Of a DNA stretch of 64,000 bases, positions 1 to 64,000 are shown piece by piece (position 1 is the stretch's first letter; each line of letters opens with the position of its first letter). The translations under genes were made by a program, and so were the position numbers. This DNA is from an uncultured bacterium. GTDB taxonomy: Bacteria > Muiribacteriota > Ozemobacteria > Ozemobacterales > Ozemobacteraceae. Location: the NCBI GenBank assembly GCA_900317935.1, contig ONIU01000002.1, forward strand, positions 1 to 64,000, in the 5' to 3' direction. A model generated the notes under the pieces. It was not told where the DNA came from and made no database searches. It saw only the letters and a list, made by a program, of their open reading frames with translations.

Positions 1-137
1 GCTTCATTTCTAGCATAAGAGCCATAGAGAATTACATCATTTAGATGATTACCTAATAAATCATGAAGTTTTGATATAAAAGGTAATAATAATGAGTTTA
101 ATTCTTCTTTATTTAGTTTTGGCAGTTCGTTTTCCAT
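1..137 (-). CDS. Nucleotidyltransferase-fold protein, N-terminal part (runs off window)
   Basis: The ATG lies at 137-135, and 45 codons can be read before the left edge of the window. The product begins MENELPKLNKEEL and reaches VILYGSYARNEA. The GSYAR motif after a beta strand is the start of the polymerase-beta-like (MNT) nucleotidyltransferase active site; the following Asp-x-Asp would lie outside the window. Such small proteins usually pair with a HEPN-type partner and either act in toxin-antitoxin systems or modify proteins or RNA. The partner cannot be seen here. A second nucleotidyltransferase, complete and with its partner, is at 62665-62955. The fold assignment is fairly safe; the role is not. 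Confidence 0.6.
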   Translation of the reverse strand, partial: MENELPKLNKEELNSLLLPFISKLHDLLGNHLNDVILYGSYARNE

Positions 138-238
138 ATTTTAATTTTAACAAGGCAGAATATTTTAGTCAAATAGTGGAACAAACAAGCCTTTTTAGAC
201 TATATTTTCATTGTAGTTATTGTTCTAAAGCCTCCACT

Positions 239-330
239 TGAGGGCTGCCGCCAAGGATGGCGGCGTGCAAGCGGTCACAGGATGTGTTAACCGTCGCTGA
301 GGTGTCAGACAAATGTCTGACGGAAGGGTG
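239..330. repeat. GC-rich dispersed repeat, copy 1 (copy 2 lies inside an ABC exporter gene)
   Basis: This stretch is much richer in G+C than its surroundings. It reads GGGCTGCCG, a CGGCGTGCAAGCG core, CACAGGATGTG and GTCGCTGAGGTG in order. The same words in the same order occur on the opposite strand at 9424-9487 inside the coding sequence of an ABC exporter. It ends with a small hairpin, CAGAC-aaat-GTCTG. It does not look like a gene. The 138-627 interval otherwise contains only the inverted-repeat element at 373-555 and the repeat block at 566-626. Confidence 0.6.
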
Positions 331-372
331 ACGTAATTATAGTAACCCTTCTTTAGCGTAGCGTATTAAATT

Positions 373-555
373 AGAGGCTGTGCTAAAACTCGTAATTTGA
401 TGAAAAATCAGTATTTATTTGTTTTGTAGCCTACCCATTGTCATAAACGTATAGCTTTCAGGGCTAAAGCCCATACGCTATACTTTTTATGACAAATGTG
501 CAGGCAATTAGCACAATCTAATTTGGACTTAAAAATTAGTTTTAACACAGCCTCT
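373..555. mobile_element. MITE-like element with 18-base terminal inverted repeats
   Basis: The element is 183 bases and is bounded by inverted repeats at 373-390 and 538-555 (AGAGGCTGTGCTAAAACT, one mismatch). The trinucleotide ATT occurs directly outside both ends and may be a 3-base target duplication. Inside is a nested imperfect palindrome: GTCATAAA and TATAGC arms at about 439-455 pair with 477-495 around a perfect GGGCT-aa-AGCCC core at 461-472. No open reading frame of useful size is present, so it would be non-autonomous. GGCTGT-type ends are seen in several DDE transposase families, but I cannot name the parent element. Confidence 0.5.
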
Positions 556-565
556 ATTAGATTAT

Positions 566-626
566 ATGTCCGTCAGGACATATCCTAGAAGTTTTCCAAA
601 GGTCAGAAAATTGCCCTATTGCAAAC
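566..626. repeat. Repeat block A: ATGTCC palindrome plus a 36-base repeat
   Basis: The palindrome ATGTCC-gtca-GGACAT (566-581) is followed after nine bases by a 36-base unit starting GTTTTCCAAAGG and ending TATTGCAAAC (591-626). Both parts recur in the same order at 1436-1451 and 1669-1705. The block sits directly after the stop codon of the minus-strand gene at 628-1182, and the second 36-base unit likewise lies just past the 3' end of the next minus-strand gene. It is therefore probably transcribed as a 3' untranslated sequence. Confidence 0.6.
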
Positions 627-627
627 C

Positions 628-1182
628 TCATGAATTAGGATTAAACCCTTCTGAAGTGCCATCGGAGTATTTTACAAAATAGACTTTGTAGACTATTGAA
701 GTAATAAAATCTTCTGAAACTTTCCTGATATTATCATGCCATTCATTGTTTTTTTTATAAATTTCCTTCCAAGTTTCAGCTTGTGATTTACCAGGTCTAA
801 TATTGCAAACTTGCCAGAATATGTTGCCCTCATAAAGAACTTTTTCGAATACAACAAAGGGAGAGTAATATATCTTAACCTGAAAACTACAAGCGGTAAT
901 TGTCTTTTTACCTTTGTTTTTTACGGCATGTCGAAGGTAGATTCTAGCAGGTTCAGTTTTTATCTCCTCTCCGCCGTAAATTCTTTTTTCCACATAGGTT
1001 TTCTCAACGTCATAACCGATTTCGCTTAAAGTTATAGTTACAGGAGCTGAAGCAGGTAAAGTATGGCAGATCGGAGTATAATTTTTCTTTTTGGGAGATA
1101 AAAACCGAAATGGGTTCTTTGCAAAAGACGATATAGGGCATAGAAGAACCATCAAAAATATGAAAAGGATAACTTTTTTCAT
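628..1182 (-). CDS. Secreted protein of unknown function (184 aa)
   Basis: I do not recognise the family. The product has a typical cleavable signal peptide: MKK, a hydrophobic stretch to about residue 20, and cleavage probably after SSFA. The mature part looks beta-rich, with alternating hydrophobic strands such as PVTITLSEIGYDV and YLRHAVKNKGKKTITACSF. The last motif, a conserved-looking N-x-G-x-K-T-I turn with a later RPGKSQ, resembles small Ig-like or FxLYD-type extracytoplasmic domains, but that is only an impression. The start is supported by AGGA a few bases upstream of the ATG. It is a single gene on the minus strand, flanked on both sides by repeat-rich DNA. It probably acts in the periplasm or at the cell surface. 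Confidence 0.7.
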   Translation of the reverse strand: MKKVILFIFLMVLLCPISSFAKNPFRFLSPKKKNYTPICHTLPASAPVTITLSEIGYDVEKTYVEKRIYGGEEIKTEPARIYLRHAVKNKGKKTITACSFQVKIYYSPFVVFEKVLYEGNIFWQVCNIRPGKSQAETWKEIYKKNNEWHDNIRKVSEDFITSIVYKVYFVKYSDGTSEGFNPNS

Positions 1183-1307
1183 AAATATTTCCTAAATTTT
1201 ATTATTTAAATTAATTATAATAATAAATTTAAAATTATCATCCAAAAAAAGCTGCAAACTTTGGAAACTGAAAATTGAGAACTGAAAACGGAAAGTTGAA
1301 AGAAAAC

Positions 1308-1334
1308 CAAAGCGTTACAATTTGTAACGCTTTG
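1308..1334. repeat. Perfect 12-bp hairpin
   Basis: CAAAGCGTTACA (1308-1319) and TGTAACGCTTTG (1323-1334) are exact inverted repeats around a 3-base loop. A run of A follows on the plus strand. Neither strand has a T tract directly after the stem, so it is not a convincing terminator. It lies in the 1183-1781 intergenic interval upstream of the 628-1182 gene. Confidence 0.5.
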
Positions 1335-1388
1335 AAAAAAAAAAAGAATCTAACAAGTAAATAAAACGTGATGAATACTTATCTAGAT

Positions 1389-1661
1389 ACATGGGGACAA
1401 ATTGTCCCTATGTAGAAATTTTATCTGAGGAGTATATGTCCGTCAGGACATCACATTATTAACCTAGGGCGTTGAAGACGCCCTAGGGATAGACCCCTCT
1501 TATAATTCTCGTCCAACAGGACGATACTATAATCCCCAAGGGCATCCTAAATGCCCTTGGGAAATGATGTAGCGCCACTTACGGGCGCCTTATTTTTTAT
1601 ATTCTAGTCCGTGGGCAACCTTGTTGCCCACGGTTATTGAAGTAACGTCCCTTCGGGACGT
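1389..1661. repeat. Array of eight different short hairpins
   Basis: Eight non-identical palindromes follow one another with 4-60 bases between them. They are GGGACA/TGTCCC (about 1394-1408), ATGTCC/GGACAT (1436-1451), CCTAGGGCG/CGCCCTAGG (1463-1487), CGTCC/GGACG (1510-1523), CCCAAGGGCAT/ATGCCCTTGGG (1535-1561), GCGCC/GGCGC (1572-1588), CCGTGGGCAA/TTGCCCACGG (1609-1633) and ACGTCCC/GGGACGT (1645-1661). No coding frame covers them. The units differ in sequence and length, so this is not a CRISPR array. It resembles a landing zone for REP/BIME-like palindromic units. Confidence 0.6.
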
Positions 1662-1668
1662 TTTAATA

Positions 1669-1705
1669 GTTTTCCAAAGGGTCAGAAAATTGGCCTGTTG
1701 CAAAC
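1669..1705. repeat. Repeat block B: second copy of the 36-base unit
   Basis: This unit starts GTTTTCCAAAGG and ends CTGTTGCAAAC. It differs from the copy at 591-626 by one inserted base and a few substitutions. Its partner palindrome ATGTCC-gtca-GGACAT is 217 bases upstream at 1436-1451 instead of nine bases away as in copy A. The hairpin array fills the gap. Confidence 0.6.
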
Positions 1706-1712
1706 AGAAATT

Positions 1713-1748
1713 AAAAAAGCCAGTCTAAAACATAGTTTTAGACTGGCT
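1713..1748 (-). terminator. Rho-independent terminator of the SH3-like secreted protein gene
   Basis: Read on the minus strand, the stem AGCCAGTCTAAAA pairs with TTTTAGACTGGCT around a short loop and is followed by TTTTTT. It lies 34 bases after the stop codon at 1782, so it very likely ends transcription of the 1782-3323 gene. Confidence 0.85.
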
Positions 1749-1781
1749 ATTAATTTGAGCCAATATATATACCGTTATTAT

Positions 1782-3323
1782 TTAGTTGGCTAAGTCTTCA
1801 CCGAGAAATTCGAGAGATACGCATTTACCTTTTTTCATGGTTATTCTGATGCCTTTTGAGTAATGATCTCTTAAATCATGCCATCTATAAACGCCATCAT
1901 TTTTGAATGTCATTACATATGGCTTTTCCCAATCTTGGCCTGCTCTTTCTTCTAAGTCTTTCTTTTCTGCTTTTTCGTCAATTGGATGCCATTTAGCATT
2001 TGCAAGTTTAGCAGACAAAGCTTTTAATTCTTCGACATTGCCACCAACTTTGAATCCTAAGAAATCGACAACTGGTTTGGTTATTACAAGTTTAACAAAT
2101 ATATCTTCAGATAAAACTGGTGGAGCTGATTCTTCTTCAGGTTCTTCTTCCTCTTCTTCGTCAGGGTCTTTTTCTTCGGGTTCTTCTGGTTCAGATGGTT
2201 CATCATCAAATGTTCCTGTATCATAAGCCATCTGATATTCTATGCCATCCCATTTTTGGTCTTTAAGCATATAGGTCCCAATAAATCTTTCTTCTTTTAC
2301 ATTAGAAGGATTACCTAATCTCAATGGCATTTCGGAAATATAATCAAAAGTTGCGCCTACTCTTGAAAAAGCACTAAAATTATGAGCATCCGGGGTAATT
2401 GATTTGCCGTTTACCCAGCCTTCAACTCCTTCTGAAGTTGTTACTTTAACCCAGGTATCTTTATCAACTTTCTTAAATTCGCTTATATAAATAATTTTAT
2501 TCTTAGATAATTTGGTTTTTGCTGTGCCATTAACAGGTTTATCTAGAACATTTACATTATCTTCCAAGCAGGCACCTTTTGTGAACAAACCTTCTGGAAT
2601 ACTTGGAGAAACAAATTGTTTGAAATCTTCAAAGTGAGGTAATCCTTTATATATATCGTCTCCTTTTCCACAAAGTGCACTAAGTTTGCCATTTTCAAAA
2701 AAGAAATCTAAAGCGATAACATTATCTGTTTCAGGCATACTAAAGCTAAAATTGGCAGCTTTTATAACATCATAAGATAATTTTCCACCAAATTTCTGGA
2801 AGAATTTTTCTTTTTCCATACCGAAAATCTTTTCACCAACAAGAGCATTTACCATTTCTGGATCAGAAATAAGAGCATAGTTTACTCCTCTTCCAGAACT
2901 GCGGTCATCTGAATCGCAAGTTATATGTATAACTGCATCTTTTTTACCATATACTTCAATATTATGATTCCAATCAGCATTTACATCATATGGTCTTTTT
3001 AAATTGACTTTAGTCCATTTGCTGGAATCATACTTATCAATTGTATCCATAGCGAACTTATCAATGTTATTTAAGAAATTAACACAAAGTATGAAAGAGT
3101 CTAACTTTTGATCTTCTCCACTATTCCAGGTTTCAACTCCGTTTTCAGTTTCCTGGTCAATATAATATTTAGTGGAGAATTTTGTTTTTTCGCTATATAA
3201 AGTATATTTTGTATCACCGACTTTTTTTGTCTCTAAAACTTTTTTATCATCAGCCTTAGATTCATTTAAAGAAAAAAGCATAAACAACAAAACCAAAGCA
3301 ATCATTAAACGATTTTTAAACAT
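1782..3323 (-). CDS. Secreted protein with a bacterial SH3-like domain and acidic linker (513 aa)
   Basis: The N-terminus is a signal peptide (MFKNRLMIALVLLFMLFSL, cleavage near NESKA). A bacterial SH3 (SH3b/SH3_3-type) module is visible at about residues 245-310: DNVNVLDKPV, then a strand pair, then WVKVTTSEGVEGWVNG. Such modules bind peptidoglycan or peptide ligands. A stretch of almost pure Asp/Glu/Pro at about 370-405 joins it to a C-terminal domain ending in MKKGKCVSLEFLGEDL. Homology for the N-terminal and C-terminal parts is not recognised. The gene has AAGGA before the ATG and its own terminator, so it is likely monocistronic. The location is periplasmic or extracellular (inferred). 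Confidence 0.75.
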   Translation of the reverse strand: MFKNRLMIALVLLFMLFSLNESKADDKKVLETKKVGDTKYTLYSEKTKFSTKYYIDQETENGVETWNSGEDQKLDSFILCVNFLNNIDKFAMDTIDKYDSSKWTKVNLKRPYDVNADWNHNIEVYGKKDAVIHITCDSDDRSSGRGVNYALISDPEMVNALVGEKIFGMEKEKFFQKFGGKLSYDVIKAANFSFSMPETDNVIALDFFFENGKLSALCGKGDDIYKGLPHFEDFKQFVSPSIPEGLFTKGACLEDNVNVLDKPVNGTAKTKLSKNKIIYISEFKKVDKDTWVKVTTSEGVEGWVNGKSITPDAHNFSAFSRVGATFDYISEMPLRLGNPSNVKEERFIGTYMLKDQKWDGIEYQMAYDTGTFDDEPSEPEEPEEKDPDEEEEEEPEEESAPPVLSEDIFVKLVITKPVVDFLGFKVGGNVEELKALSAKLANAKWHPIDEKAEKKDLEERAGQDWEKPYVMTFKNDGVYRWHDLRDHYSKGIRITMKKGKCVSLEFLGEDLAN

Positions 3324-3419
3324 TTTTAGTTCCTTATCATTACAAAATCTTTTACTACTAACTAAAATTTATACAACATATTATTAGATTTTACTATAAT
3401 TATTCCTCAAGCCTCCAAA

Positions 3420-3709
3420 GCAAACGCAAACTTTTTCTTTTATTGATGAGGCTTTGCTTTAATTATATAAAATGCTGATATTATCCAAATAAAACCCTCT
3501 TTGTTAAAGAGGGATGTCATGCATATTATGCATGACAGGGAGATTTTTAATAACCAAACAGTCTTCGGACTCAATTTTCTACTGTTTAATAAACTTCTCA
3601 AAAATCCCCTAGATTGCTAACGCAATCTTTCCCCTTTAAAAAAGGGGATATTTAACAATAACCATTTAATCTAAAAAAGGCATTAGTAATGAAAAAAGTT
3701 TGCGTTTGC
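3420..3709. mobile_element. 290-base composite palindromic element with 18-base inverted ends
   Basis: The ends GCAAACGCAAACTTTTTC (3420-3437) and its complement with one extra A (3691-3709) form terminal inverted repeats. Between them are several smaller palindromes: CCCTCTTTgttAAAGAGGG near 3492-3510, TGTCATGCAtattaTGCATGACA near 3513-3536, AGTCttcgGACT near 3560-3571, and CCCCTTT-aaa-AAAGGGG near 3632-3648. No open frame is present. It fills most of the 452-base gap between the two divergent genes and ends two bases before the predicted promoter of the 3776 gene. A stacked MITE or palindrome cluster is the best description. Confidence 0.45.
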
Positions 3710-3710
3710 C

Positions 3711-3739
3711 CTGACAATCTTTGTTTTTCAAGTTATATT
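3711..3739 (+). promoter_or_regulatory. Candidate sigma-70-type promoter for the Tim44/TerB gene
   Basis: CTGACA (3711-3716) and TATATT (3734-3739) are separated by 17 bases, and the ATG at 3776 follows 36 bases later. The -35 box directly abuts the right end of the inverted-repeat element at 3420-3709. Confidence 0.5.
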
Positions 3740-3775
3740 ATTGCTATCAAATTAAGATAATGATAAGCTTTCATT

Positions 3776-5857
3776 ATGTTTAAGAAAAACCACATATACA
3801 TTTTATCTTTGTTATTTTTTGCTTCTTTGTTTGTCTTTTTTGCAACTTCTATTGCAGATGCACGCGCAGGAGGCGGTCATCGTTACAGTGGAGGAAGCAG
3901 AAGCTCGTCCAGAAGCTACAGTAGAAGTTCACACAGAAGTTATTCCAGCCACCGATCGTCCAGCTATAGAAGTCATTCCTATAGGTCTGGCTCATCGTCT
4001 GGTTCGTTAAACTTAAATATCCCTACCCCACTATTGATTTTTTTTATAGTATCTCATCTAATTTTTGCTTGGTTAGCAACTAAATATCTCTTTTTCGAAG
4101 AATGCAACGATATTGCCGAAAAAATAGGATACGTTTTTGCTGTAGCAGTTATTTCCTCACCTGTTTTTATGCTATCTTGGATAGGAATACCTATCTTAAT
4201 CATATGCTTAGTTAAAGACAAGCCTATTTCAGATGAACCTGAGTATTCTTTTCTTGAAATCGGTAATTTCTCTGCAATTACTTCTAAAGACCCTGCTTTT
4301 GATAAAATTGAATTTTTGAGAAGAGCCAGAAAAGCTTTCATAACTGTTCAGGAAAGCTGGTCTAAGCGTGATTTAAGCAAAGCAGAAGCATTCTTAGCTG
4401 ATGGAACTTATGAACAGTTCCAGATTCAGATAAACAGAATGAAAGCTGACCACGAAATAGACCTGATGAAAGATATTGACTTCAAAAAAGTCATAATTGT
4501 TCGTTTATCAAGCAAAGCAGGTTACGATTCTCTGTCTGTTCAATTTACTGTGAGTGCAGTTAACTACAGAATCGACGACAGAAATAATTCTTTAAAAGAC
4601 GGCAGTATGAGTCCTGAAGAATTCACAGAAATATGGACATTCATGAGAAGAACCGGAACAAAAACAATAAAGAACGGTTTAATAGAAGGTTACTGCCCCA
4701 ACTGTGGAGCTCAGGTCGAAGGAGCAAGACTTTCCAAGTGTCCATCTTGTTCTTCTCTACTACGTTCTGGTCAGCATGACTGGATTCTGACAGGCATTAC
4801 ACAAGCTAGCGAATGGAGAGATGCTAATGTTGAAAATCCTATAGCTTACAAATCTATGATTAGTGCTGATAATTCTCTGAATATTTCACATCTTGAAGAC
4901 AAACTTACAGTTATATTCTGGCGTTTGGTTGAATCAAACAGACTAGGCAATTCAGAACCTATTCAGAAAGTTTCTACAAATGAATTTGCTCAATCTTTTG
5001 CTAATTCGAACTATTCTGCTGCTTTCCCCAAATGTAAAGAATGTGCCTTAGGCTCACAAGAAATAATAGGCTTTATTACCAATCGTAATGATTACGACTA
5101 CTTAATTGGTCAGATAGTTTGGAGCGGAATTTCTGTTTCTAACAACACAGAAATTCATAGAAAATCTTTGGTCATTCTTAGAAGAAAGAAAGGTGTTTCT
5201 TCTGATCCGGAAAAATCCTTCTGCAGCACTCATTGTCCTAACTGCGGAGCAAAAGAACCCAGCGATTTAAGTTCTAATACTTGCGAATACTGCGGTTCAG
5301 TCTTTAATGACGACAGCAAAGACTGGATGCTTTGTGATCTAGTAATAGACTACTTTAAAAACAAAGCTATAGAATATATGAATGACGCTAGAATGTCTGC
5401 AAAAGGAATAGATGTCCAGAAAGAATCTCCAGATTCACAAATTAATCAAGCTACGACCAACGGTGTTGATTACAAAGTATTCGATTATTATTCCGGTAAT
5501 GACTTGCTCAGCATAACAGTGGCCATGATGCTAGTGGATGGCGTTATAGACAATAGAGAAATGAATATAATCCAAAATATCAGAAAAGCCAGAAATGTAA
5601 GCAATAACGAATTGCAACAAATTATCGGAAGATTGCAAAAAACTTCGGACCCGGTAAAGTTTGTCTTGGATACAACAGCTATTAAACTGGATGAAAATCT
5701 AATTAGACTTCTTATAAGTATTGCTGCAGCAGATGGCAACATTGACGATACTGAAGTCGAAATGTTGAATAAAATTTCAGCTAAAATGGAACTTCCAGAA
5801 AATAGGCTTCGAGATTTAATCAATGAAGTTTACGAAAAGAAGTGGAGCAAGCATTAA
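3776..5857 (+). CDS. Membrane protein with Tim44-like, zinc-ribbon and TerB-like domains (693 aa)
   Basis: The order is: a signal or membrane anchor (about 7-28), a Ser/Arg/Tyr/His-rich low-complexity stretch (about 32-78), two hydrophobic segments (about 84-104 and 118-145), then a Tim44-like domain (about 175-300, beginning FLRRARKAFITVQESWSKRD). A four-Cys zinc ribbon follows (CPNC and CPSC, about 306-325), then a second Tim44-like half, then a second ribbon (CPNC and CEYC, about 487-505). A TerB-like helical domain ends the protein (about 560-685), with the AAADG-x-ID signature seen in SIAAADGNIDDTEV and an earlier MMLVDGVID. Tim44-like domains associate with membranes, and TerB domains occur in membrane-linked stress systems. 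I cannot state a reaction. The gene stands alone, with no classical Shine-Dalgarno. Confidence 0.7.
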   Translation: MFKKNHIYILSLLFFASLFVFFATSIADARAGGGHRYSGGSRSSSRSYSRSSHRSYSSHRSSSYRSHSYRSGSSSGSLNLNIPTPLLIFFIVSHLIFAWLATKYLFFEECNDIAEKIGYVFAVAVISSPVFMLSWIGIPILIICLVKDKPISDEPEYSFLEIGNFSAITSKDPAFDKIEFLRRARKAFITVQESWSKRDLSKAEAFLADGTYEQFQIQINRMKADHEIDLMKDIDFKKVIIVRLSSKAGYDSLSVQFTVSAVNYRIDDRNNSLKDGSMSPEEFTEIWTFMRRTGTKTIKNGLIEGYCPNCGAQVEGARLSKCPSCSSLLRSGQHDWILTGITQASEWRDANVENPIAYKSMISADNSLNISHLEDKLTVIFWRLVESNRLGNSEPIQKVSTNEFAQSFANSNYSAAFPKCKECALGSQEIIGFITNRNDYDYLIGQIVWSGISVSNNTEIHRKSLVILRRKKGVSSDPEKSFCSTHCPNCGAKEPSDLSSNTCEYCGSVFNDDSKDWMLCDLVIDYFKNKAIEYMNDARMSAKGIDVQKESPDSQINQATTNGVDYKVFDYYSGNDLLSITVAMMLVDGVIDNREMNIIQNIRKARNVSNNELQQIIGRLQKTSDPVKFVLDTTAIKLDENLIRLLISIAAADGNIDDTEVEMLNKISAKMELPENRLRDLINEVYEKKWSKH

Positions 5858-5909
5858 AGCCACTTTTGAGACTGTACAAAAAAAGGTACAAAAAAAATTA
5901 AAAAATTTG

Positions 5910-5938
5910 TTGACTCTCAAAAGGGTTTTTGATATTAT
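5910..5938 (+). promoter_or_regulatory. Strong promoter of the tRNA cluster
   Basis: TTGACT (5910-5915) and TATTAT (5933-5938) are 17 bases apart, close to the ideal sigma-70 pattern. They lie 72 bases before the first tRNA and point into the cluster. Confidence 0.8.
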
Positions 5939-6009
5939 CTATTTCCGTCACGAGGTGATGCTAAATTTAATCGGGTCAAGCCCCGTTAAGTCTAACAACC
6001 TTAAGACAA

Positions 6010-6082
<73 letters not shown>

Positions 6083-6104
6083 ATTGAACGCAATACTTCA
6101 TTTT

Positions 6105-6177
6105 GCGGGAATAGCTCAGTTGGTAGAGCGCCACCTTGCCAAGGTGGATGTCGCGGGTTCGAGTCCCGTTTCCCGCT
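6105..6177 (+). tRNA. tRNA-Gly(GCC), copy 1
   Basis: GCGGGAA pairs with TTCCCGC. The loop TTGCCAA lies between CCACC and GGTGG, giving anticodon GCC. It is identical over its full 73 bases to the copy at 6691-6763. Confidence 0.95.
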
Positions 6178-6197
6178 CCCACCAAATGATTTTGGTT

Positions 6198-6271
6198 GCG
6201 CCAGTAGCTCAGGTGGATAGAGCAGCAGCCTTCTAAGCTGCGGGCCAGGGGTTCGAATCCTCTCTGGCGCG
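6198..6271 (+). tRNA. tRNA-Arg(TCT)
   Basis: GCGCCAG pairs with CTGGCGC. The anticodon stem GCAGC/GCTGC encloses CTTCTAA, giving anticodon TCT. The discriminator base is G and CCA is not encoded. Confidence 0.95.
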
Positions 6272-6302
6272 TTGGTTTAGGCTGTATCACTACGGTCTAC
6301 AT

Positions 6303-6375
6303 GGTCGGAGTAGCGCAATGGTAGAGCACAAGATTGTGGATCTTGCGGCTGCGGGTTCGAGCCCCGTCTCCGACC
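6303..6375 (+). tRNA. tRNA-His(GTG)
   Basis: GTCGGAG pairs with CTCCGAC, with the extra 5' G (-1) opposite discriminator C that is typical of tRNA-His. The loop TTGTGGA between CAAGA and TCTTG gives anticodon GTG. Confidence 0.95.
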
Positions 6376-6383
6376 CTTCGCCA

Positions 6384-6457
6384 GCGCTTGTAGCTCAATT
6401 GGATAGAGCGACAGACTTCGGATCTGTAGGCTGAGGGTTCGAGCCCTTCCAGGCGCG
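6384..6457 (+). tRNA. tRNA-Arg(TCG)
   Basis: GCGCTTG pairs with CAGGCGC, using one G-T pair. The loop CTTCGGA between ACAGA and TCTGT gives anticodon TCG. The discriminator is G. Confidence 0.95.
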
Positions 6458-6481
6458 ATGTTCTAAATCATTTGAAATTAT

Positions 6482-6553
6482 GGTCCGCTAGCTCAGGGGT
6501 AGAGCATCTGACTTTTAATCAGGGGGTCGTTGGTTCAAATCCAACGCGGATCA
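6482..6553 (+). tRNA. tRNA-Lys(TTT)
   Basis: GGTCCGC pairs with GCGGATC. The loop CTTTTAA between TCTGA and TCAGG gives anticodon TTT. Confidence 0.93.
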
Positions 6554-6588
6554 CTTTTTATGGTTCCTTCTCTAATGGTTGGAACTTA

Positions 6589-6661
6589 GGGAAATTAGCT
6601 CAGCTGGTAGAGCAACTGACTCTTAATCAGTGGGTCAACGGTTCGAATCCGTTATTTCCCA
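6589..6661 (+). tRNA. tRNA-Lys(CTT)
   Basis: GGGAAAT pairs with ATTTCCC. The loop CTCTTAA between ACTGA and TCAGT gives anticodon CTT. Together with the preceding gene it covers both Lys codons. Confidence 0.95.
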
Positions 6662-6690
6662 TTTTTAGCTGATTAATAAGTCAGAAAACT

Positions 6691-6763
6691 GCGGGAATAG
6701 CTCAGTTGGTAGAGCGCCACCTTGCCAAGGTGGATGTCGCGGGTTCGAGTCCCGTTTCCCGCT
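6691..6763 (+). tRNA. tRNA-Gly(GCC), copy 2
   Basis: This is an exact 73-base duplicate of the tRNA at 6105-6177, with unrelated flanks. It is the last tRNA of the cluster. Confidence 0.95.
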
Positions 6764-6781
6764 CTTAGTATTTTAGCAGGT

Positions 6782-6802
6782 CACTGAAAAGTGGCTTTTT
6801 TT
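6782..6802 (+). terminator. Terminator of the tRNA cluster
   Basis: A small stem, CACT-gaaa-AGTG (6782-6793), is followed by GC and seven T. The stem is short but the position, right after the last tRNA, fits. Confidence 0.6.
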
Positions 6803-6821
6803 ATTTTAGGTTGATTTTCAA

Positions 6822-8648
6822 TTAAGTAGCAAAGCCAGCATACTGAGTCATATAAAGGTCGTAATATTTGCCCTTTGCAGCAAGAAGTGAATCATGAGTA
6901 CCCTGTTCCACAATATGACCTTTATCCATAACTATGATTATGTCGGCATCACGAATAGTAGAAAGGCGATGAGCAATAACGATGCTGGTTCTATTCTTCA
7001 TAACCTGCTGCATAGCATTCTGAATAGCCTTTTCTGTTCTAGTATCTACATTTGAAGTAGCTTCATCAAGAATAAGTATTTTAGGATCTGCCACAAAAGC
7101 TCTTGCAATGGTTAATAGTTGCCGTTGCCCTTGGCTTAAGTTAGCTCCAGCAGCATTCAAAACTGTATCATAACCATCGGGAAGGTTTTCTATAAACTTA
7201 TTACAATGACTAAGTTCTGCTGCCTTTTCAACAACTTCGTGAGTTACGTTTTCATCAGCATATTTCAAATTGTTTTCAACAGTATCAGTAAACAAAATAC
7301 TGTCTTGTAAAACAATTGCAATTGCTTTTCTTAATGAATCTCTGGAAGTTTCAGGCAATCTTTGTCCATCAATCAATATTTCGCCACTGTCTATATCATA
7401 AAATCTCAGAATCAGGTTTGCTATAGTAGTTTTTCCACAACCCGTAGAACCAACTAAGGCAACTTTTTTGCCCGATGGAATATTCAAAGAGAAATCATTG
7501 ATAATCTGAACACCTGGAATATAAGAAAAATTGACATTTTTGAACTCTATGTTAGCCGCGTTTTCAATCTTGCATTCAATGCCGTCAAAAGATTCATTTT
7601 CTTCATCTAATACCAAAAAGACTCTTTCTGCTCCTGCAATAGCATTTTGAAGTTGTCCGTAAATCAAAGCTATTTCATTAATAGGTCTTCCGAACTGTTT
7701 TGCGTAAAGAATGAAAGCCGAAATAACACCAACGGTGATGATTCCCTTATAAGCAAAATAACCGCCGAAAGTAGCAATGATAACGAAACTTATATTGTTT
7801 ATAGCATTCATCACTGGTCCCATAATTCCACTGAATATTTCGGTTCTAATACCAGCTTTTGTAAGTTTATCAGAAGTTTCAGAAAAATTATTAATTGTTA
7901 TATTCTGATGGTTATATGCAACAACAGTTTTATAGCCTGAAACCATTTCTTCAACTGTTCCGTTAAGCTGCCCCAAAAGAGCAGAACGCTTCTTGGAATA
8001 TTTACGTACCTTGGTAGAAAGGAAATTGGTTGCCAATATAGTTAAAACGACTGTAAGCATACTTAGCAATGCAAGTTGCCAGCAATACCAGAACATTATC
8101 GCAACAGTTCCTATTATCGTTAAAACTCCTGAAAATATAGATGGCAACGATTGGGAAACTGTATTAGAAATATTTTCGATGTCGTTAGTCATTCGGCTCA
8201 TAACATCACCATGAGAATGTGTATCTAAGTAGCTGACAGGCAAATCAATAATCTTGGCGAGTAGTTCTTCGCGCATTTTCTTAACAATTCTCTGGCTAAG
8301 CTTGGCACTGCAAAGCCCCTGAATCATTATCATAATGGAAGATATCAAATAAGCGATAAGCATAAAGAAAATATAAGTATTGAGGTTACCTTCTGCTTTT
8401 TTTGCGATAATATCAATTGCCTTGCTTTGTAGAGCTGGAGCATAAATACCACTGAGTGTTCCAATTACTACCACTATAAAAATCGCAGTAAGCAATAGCT
8501 GTTCTTTTACGAAGTATTTCCAAATGCGTTTAAGAGTGCCTCCCAGATTAGAGGCATGTTGAATTTCTGCAAATCTGTCACTGGGTCTAAAACCACCAGG
8601 TCTTTGCACTTTAGGAGGCATTTTATCTTTTTGCTCTGTATCAGCCAT
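6822..8648 (-). CDS. ABC exporter half, canonical nucleotide-binding domain (608 aa)
   Basis: This is a type IV (ABCB-like) exporter subunit: six membrane helices in about residues 55-310, then a nucleotide-binding domain. Walker A GSTGCGKTT (about 398-406), signature LSQGQRQ (about 503-509), Walker B ILILDEATS with the catalytic Glu (about 520-528) and the switch His in AHRLS (about 557) are all intact. The ATG at 8648 is chosen because GAGGAGG stands eight bases upstream; a longer frame to 8699 has no such site. It overlaps the upstream partner gene by eight bases. With that partner it should form a heterodimer of the TM287/288 or BmrCD type, exporting lipids, peptides or drugs. The substrate is unknown. 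Confidence 0.9.
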   Translation of the reverse strand: MADTEQKDKMPPKVQRPGGFRPSDRFAEIQHASNLGGTLKRIWKYFVKEQLLLTAIFIVVVIGTLSGIYAPALQSKAIDIIAKKAEGNLNTYIFFMLIAYLISSIMIMIQGLCSAKLSQRIVKKMREELLAKIIDLPVSYLDTHSHGDVMSRMTNDIENISNTVSQSLPSIFSGVLTIIGTVAIMFWYCWQLALLSMLTVVLTILATNFLSTKVRKYSKKRSALLGQLNGTVEEMVSGYKTVVAYNHQNITINNFSETSDKLTKAGIRTEIFSGIMGPVMNAINNISFVIIATFGGYFAYKGIITVGVISAFILYAKQFGRPINEIALIYGQLQNAIAGAERVFLVLDEENESFDGIECKIENAANIEFKNVNFSYIPGVQIINDFSLNIPSGKKVALVGSTGCGKTTIANLILRFYDIDSGEILIDGQRLPETSRDSLRKAIAIVLQDSILFTDTVENNLKYADENVTHEVVEKAAELSHCNKFIENLPDGYDTVLNAAGANLSQGQRQLLTIARAFVADPKILILDEATSNVDTRTEKAIQNAMQQVMKNRTSIVIAHRLSTIRDADIIIVMDKGHIVEQGTHDSLLAAKGKYYDLYMTQYAGFAT

Positions 8649-10527
8649 TTTTAGCCTCCTCACCCATCTGGGAATTATAAATGTCTTTATATATGTCACA
8701 GCTCTTTAAAAGTTCATCGTGACTTCCACAGGCGCAGATAGAACCGTTTTCCAAAATAACTATTCTGTTGGCACGCTTAACAGAAGCAATTCTTTGAGCA
8801 ATAATAATTTTAGTACAATCAGGTTTAGCTTTTGTTAAGGCTTCATAAAAGTTACTTTCTGTTTTAAGGTCTAAAGCACTGGTGGAATCATCAAGAATCA
8901 TAATTTCGGCAGATTTTAAAACTGCTCTAGCAATAGAAATTCGTTGTCTTTGGCCACCAGACAAGCTCATTCCACATTCTGCAACTATATTTTCATAAGT
9001 TTCAGGAATATCTTTGATAAAGCTATCTGCTTGAGCTATTATCGCAGATTCTTTTACTTCTTCATCTGAGGCTTCAGGCTTACCCCATTTTATATTGCCA
9101 GCAATGCTGTCGCTGAACAATTCAGCCTTTTGTAAAACCATAGAGATTTTATCGCGCAAATCTTTAATTTTATAATCCTTAACATCTATTCCATCAACCA
9201 AAACTTGTCCGGAATCGACATCATAGAATCTTGAAATCAGATTAACCAAAGAACTTTTGCCACAGCCAGTAGCCCCCATTATTGCGAGAGTTTCGCCTTT
9301 TTCAATTCTTAGGTTGATATTTTTTAATATAGGTTCTTCTTTTGAATAGCCAAAGAAAACGTTTTTGAACTCTACTGCTGCAACGCTATGCATTGCAGCC
9401 CCCTCTGTATTGCTTTCGCAAGCCACCTCAGCGACTCGCTCACATCCTGTGGCTCGCTTGCACGCCGACATCCCTGTCGGCAGCCCCACCTTTCGTGGGA
9501 GAGGATCTTGGTGAACATCTCCCTCAGTCACGTTTTCTGCTCGCAATGACGAGCAAAGAGTGCCATCGGTCAATTCGGAGTTAGTTTCAATTATCGCTTT
9601 AACACGCTTCCATGAAGTCTGTCCTCTAGAAATATTCTGAATGATGAAAACAACCATTAATACAGAATGAAGAAGTTGGGTCGTATAAGTTATAGCAGCC
9701 ATAATACTTCCAGGAGTTGAAGTTCCAGCAGAAACAGCTTTGCCACCGTTCCAAATCAAAATAGCAATGCCTAAATACATGAAGCAGTTGGCTACAGGAT
9801 GTAAAAAAGCGAAGAGAACAAGTATTTTAAATTGCTTTGCAAGAAGCTCATCGTTTGCCTTACCAAATCTGACCTTTTCATAGAGTTCTTTAGTATATGC
9901 TTTTATTATTCTTATCCCTGCAATATCTTCTTGTAAAATACAGTTAATCTTATCCAAACCTTCCTGAACAGCAAGAAAAAATGGTTCAACTTTTCTCATA
10001 GCAAACAACATTGAAATAAGAATAAAAGGTATTATTCCTAGTGCAATCAGACCAAAATCAGTATTAATACGAAACATACAGTATAAACTGCCTATAAGAA
10101 TCAGTCCCGTACGAACCATTCCTCTGACAAATATGGAAATGAAATTCTCTACCTGGCTAATATCATTGGTAATTCTGGTAATCAATGCTCCAGTGCCAAT
10201 TTTATCTATTTGAGAAAATGACAGCGATAGTATTTTGCCAAAAACATCTTTTCGCATTAGATTACCTATGTTCTGGCTGCTGTAATTTACTAAGATATTA
10301 TTTAAAGAACCCCCTAAACAGCCTATGAATGCAAAAAGAACCATCATAGAACCAAGTTTTATAATAATAGAAAAATCACCTGTATTTTGTGTAGCCAACC
10401 CCAAAACACCTTCGTCTACTATACGACTCATTAAACTGGGTTGCAATAAATCCATGGTTACTTCTAAAACCATGAATAATGCTGCTGCAACAGCAAAATG
10501 AAGATATTTTTTAATGTAAGGGAACAT
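8641..10527 (-). CDS. ABC exporter half, degenerate nucleotide-binding domain with repeat-derived linker (628 aa)
   Basis: Six membrane helices (about 10-300) are followed by a nucleotide-binding domain with Walker A GATGCGKSS (about 414-422) and signature LSGGQRQ (about 519-525). The Walker B motif reads IMILDDSTS, so the catalytic Glu is Asp, and the switch His is Gln (IIAQRIAS). Both changes are known from the degenerate subunit of heterodimeric exporters such as TM287, so only one ATP site per complex should be fully active. Between the last helix and the nucleotide-binding domain lie about 55-60 extra residues encoded by GC-rich dispersed repeats (9378-9565), in frame and without a stop. 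It follows the TAXI gene by 40 bases and overlaps the next subunit. Confidence 0.9.
   Translation of the reverse strand: MFPYIKKYLHFAVAAALFMVLEVTMDLLQPSLMSRIVDEGVLGLATQNTGDFSIIIKLGSMMVLFAFIGCLGGSLNNILVNYSSQNIGNLMRKDVFGKILSLSFSQIDKIGTGALITRITNDISQVENFISIFVRGMVRTGLILIGSLYCMFRINTDFGLIALGIIPFILISMLFAMRKVEPFFLAVQEGLDKINCILQEDIAGIRIIKAYTKELYEKVRFGKANDELLAKQFKILVLFAFLHPVANCFMYLGIAILIWNGGKAVSAGTSTPGSIMAAITYTTQLLHSVLMVVFIIQNISRGQTSWKRVKAIIETNSELTDGTLCSSLRAENVTEGDVHQDPLPRKVGLPTGMSACKRATGCERVAEVACESNTEGAAMHSVAAVEFKNVFFGYSKEEPILKNINLRIEKGETLAIMGATGCGKSSLVNLISRFYDVDSGQVLVDGIDVKDYKIKDLRDKISMVLQKAELFSDSIAGNIKWGKPEASDEEVKESAIIAQADSFIKDIPETYENIVAECGMSLSGGQRQRISIARAVLKSAEIMILDDSTSALDLKTESNFYEALTKAKPDCTKIIIAQRIASVKRANRIVILENGSICACGSHDELLKSCDIYKDIYNSQMGEEAKNG
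9378..9565. repeat. Dispersed palindromic repeats inserted in frame within the ABC exporter gene
   Basis: The G+C content jumps above that of the rest of the gene. The stretch 9424-9487 read on the minus strand repeats the words of the intergenic unit at 239-330 (GGGCTGCCG, CGGCGTGCAAGCG, CACAGGATGTG, GTCGCTGAGGTG). Next to it, 9537-9552 contains CGTCATTGCGAGC, the start of the repeat family seen at 60831 and 62181. The encoded peptide, between ELTDG and AVEFKNV, is rich in Cys, Arg and Gly and has no counterpart in the sister subunit. Confidence 0.75.
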
Positions 10528-10567
10528 ATTTAACTTACAAATGCAGAATAATTAATAATAAAAGCAA

Positions 10568-11551
10568 TTATCTGTCTGACTGATTCATAAAAAATGCCGC
10601 GGCACCCTCATGCAACATTGCAGCATCTACACCTTTAATAGCATCATTTTTGTTTAATTCTACCAAAACTTTACCATTATCAGAAAGGATTTTTGGATTA
10701 GAATAAATAACAGTCAGAATATTAATTACTTCTTCAGAAGGTAATCTTGTTGTTCCAACCAATAATGCTTTAAAACCTAAAGTCTTTATAGACCTTTTAT
10801 GACCTAAATAAGAATTAGTATCAATGCTTTCTCTTGAATAATAAGGAAATGATGTGGTAAGAGTGTTGATTACTGATTCTGGAATTTCCAAAAGCTTAAT
10901 AGGTATTTTTTCAGCAAGTCTTACAAGACCGTCCGCAGGCACACCACCAACATAATAGACAGCGTCAATATAACCATCTAGAAGTAGTTCAGTTGCTTTT
11001 GTAAAACGTTCATAAACTAAATTATAATCTTCTTGGTTTTTAAGACCTGCCGCCTCTAATATTTGAATAGCACCAGCAGCACTTCCGCTTTCAATTTCAC
11101 CGACAGAGATTTTTTTACCTTTCAAATCATCTAAAGAATTTATGCCTGAATCAGCGCGAACAACAATCTGAACCTTTTCAGAATATAGAGAGGCTAGCAC
11201 TCTAATATCTTTAAATGGATTTCCATTAAAAATAACTGTTCCCTGATAAGCCATCCATACAACATCACTTTGAATCAAAGCCAATTCAATCTGTTTTTTA
11301 CGAAGATAATTAACATTTGCAACAGAACCAGGAGTCGGCTCAGCAACAGTTACTAATTTCTTCAGATTATTGCTAAATAGACGTGATATTGCATTTCCAA
11401 AGGGATAGTAAGTTCCATTAATACTTGCTGTTCCAAAAGAATATATCTTTTTTATCAATCTTGCTTCATATTTTTCTTCTTCAGCATAAAGAAGTGATGA
11501 ATAAAAAGATAAGAACAGAAAAACAAATATACATTTAGAAAATCTTAACAT
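10568..11551 (-). CDS. TAXI-family TRAP-type solute-binding protein (327 aa)
   Basis: A signal peptide (cleavage near LLYA, residue 23) leads a TAXI-type periplasmic binding protein. Recognisable pieces are FGTASINGTYYPFGNAISR near 39-57, ALIQSDVVWMAYQG, VQIVVRADSGINSLDDLKGK and GSAAGAIQILEAAGL. The length matches the family. These proteins normally feed a TRAP membrane permease, but none is nearby. Instead the gene overlaps by one base (TAATG) the gene for a membrane sensor upstream. AAGGAG precedes the ATG. A role as ligand-binding partner of the sensor is inferred; use with a permease encoded elsewhere is the alternative. Confidence 0.88.
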   Translation of the reverse strand: MLRFSKCIFVFLFLSFYSSLLYAEEEKYEARLIKKIYSFGTASINGTYYPFGNAISRLFSNNLKKLVTVAEPTPGSVANVNYLRKKQIELALIQSDVVWMAYQGTVIFNGNPFKDIRVLASLYSEKVQIVVRADSGINSLDDLKGKKISVGEIESGSAAGAIQILEAAGLKNQEDYNLVYERFTKATELLLDGYIDAVYYVGGVPADGLVRLAEKIPIKLLEIPESVINTLTTSFPYYSRESIDTNSYLGHKRSIKTLGFKALLVGTTRLPSEEVINILTVIYSNPKILSDNGKVLVELNKNDAIKGVDAAMLHEGAAAFFMNQSDR

Positions 11552-13668
11552 TATTTCTGCTCCTTATCTTCATCTTCGGAAACACTTACACAGTTTCCTG
11601 TTTTTCGGCTTTTACCCAATAAATCATCACTCTTAGCAAGAAGTGATTTATAATCATATTTTTCATCATAATACTGACAAATACCAGCACTAAGAGTAAT
11701 ATGAAATTCCATTTTATCTCTCTTAATAAGATGTTCTGAAGCAATCTTTAAGAATCTGTCTGCAAATAATTTAGCCTGTTCAGAAGTTGTATGAGCAAGG
11801 ATTGTACAAAATTTATTTGTATCATATTCTGCTGGAATATCAGTAGCTCTGACTGTTTTCTTTAAAAGACGCCCCAAATCAAACAGAGCAGCTTCACAAG
11901 CATTATTTCCATATTTACCATTTAATTCGGCAAAATTATCAATAGCAAACATAACAACTGTTAATGGGAAACCAAATCGTTTAGAACGTTTGATTTCATC
12001 ATCAAGTCTAATATCAAGGAATCTTCTTACATACAGGTCAGTTAATTCGTTGATTACGGTTAAATCATGCAGTCTGGCATTATCAATAGACATAGCCATC
12101 TGTTTTGCAATAGCCTGAAGTAAATCAAGGTCGCTATCAGTAAAAGGTAAACTATTTGAACGATCAGAAAGATTAACGACACCAATAACCTTATTATGAA
12201 CACTTAAAGGAACAGAAACTAGAGTCTTGGGTGACTTAGAACGATCTCCTGAATAATCTTTAAATCGATCATCGGTTTGGCAATCCATACAAAGAATAGA
12301 TTCACCTGTTGCGGCTACCTTACCAGCAATACCTTCTCCTAGTTTTAGTTCAAAGTGCACAGGTCCTGAATCTTTGTCTTCATCATCATAAGGCAAATTA
12401 TAGAACTGTTCTTCTTTTTTGTTGCTTACATTTTCTTCTGAAGAATCTTTTGTATCAGGAGAAGCTAATTTGAAGCTTTCTACAACCAGTGCTGTTCTTT
12501 CATTATTTAAAAGCATAATAGAACCGCGCTTTGCCTTAAATATTTTGACAATATGTTCTAAGCAAAGATCCAATGCTTTTCTGCTTGTTGTTGATGAACT
12601 AATATAATTAGTAACCTTATAGAGAGCACTAATTTCTGTAATCTTGCGAATAATCTTTTGGCTCATGCTATTAAAACATTTTGCAAGAAAACCTAGTTCG
12701 TCTTCTCTTTCAAATTCTACCTTGACTTCATTTTCACCTTCACTAAGCTGAATAGCCTTTTCTGCAACAATAGCAACAGGCTCAGTTATAGTCCAGCTAA
12801 AATATGTTGCAAGTATAAATGAAGCTATGCCAAGCAGAAAAACAAAATTAAGTATTCTATTTCCAAGACTTCTAGCTACAGCATAAACTTCGCCAGCATC
12901 TTGAAAAATAAAAATTTTCAAACCATAGTTTAAAATGGGTAAAGATATAACTATTTTGGGAGAGCCTTTATTTGATTCAGGCAACAAATCATATGCTCCA
13001 CAAGGTCTATCCATTATATCTGCAATTTCATTGCGCGGAAAATCATTCTGATCAAGAATATTTTCACCACTTTCAGTCACTAAGTAGTATTTGTAATTAG
13101 AACCAAAAGTTAGACCTTCAATAGTTTTACGTAGCTTTATAAAAGATATTGCAGAAATAATAGAATCAGAATCAGGGGAATCAGATATTTTGGCTTTAAT
13201 ATAAAAACAACCAGGAGAATAAGAAAATGTCTGTTTATTAGATTTAGCTAAGGCTTCTTCTACTGAATTCAATTTTTTATACGAATTAGAATCGGGCTTA
13301 GAATGAGCTTTTATAGTTCCTTTGGAATCAACCCAAACAACATGTTCAACCCCTTCATATGATTGATCAATTTGTCTTAAAGCTTTTAGCGCTAATTCAT
13401 GCATATCAGATTTGACAAAGCAATCATTTTTTGCAAGGAAATGTGTCAATTCATCAAATTTAGAAATAAACTCACTTATTTCTAATTTAACTTGCTGAAA
13501 AGCTTGAATGTTTCCTTTTATAAGTATATCTCTTGAAACATTTCCCAACAAATCAAAAGCATACAACCCAAATAAAACCAAAGGCAAAATCGTTAAAGTA
13601 AAGATTCCCAGCCATGCTTTAAACTTTATGCTTTTAAAGAAATTAACTCTCTTAGCACTAGTAGTCAT
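11551..13668 (-). CDS. Membrane sensor: extracytoplasmic domain, HAMP, GAF, degenerate GGDEF (705 aa)
   Basis: A membrane helix (about 14-34) is followed by a periplasmic sensing region, probably Cache-like (about 35-265), a second helix (about 270-292), HAMP (about 293-345), GAF (about 350-535, ending in IAKQMAMSIDNARLH) and a GGDEF-fold domain (about 540-690). The signature expected to read GGDEF is DTNKF at 616-620, so diguanylate cyclase activity is very unlikely. The fold could still bind GTP or act by contact. The gene overlaps the TAXI binding protein by one base, suggesting that ligand binding in the periplasm is reported through this protein. It follows the last giant cyclase by 91 bases. 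Confidence 0.85.
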   Translation of the reverse strand: MTTSAKRVNFFKSIKFKAWLGIFTLTILPLVLFGLYAFDLLGNVSRDILIKGNIQAFQQVKLEISEFISKFDELTHFLAKNDCFVKSDMHELALKALRQIDQSYEGVEHVVWVDSKGTIKAHSKPDSNSYKKLNSVEEALAKSNKQTFSYSPGCFYIKAKISDSPDSDSIISAISFIKLRKTIEGLTFGSNYKYYLVTESGENILDQNDFPRNEIADIMDRPCGAYDLLPESNKGSPKIVISLPILNYGLKIFIFQDAGEVYAVARSLGNRILNFVFLLGIASFILATYFSWTITEPVAIVAEKAIQLSEGENEVKVEFEREDELGFLAKCFNSMSQKIIRKITEISALYKVTNYISSSTTSRKALDLCLEHIVKIFKAKRGSIMLLNNERTALVVESFKLASPDTKDSSEENVSNKKEEQFYNLPYDDEDKDSGPVHFELKLGEGIAGKVAATGESILCMDCQTDDRFKDYSGDRSKSPKTLVSVPLSVHNKVIGVVNLSDRSNSLPFTDSDLDLLQAIAKQMAMSIDNARLHDLTVINELTDLYVRRFLDIRLDDEIKRSKRFGFPLTVVMFAIDNFAELNGKYGNNACEAALFDLGRLLKKTVRATDIPAEYDTNKFCTILAHTTSEQAKLFADRFLKIASEHLIKRDKMEFHITLSAGICQYYDEKYDYKSLLAKSDDLLGKSRKTGNCVSVSEDEDKEQK

Positions 13669-13716
13669 TTATTAATTCCATTCGCTATATTTTTTATCAG
13701 TTTAACACAATTTTTA

Positions 13717-13745
13717 TAGATATAAAAGCTATTAGTTAGTATCAA
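13717..13745 (-). promoter_or_regulatory. Possible internal promoter before the HAMP-GAF sensor gene
   Basis: On the minus strand, TTGATA (13745-13740) and TATCTA (13722-13717) are 17 bases apart in the only sizeable gap of the cluster, 49 bases before the start codon at 13668. AT-rich background makes chance matches likely. Confidence 0.35.
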
Positions 13746-13759
13746 AAAAGAGCCAAAAT

Positions 13760-16700
13760 CTAAATAATCCTAAAAACTTTCAGAGGCAAACTTTTGCCTT
13801 TTAAAGCAACTTCACCATATTCTTCTGCTCTAATATTGTCTTGAATTAATTCTTTTATGTTTTCGGAAACAACGACTCTGTTTCCGTTCAATTTTTCAGC
13901 GAAAACAGCGATACGAGCAGCAACATTAACAGGGTCACCAATAATAGTAAAGTCTCGCTTATCACCTACCCCAAGGAAACCTGAAATAACTTGCCCATAA
14001 TTTACCCCAACAGAGACTTTAAAACTTATTTTATCAGAAGTTTCAATCATATGAGCAACATTACATGCTAAGGTAGCCACTTCTTCATGATTCTTTTCAC
14101 CAATATGAAAAGCAATCAGCATTTTTTCACCCATAATCTTATCAATATCTCCACCGTTATTGATAACAGTTTCTGCTATTGCCGCCACTTGTTTTCTAAG
14201 CAAAGTAAATAATTTATAAACAGGTGTATCCTTCATTATTAAATCAAAGCCTGGTACTGTAATATAAAGCAAAACAACATTTATTTTTCTGCTATCTACA
14301 TCAGAAACATTTGCACTTACTTTCAGAGCAGTTTTAGAAACCATTCTGTTCATTAACTGCTTTTCTTCTAAGCCCTTCATCATTTTATCAAAAGACTCAC
14401 ATAGAGCACCTAGTTCATCGCCTCGTTTAAAATCAGTTCTAAATGAATAAATTTCTTTTGCAGCAGACTTTGCCCCGTTCATCAGCATTTTTACAGGAGC
14501 AAGCAAATCAGATATTGTACTTTGTGCTATAAAAATAATCATTATAACCGAGAATAAAATTACAGACATAAATATATAAAAAATCTTTACTGCTTCTCTC
14601 TTTAATGGTATTTCTGAAGCAAGAGCGACAAAATCATTATCCTTGATAATGCTTCCCTGACGAGCCTCAAGGTAATGGGTTCCATGTAAATCTATTGTCC
14701 TTGAAACAGGAACAAAGCTTGAATTGATCCAAAACGAAGCTAGACCCAATTCTTTTACAGTCTGAAGCTCTTCTTTTTCATTAATAATATTTCCATCATC
14801 ATAAAAGTAATATTCCCCAACATTAATATTGGGTGAATAGAAACAGAATAACTTTTTGTCTTTTGAACCTGTTATAAAATGCTCTTGCAAAGATGTTTTT
14901 TCATTATTTTTAAGTTCACAAGCACGAGGAAGAAGTTCATTATTAAAGAAAACCCAGGAAATCACAACGTAATCAGGATCATAATTTGAAGGGACAGGAA
15001 CCATATAAATAGCAACAGTTGTAAAAGAAGAGGTTGTAAAAATTAAACTATTGGGGAAATTAATAATTCTATTAGTTAGTTCTCCTCCGAAAACAGATTG
15101 CAAAGTTTCAAGCAATTTTTCGACAACCATAGCTTTTTTAACTGCTTGAGTTGAAGATTCATCACGTTTTAGAAATACAATTTTACCAATTTCAGCAATA
15201 ATTTTCCCTAGATCTGTCAATTTATCTCTATCTTTATGCAAATTTTTTTCACATCTAGAAATTAGCCAATCACCACGACCAACAATAATAGTTTCTATTA
15301 TTCTGTAATAAGAGTCTATATCAAACTTATTTTTATGATTTCCGCAAATATTTTTATCTAAGTATTCTTTAATTTTTTTTATATTTTTCTTTTTCTCTTT
15401 TTCATTAACAGAAGAATTAAATTTTTTGATTAAATCTTTAATGTGATATGATTTTGAAGCTTTTTCCAAATAAGAAGCGCAGAGAGGATGATAATAATAA
15501 TCTTTACTTTCAAGTTCATCTAACAAAGAATTCAATTTCAATCTAGTATCGGTTTTATTAACAGAATAATCTTCATTAACATAAAGATAAGAAACAAAAC
15601 AAACAATAATTAGAGGAAGAATTGTAGAAATGATAATATTTATACTTAGCTTAGAAATAAGAGAATCATCATTGTAAAGAAAAAATTTTTTAATTAATAA
15701 TGCAAATATTAAAAAGAAAAAAACAGAAAAAATAAAAATAGTTATATTAAACAATAAACCAGGCTGATTATAAGTAATTAATACTTTCTTAACTGCATAT
15801 ATATCCCAACTTTTATTACCGATTTTTAAAGAATCTAACAAATAGCCTTTTTCAGACAAAAGATTCTTATTTTTATGATTTTGAATAAGATAAGATTTTT
15901 CTTTTTCGGAAAAAGCATTTGAAAAATGCCATTCATTATTATTATTAAAAGCTAACAAAGTCTGTTTATCAGCTAAATCTTTATAATAATTAACCAAATT
16001 ATCAATTTTTATATCAGTAGGGATAGCGCAAAATATGAAAGCAAGTATTTTTTTCTTATTTTTATCATATATAAAATTAGTATTTAAATAAGTATCTTGA
16101 TTTTCTATCGTAGCTAGTGCAGAACGTCTGAAGTATAGGCTTCTCATTGAATATAAATCTGTTTTTTCACCAATTATATATTTCAATATTTCTTTTCTTG
16201 CCTCTTTATTTCTTTTTTCATTAACAGAAACTAACGAATATTTTTTTATCAAATCAGAGGTTTTTGAAGAAAATCCTTTATAAACAACATCTTTCAAACC
16301 ATATGGCATTTTATTATCAAACAAGCAGCAACAATACATAGGAATTGGTCTGCCCATTTTTTCATATTTATCAAAAACTTCTTCTATTAATTTTATATCA
16401 CCTTTAACTTTATTTTTTGAACATAAAGTCTGATTCAAATCTTCATATAGTTCAGCACATAAAGTTTCAAAAGAAGATTTAAATACTTCATTACTATTTA
16501 ATTGAACTATCAATCTAGATACTTCTTTATTTGACTCGGTTTTAAGACTGTCATAATCTGCTGAATAAATTAAATTCATGCATATAGTAATAAAAAAAGA
16601 AACAAATAATAGAACAAAAGTAATTAAAATATTGTTCTTTCTTTTAATTATGTTATTAGACAAAGATTGTAAAGAAAATTCCAACAAATTTTCAGGTTGA

Positions 16701-19700
16701 TTAGAATTCTTAGAAACCATTTCCTGCTGTTTTTTTATTTCATCAGGAACTATTCCGAGCTTAATCAATGCTTCTTTATTAATTGCCAAATCAATGGAAT
16801 AAACAGTAAACTCATGATTTTTAGGTTCTATTGTTTTAAAGCCAACCCCATAACGAGCAATTTTATCAGCAATTTCATTACAAACTACTAATGGGAACGA
16901 AGGATTATTTATAGTTAAAGCTTCGAATTTTGCAGCCTTCTTTAAAGGATCACCAAGAATTGAATAATCTAATCTTGTATCAAAGCTACCTACGGTTCCC
17001 GAAAACATTGTTCCATAGCAAAGCCCAACCCCAATTCGATAAGTGAACAAGTTTTTATTTATTCGTTTCTTATTTATTAAATCAAGTTTTAAAATCATTT
17101 GACAAGCCGCTTTAAAAGCTCGTTCAGAAGCATCATTTTCATATTCTTCTTTTTCAGGGAAAACCGCTTCTATAGCATCACCAATAAACTTATATATGAG
17201 ACCACCATTATCAGATATTATTTTTGCCATTTCTGCAAAATGCTCATTAAGCAGTTCAGTAATAATTACCGGGTCATATTGTTCACTCATACCAGTGAAA
17301 TTACGAATATCCGATACTAATGCAACTCCATCAAATGTTTCTGTATCATCCAGAAGAGCATTGCTGTTTTTTTGCAGAGCAAGAACAGCCTGATCTGATA
17401 TCAATCTAGAAAGGCGTTCTTTTTCCCTTAACCCACTAATCATATTAGTGTATTCTTCTGACAATTGTCCTAATTCATCGTTAGGAATATTGTTAAAACT
17501 TACATTCAAATTTCCCTTAGTGACTTCATCTAAACCTTTTTTTAAAGAAGTAACAGGCTTCAAGAAAACAGAAGCAGACCTGAAACTGCAAATTAAAAGT
17601 ATTATTATTGAAACAATGCCCAAAAATAATAAAATTTTTTTTCTAAACCAAACATCTAGATTAATATTTGTTTTATCTATCCAGCCGACAAAAACTATAT
17701 TCTCAAAATTTAAAGCTGGCATTGCCAATAAAATATTGTTTTCTTCCGTAAATACATTAGATTTGTTACCTAGAGAAACAAGTTTTGCTATTTCTTTTAT
17801 TCTAGACAAAAACTTTTGTGAACCATGACGTGTAACACCTACAGGGTCAATGTTATGTCCTTTAATTTTAAAACCAGCAAAACGATGATTTAAATATTTA
17901 TATGCATAATCATTAAATGACTTTTTTACAATATCCTCATCAAGAGTTTTATCATCCCATATAACAAAAAGCATGTATTTAGCTTTTCCGTTAATTCTTA
18001 TAAAATCAAAAATCTGCAAAGAATTTAAATTGCTGCTTTTTCTAAAAATGGGTATAGACAAGTGCCTGTTCAAACTCTCAGATAATTGATGACCAGTTAT
18101 TGTTTCATAGGCTTTATTAGCTAAGTCTTCATTATTATCTTTAGCCTCATAAGGCTTCATATTACATGCAGCATCTGGGTCTTCCTCTATCATCTTACTC
18201 CTTAAAATATCAACTTGCCCTGAAAGGAAAGACTTAAACAAAACTTCAACATTAATATCACTTAAAGCACTGCCCTTAATAAATGCTCCATTTCCAGATT
18301 CATCAAGAATTTTAATTCCTAAAACCGGCAGATAATTATTAGAATTACCTTCAAAAATATTTAAAACATATTTGGCGACCTCAATGTCTTCTATGCCATT
18401 TTTATTTATAAGTTCAACAAACTTTTCATCATTTATTGCCTTAGAAAAGGCAGCAACGTATTCTTTGATTATAGCAGACTTTTTGTCATCAATTGCTTTT
18501 AAAAGCATTTGTAAATCAAATACGGCCTTAGTAACAGATGTATTTTCATATCGAAGCATATATCCATAAGATGCAATAAACAAAAGACTTACAGGCAGAA
18601 TTGAAGCAAGAATATAGGATAGTATAAATCTTGTTGTTAAACTAATCTGAGGCCAATAATCAAAACCCAATCCATAAGAAAGAATCAAACAAAGAATTAG
18701 AATCAATAAAGTATTGATAAAAATCAACAACTTAGGCCAGGTTATTTTTTTAATAGATTTTATCAATACCACAGCAATATGAGAAGCACTTCTCTTCAAA
18801 TGGCAAAATACAGAATAATTACCTAAGGTTTCTCCTTTTGGCATACTTTCTTTTAACCATTTTTCAAGATCTTTACCTTCTTGAATAGTTATACCTTCAG
18901 CCCAAGTCATAAAGGGTTCAAATTTTGCCAAAGGCTTTGGAATTACAGCTTTGCCATAATCCTTATAAACCGGTAAAAATGCGCCAACAGCTTGTCCTCT
19001 AGACCTTAAATTTTTTAAGGCAAGTAATCGTCCACTATCGGAATAATTCTCCAGTTCATCGCAAAATAAAAAACATCCCCACAGGTTATTATCTACAGTC
19101 TTAAAATAATCCCATATAAAGAAAGAAAAAGTTTTTCCATCATTAGTATTAGTTGTTTGTCCCCTTAATTCCTTTACCAAAGTTTCTAAATTTGTAAATT
19201 GACCAAATAATTTTCTCGCAAAAGATAGATTTTTATCATTTTTTTCTTTTTTACTATCTTTATTAGAATTTAAATTTACGAAATAATCAAAAGCAAAACA
19301 CAATCCCTTAGCTCCGCCTTTTATTTCACCTTTAGAATAAAAGAGTTCGGAAGAAGAATTTGAAGATTTTTTAAAAACATAAAGGCTGTATTTTGGAAAA
19401 GGAAACCCAAAAATCTTATTAGCGTTTTGTTCTAAATTACTAATAAAATGACCTTTTCCTTTAAAATCAATTTTCGTATCATTTTTTAATATTTCAAAAA
19501 AATCTTTGAATAATTTAGAAAACTGATAAGAAAAATCGGCTTCAGAAGAAAGAATTTCTGCTTCATGCAGAGCGTTTTTTTCTTGTTCCTTCACTTTTAG
19601 TTCATAATTAATATAAGCATGCCAATAAAAACTAATATTAATAGCTAATAAAGGAATAACAAATAATAAGATAATGAGTATTATATTATTTTTTTCTTTA

Positions 19701-19717
19701 TATTGGCTATTCTGCAT
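13760..19717 (-). CDS. Giant duplicated membrane class III adenylate cyclase, paralog 6 (1985 aa)
   Basis: There are two halves of the same plan. TM1 (about 11-31), periplasmic domain, TM2-TM3 (about 328-350, 363-386), periplasmic domain, TM4 (about 695-712), HAMP and coupling helix, and cyclase domain C1 (about 790-960). Then TM5 (about 1030), TM6-TM7 (about 1318-1378), TM8 (about 1712-1735), HAMP and cyclase domain C2 (about 1810-1985). C1 has metal ligands D803 and D847 and K843, but K926 and K930 replace the transition-state Asn and Arg. C2 has T1820 and E1864 at the metal positions but keeps K1860, T1924, N1931 and R1935. Spacings match those of mycobacterial Rv1625c exactly (40 and 44 residues from the first Asp). 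One composite ATP site is predicted. This is the last of six tandem paralogs and starts three bases after the previous stop without a Shine-Dalgarno. Its C-terminal tail is the most divergent. Confidence 0.88.
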   Translation of the reverse strand: MQNSQYKEKNNIILIILLFVIPLLAINISFYWHAYINYELKVKEQEKNALHEAEILSSEADFSYQFSKLFKDFFEILKNDTKIDFKGKGHFISNLEQNANKIFGFPFPKYSLYVFKKSSNSSSELFYSKGEIKGGAKGLCFAFDYFVNLNSNKDSKKEKNDKNLSFARKLFGQFTNLETLVKELRGQTTNTNDGKTFSFFIWDYFKTVDNNLWGCFLFCDELENYSDSGRLLALKNLRSRGQAVGAFLPVYKDYGKAVIPKPLAKFEPFMTWAEGITIQEGKDLEKWLKESMPKGETLGNYSVFCHLKRSASHIAVVLIKSIKKITWPKLLIFINTLLILILCLILSYGLGFDYWPQISLTTRFILSYILASILPVSLLFIASYGYMLRYENTSVTKAVFDLQMLLKAIDDKKSAIIKEYVAAFSKAINDEKFVELINKNGIEDIEVAKYVLNIFEGNSNNYLPVLGIKILDESGNGAFIKGSALSDINVEVLFKSFLSGQVDILRSKMIEEDPDAACNMKPYEAKDNNEDLANKAYETITGHQLSESLNRHLSIPIFRKSSNLNSLQIFDFIRINGKAKYMLFVIWDDKTLDEDIVKKSFNDYAYKYLNHRFAGFKIKGHNIDPVGVTRHGSQKFLSRIKEIAKLVSLGNKSNVFTEENNILLAMPALNFENIVFVGWIDKTNINLDVWFRKKILLFLGIVSIIILLICSFRSASVFLKPVTSLKKGLDEVTKGNLNVSFNNIPNDELGQLSEEYTNMISGLREKERLSRLISDQAVLALQKNSNALLDDTETFDGVALVSDIRNFTGMSEQYDPVIITELLNEHFAEMAKIISDNGGLIYKFIGDAIEAVFPEKEEYENDASERAFKAACQMILKLDLINKKRINKNLFTYRIGVGLCYGTMFSGTVGSFDTRLDYSILGDPLKKAAKFEALTINNPSFPLVVCNEIADKIARYGVGFKTIEPKNHEFTVYSIDLAINKEALIKLGIVPDEIKKQQEMVSKNSNQPENLLEFSLQSLSNNIIKRKNNILITFVLLFVSFFITICMNLIYSADYDSLKTESNKEVSRLIVQLNSNEVFKSSFETLCAELYEDLNQTLCSKNKVKGDIKLIEEVFDKYEKMGRPIPMYCCCLFDNKMPYGLKDVVYKGFSSKTSDLIKKYSLVSVNEKRNKEARKEILKYIIGEKTDLYSMRSLYFRRSALATIENQDTYLNTNFIYDKNKKKILAFIFCAIPTDIKIDNLVNYYKDLADKQTLLAFNNNNEWHFSNAFSEKEKSYLIQNHKNKNLLSEKGYLLDSLKIGNKSWDIYAVKKVLITYNQPGLLFNITIFIFSVFFFLIFALLIKKFFLYNDDSLISKLSINIIISTILPLIIVCFVSYLYVNEDYSVNKTDTRLKLNSLLDELESKDYYYHPLCASYLEKASKSYHIKDLIKKFNSSVNEKEKKKNIKKIKEYLDKNICGNHKNKFDIDSYYRIIETIIVGRGDWLISRCEKNLHKDRDKLTDLGKIIAEIGKIVFLKRDESSTQAVKKAMVVEKLLETLQSVFGGELTNRIINFPNSLIFTTSSFTTVAIYMVPVPSNYDPDYVVISWVFFNNELLPRACELKNNEKTSLQEHFITGSKDKKLFCFYSPNINVGEYYFYDDGNIINEKEELQTVKELGLASFWINSSFVPVSRTIDLHGTHYLEARQGSIIKDNDFVALASEIPLKREAVKIFYIFMSVILFSVIMIIFIAQSTISDLLAPVKMLMNGAKSAAKEIYSFRTDFKRGDELGALCESFDKMMKGLEEKQLMNRMVSKTALKVSANVSDVDSRKINVVLLYITVPGFDLIMKDTPVYKLFTLLRKQVAAIAETVINNGGDIDKIMGEKMLIAFHIGEKNHEEVATLACNVAHMIETSDKISFKVSVGVNYGQVISGFLGVGDKRDFTIIGDPVNVAARIAVFAEKLNGNRVVVSENIKELIQDNIRAEEYGEVALKGKSLPLKVFRII

Positions 19718-19720
19718 AAC

Positions 19721-22700
19721 TTAAGATAACTGATAAACCTTCATCGGCTGAGATTTACCCTTTAATTCAACTTCTCCATAGAGATTTGCTTTAATATGTT
19801 TACTAATATAATAATAAATCGTTTCAGAAATCAAACAATTATCTTTTTCTAACTTTTCGCCCAAAACAGCAATACGGGCAGAAACATTAACCGGGTCACC
19901 AATAATAGTAAAATCACGTTTTTCTCCTACTCCAAGGAACCCTGAAATTACCTGTCCATAATTTACGCCTACAGAAACCTTATAACTTAGTTTTTCGCTT
20001 CCCTCAATCATATGTGCTACTTTACAAGCTAAAACAGCAACATCTTCAGGATTCCTGTCTCCAATATGGAAAGCAATCAGCATTTTTTCACCCATAATTT
20101 TATCGATATCGCCACCATTATTTATTACGATCTCGGAAATAACAGCAATTTGTTCTCTTAAAGAAGAGAAGAGTTCATATATAGGTGTATTTTTCATTAT
20201 TTTATCAAAGGAAGGAACTGATACATAGAGTAAAACCGCATTGATTTTTTTACTGTCTACGTCAGCAACATTAGCACTTACTTTAAGAGCTGTTTTAGAA
20301 ACCATTCTATTCATAAGTTGTTTTTCTTCCAAACCCTTCATCATCTTGTCAAAAGAATCGCATAAAGCACCTAATTCATCTCCCCTTTTAAACTGAGTCC
20401 TAAACTTATAAATACCCTTAGAAGCAGATACAGCCCCTTCAATCAATCGCTTTACCGGTGCAATCAAATCATTTATTACACTTTGGGTAATGAAATAAAT
20501 CAATAACAATATAAAAAGAATACCTAAACCAAAATATTTATAATTATCTTCAGCATTTTTTATTAAGGGTTTTTCAGAAGCAACAGCAACAAAGACATTA
20601 TCTTTTACATAATTTCCCTGTCTTGCTTCAAGAAAATGACTACCATGTATATCCGCCATTCTCGAAATAGGCACAAAGCTGGTATTTATCCAAGATGCAG
20701 CGAGCCCCAATTCTTTAACGGTTTTCAAATCTTCTCTTTTATTAATTAAACCGCCTTTATCGTTCAAAAAGAAACTTTCTCCAACTCTAATATTTGCAGA
20801 GTAAAAACAATATTTTTCAGTTCCAACAGAACCAGAAGCAATATACTGTTTATAAGGAACAATATCATTTCTCATATTGCAAATATCTGATAAATAATTT
20901 GCATCAAAAAGAACCAAAGATATAATTAAATACTCAGGATTATATATATTGGGATAAGCAGAAGCATAAAAACCTACTATCGAATAGGAAACCCCTACTG
21001 TAACAAAATTATTGGGAAAACTGACAATTTTACTAGCATAATCGCTTCCAAAAACTGATTCTAATGTCTTAATAAGGGAATTAGTCATTAATTCAGCTTC
21101 AAGTTCTTGTTTATCTATTTTTTCCGTTTCTTTTTTATTTTTATTCAAATATATAGTCTTACCAACTTTTGAAAGTAAAAGACCAAAATCAGACAATCTT
21201 CTTTTGCCGTCGTCCTTTTTTTCTCCGGTAGCCGATGAAAGCCAACCATCTTTTCCAATAAAAATTATTTCCTTAATTGCATAAAAAGGCTTTTTCTTTT
21301 TCAGATTTGTATGTACAGTAGAATTATATCCTGAGACATTTGCTTTAAGATAATCTGAGAAATCGTTTATTGATTTATTTTTATTCTTATTTTCTTTATT
21401 ATTTAAATCTTTGATATATTTTTTAATTTCATCAATATTAGGAAGATTTTTAAAATAATTTTCGCATAAAGGATTGCAATATAATTCTTTTCGTTCTGTA
21501 TCATCAATTAAATTTTTTAAATCTAAAATAGTTTCAGCTTTTCTAACATTTAAGTCTTCATTAATATAAAGATAAATAAGACAACAAACAGTTAATAAAG
21601 GTAATAAAGCAGAAATACCAATATCTATTATTAATTTGCTTGCTATTGACGAGCTAAAAGAAAATATTTTTCTTCTTATTATTCCTATTATTATAACCCC
21701 GAAAATTAAAGAAAAAACTAAAACTATATTATCTACTAAAAATATGGAAAAATTATTAACAGACAATTCTTTAGTGATTGCATAAAATTCATAGTATTCG
21801 TTATTTGTTTCAAAATTTCCAACATAATAACCTTTGTTATGAACTGCATTTTTATCTAATGTATTTTGTAGAAACAATTTCTCTTTTTGTGGAAAAGATC
21901 GAGAAAAATACCATCCATTTTTGGCTTTTATAGCCAACAATAAATTATTTCCTGCTAATAAAGTATAATAGTTAATCAATTTAGATTTATCATATTTTTG
22001 CGGCATTGCACACAAAATATATGCTAATATTTTTTTCTTATCTTTACTGACGATTCTATCTGTGTTAATCAGCATGTTTTCTTTATCAATCGTTGCTAAT
22101 CCAGAGCGTCTATAATAAAAAGAATTCATATTGAAACTATCCACCGTATTCCCGAATAATAACTTGAGTTTTAAATCTTTATCACCTTTTGTAATAAAAC
22201 TTAAAGCATAATCATTAAGATTATTGATGGTTTCATCGGAAAAATCTTTTGCTGACACTTCTTTTATTTTACGGTTATTGTCATAATCATACAGACAACA
22301 ATAGTATTTTGGAATTGGAATATTTAGTTTTTCATATTTGTCTGCAACCTTTTTTATTTTTTGCCTGAAATCTATAGAATTGTCTTCCGAATTTAAAATT
22401 TTATAAATATCTTCATAGAAATCGAAACAAAGGGTATCAAATGCAGACCTTAATAATTCATCGCATTTTAACTGGTTTTCTAATCTGGAGCACTCCTTAT
22501 CTGAGTGAGTTTTTAAATCTTTATATTTAGTAAAATATACTGTATTTACTCCCAAAGTTATAAAAAGAGAAATAAATATAATAATAAATGAGTTTAATAA
22601 TATCTCCTTGATTCTTTCTTTCAAAAGGAATTGATTTGAAATAGAGAATAATTTAATATCTTCTATTTTATTTTCAGATTTTTTTATTTTAATAGAATCA

Positions 22701-25678
22701 GAAGAAGCATCATCTTTTATATTGTTGTTTATATCTTTTAAAACATAAACATTAAAATCATTTCCTTTACTGTCAATCTTTAAAAAATTAATACCATTTG
22801 CTGCTATTTGTTCAGCGATTTCTTCTCCTATCACTAGTGGGAACTGAGGACTTTGAATAGAAAGAGCCTCATATTTCGCAGCTTTTTTTAAAGGATCGCC
22901 AAGAATAGAATAATCAAGTCTAGTTTCAAAGCTTCCAACTGTGCCTGAAAACATTGTTCCATAACAAAGACCGACCCCGATTTTATAGGAAAATAGTTTT
23001 CTTTTTTTACGGTGAGAATTAATTACAGCCAATTTAGAAATCATCATGCAACCGGCTTTAAATGCTCTTTCAGAAGCAGAGTAATCATATTCTTCCTTTT
23101 CTGGGAAAACAGCTTCAATAGCATCTCCAATAAACTTATATATAAGTCCGCCATTTTCTGATATTATTTTTGCCATTTCAGCAAAATGTTCGTTAAGTAA
23201 TTCAGTAATCATTACTGGGTCATACTGCTCGCTCATGCCTGTGAAATTACGAATATCTGATACTAGTGCAACCCCATCAAATGTTTCTGTATTATTCAGT
23301 AATTCACTACTTTTTTTCTGAAGTGCCTGAACAGCTTGATCAGAAATAAGCTTAGAAAGACGTTCTTTTTCTTTAAGCTCAGATATCATATTTGAAAATT
23401 CATTGGAAAGCTGCCCTAATTCGTCTTTTGTACTATCTTTAAAATCAATATTCAAATTTCCATTCGAAACTTCTTTTAATGCTTCTTTTAATGAAGAAAT
23501 AGGTTTTAGAAAAACCGATGAGGATCTTATACTACAAACAAAAAGAATGATTAAAGAGAATAAAATCAATCTCAAAAAGACAAATCGCCTATTATTGATA
23601 TCTTCTGTAATAGCAAATTTATCTATCCAACCAACAAAAACTGTTTGGCTGAAATTCAATGAAGGCATAACTGCTATTATGCGTTCTTCATCTTCAAAAG
23701 TAGTTATTTTTTTACTATCTGAAATTTCTCTAGCCCAATTAGAAGCATCTTCTTTTAAGAATTTTTCTGATGCATGTCTTGTTTTTTTACCGATAAATCT
23801 AACATTTTGCCCTTTTACACGGTATGCCAAGAAATTCTGATTAATATTATTAAGGCTATTATCTTGAAATTTACTATTGATTACCTTATCATCTAAGGCT
23901 TTATCATCCCAAACTACAAATAGCATATATTTAATATTTCCATCTATCTTTATCAAATCAAAAATAAAGTAAGAACAGAAATCACCGTTTTTTCTATAAA
24001 TAGGAAAGCCAAAAAGCTTATTTAAATCTTTATCAAAAGAAGTTCCTGTAATTGAAGAATAAGCTTTATTTGCCAAATCTTGTTCTGTGTCTTTAAAATC
24101 TAATTCATTTAGAATAATATCTGGATAAACAATTTTTAATTCTTCTCTCAACAAAGTAATCATCGTTGGAAGGAAAGCCGTCATAACAGCTTTGATATTT
24201 ATATTATCAGTATTATTTTTTCTTTCGATGAAAGCACCTTTACCATCTTTATCTAAAATCTTTACTCCTAAAATTGGTAAAGCATTTTCTGAATCCGGAG
24301 GTTCAAAAATATCTACTATTTTTTTTGCAACAGACTCATCTTCTATTCCTTTTTTATTTATTAAGTCTATAAATTCCGGGTCTTCTTTTGCTTTTGAAAA
24401 AGTTGCTCTATACTGCTTAACTAATTCAAGTTTTGCCGTATCTAATGATTTAAGAGATATCAATAAGTCACTAGATTCTTGATTAATACGATTATTTTGA
24501 TATTGATTCAAATAAGCATAAGCAGTAACACAAAGCATACTTATAGGAATAACTGAAGCCAAAAAATAGGCAAGCGCAAACCTTAGCGATAAATTAATCT
24601 GAGGCCATTTTCCAAAGACTATTCCACAATAAAGAATAATAGACAACAAAAAACCAAACAATAAATTAACAAAAATCAACCACTTAGGATAAGGGAAAGC
24701 TTTTAAGGTTTTAATTAAAACAACAGCAATATGTGAAGCTCCTCTATCTAAAAAACAGTAAGCGGAATAATTGCCTAATTCTATTCCTTGAGGCAGTGGT
24801 TCTTTTATATATCTAAAATAATCTTTTTCATCTTTTATTGTTAGTTTATCTGCAAACGACTTAAAAACTTCAGACTTATCAAGAGGTGGCAAAATATTAG
24901 CCTTACCAAAATCCTTATAAACAGGGATAAAAGCCCCTGTTGCAGCAAAACCTCTTTTTTTTAATCTTTCAAGAGCAAGCAATCGGCCTTTTTCTGCATA
25001 ATTATCTATTTCATCACATAATAAAATACAGCCATAAACATCATTTTTATTTTCGTCAGAAAAATAATCCCATATAAACCATGAACAATTATGAATACCA
25101 TTAGTATGAGTTGTTATTCCTAACATTTCTTTGGCAACAACTTCAATACTAGAATACTTTCCAATCAATCTTTGAACAAACTTGTTGCTTTTTTCTTTAT
25201 CCGCGTCAGCAATACCAGTATTAACAGCATAAAGAGCGTCAAATGCCTTACATAAAGCTTTTTTGCCACTTTTCAAACTACCTTTATAGAAAACGAGTTC
25301 TGACTCCAAAGCACCGGTAGATAATTTAAAAAAATACAGATTGTATTCAGGAAACGGACTTCTAAAAACACTGTTTGCATTCTTTTCTAAGCAATCAGTA
25401 AATTCAGATAAACTGGTCTTATTTTCAGACTTATCCACAAAATCTTTCGCCGAATTAAAGAAATCTCTGTAAAGCATAGCGAATTCTTTACTGAAATCAC
25501 TTTCTGATGCTAGAGTTTCTGCTTCGTTATTTGCTTTTTTTATCTGTTCTTTTACCAGCTTTTTATAATTTAAAACAGATAGGCTATAATAGCTTAAATC
25601 TAAAGATATTATAGGCATAACAAAAAATAAAATGATCAGAATTACATAATATCTTTCGAAAGAAGATTTGATGTTCAT
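19721..25678 (-). CDS. Giant duplicated membrane class III adenylate cyclase, paralog 5 (1985 aa)
   Basis: The architecture is the duplicated sensor-HAMP-cyclase plan with eight predicted membrane helices (TM5 near 1027-1047, TM6 near 1308-1330, TM7 near 1346-1370, TM8 near 1710-1733). In C1, D808 and D852 (metals) and K848 are present, S924 sits at the base-recognition position, and K931 and K935 replace Asn and Arg. In C2, S1820 and E1864 replace the metal Asp pair, while K1860, T1924, N1931 and R1935 are present. It belongs to subfamily B with its two neighbours on the left and right (FTIIGDPVN in C2, LGDPLKKAAK in C1). It begins two bases after the preceding stop with no ribosome-binding site, so translation is probably coupled. 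The sensed signal is unknown; the periplasmic domains match no family I can name. Confidence 0.88.
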   Translation of the reverse strand: MNIKSSFERYYVILIILFFVMPIISLDLSYYSLSVLNYKKLVKEQIKKANNEAETLASESDFSKEFAMLYRDFFNSAKDFVDKSENKTSLSEFTDCLEKNANSVFRSPFPEYNLYFFKLSTGALESELVFYKGSLKSGKKALCKAFDALYAVNTGIADADKEKSNKFVQRLIGKYSSIEVVAKEMLGITTHTNGIHNCSWFIWDYFSDENKNDVYGCILLCDEIDNYAEKGRLLALERLKKRGFAATGAFIPVYKDFGKANILPPLDKSEVFKSFADKLTIKDEKDYFRYIKEPLPQGIELGNYSAYCFLDRGASHIAVVLIKTLKAFPYPKWLIFVNLLFGFLLSIILYCGIVFGKWPQINLSLRFALAYFLASVIPISMLCVTAYAYLNQYQNNRINQESSDLLISLKSLDTAKLELVKQYRATFSKAKEDPEFIDLINKKGIEDESVAKKIVDIFEPPDSENALPILGVKILDKDGKGAFIERKNNTDNINIKAVMTAFLPTMITLLREELKIVYPDIILNELDFKDTEQDLANKAYSSITGTSFDKDLNKLFGFPIYRKNGDFCSYFIFDLIKIDGNIKYMLFVVWDDKALDDKVINSKFQDNSLNNINQNFLAYRVKGQNVRFIGKKTRHASEKFLKEDASNWAREISDSKKITTFEDEERIIAVMPSLNFSQTVFVGWIDKFAITEDINNRRFVFLRLILFSLIILFVCSIRSSSVFLKPISSLKEALKEVSNGNLNIDFKDSTKDELGQLSNEFSNMISELKEKERLSKLISDQAVQALQKKSSELLNNTETFDGVALVSDIRNFTGMSEQYDPVMITELLNEHFAEMAKIISENGGLIYKFIGDAIEAVFPEKEEYDYSASERAFKAGCMMISKLAVINSHRKKRKLFSYKIGVGLCYGTMFSGTVGSFETRLDYSILGDPLKKAAKYEALSIQSPQFPLVIGEEIAEQIAANGINFLKIDSKGNDFNVYVLKDINNNIKDDASSDSIKIKKSENKIEDIKLFSISNQFLLKERIKEILLNSFIIIFISLFITLGVNTVYFTKYKDLKTHSDKECSRLENQLKCDELLRSAFDTLCFDFYEDIYKILNSEDNSIDFRQKIKKVADKYEKLNIPIPKYYCCLYDYDNNRKIKEVSAKDFSDETINNLNDYALSFITKGDKDLKLKLLFGNTVDSFNMNSFYYRRSGLATIDKENMLINTDRIVSKDKKKILAYILCAMPQKYDKSKLINYYTLLAGNNLLLAIKAKNGWYFSRSFPQKEKLFLQNTLDKNAVHNKGYYVGNFETNNEYYEFYAITKELSVNNFSIFLVDNIVLVFSLIFGVIIIGIIRRKIFSFSSSIASKLIIDIGISALLPLLTVCCLIYLYINEDLNVRKAETILDLKNLIDDTERKELYCNPLCENYFKNLPNIDEIKKYIKDLNNKENKNKNKSINDFSDYLKANVSGYNSTVHTNLKKKKPFYAIKEIIFIGKDGWLSSATGEKKDDGKRRLSDFGLLLSKVGKTIYLNKNKKETEKIDKQELEAELMTNSLIKTLESVFGSDYASKIVSFPNNFVTVGVSYSIVGFYASAYPNIYNPEYLIISLVLFDANYLSDICNMRNDIVPYKQYIASGSVGTEKYCFYSANIRVGESFFLNDKGGLINKREDLKTVKELGLAASWINTSFVPISRMADIHGSHFLEARQGNYVKDNVFVAVASEKPLIKNAEDNYKYFGLGILFILLLIYFITQSVINDLIAPVKRLIEGAVSASKGIYKFRTQFKRGDELGALCDSFDKMMKGLEEKQLMNRMVSKTALKVSANVADVDSKKINAVLLYVSVPSFDKIMKNTPIYELFSSLREQIAVISEIVINNGGDIDKIMGEKMLIAFHIGDRNPEDVAVLACKVAHMIEGSEKLSYKVSVGVNYGQVISGFLGVGEKRDFTIIGDPVNVSARIAVLGEKLEKDNCLISETIYYYISKHIKANLYGEVELKGKSQPMKVYQLS

Positions 25679-25680
25679 TT

Positions 25681-28600
25681 TTATACTATCTGATAAACCT
25701 TCATCGCTTGAGATTTACCTTTTAATTCGACTTCACCATAGAGATCTGCTTTTATATAACTATTAATATAATAATAAATTGATTCAGAAATCAAACATTT
25801 ATCTTTATCAAGTTTTTCACCAAAAACAGCAATTCTTGCAGCAACATTTACCGGGTCACCTATGATAGTGAAATCTCTTTTTTCACCAACGCCAAGAAAT
25901 CCAGATATTACCTGTCCATAGTTAACGCCTACAGAGACTTTAAAGCTAAGTTTATCGCTGCTTTCAATCATATGAGCAACCTTACAAGCCTGAACAGCAA
26001 TATCCTCAGGATTCTTATCGTTTATATGAAAAGCAATCAACATCTTTTCACCCATTATCTTATCTATATCACCACCATTATTGATTACTATCTCAGAAAT
26101 ATCCGCAACTTGCTTTCTTAGAGCAGTAAATAATTCAAAAATTGGTGTAGTTTTCATGATTTTATCAAAACCAGGAACAGAAACATAGAGAAGAACAACA
26201 TTGATCTTTTTACTTTCTACATCTGCCACATTAGCACTAACTTTAAGAGCAGTTTTAGAAACCATTCTATTCATAAGTTGTTTTTCTTCTAAGCCCTTCA
26301 TCATTTTATCAAAAGACTCGCACAATATTCCAAGTTCATCTTTTCTAATAAAATTGGCTCTAAAGGAATAATCTTCTCTAGCTGCAGATTTAGCTCCATC
26401 TATTAGTTTTGTTATTGGTGCAAGCAAATCTAAAATAATATTTTGAGCTATACAATAAATCATAATTAAAGAAACTATGATAATAGATCCAAATCCTATC
26501 AGAGATAAATAAGCTTTTTCTCTGATAGGAACTTCAGATGAAATAGCAGCATAAACATTATCAGCAATAATGTTTCCTTTACGAGCTTCAAGTAAATGAG
26601 TTCCGAAAAGGTTTATTGTTCTAGATACAGGAACAAAGCTTGAATTTATCCAAGATGAAGCTAAGCCTAATTCTTTTACAGTATGAAGTTCTTCTTTGGG
26701 ATTAGGATAATGGCTATTATTATAGAAAAAATATTCACCTACAAGAACATTAGGTGAATAAAAGCAAAATAGCTTCTCATCTTTAGAGCCTGTCTTATAA
26801 TGTTTTACCAAGGAAATTTTATCATTATTTTTTAATTCGCAGATATGGGGTTTGAATTCATTTTTGAAAAATAAAAACGCCTGCAAAATGTAATCAACTT
26901 TATTTGAAAAAGGCATTGGTGAAGTGTAAAAACCGATAGTTGCAAATGAAGCGCTAAATAACACCAATTCCTTAGGAGAATTTGTAAATTTGATTGCAAA
27001 TTCAGCACCAAAAAGTGATGCTAAAGTATCTACCAGATTTTCACTCATTTCATTACCAACAGCTGCTTTTAGTGACTCATTATTTAAATACAATGTTTTC
27101 CCAATTGTTGAAATGAATTTTCCGGTTTCACTTAAACTGGTGTCATTACTTGTTTCTTCGGCCCATTCTGGTTTTCTTATAGAAGAAGTCCAATCATTTT
27201 TACCAGAAACAATAACTTCGCTAATGAAAAAGAATGGATCTACTTCAAAAGTATTTTTTCCAGCACCTACAACATTTTTTTGTAAATAATTATTAAACTC
27301 AGCAACCAATAACTGCTTTTCTTCATCGTTTTTACAAGAATTAATTTTATTTGCCCTCTTTACGATGCCTTCTGATTTAGAAACCTTATCCAGATAATGT
27401 AAATATAAAGGCTGATAATATAATTCTTTGTTTTCAATTTCATCCATTAGTTTATTTAGTTTTAATCTAGTTTCAGATTTATTTACATTATAATCTTCAC
27501 TTACATAAAGGTATGAAACGAATCCAACAACAATCAAAGGAAGAATAGTAAAAGTAACAATATTAGTTTTAAGCTTGCCAGCAACAGAATCAGTTGAATA
27601 AATAAAAGTTTTTTTTGCTATTACTGCACAAATAATTAATAAAAATAATGACGAAAGAAAGACTATAATGTTTAGCCAAAGCTTTGAACTATAATATAAA
27701 GCTAAATCTTTTTTAATAATATATACATCCCAAGTTTTATTTCCGATATCTATTGTTTTTCTCAAATACCCCTTTTCTTTTTCTAAAGTATCAATATTTT
27801 TATAATTCTCTTTAAGAAATTCTTTTTCTTTTTCAGTATAACTTTCAGAAAAAACCCATTTTTTATCTAAATTCAAAGCCAAGAAAATAGACTTTCCTGC
27901 AAGAACCTTATAATAGTCTGCTAGATAGTCACTCTGCATATCTTTAGGCATAGCACAAAAAATAAAAGCTTTTAATTTATCTGGTTGGTCATGTTCGTTA
28001 CCAAAACCATTTTCTGAAGGAATTACATCATAGATGCCTTCTGTATCAAGATATACATCCTGCCCATCTATGGTTGTAAAAGCCGAACGCCTATTGTAAA
28101 TAGACCTAATAGAATACTTAGTAATATCTTCACCGAACATTTGCTTTAAATATTTCTCTTGATTTTCACTATCATCATTAATTTTATACCAAGTATAAGA
28201 CGCCATAGCCTTGGCTGTTTCTAATTCAAACCCTTTATTTAAAATTTCAAGCATTCCTGATTTATCATCTGTATTTGCCAATAAACAGCAAAACTTTGGG
28301 ATAGGCTTTTTTAATTCTTTATACTTTTTAGCAATATTCTCTATTAATTCTATTTTATTATTATTACTATTTTGAGAATTTATCACATTATACAGATCTT
28401 CATAAAAATCAAAACAAAGTGCTTCAAAGGAAGATTTAAGCACTTCATTAGAATTAAGCTGCTCAAATAACCTAAGACACTCTTTATCAGAATCTATTTT
28501 CAAATCATCAAAAGAAGTTAAATATATAAAGTTGGCTCCCAAAGTAATCATTATAGATACAATAAAAACAACAAGCCATGTTAATCCAATATTATTGCTT

Positions 28601-31600
28601 CTAAATATACTTCGTTTTTCAGTCTGCAAAGAAAAAAACTTTACATCTTTCGATGATTCAGAAGAATTGGAATTAGTTTTATTAAGATTATTTCCAATAT
28701 TTAATAAGTTATGTTTATTAAATATATCTTCATTTTTTTTAACATCTAGAGTGTAAACAGAAGAATCTAGACCTTTTTCATTAATTTTGTAAAAGTCAAA
28801 ACCATAAAAGGCTAGTTTATCAGCTATATCAACTCCAACTACTAATGGAAATGAAGGGTTTAGTATAGTAAGAGCTTCATACTTAGCTGCTTTTTTTAAA
28901 GGTTCACCGAGAATTGAGTAATCAAGTCTTGTTTCAAAACTTCCTACAGAACCAGAATACATAGTTCCGTAGCAAAGACCTACACCTATACGATATGTAA
29001 ATAAGTTACGTTCTGTTCTTCGCTTATTAATCGCAGCAAGTTTTGCTATCATTAAACAGCCAGCGTTAAAAGCTCTCTTTTTAGCTGTTTCTGTGAAATC
29101 CGAGTTTTCCGGGAAAACAGCTTCAATTGCATCCCCAATAAATTTATATATTAAACCGCCATTATCAGATATCACTTTTGACATTTCTGCAAAATGTTCA
29201 TTAAGCAAATCAGTTATTTCTACTGGATCATAATGTTCACTCATGCCTGTGAAATTACGGATATCTGAAACTAAAGCTACTCCATTAAAACTTTCTGTAT
29301 CGTTCAAAAGCCCACTGCTTTTCTTTTGCAATGCTTGAACAGCCTGTTCAGAAATTAGTTTTGACAGGCGTTCTTTTTCTTTTAAACCATTAATCATGTT
29401 TGAAAACTCATTCGCCAACTGACCTAATTCATCATTTGGTGAATTATTCAAACTTACGTGAAGATTTCCTCGAGATACCTCATCTAATGCGCCTTTTAAT
29501 GCTGAGACCGGTTTTAAAAAAACTGAAACAGATCTGATAATACAAATCCAAAGAATAACTAAAGATAAAGCAGTCAAAAACAGAAAAATAAATTTTCTAA
29601 TAAGAACACTGATATCAATATTAGCTTTATCTATCCATCCAATAAAAACTATCTGTTTAAAATTTAAAGAAGGCATTGCCATAATAATATTGTTATCTTC
29701 AACAAAAACCCCAGATTTGTTTTCTAAAGAAACAAGTTTTGCTTTATTAAAAATTTCTGTCTTAAGTTTACGTGACGCATGTCTTAGATTATTACCGATA
29801 GACTCTGCTTTCTGAGATTTAATTCTAAGTCCGGCAAAACTATAATTATATTTTTGAAAATTATTTTTATTAATAGCATCGCAAACAATTCTTTCATCCA
29901 AGGTTTTATCATCCCAAATAACAAAAAGCATATATCTTGTTTTATTATTAATCTTTATAAAATCAAATATTTGAATAGAAAACAGATCTCCTGTTCTACG
30001 AGTAATAGGAGTGGAAAGATACTTGCTTATTGCTTTATCTAACTCCTGTCCCGTAATAGCTTCATAACCTTTATTTGCCCATTCCAGATTATTATTTTTA
30101 ACCTCAAAATTTTTCATCCAATTTTTAGCATCAGAATCTTCTTCTTCAATTTTTCTTCTCAATATTTTAACTTGAGTTGAAAGAAAGGCATCAACTACAT
30201 TTTTAACATTTACAGACAAAGTAGAACTACTTTTAACACTAGTTTCATTGCCTGCTTCATCATAAATCTTTACTTGCTCAGCATTATCTAAATAAGTAGA
30301 GCCACCTTCAGCATATGCCCCATATCCAGCTTCATCTAATATTTTAATACCTAAAACAGGCAAATGATTTTCTTTCTCAAAAATTTCTAATACTCTTTTT
30401 GCAACAGCCTCATCTTCAATGCCTCTCTCATTTATCAGATTAATCATTTTTTCATCGTTTAGTGCTTTTATAAAAGCCTTTCTATATTCTTGAACTATAG
30501 CTGTTTTTTCAGAATCAAAAGACTTCAAAGCAGATTGAAGTTCAGATATAACCTTATTTTCAGAAGTGTTTTCAAATTTGACCAAATAACCATAAGTTAC
30601 TACAAATAATAAGCTTAAAGGTAAAACAGCCGCCAAAACATACATTAACGAGAATCTTACTGTTAAATTAATTTTTGGCCAATATCCAAAACACACACCA
30701 ATGTAAATAATCAAAGAAAGTATTAAAAATAATAAAATATTAGTAGCAATTAACCATTTTGGACAAACAACACTCTTTATTGATTTAACAAGAACTACAG
30801 CAATGTGAGAAGATCCTCTTTCCAAATGACAGAAGGCAGAATAATTTTCCAAAGGAACAGCTTGAGGCAAACTATTCTTCAACCAAAACTCCAAATCTTC
30901 TTCTTTTTGAATTGTTATTAAATCAGCCCATTCTTTAAATTTCGGCGAATTTTCTAATGGATATTGCATTTCTGCTTTGCCGTATTCTTTGTAAATAGGC
31001 AGAAAAGCACCGATAGCTTTTCCTCTAGACCTCAAATTTTTTAATGCAAGCCGACGTCCATGCTCAGCCTGATTCTCTAATTCATCACAAATTAAAAAGC
31101 TTCCATAAACATTTTTGTTTTTATCTATAAAATAATCCCAAATAAACAAAGAGAAATTATTATTGTAATTAATATTTACAGGCATTCCTCTTAATTGTTT
31201 TGCTATTGCTTCAATTTTTGTATAATGACCAAGCAGATTTCTTGCAAAAGTTTCATTTTTATCGTTTTTATCATTCCTATTCTGGCTAGTTTCGAAGAGA
31301 TAATCGAAGGCCAGAGAAAGTCCTTTTTTTCCACCCTTAATATCTCCTTTTGAATAAAGCATTAATGAATGATGAGAATTTGAATCAATCTTAAAAACAT
31401 ATAGAGAATATTTTGGGAAAGGTGATTCAAATATTTTATTAACATTTTGATCTAAAATGTTAATTAAAGACTTTGTTTTTATTACATCTATCTTAGAATA
31501 ACTTTTTAATACATCTAAAAATTTGCTGAACAGTAAAGAAAACTGATTACTAAAATCGGCTTCAACCCCAAGCAACTCTGCCTCATGAACGGCTTGTCTT

Positions 31601-31737
31601 TCTTGTTTTTTGCGTTCAAAACGGTCATTAATATCAGCAAAAAAATAATAGCCAAGATTAATAGCAGCCAAAGGAATTATAAAGAATAATATAATAAGTA
31701 TTATATTATATTTTTCTGTATAACTGTCTTTTTTCAT
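25681..31737 (-). CDS. Giant duplicated membrane class III adenylate cyclase, paralog 4 (2018 aa)
   Basis: Same layout as the other members, with TM5 near 1049, TM6 near 1349, TM7 near 1386-1408 and TM8 near 1742-1765. C1 carries D825, K865 and D869. Its second signature reads LGEPLKKAAK, so S941, K948 and K952 occupy the base-recognition and transition-state positions. C2 carries S1853 and E1897 at the metal positions, with intact K1893, T1957, N1964 and R1968. Compared with the other subfamily B members it has about 20 extra residues in the second periplasmic domain (around 480-505), including a repeated phrase on the theme KILDEAG / KIYDEAG that looks like a small internal duplication. It starts three bases after the previous stop without a Shine-Dalgarno. 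Function as in the other paralogs: a predicted cAMP-producing membrane receptor. Confidence 0.88.
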   Translation of the reverse strand: MKKDSYTEKYNIILIILFFIIPLAAINLGYYFFADINDRFERKKQERQAVHEAELLGVEADFSNQFSLLFSKFLDVLKSYSKIDVIKTKSLINILDQNVNKIFESPFPKYSLYVFKIDSNSHHSLMLYSKGDIKGGKKGLSLAFDYLFETSQNRNDKNDKNETFARNLLGHYTKIEAIAKQLRGMPVNINYNNNFSLFIWDYFIDKNKNVYGSFLICDELENQAEHGRRLALKNLRSRGKAIGAFLPIYKEYGKAEMQYPLENSPKFKEWADLITIQKEEDLEFWLKNSLPQAVPLENYSAFCHLERGSSHIAVVLVKSIKSVVCPKWLIATNILLFLILSLIIYIGVCFGYWPKINLTVRFSLMYVLAAVLPLSLLFVVTYGYLVKFENTSENKVISELQSALKSFDSEKTAIVQEYRKAFIKALNDEKMINLINERGIEDEAVAKRVLEIFEKENHLPVLGIKILDEAGYGAYAEGGSTYLDNAEQVKIYDEAGNETSVKSSSTLSVNVKNVVDAFLSTQVKILRRKIEEEDSDAKNWMKNFEVKNNNLEWANKGYEAITGQELDKAISKYLSTPITRRTGDLFSIQIFDFIKINNKTRYMLFVIWDDKTLDERIVCDAINKNNFQKYNYSFAGLRIKSQKAESIGNNLRHASRKLKTEIFNKAKLVSLENKSGVFVEDNNIIMAMPSLNFKQIVFIGWIDKANIDISVLIRKFIFLFLTALSLVILWICIIRSVSVFLKPVSALKGALDEVSRGNLHVSLNNSPNDELGQLANEFSNMINGLKEKERLSKLISEQAVQALQKKSSGLLNDTESFNGVALVSDIRNFTGMSEHYDPVEITDLLNEHFAEMSKVISDNGGLIYKFIGDAIEAVFPENSDFTETAKKRAFNAGCLMIAKLAAINKRRTERNLFTYRIGVGLCYGTMYSGSVGSFETRLDYSILGEPLKKAAKYEALTILNPSFPLVVGVDIADKLAFYGFDFYKINEKGLDSSVYTLDVKKNEDIFNKHNLLNIGNNLNKTNSNSSESSKDVKFFSLQTEKRSIFRSNNIGLTWLVVFIVSIMITLGANFIYLTSFDDLKIDSDKECLRLFEQLNSNEVLKSSFEALCFDFYEDLYNVINSQNSNNNKIELIENIAKKYKELKKPIPKFCCLLANTDDKSGMLEILNKGFELETAKAMASYTWYKINDDSENQEKYLKQMFGEDITKYSIRSIYNRRSAFTTIDGQDVYLDTEGIYDVIPSENGFGNEHDQPDKLKAFIFCAMPKDMQSDYLADYYKVLAGKSIFLALNLDKKWVFSESYTEKEKEFLKENYKNIDTLEKEKGYLRKTIDIGNKTWDVYIIKKDLALYYSSKLWLNIIVFLSSLFLLIICAVIAKKTFIYSTDSVAGKLKTNIVTFTILPLIVVGFVSYLYVSEDYNVNKSETRLKLNKLMDEIENKELYYQPLYLHYLDKVSKSEGIVKRANKINSCKNDEEKQLLVAEFNNYLQKNVVGAGKNTFEVDPFFFISEVIVSGKNDWTSSIRKPEWAEETSNDTSLSETGKFISTIGKTLYLNNESLKAAVGNEMSENLVDTLASLFGAEFAIKFTNSPKELVLFSASFATIGFYTSPMPFSNKVDYILQAFLFFKNEFKPHICELKNNDKISLVKHYKTGSKDEKLFCFYSPNVLVGEYFFYNNSHYPNPKEELHTVKELGLASSWINSSFVPVSRTINLFGTHLLEARKGNIIADNVYAAISSEVPIREKAYLSLIGFGSIIIVSLIMIYCIAQNIILDLLAPITKLIDGAKSAAREDYSFRANFIRKDELGILCESFDKMMKGLEEKQLMNRMVSKTALKVSANVADVESKKINVVLLYVSVPGFDKIMKTTPIFELFTALRKQVADISEIVINNGGDIDKIMGEKMLIAFHINDKNPEDIAVQACKVAHMIESSDKLSFKVSVGVNYGQVISGFLGVGEKRDFTIIGDPVNVAARIAVFGEKLDKDKCLISESIYYYINSYIKADLYGEVELKGKSQAMKVYQIV

Positions 31738-31740
31738 ATA

Positions 31741-34700
31741 TCAAGATAACTGATAAACTTTCATTGGCTGAGATTTACCTTTTAATTCAACTTCACCATA
31801 TACGGTAGCATTCACAGTATTATTAACAAGCTTATAAAAAGTTTCAGATATAACACATCTATTATTTTCTAAGCATTCTGCTAAGCTTTCTATTCTTGCA
31901 GAAACATTAACAGGATCTCCAATTACTGTAAAGTCACGTTTGTTCCCTACACCAAGAAACCCATTAATTACATTACCATAATTTAAACCTATAGCGATAG
32001 AAAAAGATAACTGATTTGTTCTTTCAAGATCCAACATTCGCTTTACAACTCTATAAGCTGCTAAAGCTACTTCAGATTTATTATTATTTACTCTGAAAAC
32101 AGCAAGCATTTTCTCACCAATAATTTTATCCACTTCTCCGCCTTCTTCCATTATTATACCAGCCATTACGGAAGTATGCTTCTTAAGCAAACCAAATACT
32201 TCATAATTTCCAAGACTTTCCATAACTTTTGAGAATTCCGGAATGCCGATATACAGCAATACAGCATCTGTCTTAGCAGATGTTACTGTTCTTTCATCTA
32301 AAGTAACCATTCTAGCTGTTTTAGAAAGCATATGACTCATCATACGCTTTTCATCAAGACCTTTTATCATTCTATCGAAAGATAAACATAAAGCACCTAA
32401 TTCATCTGTTCTATCAGAGTTTATTCTAAAAGAAAAGTTTTCTCTGTTAACCTCTTTAATTCCAATAATCAAAGCTTTAACAGGATTAATAATATCATCA
32501 GCAATATTTTTGGTAGTAATAATTATTATAGTTAAAGAAATAATCAGTAGAACACAAAAGATATAAACCTTATTATTTACTTTATCATTAATATCTTTTT
32601 CAGAAGCTAACATCACAAAAATCGAATTAATTTGAGTTAAGGCAGGTGCACATTCAACTAAATAATTGTCATCATTTAATTTTATACTAGTTGAAATAGG
32701 AAGAAACGAACTAGACAACCAGGACATATATTTTCCAAGAGGAATTCTCAAATTGTTATCTTTGGTCTTTTCAGCAACTGTCCCATATCTGAAACTTTCA
32801 TTTATAAATATTTTTATATCAGTTTCAATTTTATCTTGAATATCTTTAAGATAATCAATAGTTTCAATAATTACAAGCCAAACAAAAACTGCCTCTGGAT
32901 TCTTAAAGTTAGGATAAGAAGAAATCATTAGACCGAATTTACCAAAACCTATATTTAATATTATTGGAATATTTATTCCATGAGAAATTTTAATGAAAGT
33001 ATCTTCACCAAAAAAGGCCTTAACAATTTCGAGACTAGTTCCTATAGCAATTTCATCAGCAGCAGTATCTTTTAAAGATTTAGGGGCAGCATTCCCTCCA
33101 CTCTGCCTGTTCATAAGAAACTTCACAACCATCTTAAGCATAATACCAAAAGTATCATCTTGACCGCCAACATAGTCATCTAAATATGTAACAGTATTTG
33201 AAGATGATTGGAACTTTCCTGTATTTTCCTGTTCTCTTTTTTCAAAAGACTCAAAATCCATTTTTTTATCTTCAATAGAATCTTCATTTTCATTATCAGA
33301 CGAACAGAAACTCCAACCAGCCTTACCACTAATTGAAACATTTGAAATATGACAACTAATAATATCTTTTGAAACCTGTTCTTCTTTCGCACGTTTATTA
33401 TTATTTTCAATCATTATTTGAAAATATTTTCTTAAATCTTTTAAGGCTTTTTTTCTAGAATCATTGGAATTTGATTTATTATTTAAAATTCTTATATAGC
33501 TATCTAAAGCATCAGAAGAATAATTTCTTTTAATGTCATGCCAAACCAAGGGATAAGAAAATTCCTTTTTCCCTTCAAAATTGGTCATTAGACGCTGCAT
33601 TTCTCCTCTTTTCTGTGATTTTTCAACAGACAAATACTCATTAAGATAAAGAGAGAAAACAAAGAAAACTGTTAAAATAGGAATTACAGCAACAATTAGC
33701 AAGGTCAGCCACAACTTTGCTGGAATAGAATGAGTAATTATACTAGTTCCTTTAATAGTATTAACAAAGACATATAACAGTAATATACCAACAAACAAAA
33801 TCAAAAAATATTTGAAAACTTTTTTGTATTTTTCTTTGTAGTTTAATTCAAAAATGAAAATATCATAAATATCATTATTAATTTTAATTTCACCGTTATT
33901 ATTATCTTTGCTTTCATCGTCATAAATAATATCATTTAAAGAACTTAAATAATCTTTAATTGGAAATTCTCTTTTTTCAGTTTTAATTTTATGATTATCG
34001 AAACATATTTGATTTACTTTTTCTTTTATAAACAATGGAATATTATCGGAAAAAAAACATTCTCCATTCTTTTGATTTATAGCGATAACATTTTCTTCTT
34101 TTTTGAAATAAGAACTAAGAATTAAAGGAACAGAATTATATGCATTTTTTACAGACATAGACAAAAACAGATAACCAATTTTATTTTTATTGGTATAATA
34201 ATCTAAATTAAATAAAAAACAGTCTTCGTTTTTTATTGTTGCTTCTCTAATACCATTTTGCAAATCATAATTAAGTAAAAATACAGTTACTTTATCACCA
34301 AAAACTTCTCTACAAGGCTCTCCATAATTATCTCTCAGAAAACGCAAAAATTCTTTTTTCAAACTTGAAACTATAGTAGCTTTTGATTTTTCAATAAATT
34401 GTTTTATATAACTTCTATTAAATTGCGGATATATAGGCAGTATATCAATGAAACCTTCATAATCACTTATCGCTTCATACGCGAAATCAGAGTATTTTTC
34501 TTTTATAAAAAGTATTTTTACTGTATCACTAATTTTTTTTGTCTCTTCTTTTGTATAACCAGAAATAGCAATAGGGTAAATAGGTAAAGTATCAAAAAAA
34601 GCTTCAAAATTAGTTATTAGTTTTTTACAATCTGTGACATCACCAATTCTAACAAATACCTTATTTAGACCAAGTCCAATAATACTGTTATCCGATTTAT

Positions 34701-37700
34701 AAGAATCATCTAATGCTCTGATTATCATATCATCAGATAGCATTTCATCTGTTTTTAATAGGTTAATTTTATCCTGTAAACTCTTAGCAATTGTTCTACA
34801 TTTATTATCAAAAGCTATTTTTCCATAATCATCACAACGAATCTGCTCTAATGTTCTTTGGCTATTTGTTATGAATTCTAGTTTTTTAGATTCTATTTCT
34901 GTTTTATCAACAAAATGAAAACCCGTAAACAACACAACAATAAAAAATATAATAAAAATAAATCCAGATACAAATTTTTCCCAAAATGGTATAGACTCCT
35001 TGATTTCAAAAGATTCAACCTGAGACTCACCTATCTCTGAGGTATTATTTTTATTTCCCCAAAACTCTATTTCGTCAGAATCCGTAAATTTACAGACATT
35101 TATTAGTTTCAAAAGATTATCTAAAGTTAAATTTTGTATTTTAAAGCCCTCTAATCCATTTTCTTTCTTAATTAAAGAAAAGCTAATATTTTTAAAATTC
35201 TTATTAAATATTGAGATAAACTGCCCATCGACAATCAATGGCAATTCAGGATTAAGCTTTGAAAAACTTTCTAATTTTGCTGCATTTTTTAAGGCATCAC
35301 CAAGAATTGCATAATCTAACCTTGTGTCAATACTACCTATTGAGCCAGATGACATAGTGCTGTAACATAAACCTATCCCTATTTTATATTCAAAAAGATT
35401 TTTCTTTTTGCGTTCAAGATTTATTTCTCTTAATGTATTAAGCATTTCAATAGCAGCAATAAATGCTCTTTCTGTTGAGTTCTTTTCAAAATCATCATTA
35501 TCAGAAAATACAACTTCAATGGCATCACCAATATACTTATAAATACGGCCTCTATTAGCAGAAAATATTTTTGTCATGAAAGCAAAATGTTTATTCAATA
35601 AATCCGTAATCTGTTCAGGATTATATTTTTCACACATTCCAGTAAAATTACGGATATCAGTAACCAAGGCAGTACCTTTGAATGTTTCAACATCAGAAAT
35701 AGCACCACTACCCTCTTCTTTTTTACTCAAAGCCTCAACAGCATGATCTGACAATAAAGTAGCAAGTTTGTTTCTTTCAGATAATTCTCTAGTCATATCA
35801 CTAAATTCATGACACATTATTCCAAATTCATCTTTGCTATCTGTTTCAATCTCTATATCAAGGTTACCTTCTGCGACCTTATCCAACACATTTTTTAATT
35901 TTCCAATAGGTTTTATAAAGATTTTAGAAGAAAAATAAATACAAACTAACAATGTAATCAAAGCAAAAACTATGACAAAAAGGCAAATCATCAATCTTTT
36001 GAAAACTGCTAATTTAAGATATTCATGAGAAACGCCGCCTACTATAATTTTATCTTTATATTTCATAGAAGGAACAGCAATAACAGTCAGATTATCGTCT
36101 CTATGAGATGCATAATTATTCAAATAAGCCTGATCAGCCAAGTTTTTACTTTTTGCTTCTATTTCCCGACTATGACGTCCTAAATCTATCCATGGTTTTA
36201 CCTCTAAAGGGGTTTTTTCATAAGAAGTAAATACAAAATTAGGTTCTTTAAGTGCAAAGTAATGGAGACTTGCCATAAAAGACTTTTTGTCTAAGTCAGA
36301 AATATCCCATTGCATATAAATAGTAAATCTAGGAATTTCATCTATTATAATATTGTCATAGATACTGGAAATAATTTTATCACCAGCTAGCCTTGAAATA
36401 GCAATATTTCTGCGATTAACCAATTCTTCAGTTAAGCTTGCTTCAGAGCCCCCTCTAGCATTTTTATAGCCTCCCATAGCTATTTTCTGGACCCAAGTAG
36501 GATTATACTCTTTAGTCCATTTTTTGGTCTTTGGAGCAATTTCCAGTATTTTATTTCTTAATGAAATCAAAAAAGAATACAATACTACTTCTATAGACTT
36601 TTCATTAGATTTTTTAATTTTTAACTCTTCAGGAGGGAAATTCTTAGGATCAAATACCTTATCAGAATCCACAAACTCTTTTCCTTCATATACTTTAAAG
36701 GTATTGCATTCACTGTTACCATAATTAGAAAAATAATTTCCTCTTTCATCTAGAATTGTTATCCCCATTATAGGCAGATATCTATTATCTTTATTAAGTA
36801 TTTCAAGAGCTCTTCGCAAAACAGCCTTGGCTTCAGAAGGGAACCCTTGAGGTTCTGCCTGATTAACAACATCAAATTGCTTTAAATATTTTAGGAAAAG
36901 AGGATCATTTATAATTTCTAGAAATGCGGTTTTGTATTCTTCCTGATTTAGGGTTTTTCTAGTATCAAACTGATTAATACAAGATCTTAATCTAGATTGA
37001 TCATTAAAAATTGCAGAATGCCTATATTCTGAGACATAGCCATAACTGGTAATAATCAATAAACCAAGAGGCATACATGCAGCTAGAAAATAAGTAGTAA
37101 TAAATCTTAATTTTAAAGAAATATTAGGCCATATACCTAGCAAAAAACCGCGAAATAGTAGCAGTCCTATAAAGCCTATTATAAAAATATTTAATAAATA
37201 TAACCAAAAAGGCATTTTAAACTTATCCAACATCGGCTTTAGCAAAACCGCTGCATGAGACTGACCATTTGTCAAATGAAAGAAAGCCTGATATTTACCA
37301 ACCTTTGTTTTTTCGTTTTCTATTGAAATAGGTTTAAATTCCCAATCTGACAATTTTTCAATGTTTCGAGGCACCCATTCTTTAATAAATGTTTTATACT
37401 CAGGGATTTTTGAAAAATCTTCACTGGCAACGACACCACCATAACCAGCAAACAAAGGAATAAACGCGGCTAAAAAACTTTTATCTTTATCTTTTTGTAA
37501 GTATCTTTGTTCTCTAAGAGCAATAAGACGTCCAGCAGCATCTGCCTCTTTGCTATTTTCAATTAAAAGGAAAAAGCCGAACGTATCACCTGATTTCTTA
37601 TGTTGAATATAGTCCCAAATAAAAAAATGGGGTTTATACTGATAAATAGAATAAGAAACCTTTCCTCTTTGACTTTCCGCCATAACAGAAGGGTCTGTTT

Positions 37701-38244
37701 CTCCCCCTAGAAAATTATTTGTAATCTTTGCACCTGAGTTTTTAGCTTCACCAAAAAAAGTGTTATCAAGTTTATTCTCCCTGACAAGATATTCAAAAGA
37801 CTTCAATAAAGCAGTTTTGCTAATAATCTTGTCAGTATTGCTATAAATTAATTCCGTTTTATTATTACTTGCTAAAAGTTTAAAAACAAATAAATTGTGT
37901 TTTGGAAAAGGATATCTGAAAATATAATTTGCACGACTGCCGATATATTTATTTAATTGTTCCTTCTGATTAACTCCAGAAAAAGATTCTATACCAGATT
38001 TTAAATCTGCAAAAAAACTACTGGATATTTTTCCAACACAGTAATTAAAATCTGATGAAGCAGATAATAATTCTGCATCCTGATTAGACTGTTCAATCCA
38101 ATCTGTCTCTATCCAGCGATAATCGATATAGGAAAAAAACCACCAACCGATATTCAACAAAAGTAAAGGGAAAAGCCAAAGAACTATTGGCAAATACCTA
38201 TTCTGATTCAGCAATATAGTTTTATTATTAAAATCGTCGGTCAT
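31741..38244 (-). CDS. Giant duplicated membrane class III adenylate cyclase, paralog 3 (2167 aa)
   Basis: This is the largest of the set and a member of subfamily A (N-terminus NRYLPIVLWLFPLLLLNIGW). Predicted helices are TM1 19-37, TM2 345-363, TM3 378-402, TM4 746-770, TM5 about 1086, TM6 about 1475, TM7 about 1508-1530 and TM8 about 1891. C1: D863, K903 and D907 are present; A979 at the base position, K986 and K990 in place of Asn and Arg. C2: G2000 and E2044 at the metal positions; K2040, T2106, N2113 and R2117 intact. The periplasmic part of the second half is longer than in subfamily B and contains charged inserts. A 29-base gap separates it from the preceding gene, with only a weak TTAGAG upstream of the ATG. 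Confidence 0.88.
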   Translation of the reverse strand: MTDDFNNKTILLNQNRYLPIVLWLFPLLLLNIGWWFFSYIDYRWIETDWIEQSNQDAELLSASSDFNYCVGKISSSFFADLKSGIESFSGVNQKEQLNKYIGSRANYIFRYPFPKHNLFVFKLLASNNKTELIYSNTDKIISKTALLKSFEYLVRENKLDNTFFGEAKNSGAKITNNFLGGETDPSVMAESQRGKVSYSIYQYKPHFFIWDYIQHKKSGDTFGFFLLIENSKEADAAGRLIALREQRYLQKDKDKSFLAAFIPLFAGYGGVVASEDFSKIPEYKTFIKEWVPRNIEKLSDWEFKPISIENEKTKVGKYQAFFHLTNGQSHAAVLLKPMLDKFKMPFWLYLLNIFIIGFIGLLLFRGFLLGIWPNISLKLRFITTYFLAACMPLGLLIITSYGYVSEYRHSAIFNDQSRLRSCINQFDTRKTLNQEEYKTAFLEIINDPLFLKYLKQFDVVNQAEPQGFPSEAKAVLRRALEILNKDNRYLPIMGITILDERGNYFSNYGNSECNTFKVYEGKEFVDSDKVFDPKNFPPEELKIKKSNEKSIEVVLYSFLISLRNKILEIAPKTKKWTKEYNPTWVQKIAMGGYKNARGGSEASLTEELVNRRNIAISRLAGDKIISSIYDNIIIDEIPRFTIYMQWDISDLDKKSFMASLHYFALKEPNFVFTSYEKTPLEVKPWIDLGRHSREIEAKSKNLADQAYLNNYASHRDDNLTVIAVPSMKYKDKIIVGGVSHEYLKLAVFKRLMICLFVIVFALITLLVCIYFSSKIFIKPIGKLKNVLDKVAEGNLDIEIETDSKDEFGIMCHEFSDMTRELSERNKLATLLSDHAVEALSKKEEGSGAISDVETFKGTALVTDIRNFTGMCEKYNPEQITDLLNKHFAFMTKIFSANRGRIYKYIGDAIEVVFSDNDDFEKNSTERAFIAAIEMLNTLREINLERKKKNLFEYKIGIGLCYSTMSSGSIGSIDTRLDYAILGDALKNAAKLESFSKLNPELPLIVDGQFISIFNKNFKNISFSLIKKENGLEGFKIQNLTLDNLLKLINVCKFTDSDEIEFWGNKNNTSEIGESQVESFEIKESIPFWEKFVSGFIFIIFFIVVLFTGFHFVDKTEIESKKLEFITNSQRTLEQIRCDDYGKIAFDNKCRTIAKSLQDKINLLKTDEMLSDDMIIRALDDSYKSDNSIIGLGLNKVFVRIGDVTDCKKLITNFEAFFDTLPIYPIAISGYTKEETKKISDTVKILFIKEKYSDFAYEAISDYEGFIDILPIYPQFNRSYIKQFIEKSKATIVSSLKKEFLRFLRDNYGEPCREVFGDKVTVFLLNYDLQNGIREATIKNEDCFLFNLDYYTNKNKIGYLFLSMSVKNAYNSVPLILSSYFKKEENVIAINQKNGECFFSDNIPLFIKEKVNQICFDNHKIKTEKREFPIKDYLSSLNDIIYDDESKDNNNGEIKINNDIYDIFIFELNYKEKYKKVFKYFLILFVGILLLYVFVNTIKGTSIITHSIPAKLWLTLLIVAVIPILTVFFVFSLYLNEYLSVEKSQKRGEMQRLMTNFEGKKEFSYPLVWHDIKRNYSSDALDSYIRILNNKSNSNDSRKKALKDLRKYFQIMIENNNKRAKEEQVSKDIISCHISNVSISGKAGWSFCSSDNENEDSIEDKKMDFESFEKREQENTGKFQSSSNTVTYLDDYVGGQDDTFGIMLKMVVKFLMNRQSGGNAAPKSLKDTAADEIAIGTSLEIVKAFFGEDTFIKISHGINIPIILNIGFGKFGLMISSYPNFKNPEAVFVWLVIIETIDYLKDIQDKIETDIKIFINESFRYGTVAEKTKDNNLRIPLGKYMSWLSSSFLPISTSIKLNDDNYLVECAPALTQINSIFVMLASEKDINDKVNNKVYIFCVLLIISLTIIIITTKNIADDIINPVKALIIGIKEVNRENFSFRINSDRTDELGALCLSFDRMIKGLDEKRMMSHMLSKTARMVTLDERTVTSAKTDAVLLYIGIPEFSKVMESLGNYEVFGLLKKHTSVMAGIIMEEGGEVDKIIGEKMLAVFRVNNNKSEVALAAYRVVKRMLDLERTNQLSFSIAIGLNYGNVINGFLGVGNKRDFTVIGDPVNVSARIESLAECLENNRCVISETFYKLVNNTVNATVYGEVELKGKSQPMKVYQLS

Positions 38245-38273
38245 TTAACTCTAATTACTAAGATTATCGATTC

Positions 38274-41200
38274 TTATAGCAGATTATAAACTTTCATCGG
38301 CTGAGATTTACCTTTTAACTCAACTTCACCGTAAATCCTGGCTGTTATCAAGTTATCAACAAGCTTATAAAAAGTTTCAGATATTAAGCATCTATTGCTA
38401 TCCAAACTTTCTGCTAAGCTTTCTATTCTCGCAGTAACATTAACAGGATCACCTATTACAGTAAAATCTCGTTTGTTACCAACACCAAGAAACCCATTAA
38501 TCACTTTACCATAATTTAAGCCAATTGAGATAGAAAAAGATAATTGATTTGTTTTTTCTAGTTCGAGCATTTTTTTGGCAACTCTATAAGCAGCCATGGC
38601 AATTTCAGTCTCATTATTATTTACTCTGAAAATAGCTAGCATTTTTTCACCTATAATCTTATCAACTTCTCCACCTTCGTTCATTATGAGACCTGCCATA
38701 ACAGCAGTATACTTTTTAAGCTTCTCAAAAACTTCGCAATCTTCAAAACTTTTCATAACTCTTGAGAAATTTGGAACGCCTATATACAATAATACAGCAT
38801 CAGTTTTGCCTGATGTTACACTTTCATCATCCAAAGTGGTCATTCTTGCTGTTTTAGAAAGCATACGGCTCATCATTCGCTTTTCATCAAGACCTTTTGT
38901 CATTCTATCAAAGGAAAGACACAAAGTTCCCAATTCGTCAGTTCTATCTGAGTTTATTCTGAAAGAGAAATTTTCTTTATTCACTTCCTTAATTCCAATA
39001 ATCAGAGCATTAATTGGATTTATGATATCATCAGCAATTATTTTTGTATTAATGATTATAATAATTAAGGAAAAAGCTAAAAGAATATAAAAAACAAAAG
39101 CTAGTTTATTAACCTCTTCAATTAACTCTTTTTCAGAGAATAAAGCTATAAGCAATGAATTAAACTGTTTGAGCCCAGGAGCACCTTCCAACAAATACTT
39201 TTCATTATTTAGCTCTATATTTGCTGATATAGGATTATTTGAAGCAGCTATCCAAGATGCATATTCACCTATAGGAATCCTTAAGTTATTATCATCTGTT
39301 TTATTAGCTACTATTCCATACCTAAAAGGTTCTGCAGTAAAAATTCTAAAATCACTTTCAACTTTGTCGATATTTTTTTCCATGTAATAAAAATTATCAA
39401 AGTTAATAACCCAAACCATTATAGCCTTAGGATTTTTATAATCAGGAAGAGCTACAATCATAAAACCCATTTTCCCAAAACCAATATCAAATAAAGTAAT
39501 AATATTGATTCCATGTAAAATTTTAATAAATGTATCATCACCATAAAAAGTTCTCACAGTATCAAAACCAGCTTCAACAGCTAATTCATTTGCTACTTTT
39601 CTGCTGTCGACTTTATTCTCTTTATCTTCGTTAAGCTTTTTATCCAATAAAGACTTAGCAATAATTTTAATCATACTTCCGAAAACATTTTCAGAGGAAT
39701 CCTTATTATTTGCCCCTTTTTCCCCAATAGAAGCCAAATTAATTGGTTTATTTTCAATAGAATCATTTTCCTTTCCATCGGAAAAGCAAAAACTCCATCC
39801 TCCTTTCCCACTTATAGTAAAATCAGTAAATTTATAACCGATGATTGCTCTCTCTTTATTTTTTATCTTGTCATCTCTACTATAACGTTTTTCTGTGTCT
39901 AACCATGTTTCAACCATAGATCTTAGCTGATGCATGGCTTTTTCTTTTGTTTCCTTTGATAAATCAGAATTATTTAAAATATCAATGTAATTATTCAATT
40001 CAACAGAATGATTCTTCTTTTTTAAATCATTCCAGGTTATAGGCAAAAAGAAATCCATTTTACGTTCATAGATTCCCATAAAACGCTGCATTTCTCCTCT
40101 TTTAAGAGAATTATTAACAGACAAATACTCGTTAAGGAAAAGAGAAGGAACAAAAAATACTGTTAAAACAGGGATAACAGCAACAATAAGAAAAGCAAGC
40201 CAAAGTTTTGCAGGAATTGATTTATTAAATATTGAAGTGCCTTTCAATATGTTTTTTAATACCCATACCAATAGAAAGAAAAACAAACAAATAATTATAT
40301 AATCTTTTATTGAAAAAATATTATTTTGTCCGAATAATCCAACCATGTAAATTTCATAAAACTGGTTACCTATCTTAACATTTTCTTTTTTCCCTTTGTT
40401 CAGGATTCCTCCTTCAGAATCTAAATATTTGATTATTTCAGAATAACTATCACCGCAATTTTTTTCTTGTAGAATGTTTTTTATTTTGTCTTTTACATAT
40501 AAAGGAATACTATCTGAAAAATGCCATTCATTAGAATCTTTGTTTTTGAGAATTATATTCTCATTATTTTTAGAAAAAGCGCTCAAAATAAAAGGTATTG
40601 ACTTATAGGCATTTTCAGCAGGCATCGAAATTACCAGATACCCAATTATATTACTAGAATTTTTATGATAAAAATTCAAAGTATATAAAAAGCAGTCTTT
40701 TTCTCTTATTATAGCCTCAGTAGTAGTATTTATTAAATCTCCATCAAGACGGGAAATAACGATTTTATCTCCAAACAGTTTTCTACAAGGATTTTCGTAA
40801 AACTCTATCAGTTTATCTTTTATTTTGTTTTCTTCAATATTTTTGAACTTATTTTTTAATTTATCCTTCAAATTATTTTCTATGATTTTATTTTTTTCTG
40901 AATAAATTATTCTATAGGAATCACAAATTCCTTTAATTTCTTCCTTACTATAACCTATATTAGCTATAGGATATACAGGGATATTATTTTCTAGATAGGT
41001 ATTTAAATCATCTGCTTCAATTTCTTTATTATTAAAATTTCCAAATCTAACAAAAACAGAGTTTAACCCTAGTCCTTTAATACTCAAATCAGAATTATAG
41101 CAATCATTTAGAGTATTTGTAATTATTTCATCACATTTTTCATTAGTTTCTAATTCATTTATTTTTTCTTGAATTCTTTTTGCAAACATTCTACATTTTG

Positions 41201-44200
41201 AATCAAAAGCAACTTTACCATAATGATCACCAAGCATTTGTTCAATAATCAGTTTATTATTTGCAATAAGTTCATTTTTCTTAAAATCTTTTCTATGCTT
41301 ATTATTAAATAATATCCCAAGAGTTAATATTGAAATAAAGAGCAATATAAAAATAGAAGCTAAAATGAATTTTCTTTCTGAAGAAATATCATCCTCTATT
41401 TTATAAGAATCTATAGCAGACTTATTGCTTTTTGGTGTAATATCTTTTCTAGTAAATTCATCAAAAATAAAGTTGTCCGTTTCACTATTCTCTTCTGTTC
41501 TAATTATGTTAGGCAAAGCATCCTTGCAGGAATTATCAATTTTATATCCTTTCAGCCCATCTTCACTTTTTACAAAAGAAAAAATAATTTTATCAGAAAT
41601 ATTTTTAAAATTAGAAATAAAATTTTCATCAACAATAAGCGGAAATTCTGGATTCAATTTTGACATACTTTCAAGCTTTGCTGCATTTTTTAAAGCATCA
41701 CCTAAAATTGCATAATCTAATCTGGTTTCTAGACTTCCTATTGAACCTGAGGACATATTACCATAACAAAGTCCAACACCTATTTTATATTCAAAAAGAT
41801 TATTACTAACACGCTTATTATTAATTTTATTTAAGGCTTCAAGCATTTGTACAGATGCAAGAAAAGCTCTTTCAACGGATTTCTTTTCAAGATCATCATT
41901 ATCTGAAAATACAACTTCAATTGCATCACCAATATATTTATAAATACGGCCGCCGTTTGATGCAAAAATTTTAGTCATACAAGCAAAGTGTTCATTCAGC
42001 AAATCAGTAATCTGTTCAGGTTCATATTTTTCACACATTCCGGTAAAGTTACGTATATCTGTAACCAATGCTGTTCCATAGAATTTTTCAACGTCTGTAT
42101 TAACCTCATTAGCATATTCATTCTTACTCAAGGCCTCAACAGCATGATCAGACAGTAGAGTAGCAAGTTTATTTCTTTCAGACAATTCTCTTGTCATAAC
42201 ACTAAATTCACGACTCATTATTCCAAATTCGTCTTTACTGCTGCTCTTTATTTCAATATCAAGGTTCCCATCGGCCACTTTGTCTAATACTTGTTTTAAG
42301 TTCCATATAGGTTTCAAAAATATTTTAAAAGAATAATAAATACAGAATAAAAATAGAATTGTTGCAATAGCAATAATAGTTGCACATACAAACTTTCTTT
42401 CAAAAACAGGCATTTTTAAATCGTTATGAGAAACACAACCAACAATTATTTTGTCTTTATATTTCTTCGAAGGAACAGCGATAGCAGACATAGTCTCGTA
42501 GCGACGAGAGACTATGTCCCCACTGAAATAAGCTTGCTTTGCTAATTCAAGACTATTTTTTTCGAAATCTCGTCCATGTCTGCCAGAATCTATCCAAGGC
42601 TTAGAATTATCTCTAAAATGAGTAGAATCAAAAGCGAAAAAAACCAAATCTGGTTCTTTAATAGAAAAATAATTAAGACTGGACCTAAAAGTTTCTTCAT
42701 CCGATTCAGCAAGGTCCCAAGTAAAAAATAAAACAAAACGAGGTATACCATTTATATAAATATTATCAAAAATATGACTGATTATTCTATCTCCAACAAG
42801 CCTGTCAAAAATAATATTTCTATGTTCATCCAATACTTTGGATAAATCACCTCGACCCCCTGCAGCATTTTTAAAACCACCAGATGCAGTTTCCTGATAA
42901 AGAGTTGGAGTATATTCACGATCCCATTTTTTAGTTTTTGGAGCCACTTGTAATATTTTCTCTCTCATTGGCTTCAAAAAAGAATACATTAAAATATTTA
43001 TAGATTTTTCATTAATATCCCTACATTTATCCTCTTCAAGAGATAAATCTTTTTTATTACTGAATCCTCCTCCTTCTAATAAATTAAAAATCTGACAATC
43101 ATTTTTATAATAATTTGAAAAGTAGTTTCCACGTTCATCAATAATGGTTATAGATAATATAGGTAAATCTCTAGAGCCTTTTTTTAGTATTCCAAGAGCG
43201 CAGTTTAAAACCTCTTTAGCTTCAATTGGAAATTCTTTTGGATTATTAGAATTTGCTTTATCAAAACGTTTAATACTTTCTTGAAAATTAGAATCATTTA
43301 AAATATCTAAATATGCAGTTTTATAGTCTTCCTGCTTTTGAGTTTTTCTAATATCAAACTGATTTATACAAAATCTTAACTTAGACAATTTATCGAAGTA
43401 AGCAGAATGCTGATATTCCGATATATATCCATAGGATGCAATAATCAGCAATCCGAGAGGCATACAGGCAGCCAGAAAATATGTTGTAATAAATCTGATT
43501 TTTAAAGAAATATTAGGCCAAACACCTTGTATAAATCCTCTTATTAAAAGCAACATTGTTATACTTATCAAAACGATGTTAAGAAAATACAGCCAAAAAG
43601 GTAATTTTGCTTTATCCAAAATTGGCTTTAACAAAACTGCTGCATGAGACTGACCCGCCATAATATGAAAAAAAGCCTGGTAATTACCAACTCTGGTCTT
43701 TTCAAAAAGTTTTGAAGTATCTTTGAATTGCCAGGAATATAAATCATCTATATTTTTTGGAACCCATTCTCTAGTAAGTCGTTTATATTCTGGCATTTTT
43801 GCGAATTCTTCATTAGCAATTACTCCGCCATATCCTGGAAACAATGGAATAAATGCCCCGTATTTATTTTTCCCTCCTTCAGAATTATTCTTTAATTCTC
43901 TTAACGCTATAAGCTTACTTCCTATTTCAGCATTAACATTATTTTCAATTAATAAAAACAAACCATATATATCGCCAGTTTCTTCATATTTTAAATAATC
44001 CCAAAAAAAATAATGAGGCTTATTATTATAAATAGAATATGAAACCTTACCTCGTTGAGTATTGGCAATTATAGACGGATCACACTCACTACCGAGAAAT
44101 GTCTTCGCCATTGAAAAACCTGATTTATTATTGTTTTTATAATTATCGTCCGACAAATTCGTTTTGGCAAAGTATTCAAAAGCAAATCCAATAGCCCTTT

Positions 44201-44633
44201 TCCCAATTAGATTTTCAACATTGTGATAAATAAGTTCTGTTTTATTATTATATGCCGAAATTCTAAAAACAAAAAGATTATGCTCAGGGAAAGGCTTTTT
44301 GAGTATTTCAACAGCATGACTAGCTATATTTTCTAATAATTCATTTTTCTGATTTTTTTTACTGAAAGACTTGACATCTTTTTTTAATTCATCAAAAAAA
44401 TTACCTGCTTTTTTTCCCATACAGTAAACAAAATCTGATGATGCAGCAAAAGATTCTGCTTCCTTTTGTGATTGTTCTATCCATTCACTTTTTATCCAAC
44501 TATAATCTATATAAGAAAAAAAATACCAGCCAATATTTAATAAAAGCAAAGGGAAAAGCCAAAGAATAATTGGTAAATATCTATTCTGATTCGGCAATAT
44601 CTTTTTTTTATTTTTATCAATTAAATAACTCAT
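38274..44633 (-). CDS. Giant duplicated membrane class III adenylate cyclase, paralog 2 (2119 aa)
   Basis: A subfamily A member with TM1 20-38, TM2 about 341, TM3 about 378-400, TM4 about 744, TM5 about 1088, TM6 about 1441, TM7 about 1478 and TM8 about 1841. C1: D859, K899 and D903 present; A975, K982 and K986 at the base and transition-state positions. C2: G1952 and E1996 replace the metal Asp pair; K1992, T2058, N2065 and R2069 present. In the second periplasmic domain, codons at 42487-42518 form a perfect-looking hairpin absent from the paralogs, giving the local peptide GDIVSRRYETM where the others read differently at nearly the same length. It is close-spaced with its neighbours (29 bases on each side). 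Confidence 0.88.
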   Translation of the reverse strand: MSYLIDKNKKKILPNQNRYLPIILWLFPLLLLNIGWYFFSYIDYSWIKSEWIEQSQKEAESFAASSDFVYCMGKKAGNFFDELKKDVKSFSKKNQKNELLENIASHAVEILKKPFPEHNLFVFRISAYNNKTELIYHNVENLIGKRAIGFAFEYFAKTNLSDDNYKNNNKSGFSMAKTFLGSECDPSIIANTQRGKVSYSIYNNKPHYFFWDYLKYEETGDIYGLFLLIENNVNAEIGSKLIALRELKNNSEGGKNKYGAFIPLFPGYGGVIANEEFAKMPEYKRLTREWVPKNIDDLYSWQFKDTSKLFEKTRVGNYQAFFHIMAGQSHAAVLLKPILDKAKLPFWLYFLNIVLISITMLLLIRGFIQGVWPNISLKIRFITTYFLAACMPLGLLIIASYGYISEYQHSAYFDKLSKLRFCINQFDIRKTQKQEDYKTAYLDILNDSNFQESIKRFDKANSNNPKEFPIEAKEVLNCALGILKKGSRDLPILSITIIDERGNYFSNYYKNDCQIFNLLEGGGFSNKKDLSLEEDKCRDINEKSINILMYSFLKPMREKILQVAPKTKKWDREYTPTLYQETASGGFKNAAGGRGDLSKVLDEHRNIIFDRLVGDRIISHIFDNIYINGIPRFVLFFTWDLAESDEETFRSSLNYFSIKEPDLVFFAFDSTHFRDNSKPWIDSGRHGRDFEKNSLELAKQAYFSGDIVSRRYETMSAIAVPSKKYKDKIIVGCVSHNDLKMPVFERKFVCATIIAIATILFLFCIYYSFKIFLKPIWNLKQVLDKVADGNLDIEIKSSSKDEFGIMSREFSVMTRELSERNKLATLLSDHAVEALSKNEYANEVNTDVEKFYGTALVTDIRNFTGMCEKYEPEQITDLLNEHFACMTKIFASNGGRIYKYIGDAIEVVFSDNDDLEKKSVERAFLASVQMLEALNKINNKRVSNNLFEYKIGVGLCYGNMSSGSIGSLETRLDYAILGDALKNAAKLESMSKLNPEFPLIVDENFISNFKNISDKIIFSFVKSEDGLKGYKIDNSCKDALPNIIRTEENSETDNFIFDEFTRKDITPKSNKSAIDSYKIEDDISSERKFILASIFILLFISILTLGILFNNKHRKDFKKNELIANNKLIIEQMLGDHYGKVAFDSKCRMFAKRIQEKINELETNEKCDEIITNTLNDCYNSDLSIKGLGLNSVFVRFGNFNNKEIEADDLNTYLENNIPVYPIANIGYSKEEIKGICDSYRIIYSEKNKIIENNLKDKLKNKFKNIEENKIKDKLIEFYENPCRKLFGDKIVISRLDGDLINTTTEAIIREKDCFLYTLNFYHKNSSNIIGYLVISMPAENAYKSIPFILSAFSKNNENIILKNKDSNEWHFSDSIPLYVKDKIKNILQEKNCGDSYSEIIKYLDSEGGILNKGKKENVKIGNQFYEIYMVGLFGQNNIFSIKDYIIICLFFFLLVWVLKNILKGTSIFNKSIPAKLWLAFLIVAVIPVLTVFFVPSLFLNEYLSVNNSLKRGEMQRFMGIYERKMDFFLPITWNDLKKKNHSVELNNYIDILNNSDLSKETKEKAMHQLRSMVETWLDTEKRYSRDDKIKNKERAIIGYKFTDFTISGKGGWSFCFSDGKENDSIENKPINLASIGEKGANNKDSSENVFGSMIKIIAKSLLDKKLNEDKENKVDSRKVANELAVEAGFDTVRTFYGDDTFIKILHGINIITLFDIGFGKMGFMIVALPDYKNPKAIMVWVINFDNFYYMEKNIDKVESDFRIFTAEPFRYGIVANKTDDNNLRIPIGEYASWIAASNNPISANIELNNEKYLLEGAPGLKQFNSLLIALFSEKELIEEVNKLAFVFYILLAFSLIIIIINTKIIADDIINPINALIIGIKEVNKENFSFRINSDRTDELGTLCLSFDRMTKGLDEKRMMSRMLSKTARMTTLDDESVTSGKTDAVLLYIGVPNFSRVMKSFEDCEVFEKLKKYTAVMAGLIMNEGGEVDKIIGEKMLAIFRVNNNETEIAMAAYRVAKKMLELEKTNQLSFSISIGLNYGKVINGFLGVGNKRDFTVIGDPVNVTARIESLAESLDSNRCLISETFYKLVDNLITARIYGEVELKGKSQPMKVYNLL
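42487..42518. repeat. Palindromic unit inside the coding sequence of cyclase paralog 2
   Basis: GACATAGTCTCGT (42487-42499) and ACGAGAGACTATGTC (42504-42518) form a 13-bp stem with a two-base bulge around a 4-base loop. Its G+C content exceeds that of the flanks. The frame stays open, and the paralogs lack the palindrome at the aligned site. Confidence 0.6.
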
Positions 44634-44663
44634 TAAACTTTTATTATTTCGAATTATTGATTT

Positions 44664-47600
44664 TTAAACCAGACTATATACTTTCATAGGCTGTGATTTA
44701 CCTTTTAATTCAACTTCTCCATAATATTCAGTCTTAATATCACCACTAATCAATTCATTGAATGTATTAGAAAGCAAACATCTATTCCCCTTTAGATTTT
44801 CAGCCAAGCCTTCTATTCTAGCAGTAATATTTACAGCATCGCCTATTACAGTAAAATCTCGTTTATTTCCTATTCCAAGAAAACCATTAATAACTTCGCC
44901 ATAGTTTATTCCTATAGATACTGAAAATGGTAATTTCTTTGATTCTTCTAATTCTAAAATACGTTTTGCGGCATTATAAACAGCTTTAGCAGAATCTTGC
45001 TTATTATTCTTTTCCGGGAAAACAGCTAATAATCTTTCCCCAATAATTTTATCTACTTCTCCGCCCTCTTCCATAATAATACCAGCAACTAATGAGGTCT
45101 GAACCGTTAAAGAAGCAAATATTTCATTATCTTTTTTCTCCTTTTGAAAAGAAGAAAAATTAGGAATTCCTATATATAATAAAAATAAATTTGTTTTTCC
45201 TACAGAAATGTTTCCTTCTTTTGATGCAACTTTTTTTGCTGTATTAGAAAGCATATGACTCATAAGACGTTTTTCGTCTAATCCTTTTATCATTTTATCA
45301 AATGATAAGCATAAAGCTCCTAATTCATCTGTTCTATCTGAATCTATACGGTAGGCAAAGTTTTCTTTTTTTACTTCTCTTATGCCTGATATTAAACTAT
45401 TAATTGGAATAATAATATCATCTGCAATATTTCTTGTATTATGTATAATAATCAGCAAAGAAATACCTAAGAGCAAATAGAAAGCAACACTTAAAATAAT
45501 AATTTCATTTAAAATATTTTTTTCAGGTGAAAGTAGTAAAAGAATACCTTTCCTGTCTGGTAAAAAAGTTTTTCCATCAATACAATACCATTCTCTATAG
45601 CCATATTTATAATAATCAGAGATAGAATTATTAGAAGTAGATATCCAATTTGCATAACCACCGAGTGCCAATCGCCAAAATTCATCCTTTTGCTGTTTAA
45701 AGCAACCATAACTTTGACAATCAGAAATATTAATCATATATTCAGTATCTAATACTTCTGATAAACGTTTCAGATAATCAAAATCGTCATATTTAGTTAC
45801 CCAGAGTATCATTCCTTCTGAATTATCAGAAACAATTCTATAAGAATATAAGCCATAAAATCCATCTGACAACTGAATATAAACAGGTTCATCAGAATTA
45901 TGAATTAAACCAATATACTTATCATCACCAAGAACTGATTTTATACTAGATAAACTAATGTCTTCAAATTTATTATTAATCTGTTCTTTATAATAATTAG
46001 AAATATCTGAATTTTTTACTTTTAGATTTAAGTCTGCTAACTCACCTAATAATCTGTTAAATTTATTATCATCTAATAAAGCTAATTTCCAACCATTTTT
46101 CCCAGCAACCATAACATTTTCAATTGAAAAGTTAATTAGTTCTTCCTCACCTTTTATCTTCGAAGTAATTTCTTTAACCCATGAATTAATAGAAGTCTTA
46201 AAAGTTTTAATATGTTCTTCCTTACCAGTTGAATCAGTTTCAAAATCATTATCCAAAACCTTAATATTAGTTTTTAGTTCTTCAGATTCATTTATAGTTT
46301 TAATATAATTCCAACCTATCGGAGAATAAAACTTATATTTTTGTTCAAATAAATCTTCAAATTTCTGAAGTTCTGCTCTTTGAACCGAGCATTTAACATA
46401 ATAATACTCACTTCTAAACAATCCAAAAACAAAGAACACGGTAACAACAGGAATTACAGCAACAATAAGTAAAGCAACCCATAACTTAGCAGCAATTGAT
46501 GTATTTATTCTAGAAGTCCCTTTTGAAACCTTCCATAAAGTAATACTGAACCCAACAATAATAACAAAAACCCAAAATAGAGCATTTCTTGGATTTCCCT
46601 TATTTAACTTGCAAAGTCTTGTTAAATATAAATCGTAGTATTTTCCGCCAATATCTATAATTCCTTTATTAGTAACCCCAAGTAAATCATATAAGTATTC
46701 GTTTCCAATAAATCTAATATCTTTTTCATTTACTACAGATTGATTTTTATCAGCAGCAATAACTCCATCTTTTATATATTCCGGAACATTATCAGAAAAA
46801 TACCATTTTTTAGCTTCTTTATCTTTTAAAATTACTAATGCTTCATTTTTAGAAAAAGCACTCAACAGCAAAGGTATTGATTCCATTATCGGCTTCGAAG
46901 GAGCAGAAAGAACCAGATATCCAACAGGTTTATCTCTATTATCTTTATAAAAATCAAACCAGAAAAGATATCCTTGTCTTCCGTTATAAACTGCATCTAT
47001 AGTAGCATTTTTTGCTTTTTCACTGAGATTTAATTTTGAAAAAGAATCCGCATTTACAAAACGTTTATTGATTTCAATTCCATTAAGACTCTTATCTGAA
47101 TTAATAATTTGATTAATACTATTAGAAACAAAGTTTTCCGTAATTTCATTTTCGTTAACTTTATCAATAGTCTTTTGCAATTCTATACAAATATCTCTGC
47201 ATTTAATATCAAAAATTGTTTTTGCATATTCTTCACAGATTATCTGACTTAATGTTCGATTATTTACTACAGATAGAGGTATTTTTTCACTGTTATGTGC
47301 AGTAGTGTATACAAAATATATACCTAAAGACATAATTATAGCTAATGTAATTACAAAAATGGAACCAGGAATAAACTTTCTCCAAAAAGAAAAATTTTCT
47401 TCCACATCTACTGAACCTAAAGAATTATTATTATCAGTAGCTTTATCAGATTCTTGAGCATCCAATTTGTTTAAAGGTTTTATTAATTTAAAACTATTTT
47501 TTGTTTTTTCCAAGAAAGCGGTTACAAGATTCTTATCAGAGACATAAAAAGCATCTGAATTAGTATTATCCATAGGTTTAAAATTCAAATCCGGATAATT

Positions 47601-50558
47601 ATTATTAAAAATATCAACAAAATTTTTATTAACAATCAATGGAAAATCTGGTTTAAATCTTGAGTAGCTTTCTAATTTCGAAGCATCTTTTAGAGAATCA
47701 CCTATTATAGCATAATCTAATCTGGTCTCAACACTACCAATAGTTCCTGCTGACAGTTCTCCATAGCATAAACCAATTCCTATTTTATATTCAAACAAAT
47801 TATCATTAAGTCGTTCTTCATTAATTTTACTTAAATAATCCAACATCTGACATGACGTTATAAATGCTCTCTCAGCAGAAGTCTTTTCAGTGTCATCTCT
47901 ATCAGCAAAAACTGCTTCTATAGCATCTCCTACATATTTATATATACGGCCACCATTTGAAGAAATAATTCTTGTCATTACAGCAAAATGTTTATCAAGA
48001 AGATCAGTTATCAAATCTGGGGAATACTGCTCACACATTCCTGTAAAATTGCGAATATCTGAAACAAGTACAGTTCCTTTAAAACTTTCAACATCTGAAA
48101 CATCTTCAGAATTTTCTTTTTTACTCAAAGCTTCAACAGCATGATCAGATATCAAAGTCGAAAGCTCTTTTCGAACCGATAGTTCTTTTGTCATCTGATT
48201 AAATTCATTACAAACCTGGCTAAATTCATCTTTACTGCTACTCTTAATTTCTATATCAAAATTACCTTCAGATATTTTATCCAAAAGCCCTTTCAATTTA
48301 CTAATAGGTCTAATAAATATTATTGAAGAATAATGTAGACAAGCTAGGAAAATAACAAAGGCAATAAAAATAACAACAATGCAAATCCAGAATCTAGTAA
48401 AGATATCCATCTCCAAATCATGATAAAATACACCGCCAACAAAAATGACATCCTTATATTTTCTTGAAGGAACTGCCACCAAAGACTTGTTTTTATCGCG
48501 ACTTGAAATAATAGTATTTTTAAAATAAGCTTGTTTAATTATATCTATACTGGAAGAATAAAAGTCATTTATATGCCTATCATTATTTTCTGGCCATATT
48601 TTTATACCATTAGAGTTAGCTTTATATGCTGAAAATATAAAGAAAGGTTCATTAACAGCAAAATATCTTAGAGAAGAAATAAATGTTTTTTCATCGAGAC
48701 TGCTCTCATCCCAATATATACATATGGCATAACGAGGCTTTCCGTTAATATAGATATAATCAAAAATAAAGCTGTAGTTATTTTGCTCAAAATCTTTTGT
48801 AATAATTTTTCTTACATTATTATCTGTTATCTCAGGGATTAATTGTAAATCATCAATATTTTGCATCAATTCTTTCGAATTATTTTGATTTTTTGCGGAA
48901 GAATCACTTATTCGTTTAAGTAAAGAATTATATATATTTAAAAATACTTTATTTTGTCCAATAATTAAATTTTTATCAGATTTAACTCCTTCTTTTTCAT
49001 CACTACAATTTAAGAAGCAAAATGTAGGATTCAACTCATTCCCAAAATTATTTAAACATCCGCCTTTTTCATCAATAACAGCCAAAGACAGTATAGGTAA
49101 ATCTCTTTCACCTTTATTCAAATGGTTTAACATCCTGCTCAATATATCCATTGCTTCAGGAGATGTTTTTCCAATAGAATTATCATATGTTTTATCTAGT
49201 TTGACAAAAGAAGCAGTAATATATTGATTGTTTAATATTTCCAAGAAGGCTGTTTTATACTCTTCCTGAGCTTGCATCTTTGAATTATCAAATCTATTTA
49301 TATTTAATTTTAGTTTTGATTGATTATTAAAAATATCTGTATGTTTATACTCTGAAATATAGCCATATGAAGCTATTATCATCAAACCCAACGGCAAGCA
49401 GGCTGCAAGAAAATAAGTAGTAAAAAATCTAGACTTCAAAGAATAATTAGGCCATTTCCCTAGAAAGAAACCTCTTAAAATCAAAGATAAAATTATAATT
49501 AGTGCAACAATATCAAAAATTAGCAATTCTATCGGCATCTTAATTATTTCAAGAGTAGGTACAAATAAAACCGCAGCGTGAGTTTGATTCGGTCCTGTAT
49601 AAAAAAAGGCCTCATACTTATTTACTATGCAGTCTTCTAATTTTGCTGGAGCACTATTTTTTTGCCAATAAGACAATTCTTTTATATTTTTAGGAGTCCA
49701 TTTGTCTAATATGGAAGAAAATTCTGGAATCTTTTTTAATTCTTCACTAGCAACCAATTCACCCGATTCAGGAAATAACGGAATAAATGCTGCATAATTC
49801 TTGTTTTTATAATTCTTTTGTTTTTCTTTCAAATCATTGATTGCAAGTAATCTTCCAGCAGTTTTAGTATCTAAATCTTTATCAATAAAAACAATAAAAC
49901 CAAAATAATCACCGGTATCTTCATTTTTAAAATAATCCCAAAGAAACAGACTTGATTTATTATTATAATAAGCTAAGGAAGATTTTGAGCGTTGGCTTTC
50001 AGCAAATATAGAAGCTTTTATATTTTCTCCAAATACCAGCTTTGCAGTTTCTTCCCCCTTCATGCGATCTTCATTAGAATAAGAAGAATCATTTGAATTC
50101 ACTTTAACTAAATATTCAAAAGTATTTGCCAAATATTCCTTTTCAACAGCAGTTTGATCATTTGTGTATAGAAGTCTTGCTTTCCCTGTAGAAGACTGGA
50201 TTTTGAAAACTACAAGGCTATTTTTGGGAAAGGGGGATTTAAATATACTATCAGATCTGCTTTTTACATAAGTAACAAGAGCACCTTCTTGAGAAGCATC
50301 ACAAAACAATTCCGTATCAGATTTTAATACTTCACAAAAATGAGAAGAAATGGCCGCGAAACAATAAGAAAAATCAGAATTTGCAGCTAACGCTTCTGTT
50401 TCTTTATTCGCAATTTCTATACGTTCTTGTTCTTCCCAACGCCTATCTATAGAGACAAAGAATCTCCAGCCAATATTCAAAAGCAACAAAGGGAAAAGCC
50501 ATAAAATAATTGGCGAATAATTATTTTGTTTAGTAGTATTATTCTTCTGTTCACTCAT
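44664..50558 (-). CDS. Giant duplicated membrane class III adenylate cyclase, paralog 1 (1964 aa)
   Basis: The first cyclase of the cluster in transcription order. Predicted helices: TM1 20-37, TM2 about 339, TM3 about 376, TM4 about 719, TM5 about 1059, TM6 about 1320, TM7 about 1356 and TM8 about 1686. C1: D834, K874 and D878; A950, K957 and K961 (IIGDSLKDASK) at the base and transition-state positions. C2: G1797 and E1841 in place of the metal Asp pair; K1837, T1903, N1910 and R1914 intact. It belongs to subfamily A but is the most divergent of the three; the linker before C2's membrane helix is shorter. The ATG overlaps the stop region of the zinc-ribbon gene by eight bases, which ties it to that gene's promoter. 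Confidence 0.88.
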   Translation of the reverse strand: MSEQKNNTTKQNNYSPIILWLFPLLLLNIGWRFFVSIDRRWEEQERIEIANKETEALAANSDFSYCFAAISSHFCEVLKSDTELFCDASQEGALVTYVKSRSDSIFKSPFPKNSLVVFKIQSSTGKARLLYTNDQTAVEKEYLANTFEYLVKVNSNDSSYSNEDRMKGEETAKLVFGENIKASIFAESQRSKSSLAYYNNKSSLFLWDYFKNEDTGDYFGFIVFIDKDLDTKTAGRLLAINDLKEKQKNYKNKNYAAFIPLFPESGELVASEELKKIPEFSSILDKWTPKNIKELSYWQKNSAPAKLEDCIVNKYEAFFYTGPNQTHAAVLFVPTLEIIKMPIELLIFDIVALIIILSLILRGFFLGKWPNYSLKSRFFTTYFLAACLPLGLMIIASYGYISEYKHTDIFNNQSKLKLNINRFDNSKMQAQEEYKTAFLEILNNQYITASFVKLDKTYDNSIGKTSPEAMDILSRMLNHLNKGERDLPILSLAVIDEKGGCLNNFGNELNPTFCFLNCSDEKEGVKSDKNLIIGQNKVFLNIYNSLLKRISDSSAKNQNNSKELMQNIDDLQLIPEITDNNVRKIITKDFEQNNYSFIFDYIYINGKPRYAICIYWDESSLDEKTFISSLRYFAVNEPFFIFSAYKANSNGIKIWPENNDRHINDFYSSSIDIIKQAYFKNTIISSRDKNKSLVAVPSRKYKDVIFVGGVFYHDLEMDIFTRFWICIVVIFIAFVIFLACLHYSSIIFIRPISKLKGLLDKISEGNFDIEIKSSSKDEFSQVCNEFNQMTKELSVRKELSTLISDHAVEALSKKENSEDVSDVESFKGTVLVSDIRNFTGMCEQYSPDLITDLLDKHFAVMTRIISSNGGRIYKYVGDAIEAVFADRDDTEKTSAERAFITSCQMLDYLSKINEERLNDNLFEYKIGIGLCYGELSAGTIGSVETRLDYAIIGDSLKDASKLESYSRFKPDFPLIVNKNFVDIFNNNYPDLNFKPMDNTNSDAFYVSDKNLVTAFLEKTKNSFKLIKPLNKLDAQESDKATDNNNSLGSVDVEENFSFWRKFIPGSIFVITLAIIMSLGIYFVYTTAHNSEKIPLSVVNNRTLSQIICEEYAKTIFDIKCRDICIELQKTIDKVNENEITENFVSNSINQIINSDKSLNGIEINKRFVNADSFSKLNLSEKAKNATIDAVYNGRQGYLFWFDFYKDNRDKPVGYLVLSAPSKPIMESIPLLLSAFSKNEALVILKDKEAKKWYFSDNVPEYIKDGVIAADKNQSVVNEKDIRFIGNEYLYDLLGVTNKGIIDIGGKYYDLYLTRLCKLNKGNPRNALFWVFVIIVGFSITLWKVSKGTSRINTSIAAKLWVALLIVAVIPVVTVFFVFGLFRSEYYYVKCSVQRAELQKFEDLFEQKYKFYSPIGWNYIKTINESEELKTNIKVLDNDFETDSTGKEEHIKTFKTSINSWVKEITSKIKGEEELINFSIENVMVAGKNGWKLALLDDNKFNRLLGELADLNLKVKNSDISNYYKEQINNKFEDISLSSIKSVLGDDKYIGLIHNSDEPVYIQLSDGFYGLYSYRIVSDNSEGMILWVTKYDDFDYLKRLSEVLDTEYMINISDCQSYGCFKQQKDEFWRLALGGYANWISTSNNSISDYYKYGYREWYCIDGKTFLPDRKGILLLLSPEKNILNEIIILSVAFYLLLGISLLIIIHNTRNIADDIIIPINSLISGIREVKKENFAYRIDSDRTDELGALCLSFDKMIKGLDEKRLMSHMLSNTAKKVASKEGNISVGKTNLFLLYIGIPNFSSFQKEKKDNEIFASLTVQTSLVAGIIMEEGGEVDKIIGERLLAVFPEKNNKQDSAKAVYNAAKRILELEESKKLPFSVSIGINYGEVINGFLGIGNKRDFTVIGDAVNITARIEGLAENLKGNRCLLSNTFNELISGDIKTEYYGEVELKGKSQPMKVYSLV

Positions 50559-51003
50559 GAGATGTGGTTTTACTTTCTTCTAACTCCTTCTTTTTATTTT
50601 TTAACAAAAAGAAAGAATCAATAATTGAAAAAATATAACTTATAGTAAATAAATACATCCAGCCATTATTGCTAATCTGGTCATTGAGCTTATTCATAGA
50701 AACCATTCTTCCGTGAAGAACTGCATCGTTAACAGCTTTTTGTATAACAGGAACTATATCGTAGCAATATGCAACCAAAGAACCTATAACTACCAAAAAT
50801 ATAATCAATGCTCTAAGCTTGGCTCCCAAATACCAATCTCCAGCTCCAGGACACACAAGGTTAAGTATCAATAAACGCCACTGACTTGGCAGTTTTGTTT
50901 CTTTCTTTTGCTCTTTACCGCAATATGAGCAATAAACAGCATCAGAAGCAATAGGTTTAGAACAATATACACATACAGCCTGCTGATTATTATCTTCAGT
51001 CAT
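50551..51003 (-). CDS. Zinc-ribbon membrane protein, first gene of the cyclase cluster (150 aa)
   Basis: The N-terminus is a rubredoxin-like zinc ribbon: CVYC (11-14) and CSYC (26-29) fit a single zinc site. Then come NLVCPGAGDWYLG and a hydrophobic segment (about 66-83), and a further membrane segment near 110-133 (WMYLFTISYIFSIIDSFFLL). The PGxGxxYLG phrase before a helix resembles TM2-domain proteins. No enzymatic motif is visible. It has a good Shine-Dalgarno (AGGAAG), a promoter and an operator-like palindrome, and its 3' end overlaps the first giant cyclase. A role in assembly, insertion or regulation of the cyclases is inferred only from position. Confidence 0.75.
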   Translation of the reverse strand: MTEDNNQQAVCVYCSKPIASDAVYCSYCGKEQKKETKLPSQWRLLILNLVCPGAGDWYLGAKLRALIIFLVVIGSLVAYCYDIVPVIQKAVNDAVLHGRMVSMNKLNDQISNNGWMYLFTISYIFSIIDSFFLLKNKKKELEESKTTSHE

Positions 51004-51021
51004 TTCAAATCTTCCTTAATA

Positions 51022-51040
51022 TACGGAAAATATTTCCGTA
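51022..51040 (-). promoter_or_regulatory. Operator-like perfect palindrome at the predicted start site of the cyclase cluster
   Basis: TACGGAAA (51022-51029) and TTTCCGTA (51033-51040) are exact inverted repeats around ATA. The palindrome begins one base after the predicted -10 box and covers the expected transcription start. That is a classic repressor position. It could instead fold in the mRNA leader. Confidence 0.55.
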
Positions 51041-51041
51041 C

Positions 51042-51069
51042 ATTATATTTTACCTCAAACCTTTACCAA
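51042..51069 (-). promoter_or_regulatory. Promoter of the giant cyclase cluster
   Basis: On the minus strand, TATAAT (51047-51042) is a perfect -10 box. TTGGTA (51069-51064) lies 16 bases upstream as a -35 candidate. The start codon at 51003 follows 39 bases later. The remaining 51070-51213 holds only AT-rich sequence, where a plus-strand promoter for the 51226 gene is not clear. Confidence 0.6.
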
Positions 51070-51225
51070 TACCAACAAAAATTGCATCTTTAATTATCTC
51101 AAAAATCCAGTTTCTCAAAATATTATTGTTACAAAAATCAAAAAAAAAAACATTCAAACAAATAACTAGAATTATAATTTAAATAATGATAAAATAGTTG
51201 TTCAATAAAATATTTGGAGTCAGTT

Positions 51226-51618
51226 ATGCAAAATCCTTTACTAGCAAAATGGGAAACAAAACTACAAGGTATTTTTGACAGAATAGACACCCAATTAGAA
51301 GAAAAATACGGTGACGCTTATCCGTTGCGATATAATCGTCCACCCCATGGCTGTGGTGTTACTCCAGATACAGATGGATTATTTGAAATCGGAGTATCCT
51401 TTTCATTAGGAATCGCCTCTAAGCTTGGTCCTGGATATGTTTTCAGAGTCAAAATAGCTACTACAAGTCACGTATCACCAGAATTCATGGAAAAAATAGA
51501 AGACGAGATTGTTGATACTCTCAGAGTAGAATTACCCAAAGAATTTCCTGACAAAGATTTAAAAGTTGCCAAAGACGGTAAACATTATAAAATATATGGA
51601 GATTTAGATTTGAACTAA
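51226..51618 (+). CDS. Conserved-looking small cytosolic protein of unknown function (130 aa)
   Basis: I cannot name the family. The product has no signal peptide or membrane segment. It has an amphipathic N-terminal helix, then YNRPPHGCGVTPDTDGLFEIGVSF, a glycine-containing strand pair (GIASKLGPGYVFRVKIATT), a helix MEKIEDEIVDTLRVELPKEF and a terminal strand pair KHYKIYGDL. The compact alpha/beta layout suggests a real folded protein. ATG at 51226 is preferred over TTG at 51214 because GGAGT lies five bases upstream of the ATG. It is transcribed away from the cyclase cluster and is followed by a strong terminator. Confidence 0.7.
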   Translation: MQNPLLAKWETKLQGIFDRIDTQLEEKYGDAYPLRYNRPPHGCGVTPDTDGLFEIGVSFSLGIASKLGPGYVFRVKIATTSHVSPEFMEKIEDEIVDTLRVELPKEFPDKDLKVAKDGKHYKIYGDLDLN

Positions 51619-51657
51619 TAGAAACCTTGAAAGAGGAGAGAAAATAGATTGAAGAAA

Positions 51658-51695
51658 GGCTGGCTAGATATATTATCTAGCCAGCCCCATTTTTA
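51658..51695 (+). terminator. Bidirectional terminator between the 51226 and 51715 genes
   Basis: A perfect 13-bp stem, GGCTGGCTAGATA (51658-51670) with TATCTAGCCAGCC (51674-51686), is followed by CCATTTTT on the plus strand and by TTTCTT on the minus strand. It separates two convergent genes. Confidence 0.85.
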
Positions 51696-51714
51696 GCAGT
51701 ATTTTAAAGAATCA

Positions 51715-53022
51715 TTAATCACCAGAGAAGAATGATTTAAGTGCTTTCAACATATAGTAGTTATCTTTTACGCCACACATTTCTCTGATTGAATGCATTG
51801 CCAACATCGGTACACCTACGTCTACCGAAGGAATACTTACGTGAGAAGCCGAAATAGGCCCTATGGTAGAACCACCTTTCATGTTTGAACGATTAACAAA
51901 ACATTGTGATGGTACCCCTGCTCTTTCGCAAATCTGTCTGAATACAGAACTTGTAATAGAATCAGAAGTATAACTGCGCTGACCGCTTTGTTTAATAGTA
52001 GGACCACCATTTACTATTGGTCTAGTTGTCGGGTCTTCCTTTTCCTTCAGATTAGGATGACATGCATGAGCGCCATCGGCAGAAATAATAAAGGAAGAAG
52101 CCAAAGCCCTTAAGTAATCTTTGCGTTTTCCACCTAAGGTTAAAGTGACTCGTTCCAGCAAATCTGAAAGCATAGTTGAATCGGCACCCATTCTGCTGCC
52201 ACTTCCAACTTCTTCATTATCAAAACAAGCTATAACACAAGTTGATCCTGGTTTTTCAGTCTGGCATATAGCATTTACAGCTGCATAAACAGACTGAAGA
52301 TTATCTAATCTGCCAGAAGAAATATATTCATTATCTGGCCCAATCAAACAACCTTTCTGATATTCATACAGGAATAAATCATAGTCAAGAATATCATCAT
52401 AATCTACTACCAATTCAACGGTTAATAGCCCATGAAGATAGCCCTTACCTTCAAATTTAGCATTTACCTGACCAACAAAAGGTAAAGTGTCTATCTGCTT
52501 ATCATAAACATAACCATTATTCAGATTTGGATTCAAATGAATAGCCATATTCGGAATAATAGCCAAAGGTTTATTAATATTTATCAGTCTTTCTTTGGGT
52601 TTATAAATATTGTCACTTTTACATGTTACGCGACCTGCAATTGCTAAAGGTCTGTCAAACCAAGTGCTGAGAATAGGGCCGCCATAGACTTCTGTATTAA
52701 GTCTTAAATAGTGGTCTTTACTGACCCATTCAGGATTAGGTTTTATACGGAAGCCGGGTGAATCATTATGTGCACCGACTATTTTGAAACCAGACTCAGC
52801 AATATCTTTGGAACCAACGATAAAAGCAATAAAAGCCGAGTCATTGCGAACAAAATAGTATTTGCCGCCGCGTTCTAACTGCCAGTCATCTGCTTCGTCC
52901 AAAGCTTTAAAACCATTTTCTTCCAGGATTTTCTTTGAAGAAGCAACAGCATGAAACGCAGTTGGGCTTTCATAGCAAAAATCAACAAGCTGTTGAGCAT
53001 AAATTTTATCAGGATGAGGCAT
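51715..53022 (-). CDS. apeB: M18-family aminopeptidase (435 aa)
   Basis: This cytosolic zinc aminopeptidase of the M18 (aspartyl aminopeptidase) family removes N-terminal, preferentially acidic, residues from peptides. The metal and catalytic signatures are present: GAHNDSPGFRIKP (about 80-92, metal His), FDNEEVGSGSRMGADS (about 259-275, with the Glu pair), ISADGAHACHPN (about 312-323) and, near the end, GVPMLAMHSIRE with the last metal His. The length is that of bacterial M18 enzymes. AAGGA precedes the ATG. It is apparently monocistronic, convergent with the 51226 gene. Confidence 0.93.
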   Translation of the reverse strand: MPHPDKIYAQQLVDFCYESPTAFHAVASSKKILEENGFKALDEADDWQLERGGKYYFVRNDSAFIAFIVGSKDIAESGFKIVGAHNDSPGFRIKPNPEWVSKDHYLRLNTEVYGGPILSTWFDRPLAIAGRVTCKSDNIYKPKERLININKPLAIIPNMAIHLNPNLNNGYVYDKQIDTLPFVGQVNAKFEGKGYLHGLLTVELVVDYDDILDYDLFLYEYQKGCLIGPDNEYISSGRLDNLQSVYAAVNAICQTEKPGSTCVIACFDNEEVGSGSRMGADSTMLSDLLERVTLTLGGKRKDYLRALASSFIISADGAHACHPNLKEKEDPTTRPIVNGGPTIKQSGQRSYTSDSITSSVFRQICERAGVPSQCFVNRSNMKGGSTIGPISASHVSIPSVDVGVPMLAMHSIREMCGVKDNYYMLKALKSFFSGD

Positions 53023-53115
53023 AATCAGTCCTTATCGAATTTAGATATTCTACAAGCGAAAATCTATTTAATTCCATCAATAATGCAAGACTTTTCTTAA
53101 AATTTTAAAAGGAAA

Positions 53116-53595
53116 TCAACCAAGCATATCTAATCTTTGCAAAGCAATCTGCTTAGCAGTAAGAGCTCTGTTGAGATTAACGGTATCAGATGCGCTAATT
53201 CCCTGAGTCATTGCTTTTTGTATTATCTTTTCAGATTCACTTAGAAGTTTTTCTGCATCAGGTTCGGTAGTATCTATCTTTTCAGTATTTCTAAGCTGTT
53301 CCATCATGTATTTGTATTTTTCAATTGGAGACATACCGTTTGTGCTCTTCATTTTGGAAACAGCAGAAAGAAGATTTGACTCTGCTCCATTTTTTGTCAG
53401 TGTTCCGAAAGTATCTTTACCATTAACACTTTCCATGTAATCAGCAAGACTTTTTCTATTGTTTACAAGATTACTGGCGTAGTTTCGAATTTGTTCCTTC
53501 ACATCATTGGATTCTTTTTCTTTTGTATCTGATGTGGAATAACGATTGAAAAAACTAGAAATAGAGCTATTAAGTGATGATAAGTCTATACCCAT
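53116..53595 (-). CDS. Small helical protein of unknown function (159 aa)
   Basis: Not recognised. The product is polar, predicted mostly helical, and rich in Ser, Asn and Lys, without a signal peptide or membrane segment. It begins MGIDLSSLNSSISSFFNRYS and contains heptad-like stretches (IEKYKYMMEQLRNTE; AEKLLSESEKIIQKAM). That look is common in secreted or export-chaperone-like proteins of flagellar or type III systems, but I see no specific motif. ATG at 53595 is chosen; a TTG at 53607 would sit directly on the AAAGGA sequence and leave no spacer. It lies between the histidine kinase and the aminopeptidase genes, with gaps on both sides. Confidence 0.6.
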   Translation of the reverse strand: MGIDLSSLNSSISSFFNRYSTSDTKEKESNDVKEQIRNYASNLVNNRKSLADYMESVNGKDTFGTLTKNGAESNLLSAVSKMKSTNGMSPIEKYKYMMEQLRNTEKIDTTEPDAEKLLSESEKIIQKAMTQGISASDTVNLNRALTAKQIALQRLDMLG

Positions 53596-53740
53596 TTTGT
53601 TTGCCAATCCTTTTTTTGTATACTTTGTTACCTATCATCGGCATAATTGGCAATATTATTGAGGGTATGCACCACATCATCTAAATCAAATAATACTAGT
53701 GGATTGAATAAGTCTAACTATTCAAAATTATAAAGAAAAA

Positions 53741-56700
53741 TTAAGCTAAGTAAGCTTTTATAATCTTCAAATCTTCAGAGATTTCAGACAAATGTATTCT
53801 TAATTCTCCTATTTTGCTAATAGCCTCTTCCATATTCCCCTCAGCAGCTTTCTCTTCGATAAATTTAGCAAGTTTCCAAGACTCGTTAGCAGACATCATT
53901 CCCACAAGGCCTTTAATAGAATGAGCTGTTTCTCGAAGTTTGTGAGAATCATTATCATTAATGCAATTATCTACTTCTATATCTAATGCAGCATATCTTC
54001 TATTATAAATTTCCTCTAATTTAATAATACTTTTGGAATTTGGAGAAATGCGAAGTTTAAAATCTGAATAATCAATTCTTTTCAAATTACTTATTAATTC
54101 ATCTTTGGAATTATTATCGCTGCTTTCTTCAGAATTTGTTTTTTCTGATATCATTTCTTCTGACTTTTTGTCAGAAACTTTTTCAGATTCTTTTCTTTTT
54201 TCTGATTCAGGAATATCCTTGTCTAACACAAAAACTGATGCAATAGCATCATACAAATCATTGGGGAAGAAAGGCTTCCCTAGATAATTCTGAGCACCTG
54301 CTGCTAAAATTTTATTTTTTTCTTCTTCCGAAGCAAATGCACTAACTGCAATTACAGGGATTTTTGAGATATTCCCAGACATCTGTCTGATTTCTTTTAG
54401 AGTTTTCATACCGTCTTTTTTCGGCATCTGAATATCAAGCAATATTCCATCATAATCTTGCTCTTTTAAAGCATCTAATACTTCAATTCCATTTCTGACA
54501 GAATGACATTTGCCTTTAAAACGTTTAATAACAGATTCTACGAAGAAAAGATTAACATCGTTATCATCTGCAACTAGCAAATTAAGAGGTTTCCCGTTTA
54601 AATAGAAGAATCTTTCTTTCAAATCAAGTTTTTCTTTCGAAGTGTTCTCATCTAACAGACCAACAGGAATAACAAGTTTAAGAGAAACAGTATCTGGTAT
54701 TATTCCTGTATCTTCAATCTGCATAAAGCCGCCCATTGATTTAAGAATCATGCTATGCAGAGAAAGACCTGAAGCAAACTTTCTAGTAGAACTAGCACTA
54801 TATGGATCAGCATAATCAATATCGTTGTCGATACTTTTTACGATTTCATCTCTAACTTTTTCATTAATACCGGAAACAATAAAATAAATAACACCGGAAT
54901 CTTCACTTACTTCAGTATAATCAATATTTACAAGAGTATTATTATTCACACATATTCCAGAACAATAATCAATTACAGCTAGCAAAGACTGTCTGATATG
55001 ATCTAAGTCACCGATAACAATTTCAGGCAACTTATTAATCGTTCTGAATAATATATTCTTATTATCTCTTTTCGAAAGAAAAGAAACATACTCTATTGTC
55101 TCATCAACTAAAACATTAAGTCTGAATGCCGACTTTTTTATATTTACTTTCCCGTTTTGAACTTCAGTAAGATTGAACATATCATTAATAAGACTCATTA
55201 ATGATTTACTTGAAATTCTTAAAAGTTCTACAATTTGCCTCTGATTTTCATTATTACAAATAGATACAGCCATTTCAGACAATCCTATTATCGCAGTCAT
55301 AGGCGTTCTTAATTCATGACTTGCATTAGCCAATAGACGGCTTTTTATCTGATTTGCTTCTTCTGCGCTGTTTTTAGCTTCCGTTAATTTTTCTTCTATT
55401 ACTTTAAAAATACTTATATCATGTATATTCAGAAGAACAGCATTTTTATTAGCATACTCAATATTGGAAGCAGTTATTTCGGCTGTGAAAACATCATCGT
55501 TTGCCTTTTTGAATTTACACTCTGATATAGAAGCATCTGACGAAGCTCTGAATTTGTATTCTACCTGATTGGATTCAACAATCAAGTCTTCTAATCTTTT
55601 GCCGACTAAGCTTTCCTCAAAACCAAAACAATTCTGCATACTCTTGTTTACCGCTAGAATCTCTGTCGTATCTTCACTAATGACGCAAATAGGTTCTGGA
55701 GTATGATTAAAAATAAGTTGGAAATTACTTTGAGCTGATTCAATAGTCTTCATGTTTTCGCTGTTATATGCAATACCATACAAAACCAGATACAAAATAA
55801 ATGTTACCAGTAAAGCGATGAAAAGTAACCATACTTGAGTTGTAGCACTTTGATCAACATTGCTCAAACTCAAAACTCCGTATGGATAATTTCCAAAAGA
55901 AGCTAAAGAGAAAAATGCACTGTGTTTTGTCATCATAGATAATATAGGAATATTATCTATAGGCTGAATTCCCTTATCTACAAATAGTTTTATTTCACCG
56001 CATTTCTGATCAATAAAATTCTTATTATTCGAAACCATAATGCGGCCGCTATCATCTAAATCGACAATCATTGTCGGATAACGGTTAAGTTTTATGAGAT
56101 TTTCCAAATCGTCCAACTCAATTTTAAAAATAAAAACTCCCAATATTTGTTTTCTATCGCTGGATAAAACAGTATAATCTGCATAAAACCCGAATTTTTC
56201 ATCAGAACTGTCTCTATATATAGATATTCCAGTATGCCTATTCAACCCATCAATAAAGTATTCTTTTGATGAAATATTCTGTCCTTCATGAAGAGAATCA
56301 AGTTCAGAAGAAACTAGAATATTGCCCTTCGAATCAGACAAAAATATTGATAAGCCAGGATTCTTATCATTTAAAGAAACAAGATAGTTTTTAACAACTT
56401 CTCTTATCTCATCATTATCTGGCTTAGATAAATAATTTGCCAATGTGGGGCTCTGCGACATTAAACGAGCCGAGGAAATAGCTGAATCTACACGCTGTTT
56501 TATAGCATTTTTAATATTAAAATTATAAGATTGGCTTTCATAATTTTGCTTAACTCTTTCCTGTCTGGTTATTAAATTACTTCCTATTAAAACCAGTAAA
56601 GCAATTATTATTGAGGTTACATAAACAACGCCTGGAGAAATTAAAGAAAGAGTATTAAGTTTATGAAGTCTCTGACTTTTTTCATATGCATATCTTCTAC

Positions 56701-57343
56701 CTATTATAGAAATCGAAATAATAAAAAATAAAATGCTTTCCAGATAATATATGTATATCGCTGAATGTTCCAATGGCTTATAATGGCCATCAATCACATA
56801 AGCAAAAGGCAAATCATTCAGAAAATGTAGAATAGCACCGAAAAAAGCAATAATAAAAGCTCCTCTTATGCTAATTCTATTGTAATCTGGCAATATTTTA
56901 GCTGCCTTTATAGTTACTATAACAGCAAAAAGCTTTGCCATCATAATCATAAAAGCTACTACAACTGAGTTTATATAATTATATTCGTAAACAAGATAAA
57001 CATAAAATAAAAAGAGCAAAATGTACCATAAAGGAGAAAAAGGTTTCTTTCCGTAAGCACTCTCTATATTTCTTCTTCCCAATTCCACACCACAGAAAAT
57101 TATGAGGCATTGCAAACAGGAATTTATCTTAATAAAACCGCCTATTTCAACTAAAAAATCAAAAGAACGGAAAATATAAACTAAACCAACAGAGATAAAA
57201 AGAGGGATAGCAAGACTAGTATGTAGTGTCTTACGGCTATCTGGCGGAGTTATACCAATAAGAGCACCCAATATTATCATAAAGATTCCAGCTAGAAAAA
57301 TATAGCTAGAGGCATCTGTAAGTGGTTTTAAAAATAATTCCAT
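53741..57343 (-). CDS. Hybrid sensor histidine kinase with degenerate ATP-binding domain, receiver and Hpt (1200 aa)
   Basis: Order: seven or so membrane helices (about 10-265), a Cache-like periplasmic domain (about 285-495), a helix (about 503-525), PAS (about 545-640), HisKA with phospho-acceptor H676 in SHELRTP, a HATPase-like region (about 735-905), a receiver (about 915-1035; D970 in LLDIQMP, K1023 in GKPF) and an Hpt domain (H1141 in AHSIKG). The ATPase part looks damaged: the N-box Asn region reads AVIDYCSG and the expected D-x-G-x-G reads VSGINEKV. Autophosphorylation is therefore doubtful. It may act as a phosphatase or relay hub, or need a partner kinase. AGGAT precedes the ATG. 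It appears to be a single gene. Confidence 0.88.
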   Translation of the reverse strand: MELFLKPLTDASSYIFLAGIFMIILGALIGITPPDSRKTLHTSLAIPLFISVGLVYIFRSFDFLVEIGGFIKINSCLQCLIIFCGVELGRRNIESAYGKKPFSPLWYILLFLFYVYLVYEYNYINSVVVAFMIMMAKLFAVIVTIKAAKILPDYNRISIRGAFIIAFFGAILHFLNDLPFAYVIDGHYKPLEHSAIYIYYLESILFFIISISIIGRRYAYEKSQRLHKLNTLSLISPGVVYVTSIIIALLVLIGSNLITRQERVKQNYESQSYNFNIKNAIKQRVDSAISSARLMSQSPTLANYLSKPDNDEIREVVKNYLVSLNDKNPGLSIFLSDSKGNILVSSELDSLHEGQNISSKEYFIDGLNRHTGISIYRDSSDEKFGFYADYTVLSSDRKQILGVFIFKIELDDLENLIKLNRYPTMIVDLDDSGRIMVSNNKNFIDQKCGEIKLFVDKGIQPIDNIPILSMMTKHSAFFSLASFGNYPYGVLSLSNVDQSATTQVWLLFIALLVTFILYLVLYGIAYNSENMKTIESAQSNFQLIFNHTPEPICVISEDTTEILAVNKSMQNCFGFEESLVGKRLEDLIVESNQVEYKFRASSDASISECKFKKANDDVFTAEITASNIEYANKNAVLLNIHDISIFKVIEEKLTEAKNSAEEANQIKSRLLANASHELRTPMTAIIGLSEMAVSICNNENQRQIVELLRISSKSLMSLINDMFNLTEVQNGKVNIKKSAFRLNVLVDETIEYVSFLSKRDNKNILFRTINKLPEIVIGDLDHIRQSLLAVIDYCSGICVNNNTLVNIDYTEVSEDSGVIYFIVSGINEKVRDEIVKSIDNDIDYADPYSASSTRKFASGLSLHSMILKSMGGFMQIEDTGIIPDTVSLKLVIPVGLLDENTSKEKLDLKERFFYLNGKPLNLLVADDNDVNLFFVESVIKRFKGKCHSVRNGIEVLDALKEQDYDGILLDIQMPKKDGMKTLKEIRQMSGNISKIPVIAVSAFASEEEKNKILAAGAQNYLGKPFFPNDLYDAIASVFVLDKDIPESEKRKESEKVSDKKSEEMISEKTNSEESSDNNSKDELISNLKRIDYSDFKLRISPNSKSIIKLEEIYNRRYAALDIEVDNCINDNDSHKLRETAHSIKGLVGMMSANESWKLAKFIEEKAAEGNMEEAISKIGELRIHLSEISEDLKIIKAYLA

Positions 57344-57373
57344 CTAATCCTGCTTAAGGTTATATTTTAAATT

Positions 57374-57402
57374 AAAACCCTCCCGCAAAGCGGAAGGGTT
57401 TT
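57374..57402 (-). terminator. Terminator of the ATP-grasp/esterase operon
   Basis: Stem AAAACCCTCCCGC (57374-57386) with GCGGAAGGGTTTT (57390-57402). Read on the minus strand, the stem ends in TTTT, eight bases after the esterase stop codon at 57410. Confidence 0.8.
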
Positions 57403-57409
57403 AATAGAC

Positions 57410-58216
57410 TTATACGTTATAGAAATCCTGAATGAAATATTTGCTGTCATCAGCATTCATGCGATGATGACTATCAAGGAAACCGCAGCGTTCAAATTTC
57501 TCTAAGAAATAAACAATCTGCTTTTTCCACCATGGCCAATCGTGCGCAACATCATAGCCCCAAAGATCTAAGAATACCGGAACTCCCGATAATTTTAGAT
57601 TCTTAGCAAGGTGAATAGCTTCACCTGTCCATTCTTCCCAGGGCCCCTGACCACTGCATATGATCAGCAAATCATTCTGAAGTTTCTGTATTGTTTCAAA
57701 ACTCAGTCTATCTGAGTATGAAAGCGGATTTCCAGCAAAAACATCATCGTTCATAAACCCGTCTAAAGTGAAGCTTATATCGTAGCATCCGCTTAATGCG
57801 ATTCCAGAATCAAAGATATCGGGGTATTTAAGCATAAAGTTTGCTGTATGAAAAGCGCCAAAACTACAACCATGAGCCAATATTCCAGCACCTTCATGAC
57901 CATCTGCCAAAATATGAGGAACAATATCTTCACAGACTATCTTTTCATAGTCTAATGCACGTCTGGCTCTATCTTCAGGCGAAGCATTCCTATTAAACCA
58001 GCTTTCGTTATCTATACTGTCTATGCAGTATAACTGAACCTTGCCTTCATCAATAAACCTTGAAATAGTTTCAGGCATTCCAAAGTTTTCGTAGTCAAAG
58101 AATCTTCCTTCCTGTGAGGGAAAAACAAGCATAGGTTTTCCGGAATGTCCGAAAACCAGTATTTCCATCGGATGTCCCAGAGTTTCACTAGGTATTGTTC
58201 TATAATCTCGGTTCAT
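57410..58216 (-). CDS. Esterase-D-like alpha/beta hydrolase (268 aa)
   Basis: The product has the alpha/beta hydrolase nucleophile elbow GCSFGAFH (Ser near 119, a GxSxG motif) and a C-terminal His in DVAHDWPWW that fits the catalytic His. The overall sequence resembles esterase D / Fes-type putative esterases (SGKPMLVFPSQEGRFFDYENFGM). It is cytosolic, with no signal peptide. It overlaps the upstream ATP-grasp gene by one base (TAATG), so the two are co-translated and probably act on the same compound: a ligase making an amide or ester and a hydrolase that trims or reverses it. The substrate is unknown. Confidence 0.82.
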   Translation of the reverse strand: MNRDYRTIPSETLGHPMEILVFGHSGKPMLVFPSQEGRFFDYENFGMPETISRFIDEGKVQLYCIDSIDNESWFNRNASPEDRARRALDYEKIVCEDIVPHILADGHEGAGILAHGCSFGAFHTANFMLKYPDIFDSGIALSGCYDISFTLDGFMNDDVFAGNPLSYSDRLSFETIQKLQNDLLIICSGQGPWEEWTGEAIHLAKNLKLSGVPVFLDLWGYDVAHDWPWWKKQIVYFLEKFERCGFLDSHHRMNADDSKYFIQDFYNV

Positions 58217-59382
58217 TAGGCCTCCGCTATAATATCTTCTACTATACCTAACATTTCTTCTTTGTCAGGAGAACGAACCAGGTAACCCCAATCGCCCATT
58301 ACTGCGGCTTCTATTGGGTTCATAGCATGACTCCAGCAAATATAATCGCCCCATATTTCATGTATTTCTTCATGAGTGAATTTATATTCTCTGTCATACT
58401 TTCTACCTACAAAAGCACAATAATACTTGCGTTCATAAGGGCGCTTAGATTCTTCACCGGCAATAATAGAAGCCCACCAGTTGTAGACATCTATATCGCA
58501 GTTGAAGTTAAACATATGAGTAGTAACTCCTCCCGGAGGTCTCATATTGATTTCAAGGGCCTGATAGTGATAAGGTTTATTTTTAACTTTGAAGAATTCA
58601 ATATGGAAGAATTTTTCTCTAGTTCCTGTTGCTTTTACTACAGCTCTTCCATATTTTTCGAGTTCTTCAGGAATTTCACGCTGAGTGTAATACCAGCAAT
58701 TCTGATTCAACTTAACAAGTTTATGAATATCGTTATTGAATACATCAGAAGTAAAGAAAACAATATTGCCTTCGCTGTCAGTTAAACCATCGAAAGATTC
58801 AATATCGCCTTCTACATATTCTTCCATGTAGTAGTCATAATCCTGTTTTACTCTGAAAAATTCGTTTAAATCAACTTCGTTTCTAATAGTGTAAGTATCG
58901 TAAGCCCCAACACCTATATCTGGCTTAATAAAAACAGGGTAAGATACTTCATTTATGAAATTCATGCACTGTTCAAAGTCTTCTATTATAATACCCTTAG
59001 CATGAGGAACTCCAGCTTTTTCAAATACAGCTTTCATATGTGATTTTCTTTTAATAAACTGGATATCTTCTGGTTTGAAACCTGGAACATTATGTTCTTT
59101 GCGGATTTCGGCTTCAAGTTCAAGCCAAGGTTCAAGATGAGATTCAACTCTGTCGATCTTGCCGTAGTTTTCTTCAAAAAATCTAGCAGCAGCAAGGACC
59201 TGGTCGTAATTTTCCAACTGGTCTACTTTATAATGGCCAGTTAAAGCATTCCTTAAACTTTCAGGAAGCTGTTCTTCATTTTGGTCTGTAATACCAAGCA
59301 CTCTGACGTTATGACGTGCCAGGCTTTCAACAAACTGTTGATAGTGAGGTGGATAATGCGGTGATATATATATTACATTCAT
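58216..59382 (-). CDS. ATP-grasp ligase (388 aa)
   Basis: An ATP-grasp carboxylate-amine ligase: an N-terminal pre-ATP-grasp Rossmann-like part (MNVIYISPHYPPHY), then the ATP-binding lysine and glycine loop in FIKPDIGVGAYDTY (about 155-168), an adenine-contact MEEYVEG segment, and the metal-binding EINMRPPGG (about 288-296). Such enzymes form acyl-phosphate intermediates and join amino acids or amines. The ATG at 59382 is chosen because AGGAG lies nine bases upstream; two TTG codons before it are less likely. It forms a two-gene operon with the esterase. Confidence 0.85.
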   Translation of the reverse strand: MNVIYISPHYPPHYQQFVESLARHNVRVLGITDQNEEQLPESLRNALTGHYKVDQLENYDQVLAAARFFEENYGKIDRVESHLEPWLELEAEIRKEHNVPGFKPEDIQFIKRKSHMKAVFEKAGVPHAKGIIIEDFEQCMNFINEVSYPVFIKPDIGVGAYDTYTIRNEVDLNEFFRVKQDYDYYMEEYVEGDIESFDGLTDSEGNIVFFTSDVFNNDIHKLVKLNQNCWYYTQREIPEELEKYGRAVVKATGTREKFFHIEFFKVKNKPYHYQALEINMRPPGGVTTHMFNFNCDIDVYNWWASIIAGEESKRPYERKYYCAFVGRKYDREYKFTHEEIHEIWGDYICWSHAMNPIEAAVMGDWGYLVRSPDKEEMLGIVEDIIAEA

Positions 59383-59485
59383 CAACAAAAACTCCTAATA
59401 ATGTTGTAAGCCATATTTTAACACTAATATTCTTTTTATCAAGTATTATGTTAAAGGAGTTTTATATTGATGCTAATTTTTTCTA

Positions 59486-59629
59486 TTAAAAACGGCAGGA
59501 AATCTTTATTTCATTGCATCTGAATATGCAGTTTTCTTTTGGGCAAGGGCACTTAAGTATTGCGAAACGACCGCAATCTTTGCATTCAGGTTGAAGGGCA
59601 GGACCAGTAACTTTATTGTTGTTTTTCAT
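59486..59629 (-). CDS. Small Cys-rich protein (47 aa)
   Basis: A short frame, MKNNNKVTGPALQPECKDCG onward, ends in IKISCRF. A near-perfect Shine-Dalgarno (AGGAGGT) stands four bases before the ATG, which makes it a credible gene despite its size. There are seven Cys residues at 16, 19, 27, 29, 34, 38 and 45, in CxxC and CxC pairs, suggesting zinc or an iron-sulfur cluster. It lies in the gap upstream of the ATP-grasp gene, on the same strand but 104 bases away. The family is not recognised. Confidence 0.65.
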   Translation of the reverse strand: MKNNNKVTGPALQPECKDCGRFAILKCPCPKENCIFRCNEIKISCRF

Positions 59630-59795
59630 AAGGACCTCCTTAAACTCATCTCTATTTTAGTTATCGTCTTATAAAAAACATAAAATTAAATAAAAATTGT
59701 AAAAATTAGCATTTTGAAAGAATTTTTTCTGATTTACTTTTGATTAAAAGTGCAATATGCTAATATCTAGTTAAATTTATTACGGGGGCAAAAGA

Positions 59796-60638
59796 ATGTC
59801 CACATTAGAGCAAACCTCATCTATAACATTACAAGACTTAAAGTTATCTTATTCTGAAGCAGGAAAAGGCGAACCTATTCTCTGCCTTCATGGAAATCCC
59901 AGTAATAAAAGTGTTTTTTCTAATATGATGACAAAACTAGATGGTTTAAATATCAAACTTGTTGCTATAGATAGACCTGGACATAACGCCACCGACGAAA
60001 TACCCAACGAAAAGAATGACTTATGGTATGACACTTTCATTTATTCAGACTTTATCAAAGCAAAACTTAATAAAAAAGCCTGGATACTTGGTCATTCCTA
60101 TGGATGTTTGACAGCATTAAAAATAGCTATAAAATATCCGGAAAGAGTCAAAGGTTTAATATTCATAAATCCGTTAGTTGCTACTGCAACCCCTAATGAA
60201 TCAACTTCCAGTATTCCCTATTTTTCAAAAGGATTTTTAACTGGTTCTATTCTTGGGCTTTGGCTGCCTATAGAATACCCTAAAGTTTTATCAGATATTC
60301 TCAACAAATATTTCCAACCAGAAAAACCAGCTGACGATTATTCTGAATTATGGATTCAAAAATTTATCAGATTTGAAAATGTTGTTGCCTATCATATTGA
60401 TAGAAACATTCAAATTAACATTCAAAACGAACTCAAAGAAGAAATGAAGAAACTTTCTCTGCCAACATTTGCTTTATATGGAGCAAAAGATGCTTACACA
60501 GATATCAACAGGCAGCAGGAAATCGTTAATCTTATTCCAGGAGTAAAATCAGAAACTTCTGAATCAAGCGGTCACTACATGCCGTATCTGAACCCCGATA
60601 TCTGCCTTGATTTTATTAAAAAATCAATAGCTAGCTAA
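59796..60638 (+). CDS. Alpha/beta hydrolase (280 aa)
   Basis: A cytosolic alpha/beta hydrolase of the haloalkane-dehalogenase/epoxide-hydrolase-like group. The oxyanion-hole motif LHGNPSNKSVF (about 32-42), nucleophile elbow GHSYG (Ser near 101), acid in GAKDAYTD (about 229-236) and His in SGHYMPYL (about 263) form a complete triad. The length is normal. GGGGG precedes the ATG. It is transcribed alone on the plus strand. The substrate cannot be told from sequence. Confidence 0.87.
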   Translation: MSTLEQTSSITLQDLKLSYSEAGKGEPILCLHGNPSNKSVFSNMMTKLDGLNIKLVAIDRPGHNATDEIPNEKNDLWYDTFIYSDFIKAKLNKKAWILGHSYGCLTALKIAIKYPERVKGLIFINPLVATATPNESTSSIPYFSKGFLTGSILGLWLPIEYPKVLSDILNKYFQPEKPADDYSELWIQKFIRFENVVAYHIDRNIQINIQNELKEEMKKLSLPTFALYGAKDAYTDINRQQEIVNLIPGVKSETSESSGHYMPYLNPDICLDFIKKSIAS

Positions 60639-60830
60639 CGCTAACTATTAGGGAATTGTTTTAGTTCGTATTATTACATACGTTAGCAATCATAACTACG
60701 ATCGCTTCCAATATCCAACAACTTTATTTTCTATATTTGTTTGTGAAAAATTTCATTAATTTGAAATTTTTTAAAATTTTTTGTCCATTTTTCCTTTTTC
60801 GGTTGATTACTATATGTGAATAAAAATTTT

Positions 60831-60870
60831 ACGTCATTGCGAGCCGACTAGTCGGCGTGGCAATCTATTG
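60831..60870. repeat. GTCATTGCGAG...GTGGCAATC repeat, copy 1
   Basis: ACGTCATTGCGA is followed by the perfect palindrome GCCGACTAGTCGGC (60843-60856) and GTGGCAATCTATTG. The conserved outer words recur at 62181-62216 with a different centre, and in part inside the ABC exporter gene near 9540. The rest of 60639-61024 shows only AT-rich sequence and the short word AATTGTTTTAGTT (60654-60666), which recurs at 62139. Confidence 0.65.
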
Positions 60871-61024
60871 TTCTTGGTAATCGTTGTTTATATTGTAAGA
60901 ATTAAGATCAAAAATGGAGATACAAGACCATAGTTAGAGACCAAAGAATTCTTCTAATTTGAATCTTAAAACTTGTAATTAAAACAATAACTACCAACTG
61001 CAATAAGAAGAAAAAGGAGAAAAA

Positions 61025-61984
61025 ATGTATTATCTAAACTTTAACCTTTCAAACAGAACTACTTCTAATTCTTATTGTGTTCGGGAAGAAACAGCTGAAT
61101 ACAAAGCTAACCGTCAATATAAAGACAGTCTGTTCAGGTTTATTTTTGGCCGGGAAGAAAACAAGCAGAATCTTCTAGATCTCTATAATGCGCTGAATAA
61201 TTCCAACTACCAAAACAAAGACGATTTGGAAATCAATACTCTGGAAAACGCCATATATATGCGAATGAAAAATGATGTTTCCTTTGTGCTTGACAGCCAG
61301 ATGGTATTATTGGAACACCAGAGCACCTTCAATCCCAATATGCCTTTACGTGGATTCCTATATTTCGCAAAACTTTATGAAACAAGAATAGCAACAATAA
61401 TGAATCTGAAAAACATTTACTATCCAAAGCTCATTAAAATTCCAACTCCAAGGTATATAGTTTTTTATAACGGTTACGACAAAAAATTTGGTGAAAGTAT
61501 CGAACTTAAGCTTTCAGATGCTTTTGAAGATACTAATAAAACCAATGGCTACGAATGGACCGCTAAAATGTTAAACATAAACTATGGTCAAAACAAAGAA
61601 TTATTGATAAAATGTAAGATATTAGGGGAATATTCATACTTTGTTGAATGTACAAGAAAATATTCTAAGAAATATGAAGATTTCTCAATAGCCATTGATA
61701 AAGCAATAGAAGAATGCATAGATAAAGGTATTTTGAAAGATTTACTTTTGAAATACAGCGTGGAGGTTAAGAATATGCTTTTAACAGAGTTTGATGAAGA
61801 AAAAGACTGGGCTATTATTGCAAAAGGTCATGAAGAAATTGGCTATGAAAAAGGTATAGAAGAAGGAACAAAAAATAAACTAAAAAGCATTATAAATAAT
61901 ATGCTTTTAAAAGGGAAAACCAAAGCTGAAATTATAGATTTAATCGGAATATCAGATGAAGAATATGATAATTCAATGAACTAA
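61025..61984 (+). CDS. Rpn-family PD-(D/E)XK nuclease / transposase-like protein (319 aa)
   Basis: The sequence fits the Rpn / PDDEXK nuclease-family transposase group: YKDSLFRFIFGREENKQNLL (about 36-55), then the catalytic core NDVSFVLDSQMVLLEHQS (about 88-105; Asp, then Glu-His-Gln) and NMPLRGFLYFAKLYE. The C-terminus has the usual charged, helical tail with KGIEEGTKNKL. In E. coli RpnA-type proteins are DNA endonucleases that stimulate RecA-independent recombination. AAGGAG lies before the ATG. The gene is bracketed by copies of the same dispersed repeats, and a hairpin terminator follows. Confidence 0.85.
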   Translation: MYYLNFNLSNRTTSNSYCVREETAEYKANRQYKDSLFRFIFGREENKQNLLDLYNALNNSNYQNKDDLEINTLENAIYMRMKNDVSFVLDSQMVLLEHQSTFNPNMPLRGFLYFAKLYETRIATIMNLKNIYYPKLIKIPTPRYIVFYNGYDKKFGESIELKLSDAFEDTNKTNGYEWTAKMLNINYGQNKELLIKCKILGEYSYFVECTRKYSKKYEDFSIAIDKAIEECIDKGILKDLLLKYSVEVKNMLLTEFDEEKDWAIIAKGHEEIGYEKGIEEGTKNKLKSIINNMLLKGKTKAEIIDLIGISDEEYDNSMN

Positions 61985-62013
61985 TTATTTCCCATTACTT
62001 ACTTTTTTAGTTT

Positions 62014-62056
62014 AACAATGGTTATAAGTCTTAAAACTTATAACCATTGTTATTTT
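62014..62056 (+). terminator. Terminator after the Rpn-like gene
   Basis: A 16-bp stem, AACAATGGTTATAAGT (62014-62029) with its complement (62036-62051), has a 6-base loop and is followed by ATTTTA. It lies 30 bases after the stop. Confidence 0.7.
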
Positions 62057-62135
62057 ATGGGGCGGGGTCAGGCACAATAACTAGTCTGAAGCCTATATCA
62101 CCTGCTGGACCAGAAGTTGGTCTGGTATATCTTTC
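62055..62135 (-). pseudogene. C-terminal remnant of a formylglycine-generating-enzyme-like (SUMF1) protein
   Basis: The minus strand reads ERYTRPTSGPAGDIGFRLVI followed by VPDPAP and a stop. IGFRLV near the C-terminus is characteristic of the FGE-sulfatase (SUMF1) fold. An in-frame stop at 62138-62136 cuts off anything further upstream, and only 26 residues remain. It looks like the leftover end of a deleted gene. Confidence 0.5.
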
Positions 62136-62180
62136 TTAAATTGTTTTAGTTACTACTCTAACGTTAGTCTCATTTATAAC

Positions 62181-62216
62181 CGTCATTGCGAGGCTTCGTA
62201 AAAGCTGTGGCAATCC
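62181..62216. repeat. GTCATTGCGAG...GTGGCAATC repeat, copy 2
   Basis: CGTCATTGCGAGG and GTGGCAATCC flank a weakly palindromic centre (GGCTT-cgtaa-AAGCT). The outer parts match 60831-60870. Preceding words AATTGTTTTAGTT and ACGTTAG also match the first copy. Confidence 0.65.
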
Positions 62217-62282
62217 AGCTATTTATGGGATGAGAAATAAGTGGATTGTTTAGTAATCTAGATAGCTATTATTACATCCCCT

Positions 62283-62678
62283 TTATGCCTCTTTTATTTT
62301 CTTATCTAATATCCTAGCTAAATCATCAAAAGCTTTAAGGAAACTGTCTTTTATAAGTATTACCAGTTCATCAGCTTCATTTTCATCGTAAATGTGAACA
62401 GATGAATTCCTTTTTCTTAGCATCAAAAGCCAGACTTCTGAATCATTTACAAATCCCTTTGAAAAACCAATTTTTAAAATTTCTCTAGGAGAGCCTGTTT
62501 CAGCTTCAAATACAGAATGAAGTTTTAGAGTTTCCTGTAAAGCTTTCCATGCAAGTTCAAAAGTCAAATTGAATTGGGCAATAATACCTGTTCTGTAGAT
62601 TTCATCATCAACAGCTTTACTAAAATCTGCTTTTTTCAAAACGGACAGACAATTAATAAAATTATCAAATTTTTTCAT
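62283..62678 (-). CDS. Nucleotidyltransferase substrate-binding (HI0074-type, HEPN-fold) protein (131 aa)
   Basis: A four-helix HEPN-like protein of the HI0074 family: FNLTFELAWKALQETLKLH (about 36-54) and the R-x4-6-H motif in RKRNSSVHIY (about 90-99). It is the partner of the adjacent nucleotidyltransferase, overlapping its 3' end by 14 bases. Pairs of this kind act as toxin-antitoxin modules in several bacteria, the HEPN protein being an RNase whose active site is silenced by nucleotidylation. That role is inferred here from the family. AAGGTG precedes the ATG. Confidence 0.85.
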   Translation of the reverse strand: MKKFDNFINCLSVLKKADFSKAVDDEIYRTGIIAQFNLTFELAWKALQETLKLHSVFEAETGSPREILKIGFSKGFVNDSEVWLLMLRKRNSSVHIYDENEADELVILIKDSFLKAFDDLARILDKKIKEA

Positions 62679-62955
62679 AAATTACGACACCTTCATTATC
62701 CAACTCAAGCTGAAGTTCTTCTGAAATCCCTTTATCTAATTCTATTATATCAAAAGCCAAAAGACTGTGAATATTTTCCATAACCTGCCAATAGAAATTC
62801 TCAAAATTTCCACCGCTTACAGCTATATCAATATCACTTCTCTCGGTATTTGTTCCTCTTGCTCTAGAACCAAAAAGAATAATCTTTGAAATATTATTTT
62901 CTTTCGCAAATCTACATAAATCTTTTAAAACTCTTTTTGGAATATTACAACTCAT
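62665..62955 (-). CDS. MNT-type nucleotidyltransferase (HI0073-type, 96 aa)
   Basis: A minimal nucleotidyltransferase: ILFGSRARGTNTERSDIDIA shows the GSxAR and D-x-D metal-binding signature (Asp pair in SDIDIA). The ATG at 62955 is preferred to a GTG at 62973 because family members start shortly before the IPKRVLKDL helix; no clear Shine-Dalgarno supports either. Its 3' end overlaps the HEPN-like partner, so the two form one unit. It starts 31 bases after the prfC stop, so read-through from prfC is possible. Confidence 0.85.
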   Translation of the reverse strand: MSCNIPKRVLKDLCRFAKENNISKIILFGSRARGTNTERSDIDIAVSGGNFENFYWQVMENIHSLLAFDIIELDKGISEELQLELDNEGVVIYEKI

Positions 62956-62985
62956 ACAAATGACACTTACCACGCCAAGCTTAGC

Positions 62986-64000
62986 TCAGTCATGCTCTCT
63001 AGTTTCAAAGAACTGGATTTCAGGCCATTCTTTCATCACATAGTTCAAACGCCACTTATCAGGGCACATGAAAGTAAGAGCATCAGCAGTATCAAGAGAC
63101 AAGCTGGTTTTATAACGTTTCTTGAATTCTTCAAGTTTACGTTCATTGTCGCTGGTTATCCAGCGGGCTATGCCATAATCTACCGGTTCATAAATGGCGT
63201 GAACAAAATATTCTGCTTCTAATCTTGATATAACAACATCAAACTGCAAAACACCTACGGCACCGATTATATAATCGTTGCCAAACAATGGTCTGAATAC
63301 CTGAATAGCGCCTTCTTCGGAAAGCTGCAACAGACCTTTTTGAAGCTGTTTCGCTTTTAACGGGTCTTTTAAAATGACTCGCTTGAAAATTTCAGGAGCA
63401 AAACTCGGTATTCCCGTAAATTTCAGAGGTTCCTTTGTTGTAAAAGTATCGCCGATTCTGATTGTTCCATGATTATGAACACCTATAATATCGCCAGGAT
63501 ATGCTTCTTCAACATTCTGTCGGTCTTGAGCCATAAAGATAGTTGCATTTGCGATAGTTATTTCTTTGCCGATTCTATGGTGCATAACCTTCATACCTCT
63601 GGTAAACTTGCCTGAGCAGATTCTTACAAAGGCTATTCTATCGCGGTGGGCAGGATCCATATTTGCCTGAATCTTGAAAGCAAAGCCAGAAAAATCTTTT
63701 TCATAAGGTGAAACTTCTCTAGTTTCTGTTGGACGAGGTTGTGGGCTTGGGGAGAGTTCGCAGAAAGCATCCAAAACTTCCTGAACACCGAAGTTGTTTA
63801 AAGCACTTCCAAAGAAAACAGGAGTCTGATTTCCCTTCAAATACTGTTCGTGATCAAAGGGAGAAGCAGCACCTTCCAGAAGTTCTATATCGTCACGCAA
63901 ATCTTTAGCTTGATAACCTAGCAATTCATCTAATTTTGGGTCATTCAAGTCACTGATAGTAATAGTGTCTTGAGGCCTTCTAGCTTCACCAGCTCTGAAA
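62986..64000 (-). CDS. prfC: Peptide chain release factor 3, C-terminal part (runs off window)
   Basis: The frame is open to the right edge (338 codons), so the start is outside. The visible part begins after the G domain and matches RF3: [26 protein letters not shown], then domain 2 with [39 protein letters not shown] and [14 protein letters not shown], and domain 3 with [14 protein letters not shown] and [11 protein letters not shown], ending [10 protein letters not shown]3 is a GTPase that recycles RF1/RF2 from the ribosome after termination. All visible domains are intact. Confidence 0.95.

Follow-up and report, generated by a model that had tools for sequence, protein, structure and literature searches.

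In animal transmembrane adenylyl cyclases (AC1–AC9), each chain carries two class III cyclase domains with complementary roles, the first supplying the metal-binding aspartates and the second the lysine, base residue, asparagine and arginine. This two-halves-in-one arrangement has long been described as special to animal-type enzymes and, according to a 2022 review, is unknown in bacteria; homodimerization has been called a fundamental difference of the bacterial adenylyl cyclases (PMC4821796). Complementary point mutants of Rv1625c, D300A with R376A, form a regulated dimer (PMC4821796). Mammalian soluble adenylyl cyclase (AC10) and soluble guanylyl cyclase alpha/beta also build one active site from two non-equivalent class III domains; both are cytosolic with other regulatory domains, and the guanylyl cyclase consists of two chains and makes cGMP. 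Bacterial receptor cyclases of the HAMP-linked, Rv3645 type string together a sensor, transmembrane (TM) segments, a HAMP domain and a class III domain that holds all catalytic residues (DKDTNR, giving in order the first metal position, Lys, second metal position, base position, Asn position and Arg position), and would homodimerize with two equal sites.

Here we describe six bacterial proteins, from gut-type Riflebacteria, that share the catalytic logic of the animal transmembrane enzymes, with activity inferred, and that stand outside that family by topology, linker and sensors. They constitute a new form of the HAMP-linked class III receptor cyclases, differing from the homodimeric members in having two domains per chain, each of them incomplete. 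Like the Rv1625c mutant pair, they would combine two defective domains that complement each other into one functional site, but those mutants are laboratory constructs whereas the present arrangement is natural and conserved. No fused or heterodimeric class III cyclase of bacterial origin turned up in a search of open-licence papers, and entries for bacterial proteins with two cyclase domains may already exist, without comment, in domain-architecture databases.

A tandem array of six proteins with two cyclase domains each

Six intact open reading frames (ORFs) fill positions 13760-50558 of the minus strand of the window, the whole stretch of 64,000 nucleotides of DNA that was analysed. They are co-directional, spaced 2-30 bases apart, and encode proteins of 1964-2167 aa: fused receptor cyclases 1 (P0001, 13760..19717, 1985 aa), 2 (P0002, 19721..25678, 1985 aa), 3 (P0003, 25681..31737, 2018 aa), 4 (P0004, 31741..38244, 2167 aa), 5 (P0005, 38274..44633, 2119 aa) and 6 (P0006, 44664..50558, 1964 aa). 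The initial annotation had assigned two class III cyclase domains to each of these giant proteins, and domain searches bear this out: Pfam scans of P0001, P0004 and P0006 returned two copies apiece of HAMP and Guanylate_cyc, a local cyclase profile detected two cyclase domains in all six proteins, and all 12 domains exceed the curated cut-off of the class III cyclase family PF00211.

The order of domains within the halves was derived by combining the Pfam and profile matches with hydropathy, AlphaFold and Foldseek results. Each half has about four TM helices by hydropathy, in agreement with the AlphaFold2 (AF2) models, and a HAMP domain precedes each cyclase domain, so that the proteins keep the sensor-TM-HAMP-cyclase order of HAMP-linked bacterial receptor cyclases. 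P0001 reads TM, dCache-like sensor, TM, TM, dCache-like sensor, TM, HAMP and C1, and then repeats this series to end in C2, giving two dCache-like sensors per half and four per chain. Homology between the N and C halves extends over their entire length (hhalign probability 99.8%). Support for the sensor folds comes from modelling: in an AlphaFold model of the N half (pLDDT 82.5, pTM 0.65), strands and helices follow the same pattern in both long extracytoplasmic regions, and Foldseek finds ligand-binding domains of the dCache type as matches for the extracytoplasmic part, including those of TlpQ, PctD, McpH and TlpC. Among the six paralogues mean identity is lowest in the sensors (26-35%) and highest in the catalytic domains (58-59%), as expected of receptors for different ligands with one shared output.

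This layout departs from that of the animal enzymes, which have two 6-TM bundles, a helical, cyclase-transducing element instead of HAMP, and no large periplasmic sensors. A fused ancestor common to both groups is not indicated, the nearest relatives of the window proteins being other Riflebacteria cyclases.

Immediately upstream of the array, with an 8-base overlap into the first cyclase gene, lies a gene for a small zinc-ribbon membrane protein of 150 aa with hydrophobic segments (50551..51003, minus strand). Homologues directly precede fused cyclases in 10 of the fetched contigs (L023-L026, L029, L031, L034, L035, L037 and L041, the last identical to L102), making the protein a candidate accessory partner and first operon gene; together with the six cyclase ORFs it forms what looks like a single operon of ~37 kb. 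The M18 aminopeptidase gene, which lies farther upstream, has counterparts in 7 of the fetched contigs. Downstream of the array, positions 11551-13668 encode a HAMP-GAF-GGDEF protein that probably lacks diguanylate cyclase activity, since its GGDEF motif reads DTNKF; a HAMP-GAF-GGDEF-like gene and the TAXI-type binding protein gene that follows it here recur downstream of a fused cyclase in contig L046. Elsewhere the window holds eight clustered tRNA genes (6010-6764; Pro, Gly, Arg, His, Arg, Lys, Lys, Gly), two overlapping ORFs at 6822-10527 that, as read from their sequence, resemble ABC exporter halves, and a transposase-like ORF of the PD-(D/E)XK type (61025-61984).

Division of catalytic residues between the two domains

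Residue by residue, the two domains of each window protein prove complementary. The C1 domain of P0001 (16784..17443, minus strand, as for all the domains below) keeps D803, K843 and D847 and has S919 at the base position, K926 at the Asn position and K930 at the Arg position; its C2 domain (13766..14383) has T1820 and E1864 at the metal positions and keeps K1860, T1924, N1931, R1935 and K1973. The same division holds in P0002 (C1 22724..23389, DKDSKK; C2 19727..20344, SKETNR), P0003 (C1 28732..29397, DKDSKK; C2 25687..26304, SKETNR), P0004 (C1 35131..35796, DKDAKK; C2 31747..32370, GKETNR), P0005 (C1 41565..42197, DKDAKK; C2 38280..38903, GKETNR) and P0006 (C1 47556..48194, DKDAKK; C2 44670..45293, GKETNR). 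In every C1, then, both metal aspartates are present and the Asn/Arg pair is replaced by two lysines, with Ser three times and Ala three times at the base position, while every C2 has Lys, Thr, Asn and Arg, with T, S, S, G, G and G at the first metal position of P0001 to P0006 and Glu at the second throughout. Apart from the C1 base position, the initial annotation had read the losses and retentions in this way, down to P0001 residue numbers that recomputation reproduced exactly, and alignment to the solved, active cyclases bPAC and OaPAC gave identical residue equivalences: bPAC TLLGDAVNVAAR aligns with C1 AILGDALKNAAK, and bPAC GD with C2 GE. Only the composite of C1 and C2, and neither domain alone, supplies the full set of metal, base and transition-state residues at a dimer interface. 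The lysine of an LKGK motif (K1973 in P0001) occurs in all six C2 domains and was not seen in the matching C1 sequences; it is a further substrate-half feature retained in C2 only, a statement limited to the six window C2 domains because the profile alignment over all loci is gappy there.

We followed these positions through 54 distinct fused proteins, all from one Riflebacteria family. C1 has the first metal aspartate in 53 of 53 readable cases and the second in 54 of 54, and C2 has Lys, Asn and Arg in 54 of 54 and Thr in 53 (Ser in one); the C1 metal and C2 Lys/Asn/Arg columns show zero variation. Variability in the C1 Asn and Arg columns exceeds that of two thirds of columns: the canonical residue stands at the Asn position in only 3 of 54 proteins and at the Arg position in only 6, Lys/Lys being common and E, Q, H, R, S and T also occurring. 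The first metal position of C2 is G in 39 proteins, T in 5, S in 4, A in 4, M in 1 and D in 1, and the second is E in 27, D in 24, G in 2 and N in 1; no C2 has both aspartates, and the sole one with the first (L131:694-5235, DKNTNR) has Asn at the second. Among 41 single-domain class III domains from other bacteria, by comparison, both metal aspartates are present in all 41 and Asn with Arg in 39, so that conservation, and not chance, accounts for the complementary pattern. The second site is not uniformly destroyed: one C1 in 54 retains both Asn and Arg (L101:6880-13041, DKDSNR), a possible intermediate or reversion, and the second metal aspartate persists in 24 of the C2 domains. The suggestion in the initial annotation that the dead site serves as an allosteric pocket gains no positive support, because its residues vary.

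Models suggest that C1 pairs with C2 as in human AC5 and AC9. An AF2 model of P0001 residues 787-1985 (pLDDT 80.6, pTM 0.61) finds full-length human AC5 as its top PDB match in Foldseek, and a full-chain match is likewise obtained with AC9, whose TMq is 0.29 against ~0.14 for matches spanning one cyclase domain; this roughly twofold value implies that C1 and C2 superpose jointly on the mammalian C1:C2 pair, a reading taken from scores and not from coordinates.

Split and homodimeric relatives and the origin of the division

The same genomes contain adjacent, often overlapping pairs of ~1000 aa genes with the same layout and the same C1/C2 division. Split C1-type genes have both metal aspartates in 21 of 21 cases; in split C2-type genes the first metal aspartate has become A, H, G, S or V in 18 of 18, with K, T, N and R present in all 18. 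Gene order is C1-C2 in some pairs and C2-C1 in others. That the same division is found in trans in adjacent genes suggests that the halves are meant to pair. Five split C2-type genes (L117, L118, L119, L121 and L123) have His at the first metal position (HKDTNR), a replacement distinct from the A/S/V and G types that hints at separate losses. A window-type pair is also found as two adjacent genes placed inside the fused clades (L094:362-6480, genome G017), suggesting either fission or a retained split state.

A homodimer-type relative of ~1000 aa with all residues in place (DKDTNR) occurs in the window genome and in nine relatives (L107-L116 represent this HAMP-linked type); L009/L107 has the same 4-TM layout and is homologous to the N half over its full length. 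The window genome altogether encodes 34 cyclase domains, namely 12 C1-type, 12 C2-type and 10 complete. One domain in this genome (L015:1-1029, DEDGNR) has Glu and Gly at the base-selecting positions and is perhaps a guanylyl cyclase.

We sought C1 relatives in one genome per species across 84,980 prokaryote species, and close ones appeared almost only in Riflebacteria: rumen, abomasum and reindeer-gut genomes, Candidatus Rifleibacterium amylolyticum, HGW-Riflebacteria-1, GWC2_50_8 and Ozemobacter. In 40 genomes of the phylum, such a C1 was found at E <= 1e-45 in 21 of 24 inside the window's family and in 0 of 16 outside it; more diverged fused proteins in the family retain the C1/C2 division. 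Spread beyond the phylum, as records labelled 'Candidatus Methylomirabilis' (L037) and 'Erysipelotrichia' (L026) would imply, was rejected: their coordinates match genomes of the window's family, so the labels are probably wrong.

Half-protein trees (854 columns, trait columns removed, LG+C20) place the fused C1 halves with two split C1 halves in one clade (support 98) and the fused C2 halves with the partners of those two in another (99), the fused C1 and C2 clades being sisters (92) and the split pairs making additional mirrored clades. The L136 split pair, whose ORFs overlap, branches without resolution basal to the two fused clades, which fits fusion of an overlapping split pair without proving fusion over fission. 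Whole halves (p = 0.0002) and sensor plus HAMP (p = 0.00004) reject monophyly of all C1 halves, whereas the catalytic domains do not (p = 0.69). The division may have had several origins; alternatively, a single origin with sequence exchange between partner sensors could explain the sensor-tree result. Because the catalytic and sensor partitions disagree, we do not adopt repeated origin. A first catalytic-domain tree, which put the fused C2 domains and L007 on a long branch, is likely an artefact and is superseded by the half-protein trees.

Proposed mechanism and competing explanations

We consider it very likely that each protein is a pseudo-heterodimeric receptor adenylyl cyclase formed by a single chain, with ATP specificity, activity, within-chain pairing and ligand control all inferred. 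The domains, the residues and their family-wide conservation, the split-pair counterparts and the homology of the halves are established at the level of sequence, and the dCache folds and the C1:C2 pairing are supported by models. The two homologous halves would sit side by side in the membrane, with C1 and C2 paired head to tail to create two interface sites. In the live site, the C1 aspartates would bind the metals, and Lys, Thr, Asn and Arg of C2 would serve adenine recognition and the transition state; the dead site would have no intact metal pair in C2 and would have lost Asn and Arg from C1. HAMP domains usually act as dimers, and we infer that the two of one chain form the bundle. Ligand binding by the periplasmic sensors would change this bundle, and with it the C1:C2 geometry and cAMP output. 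Among possible effectors, the window genome has eight matches to cNMP-binding proteins, two with the canonical cAMP-type motif FGEMALL...PR[TS]AS; a PF00233 phosphodiesterase search gave no match in any control genome and is uninformative.

One live and one dead composite site, as the initial annotation proposed, fits the conservation across 54 proteins, the split pairs and the model matching mammalian C1:C2; we state it more softly, since activity is not shown and pairing between chains or paralogues is not excluded. The live site might instead lie between chains, with C1 of one molecule meeting C2 of another copy or of a paralogue in larger or mixed assemblies: the split genes suggest that halves can pair in trans, and six closely spaced, co-directional paralogues would offer partners. 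Fused C1 and C2 halves, however, form mirrored clades and remain in one chain across the family, and the single-chain model fits the mammalian arrangement, so that we hold a between-chain site to be unlikely. Homodimers of C1 or C2 alone are unlikely, but not impossible, sources of activity; some class III enzymes, such as Rv1900c/Rv0386, function with unusual residues.

The product and the very existence of catalysis must be weighed as well. Class III enzymes can be lax in their choice of substrate, which leaves room for a guanylyl or other nucleotide cyclase, but ATP is inferred as substrate because C2 has Lys and Thr at the base positions, an adenylyl combination (animal transmembrane enzymes have Asp in place of this Thr). 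Guanylyl cyclases carry Glu and Cys-type residues there, as the L015 domain may exemplify, and a substrate other than ATP seems improbable to us. Least credible, with very little in its favour, is a pseudo-enzyme role, in which these proteins would bind nucleotides or ligands as receptors but not act as cyclases; essential residues are indeed missing from each domain taken alone, but losses and retentions are complementary, the retained set being near-invariant across the 54 fused proteins and the lost set variable, and drift would not leave precisely one composite site intact.

On a bolder reading, one bacterial family contains all the stages of a path to an animal-type cyclase together, namely a homodimer, a split heterodimer gene pair and a fused pseudo-heterodimer, and complementary half-site loss occurred there more than once. 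We put this forward only tentatively, at somewhat less than even chances; if it is true, the family would allow the emergence of two-domain cyclases with a single site to be replayed. These proteins are a naturally occurring bacterial collection of considerable size, accompanied in the same cells by split and homodimeric relatives, and are open to experimental test. They raise a testable hypothesis: with 12 C1-type and 12 C2-type halves in a single genome, fusion may hold cognate halves together and insulate receptor channels from cross-talk.
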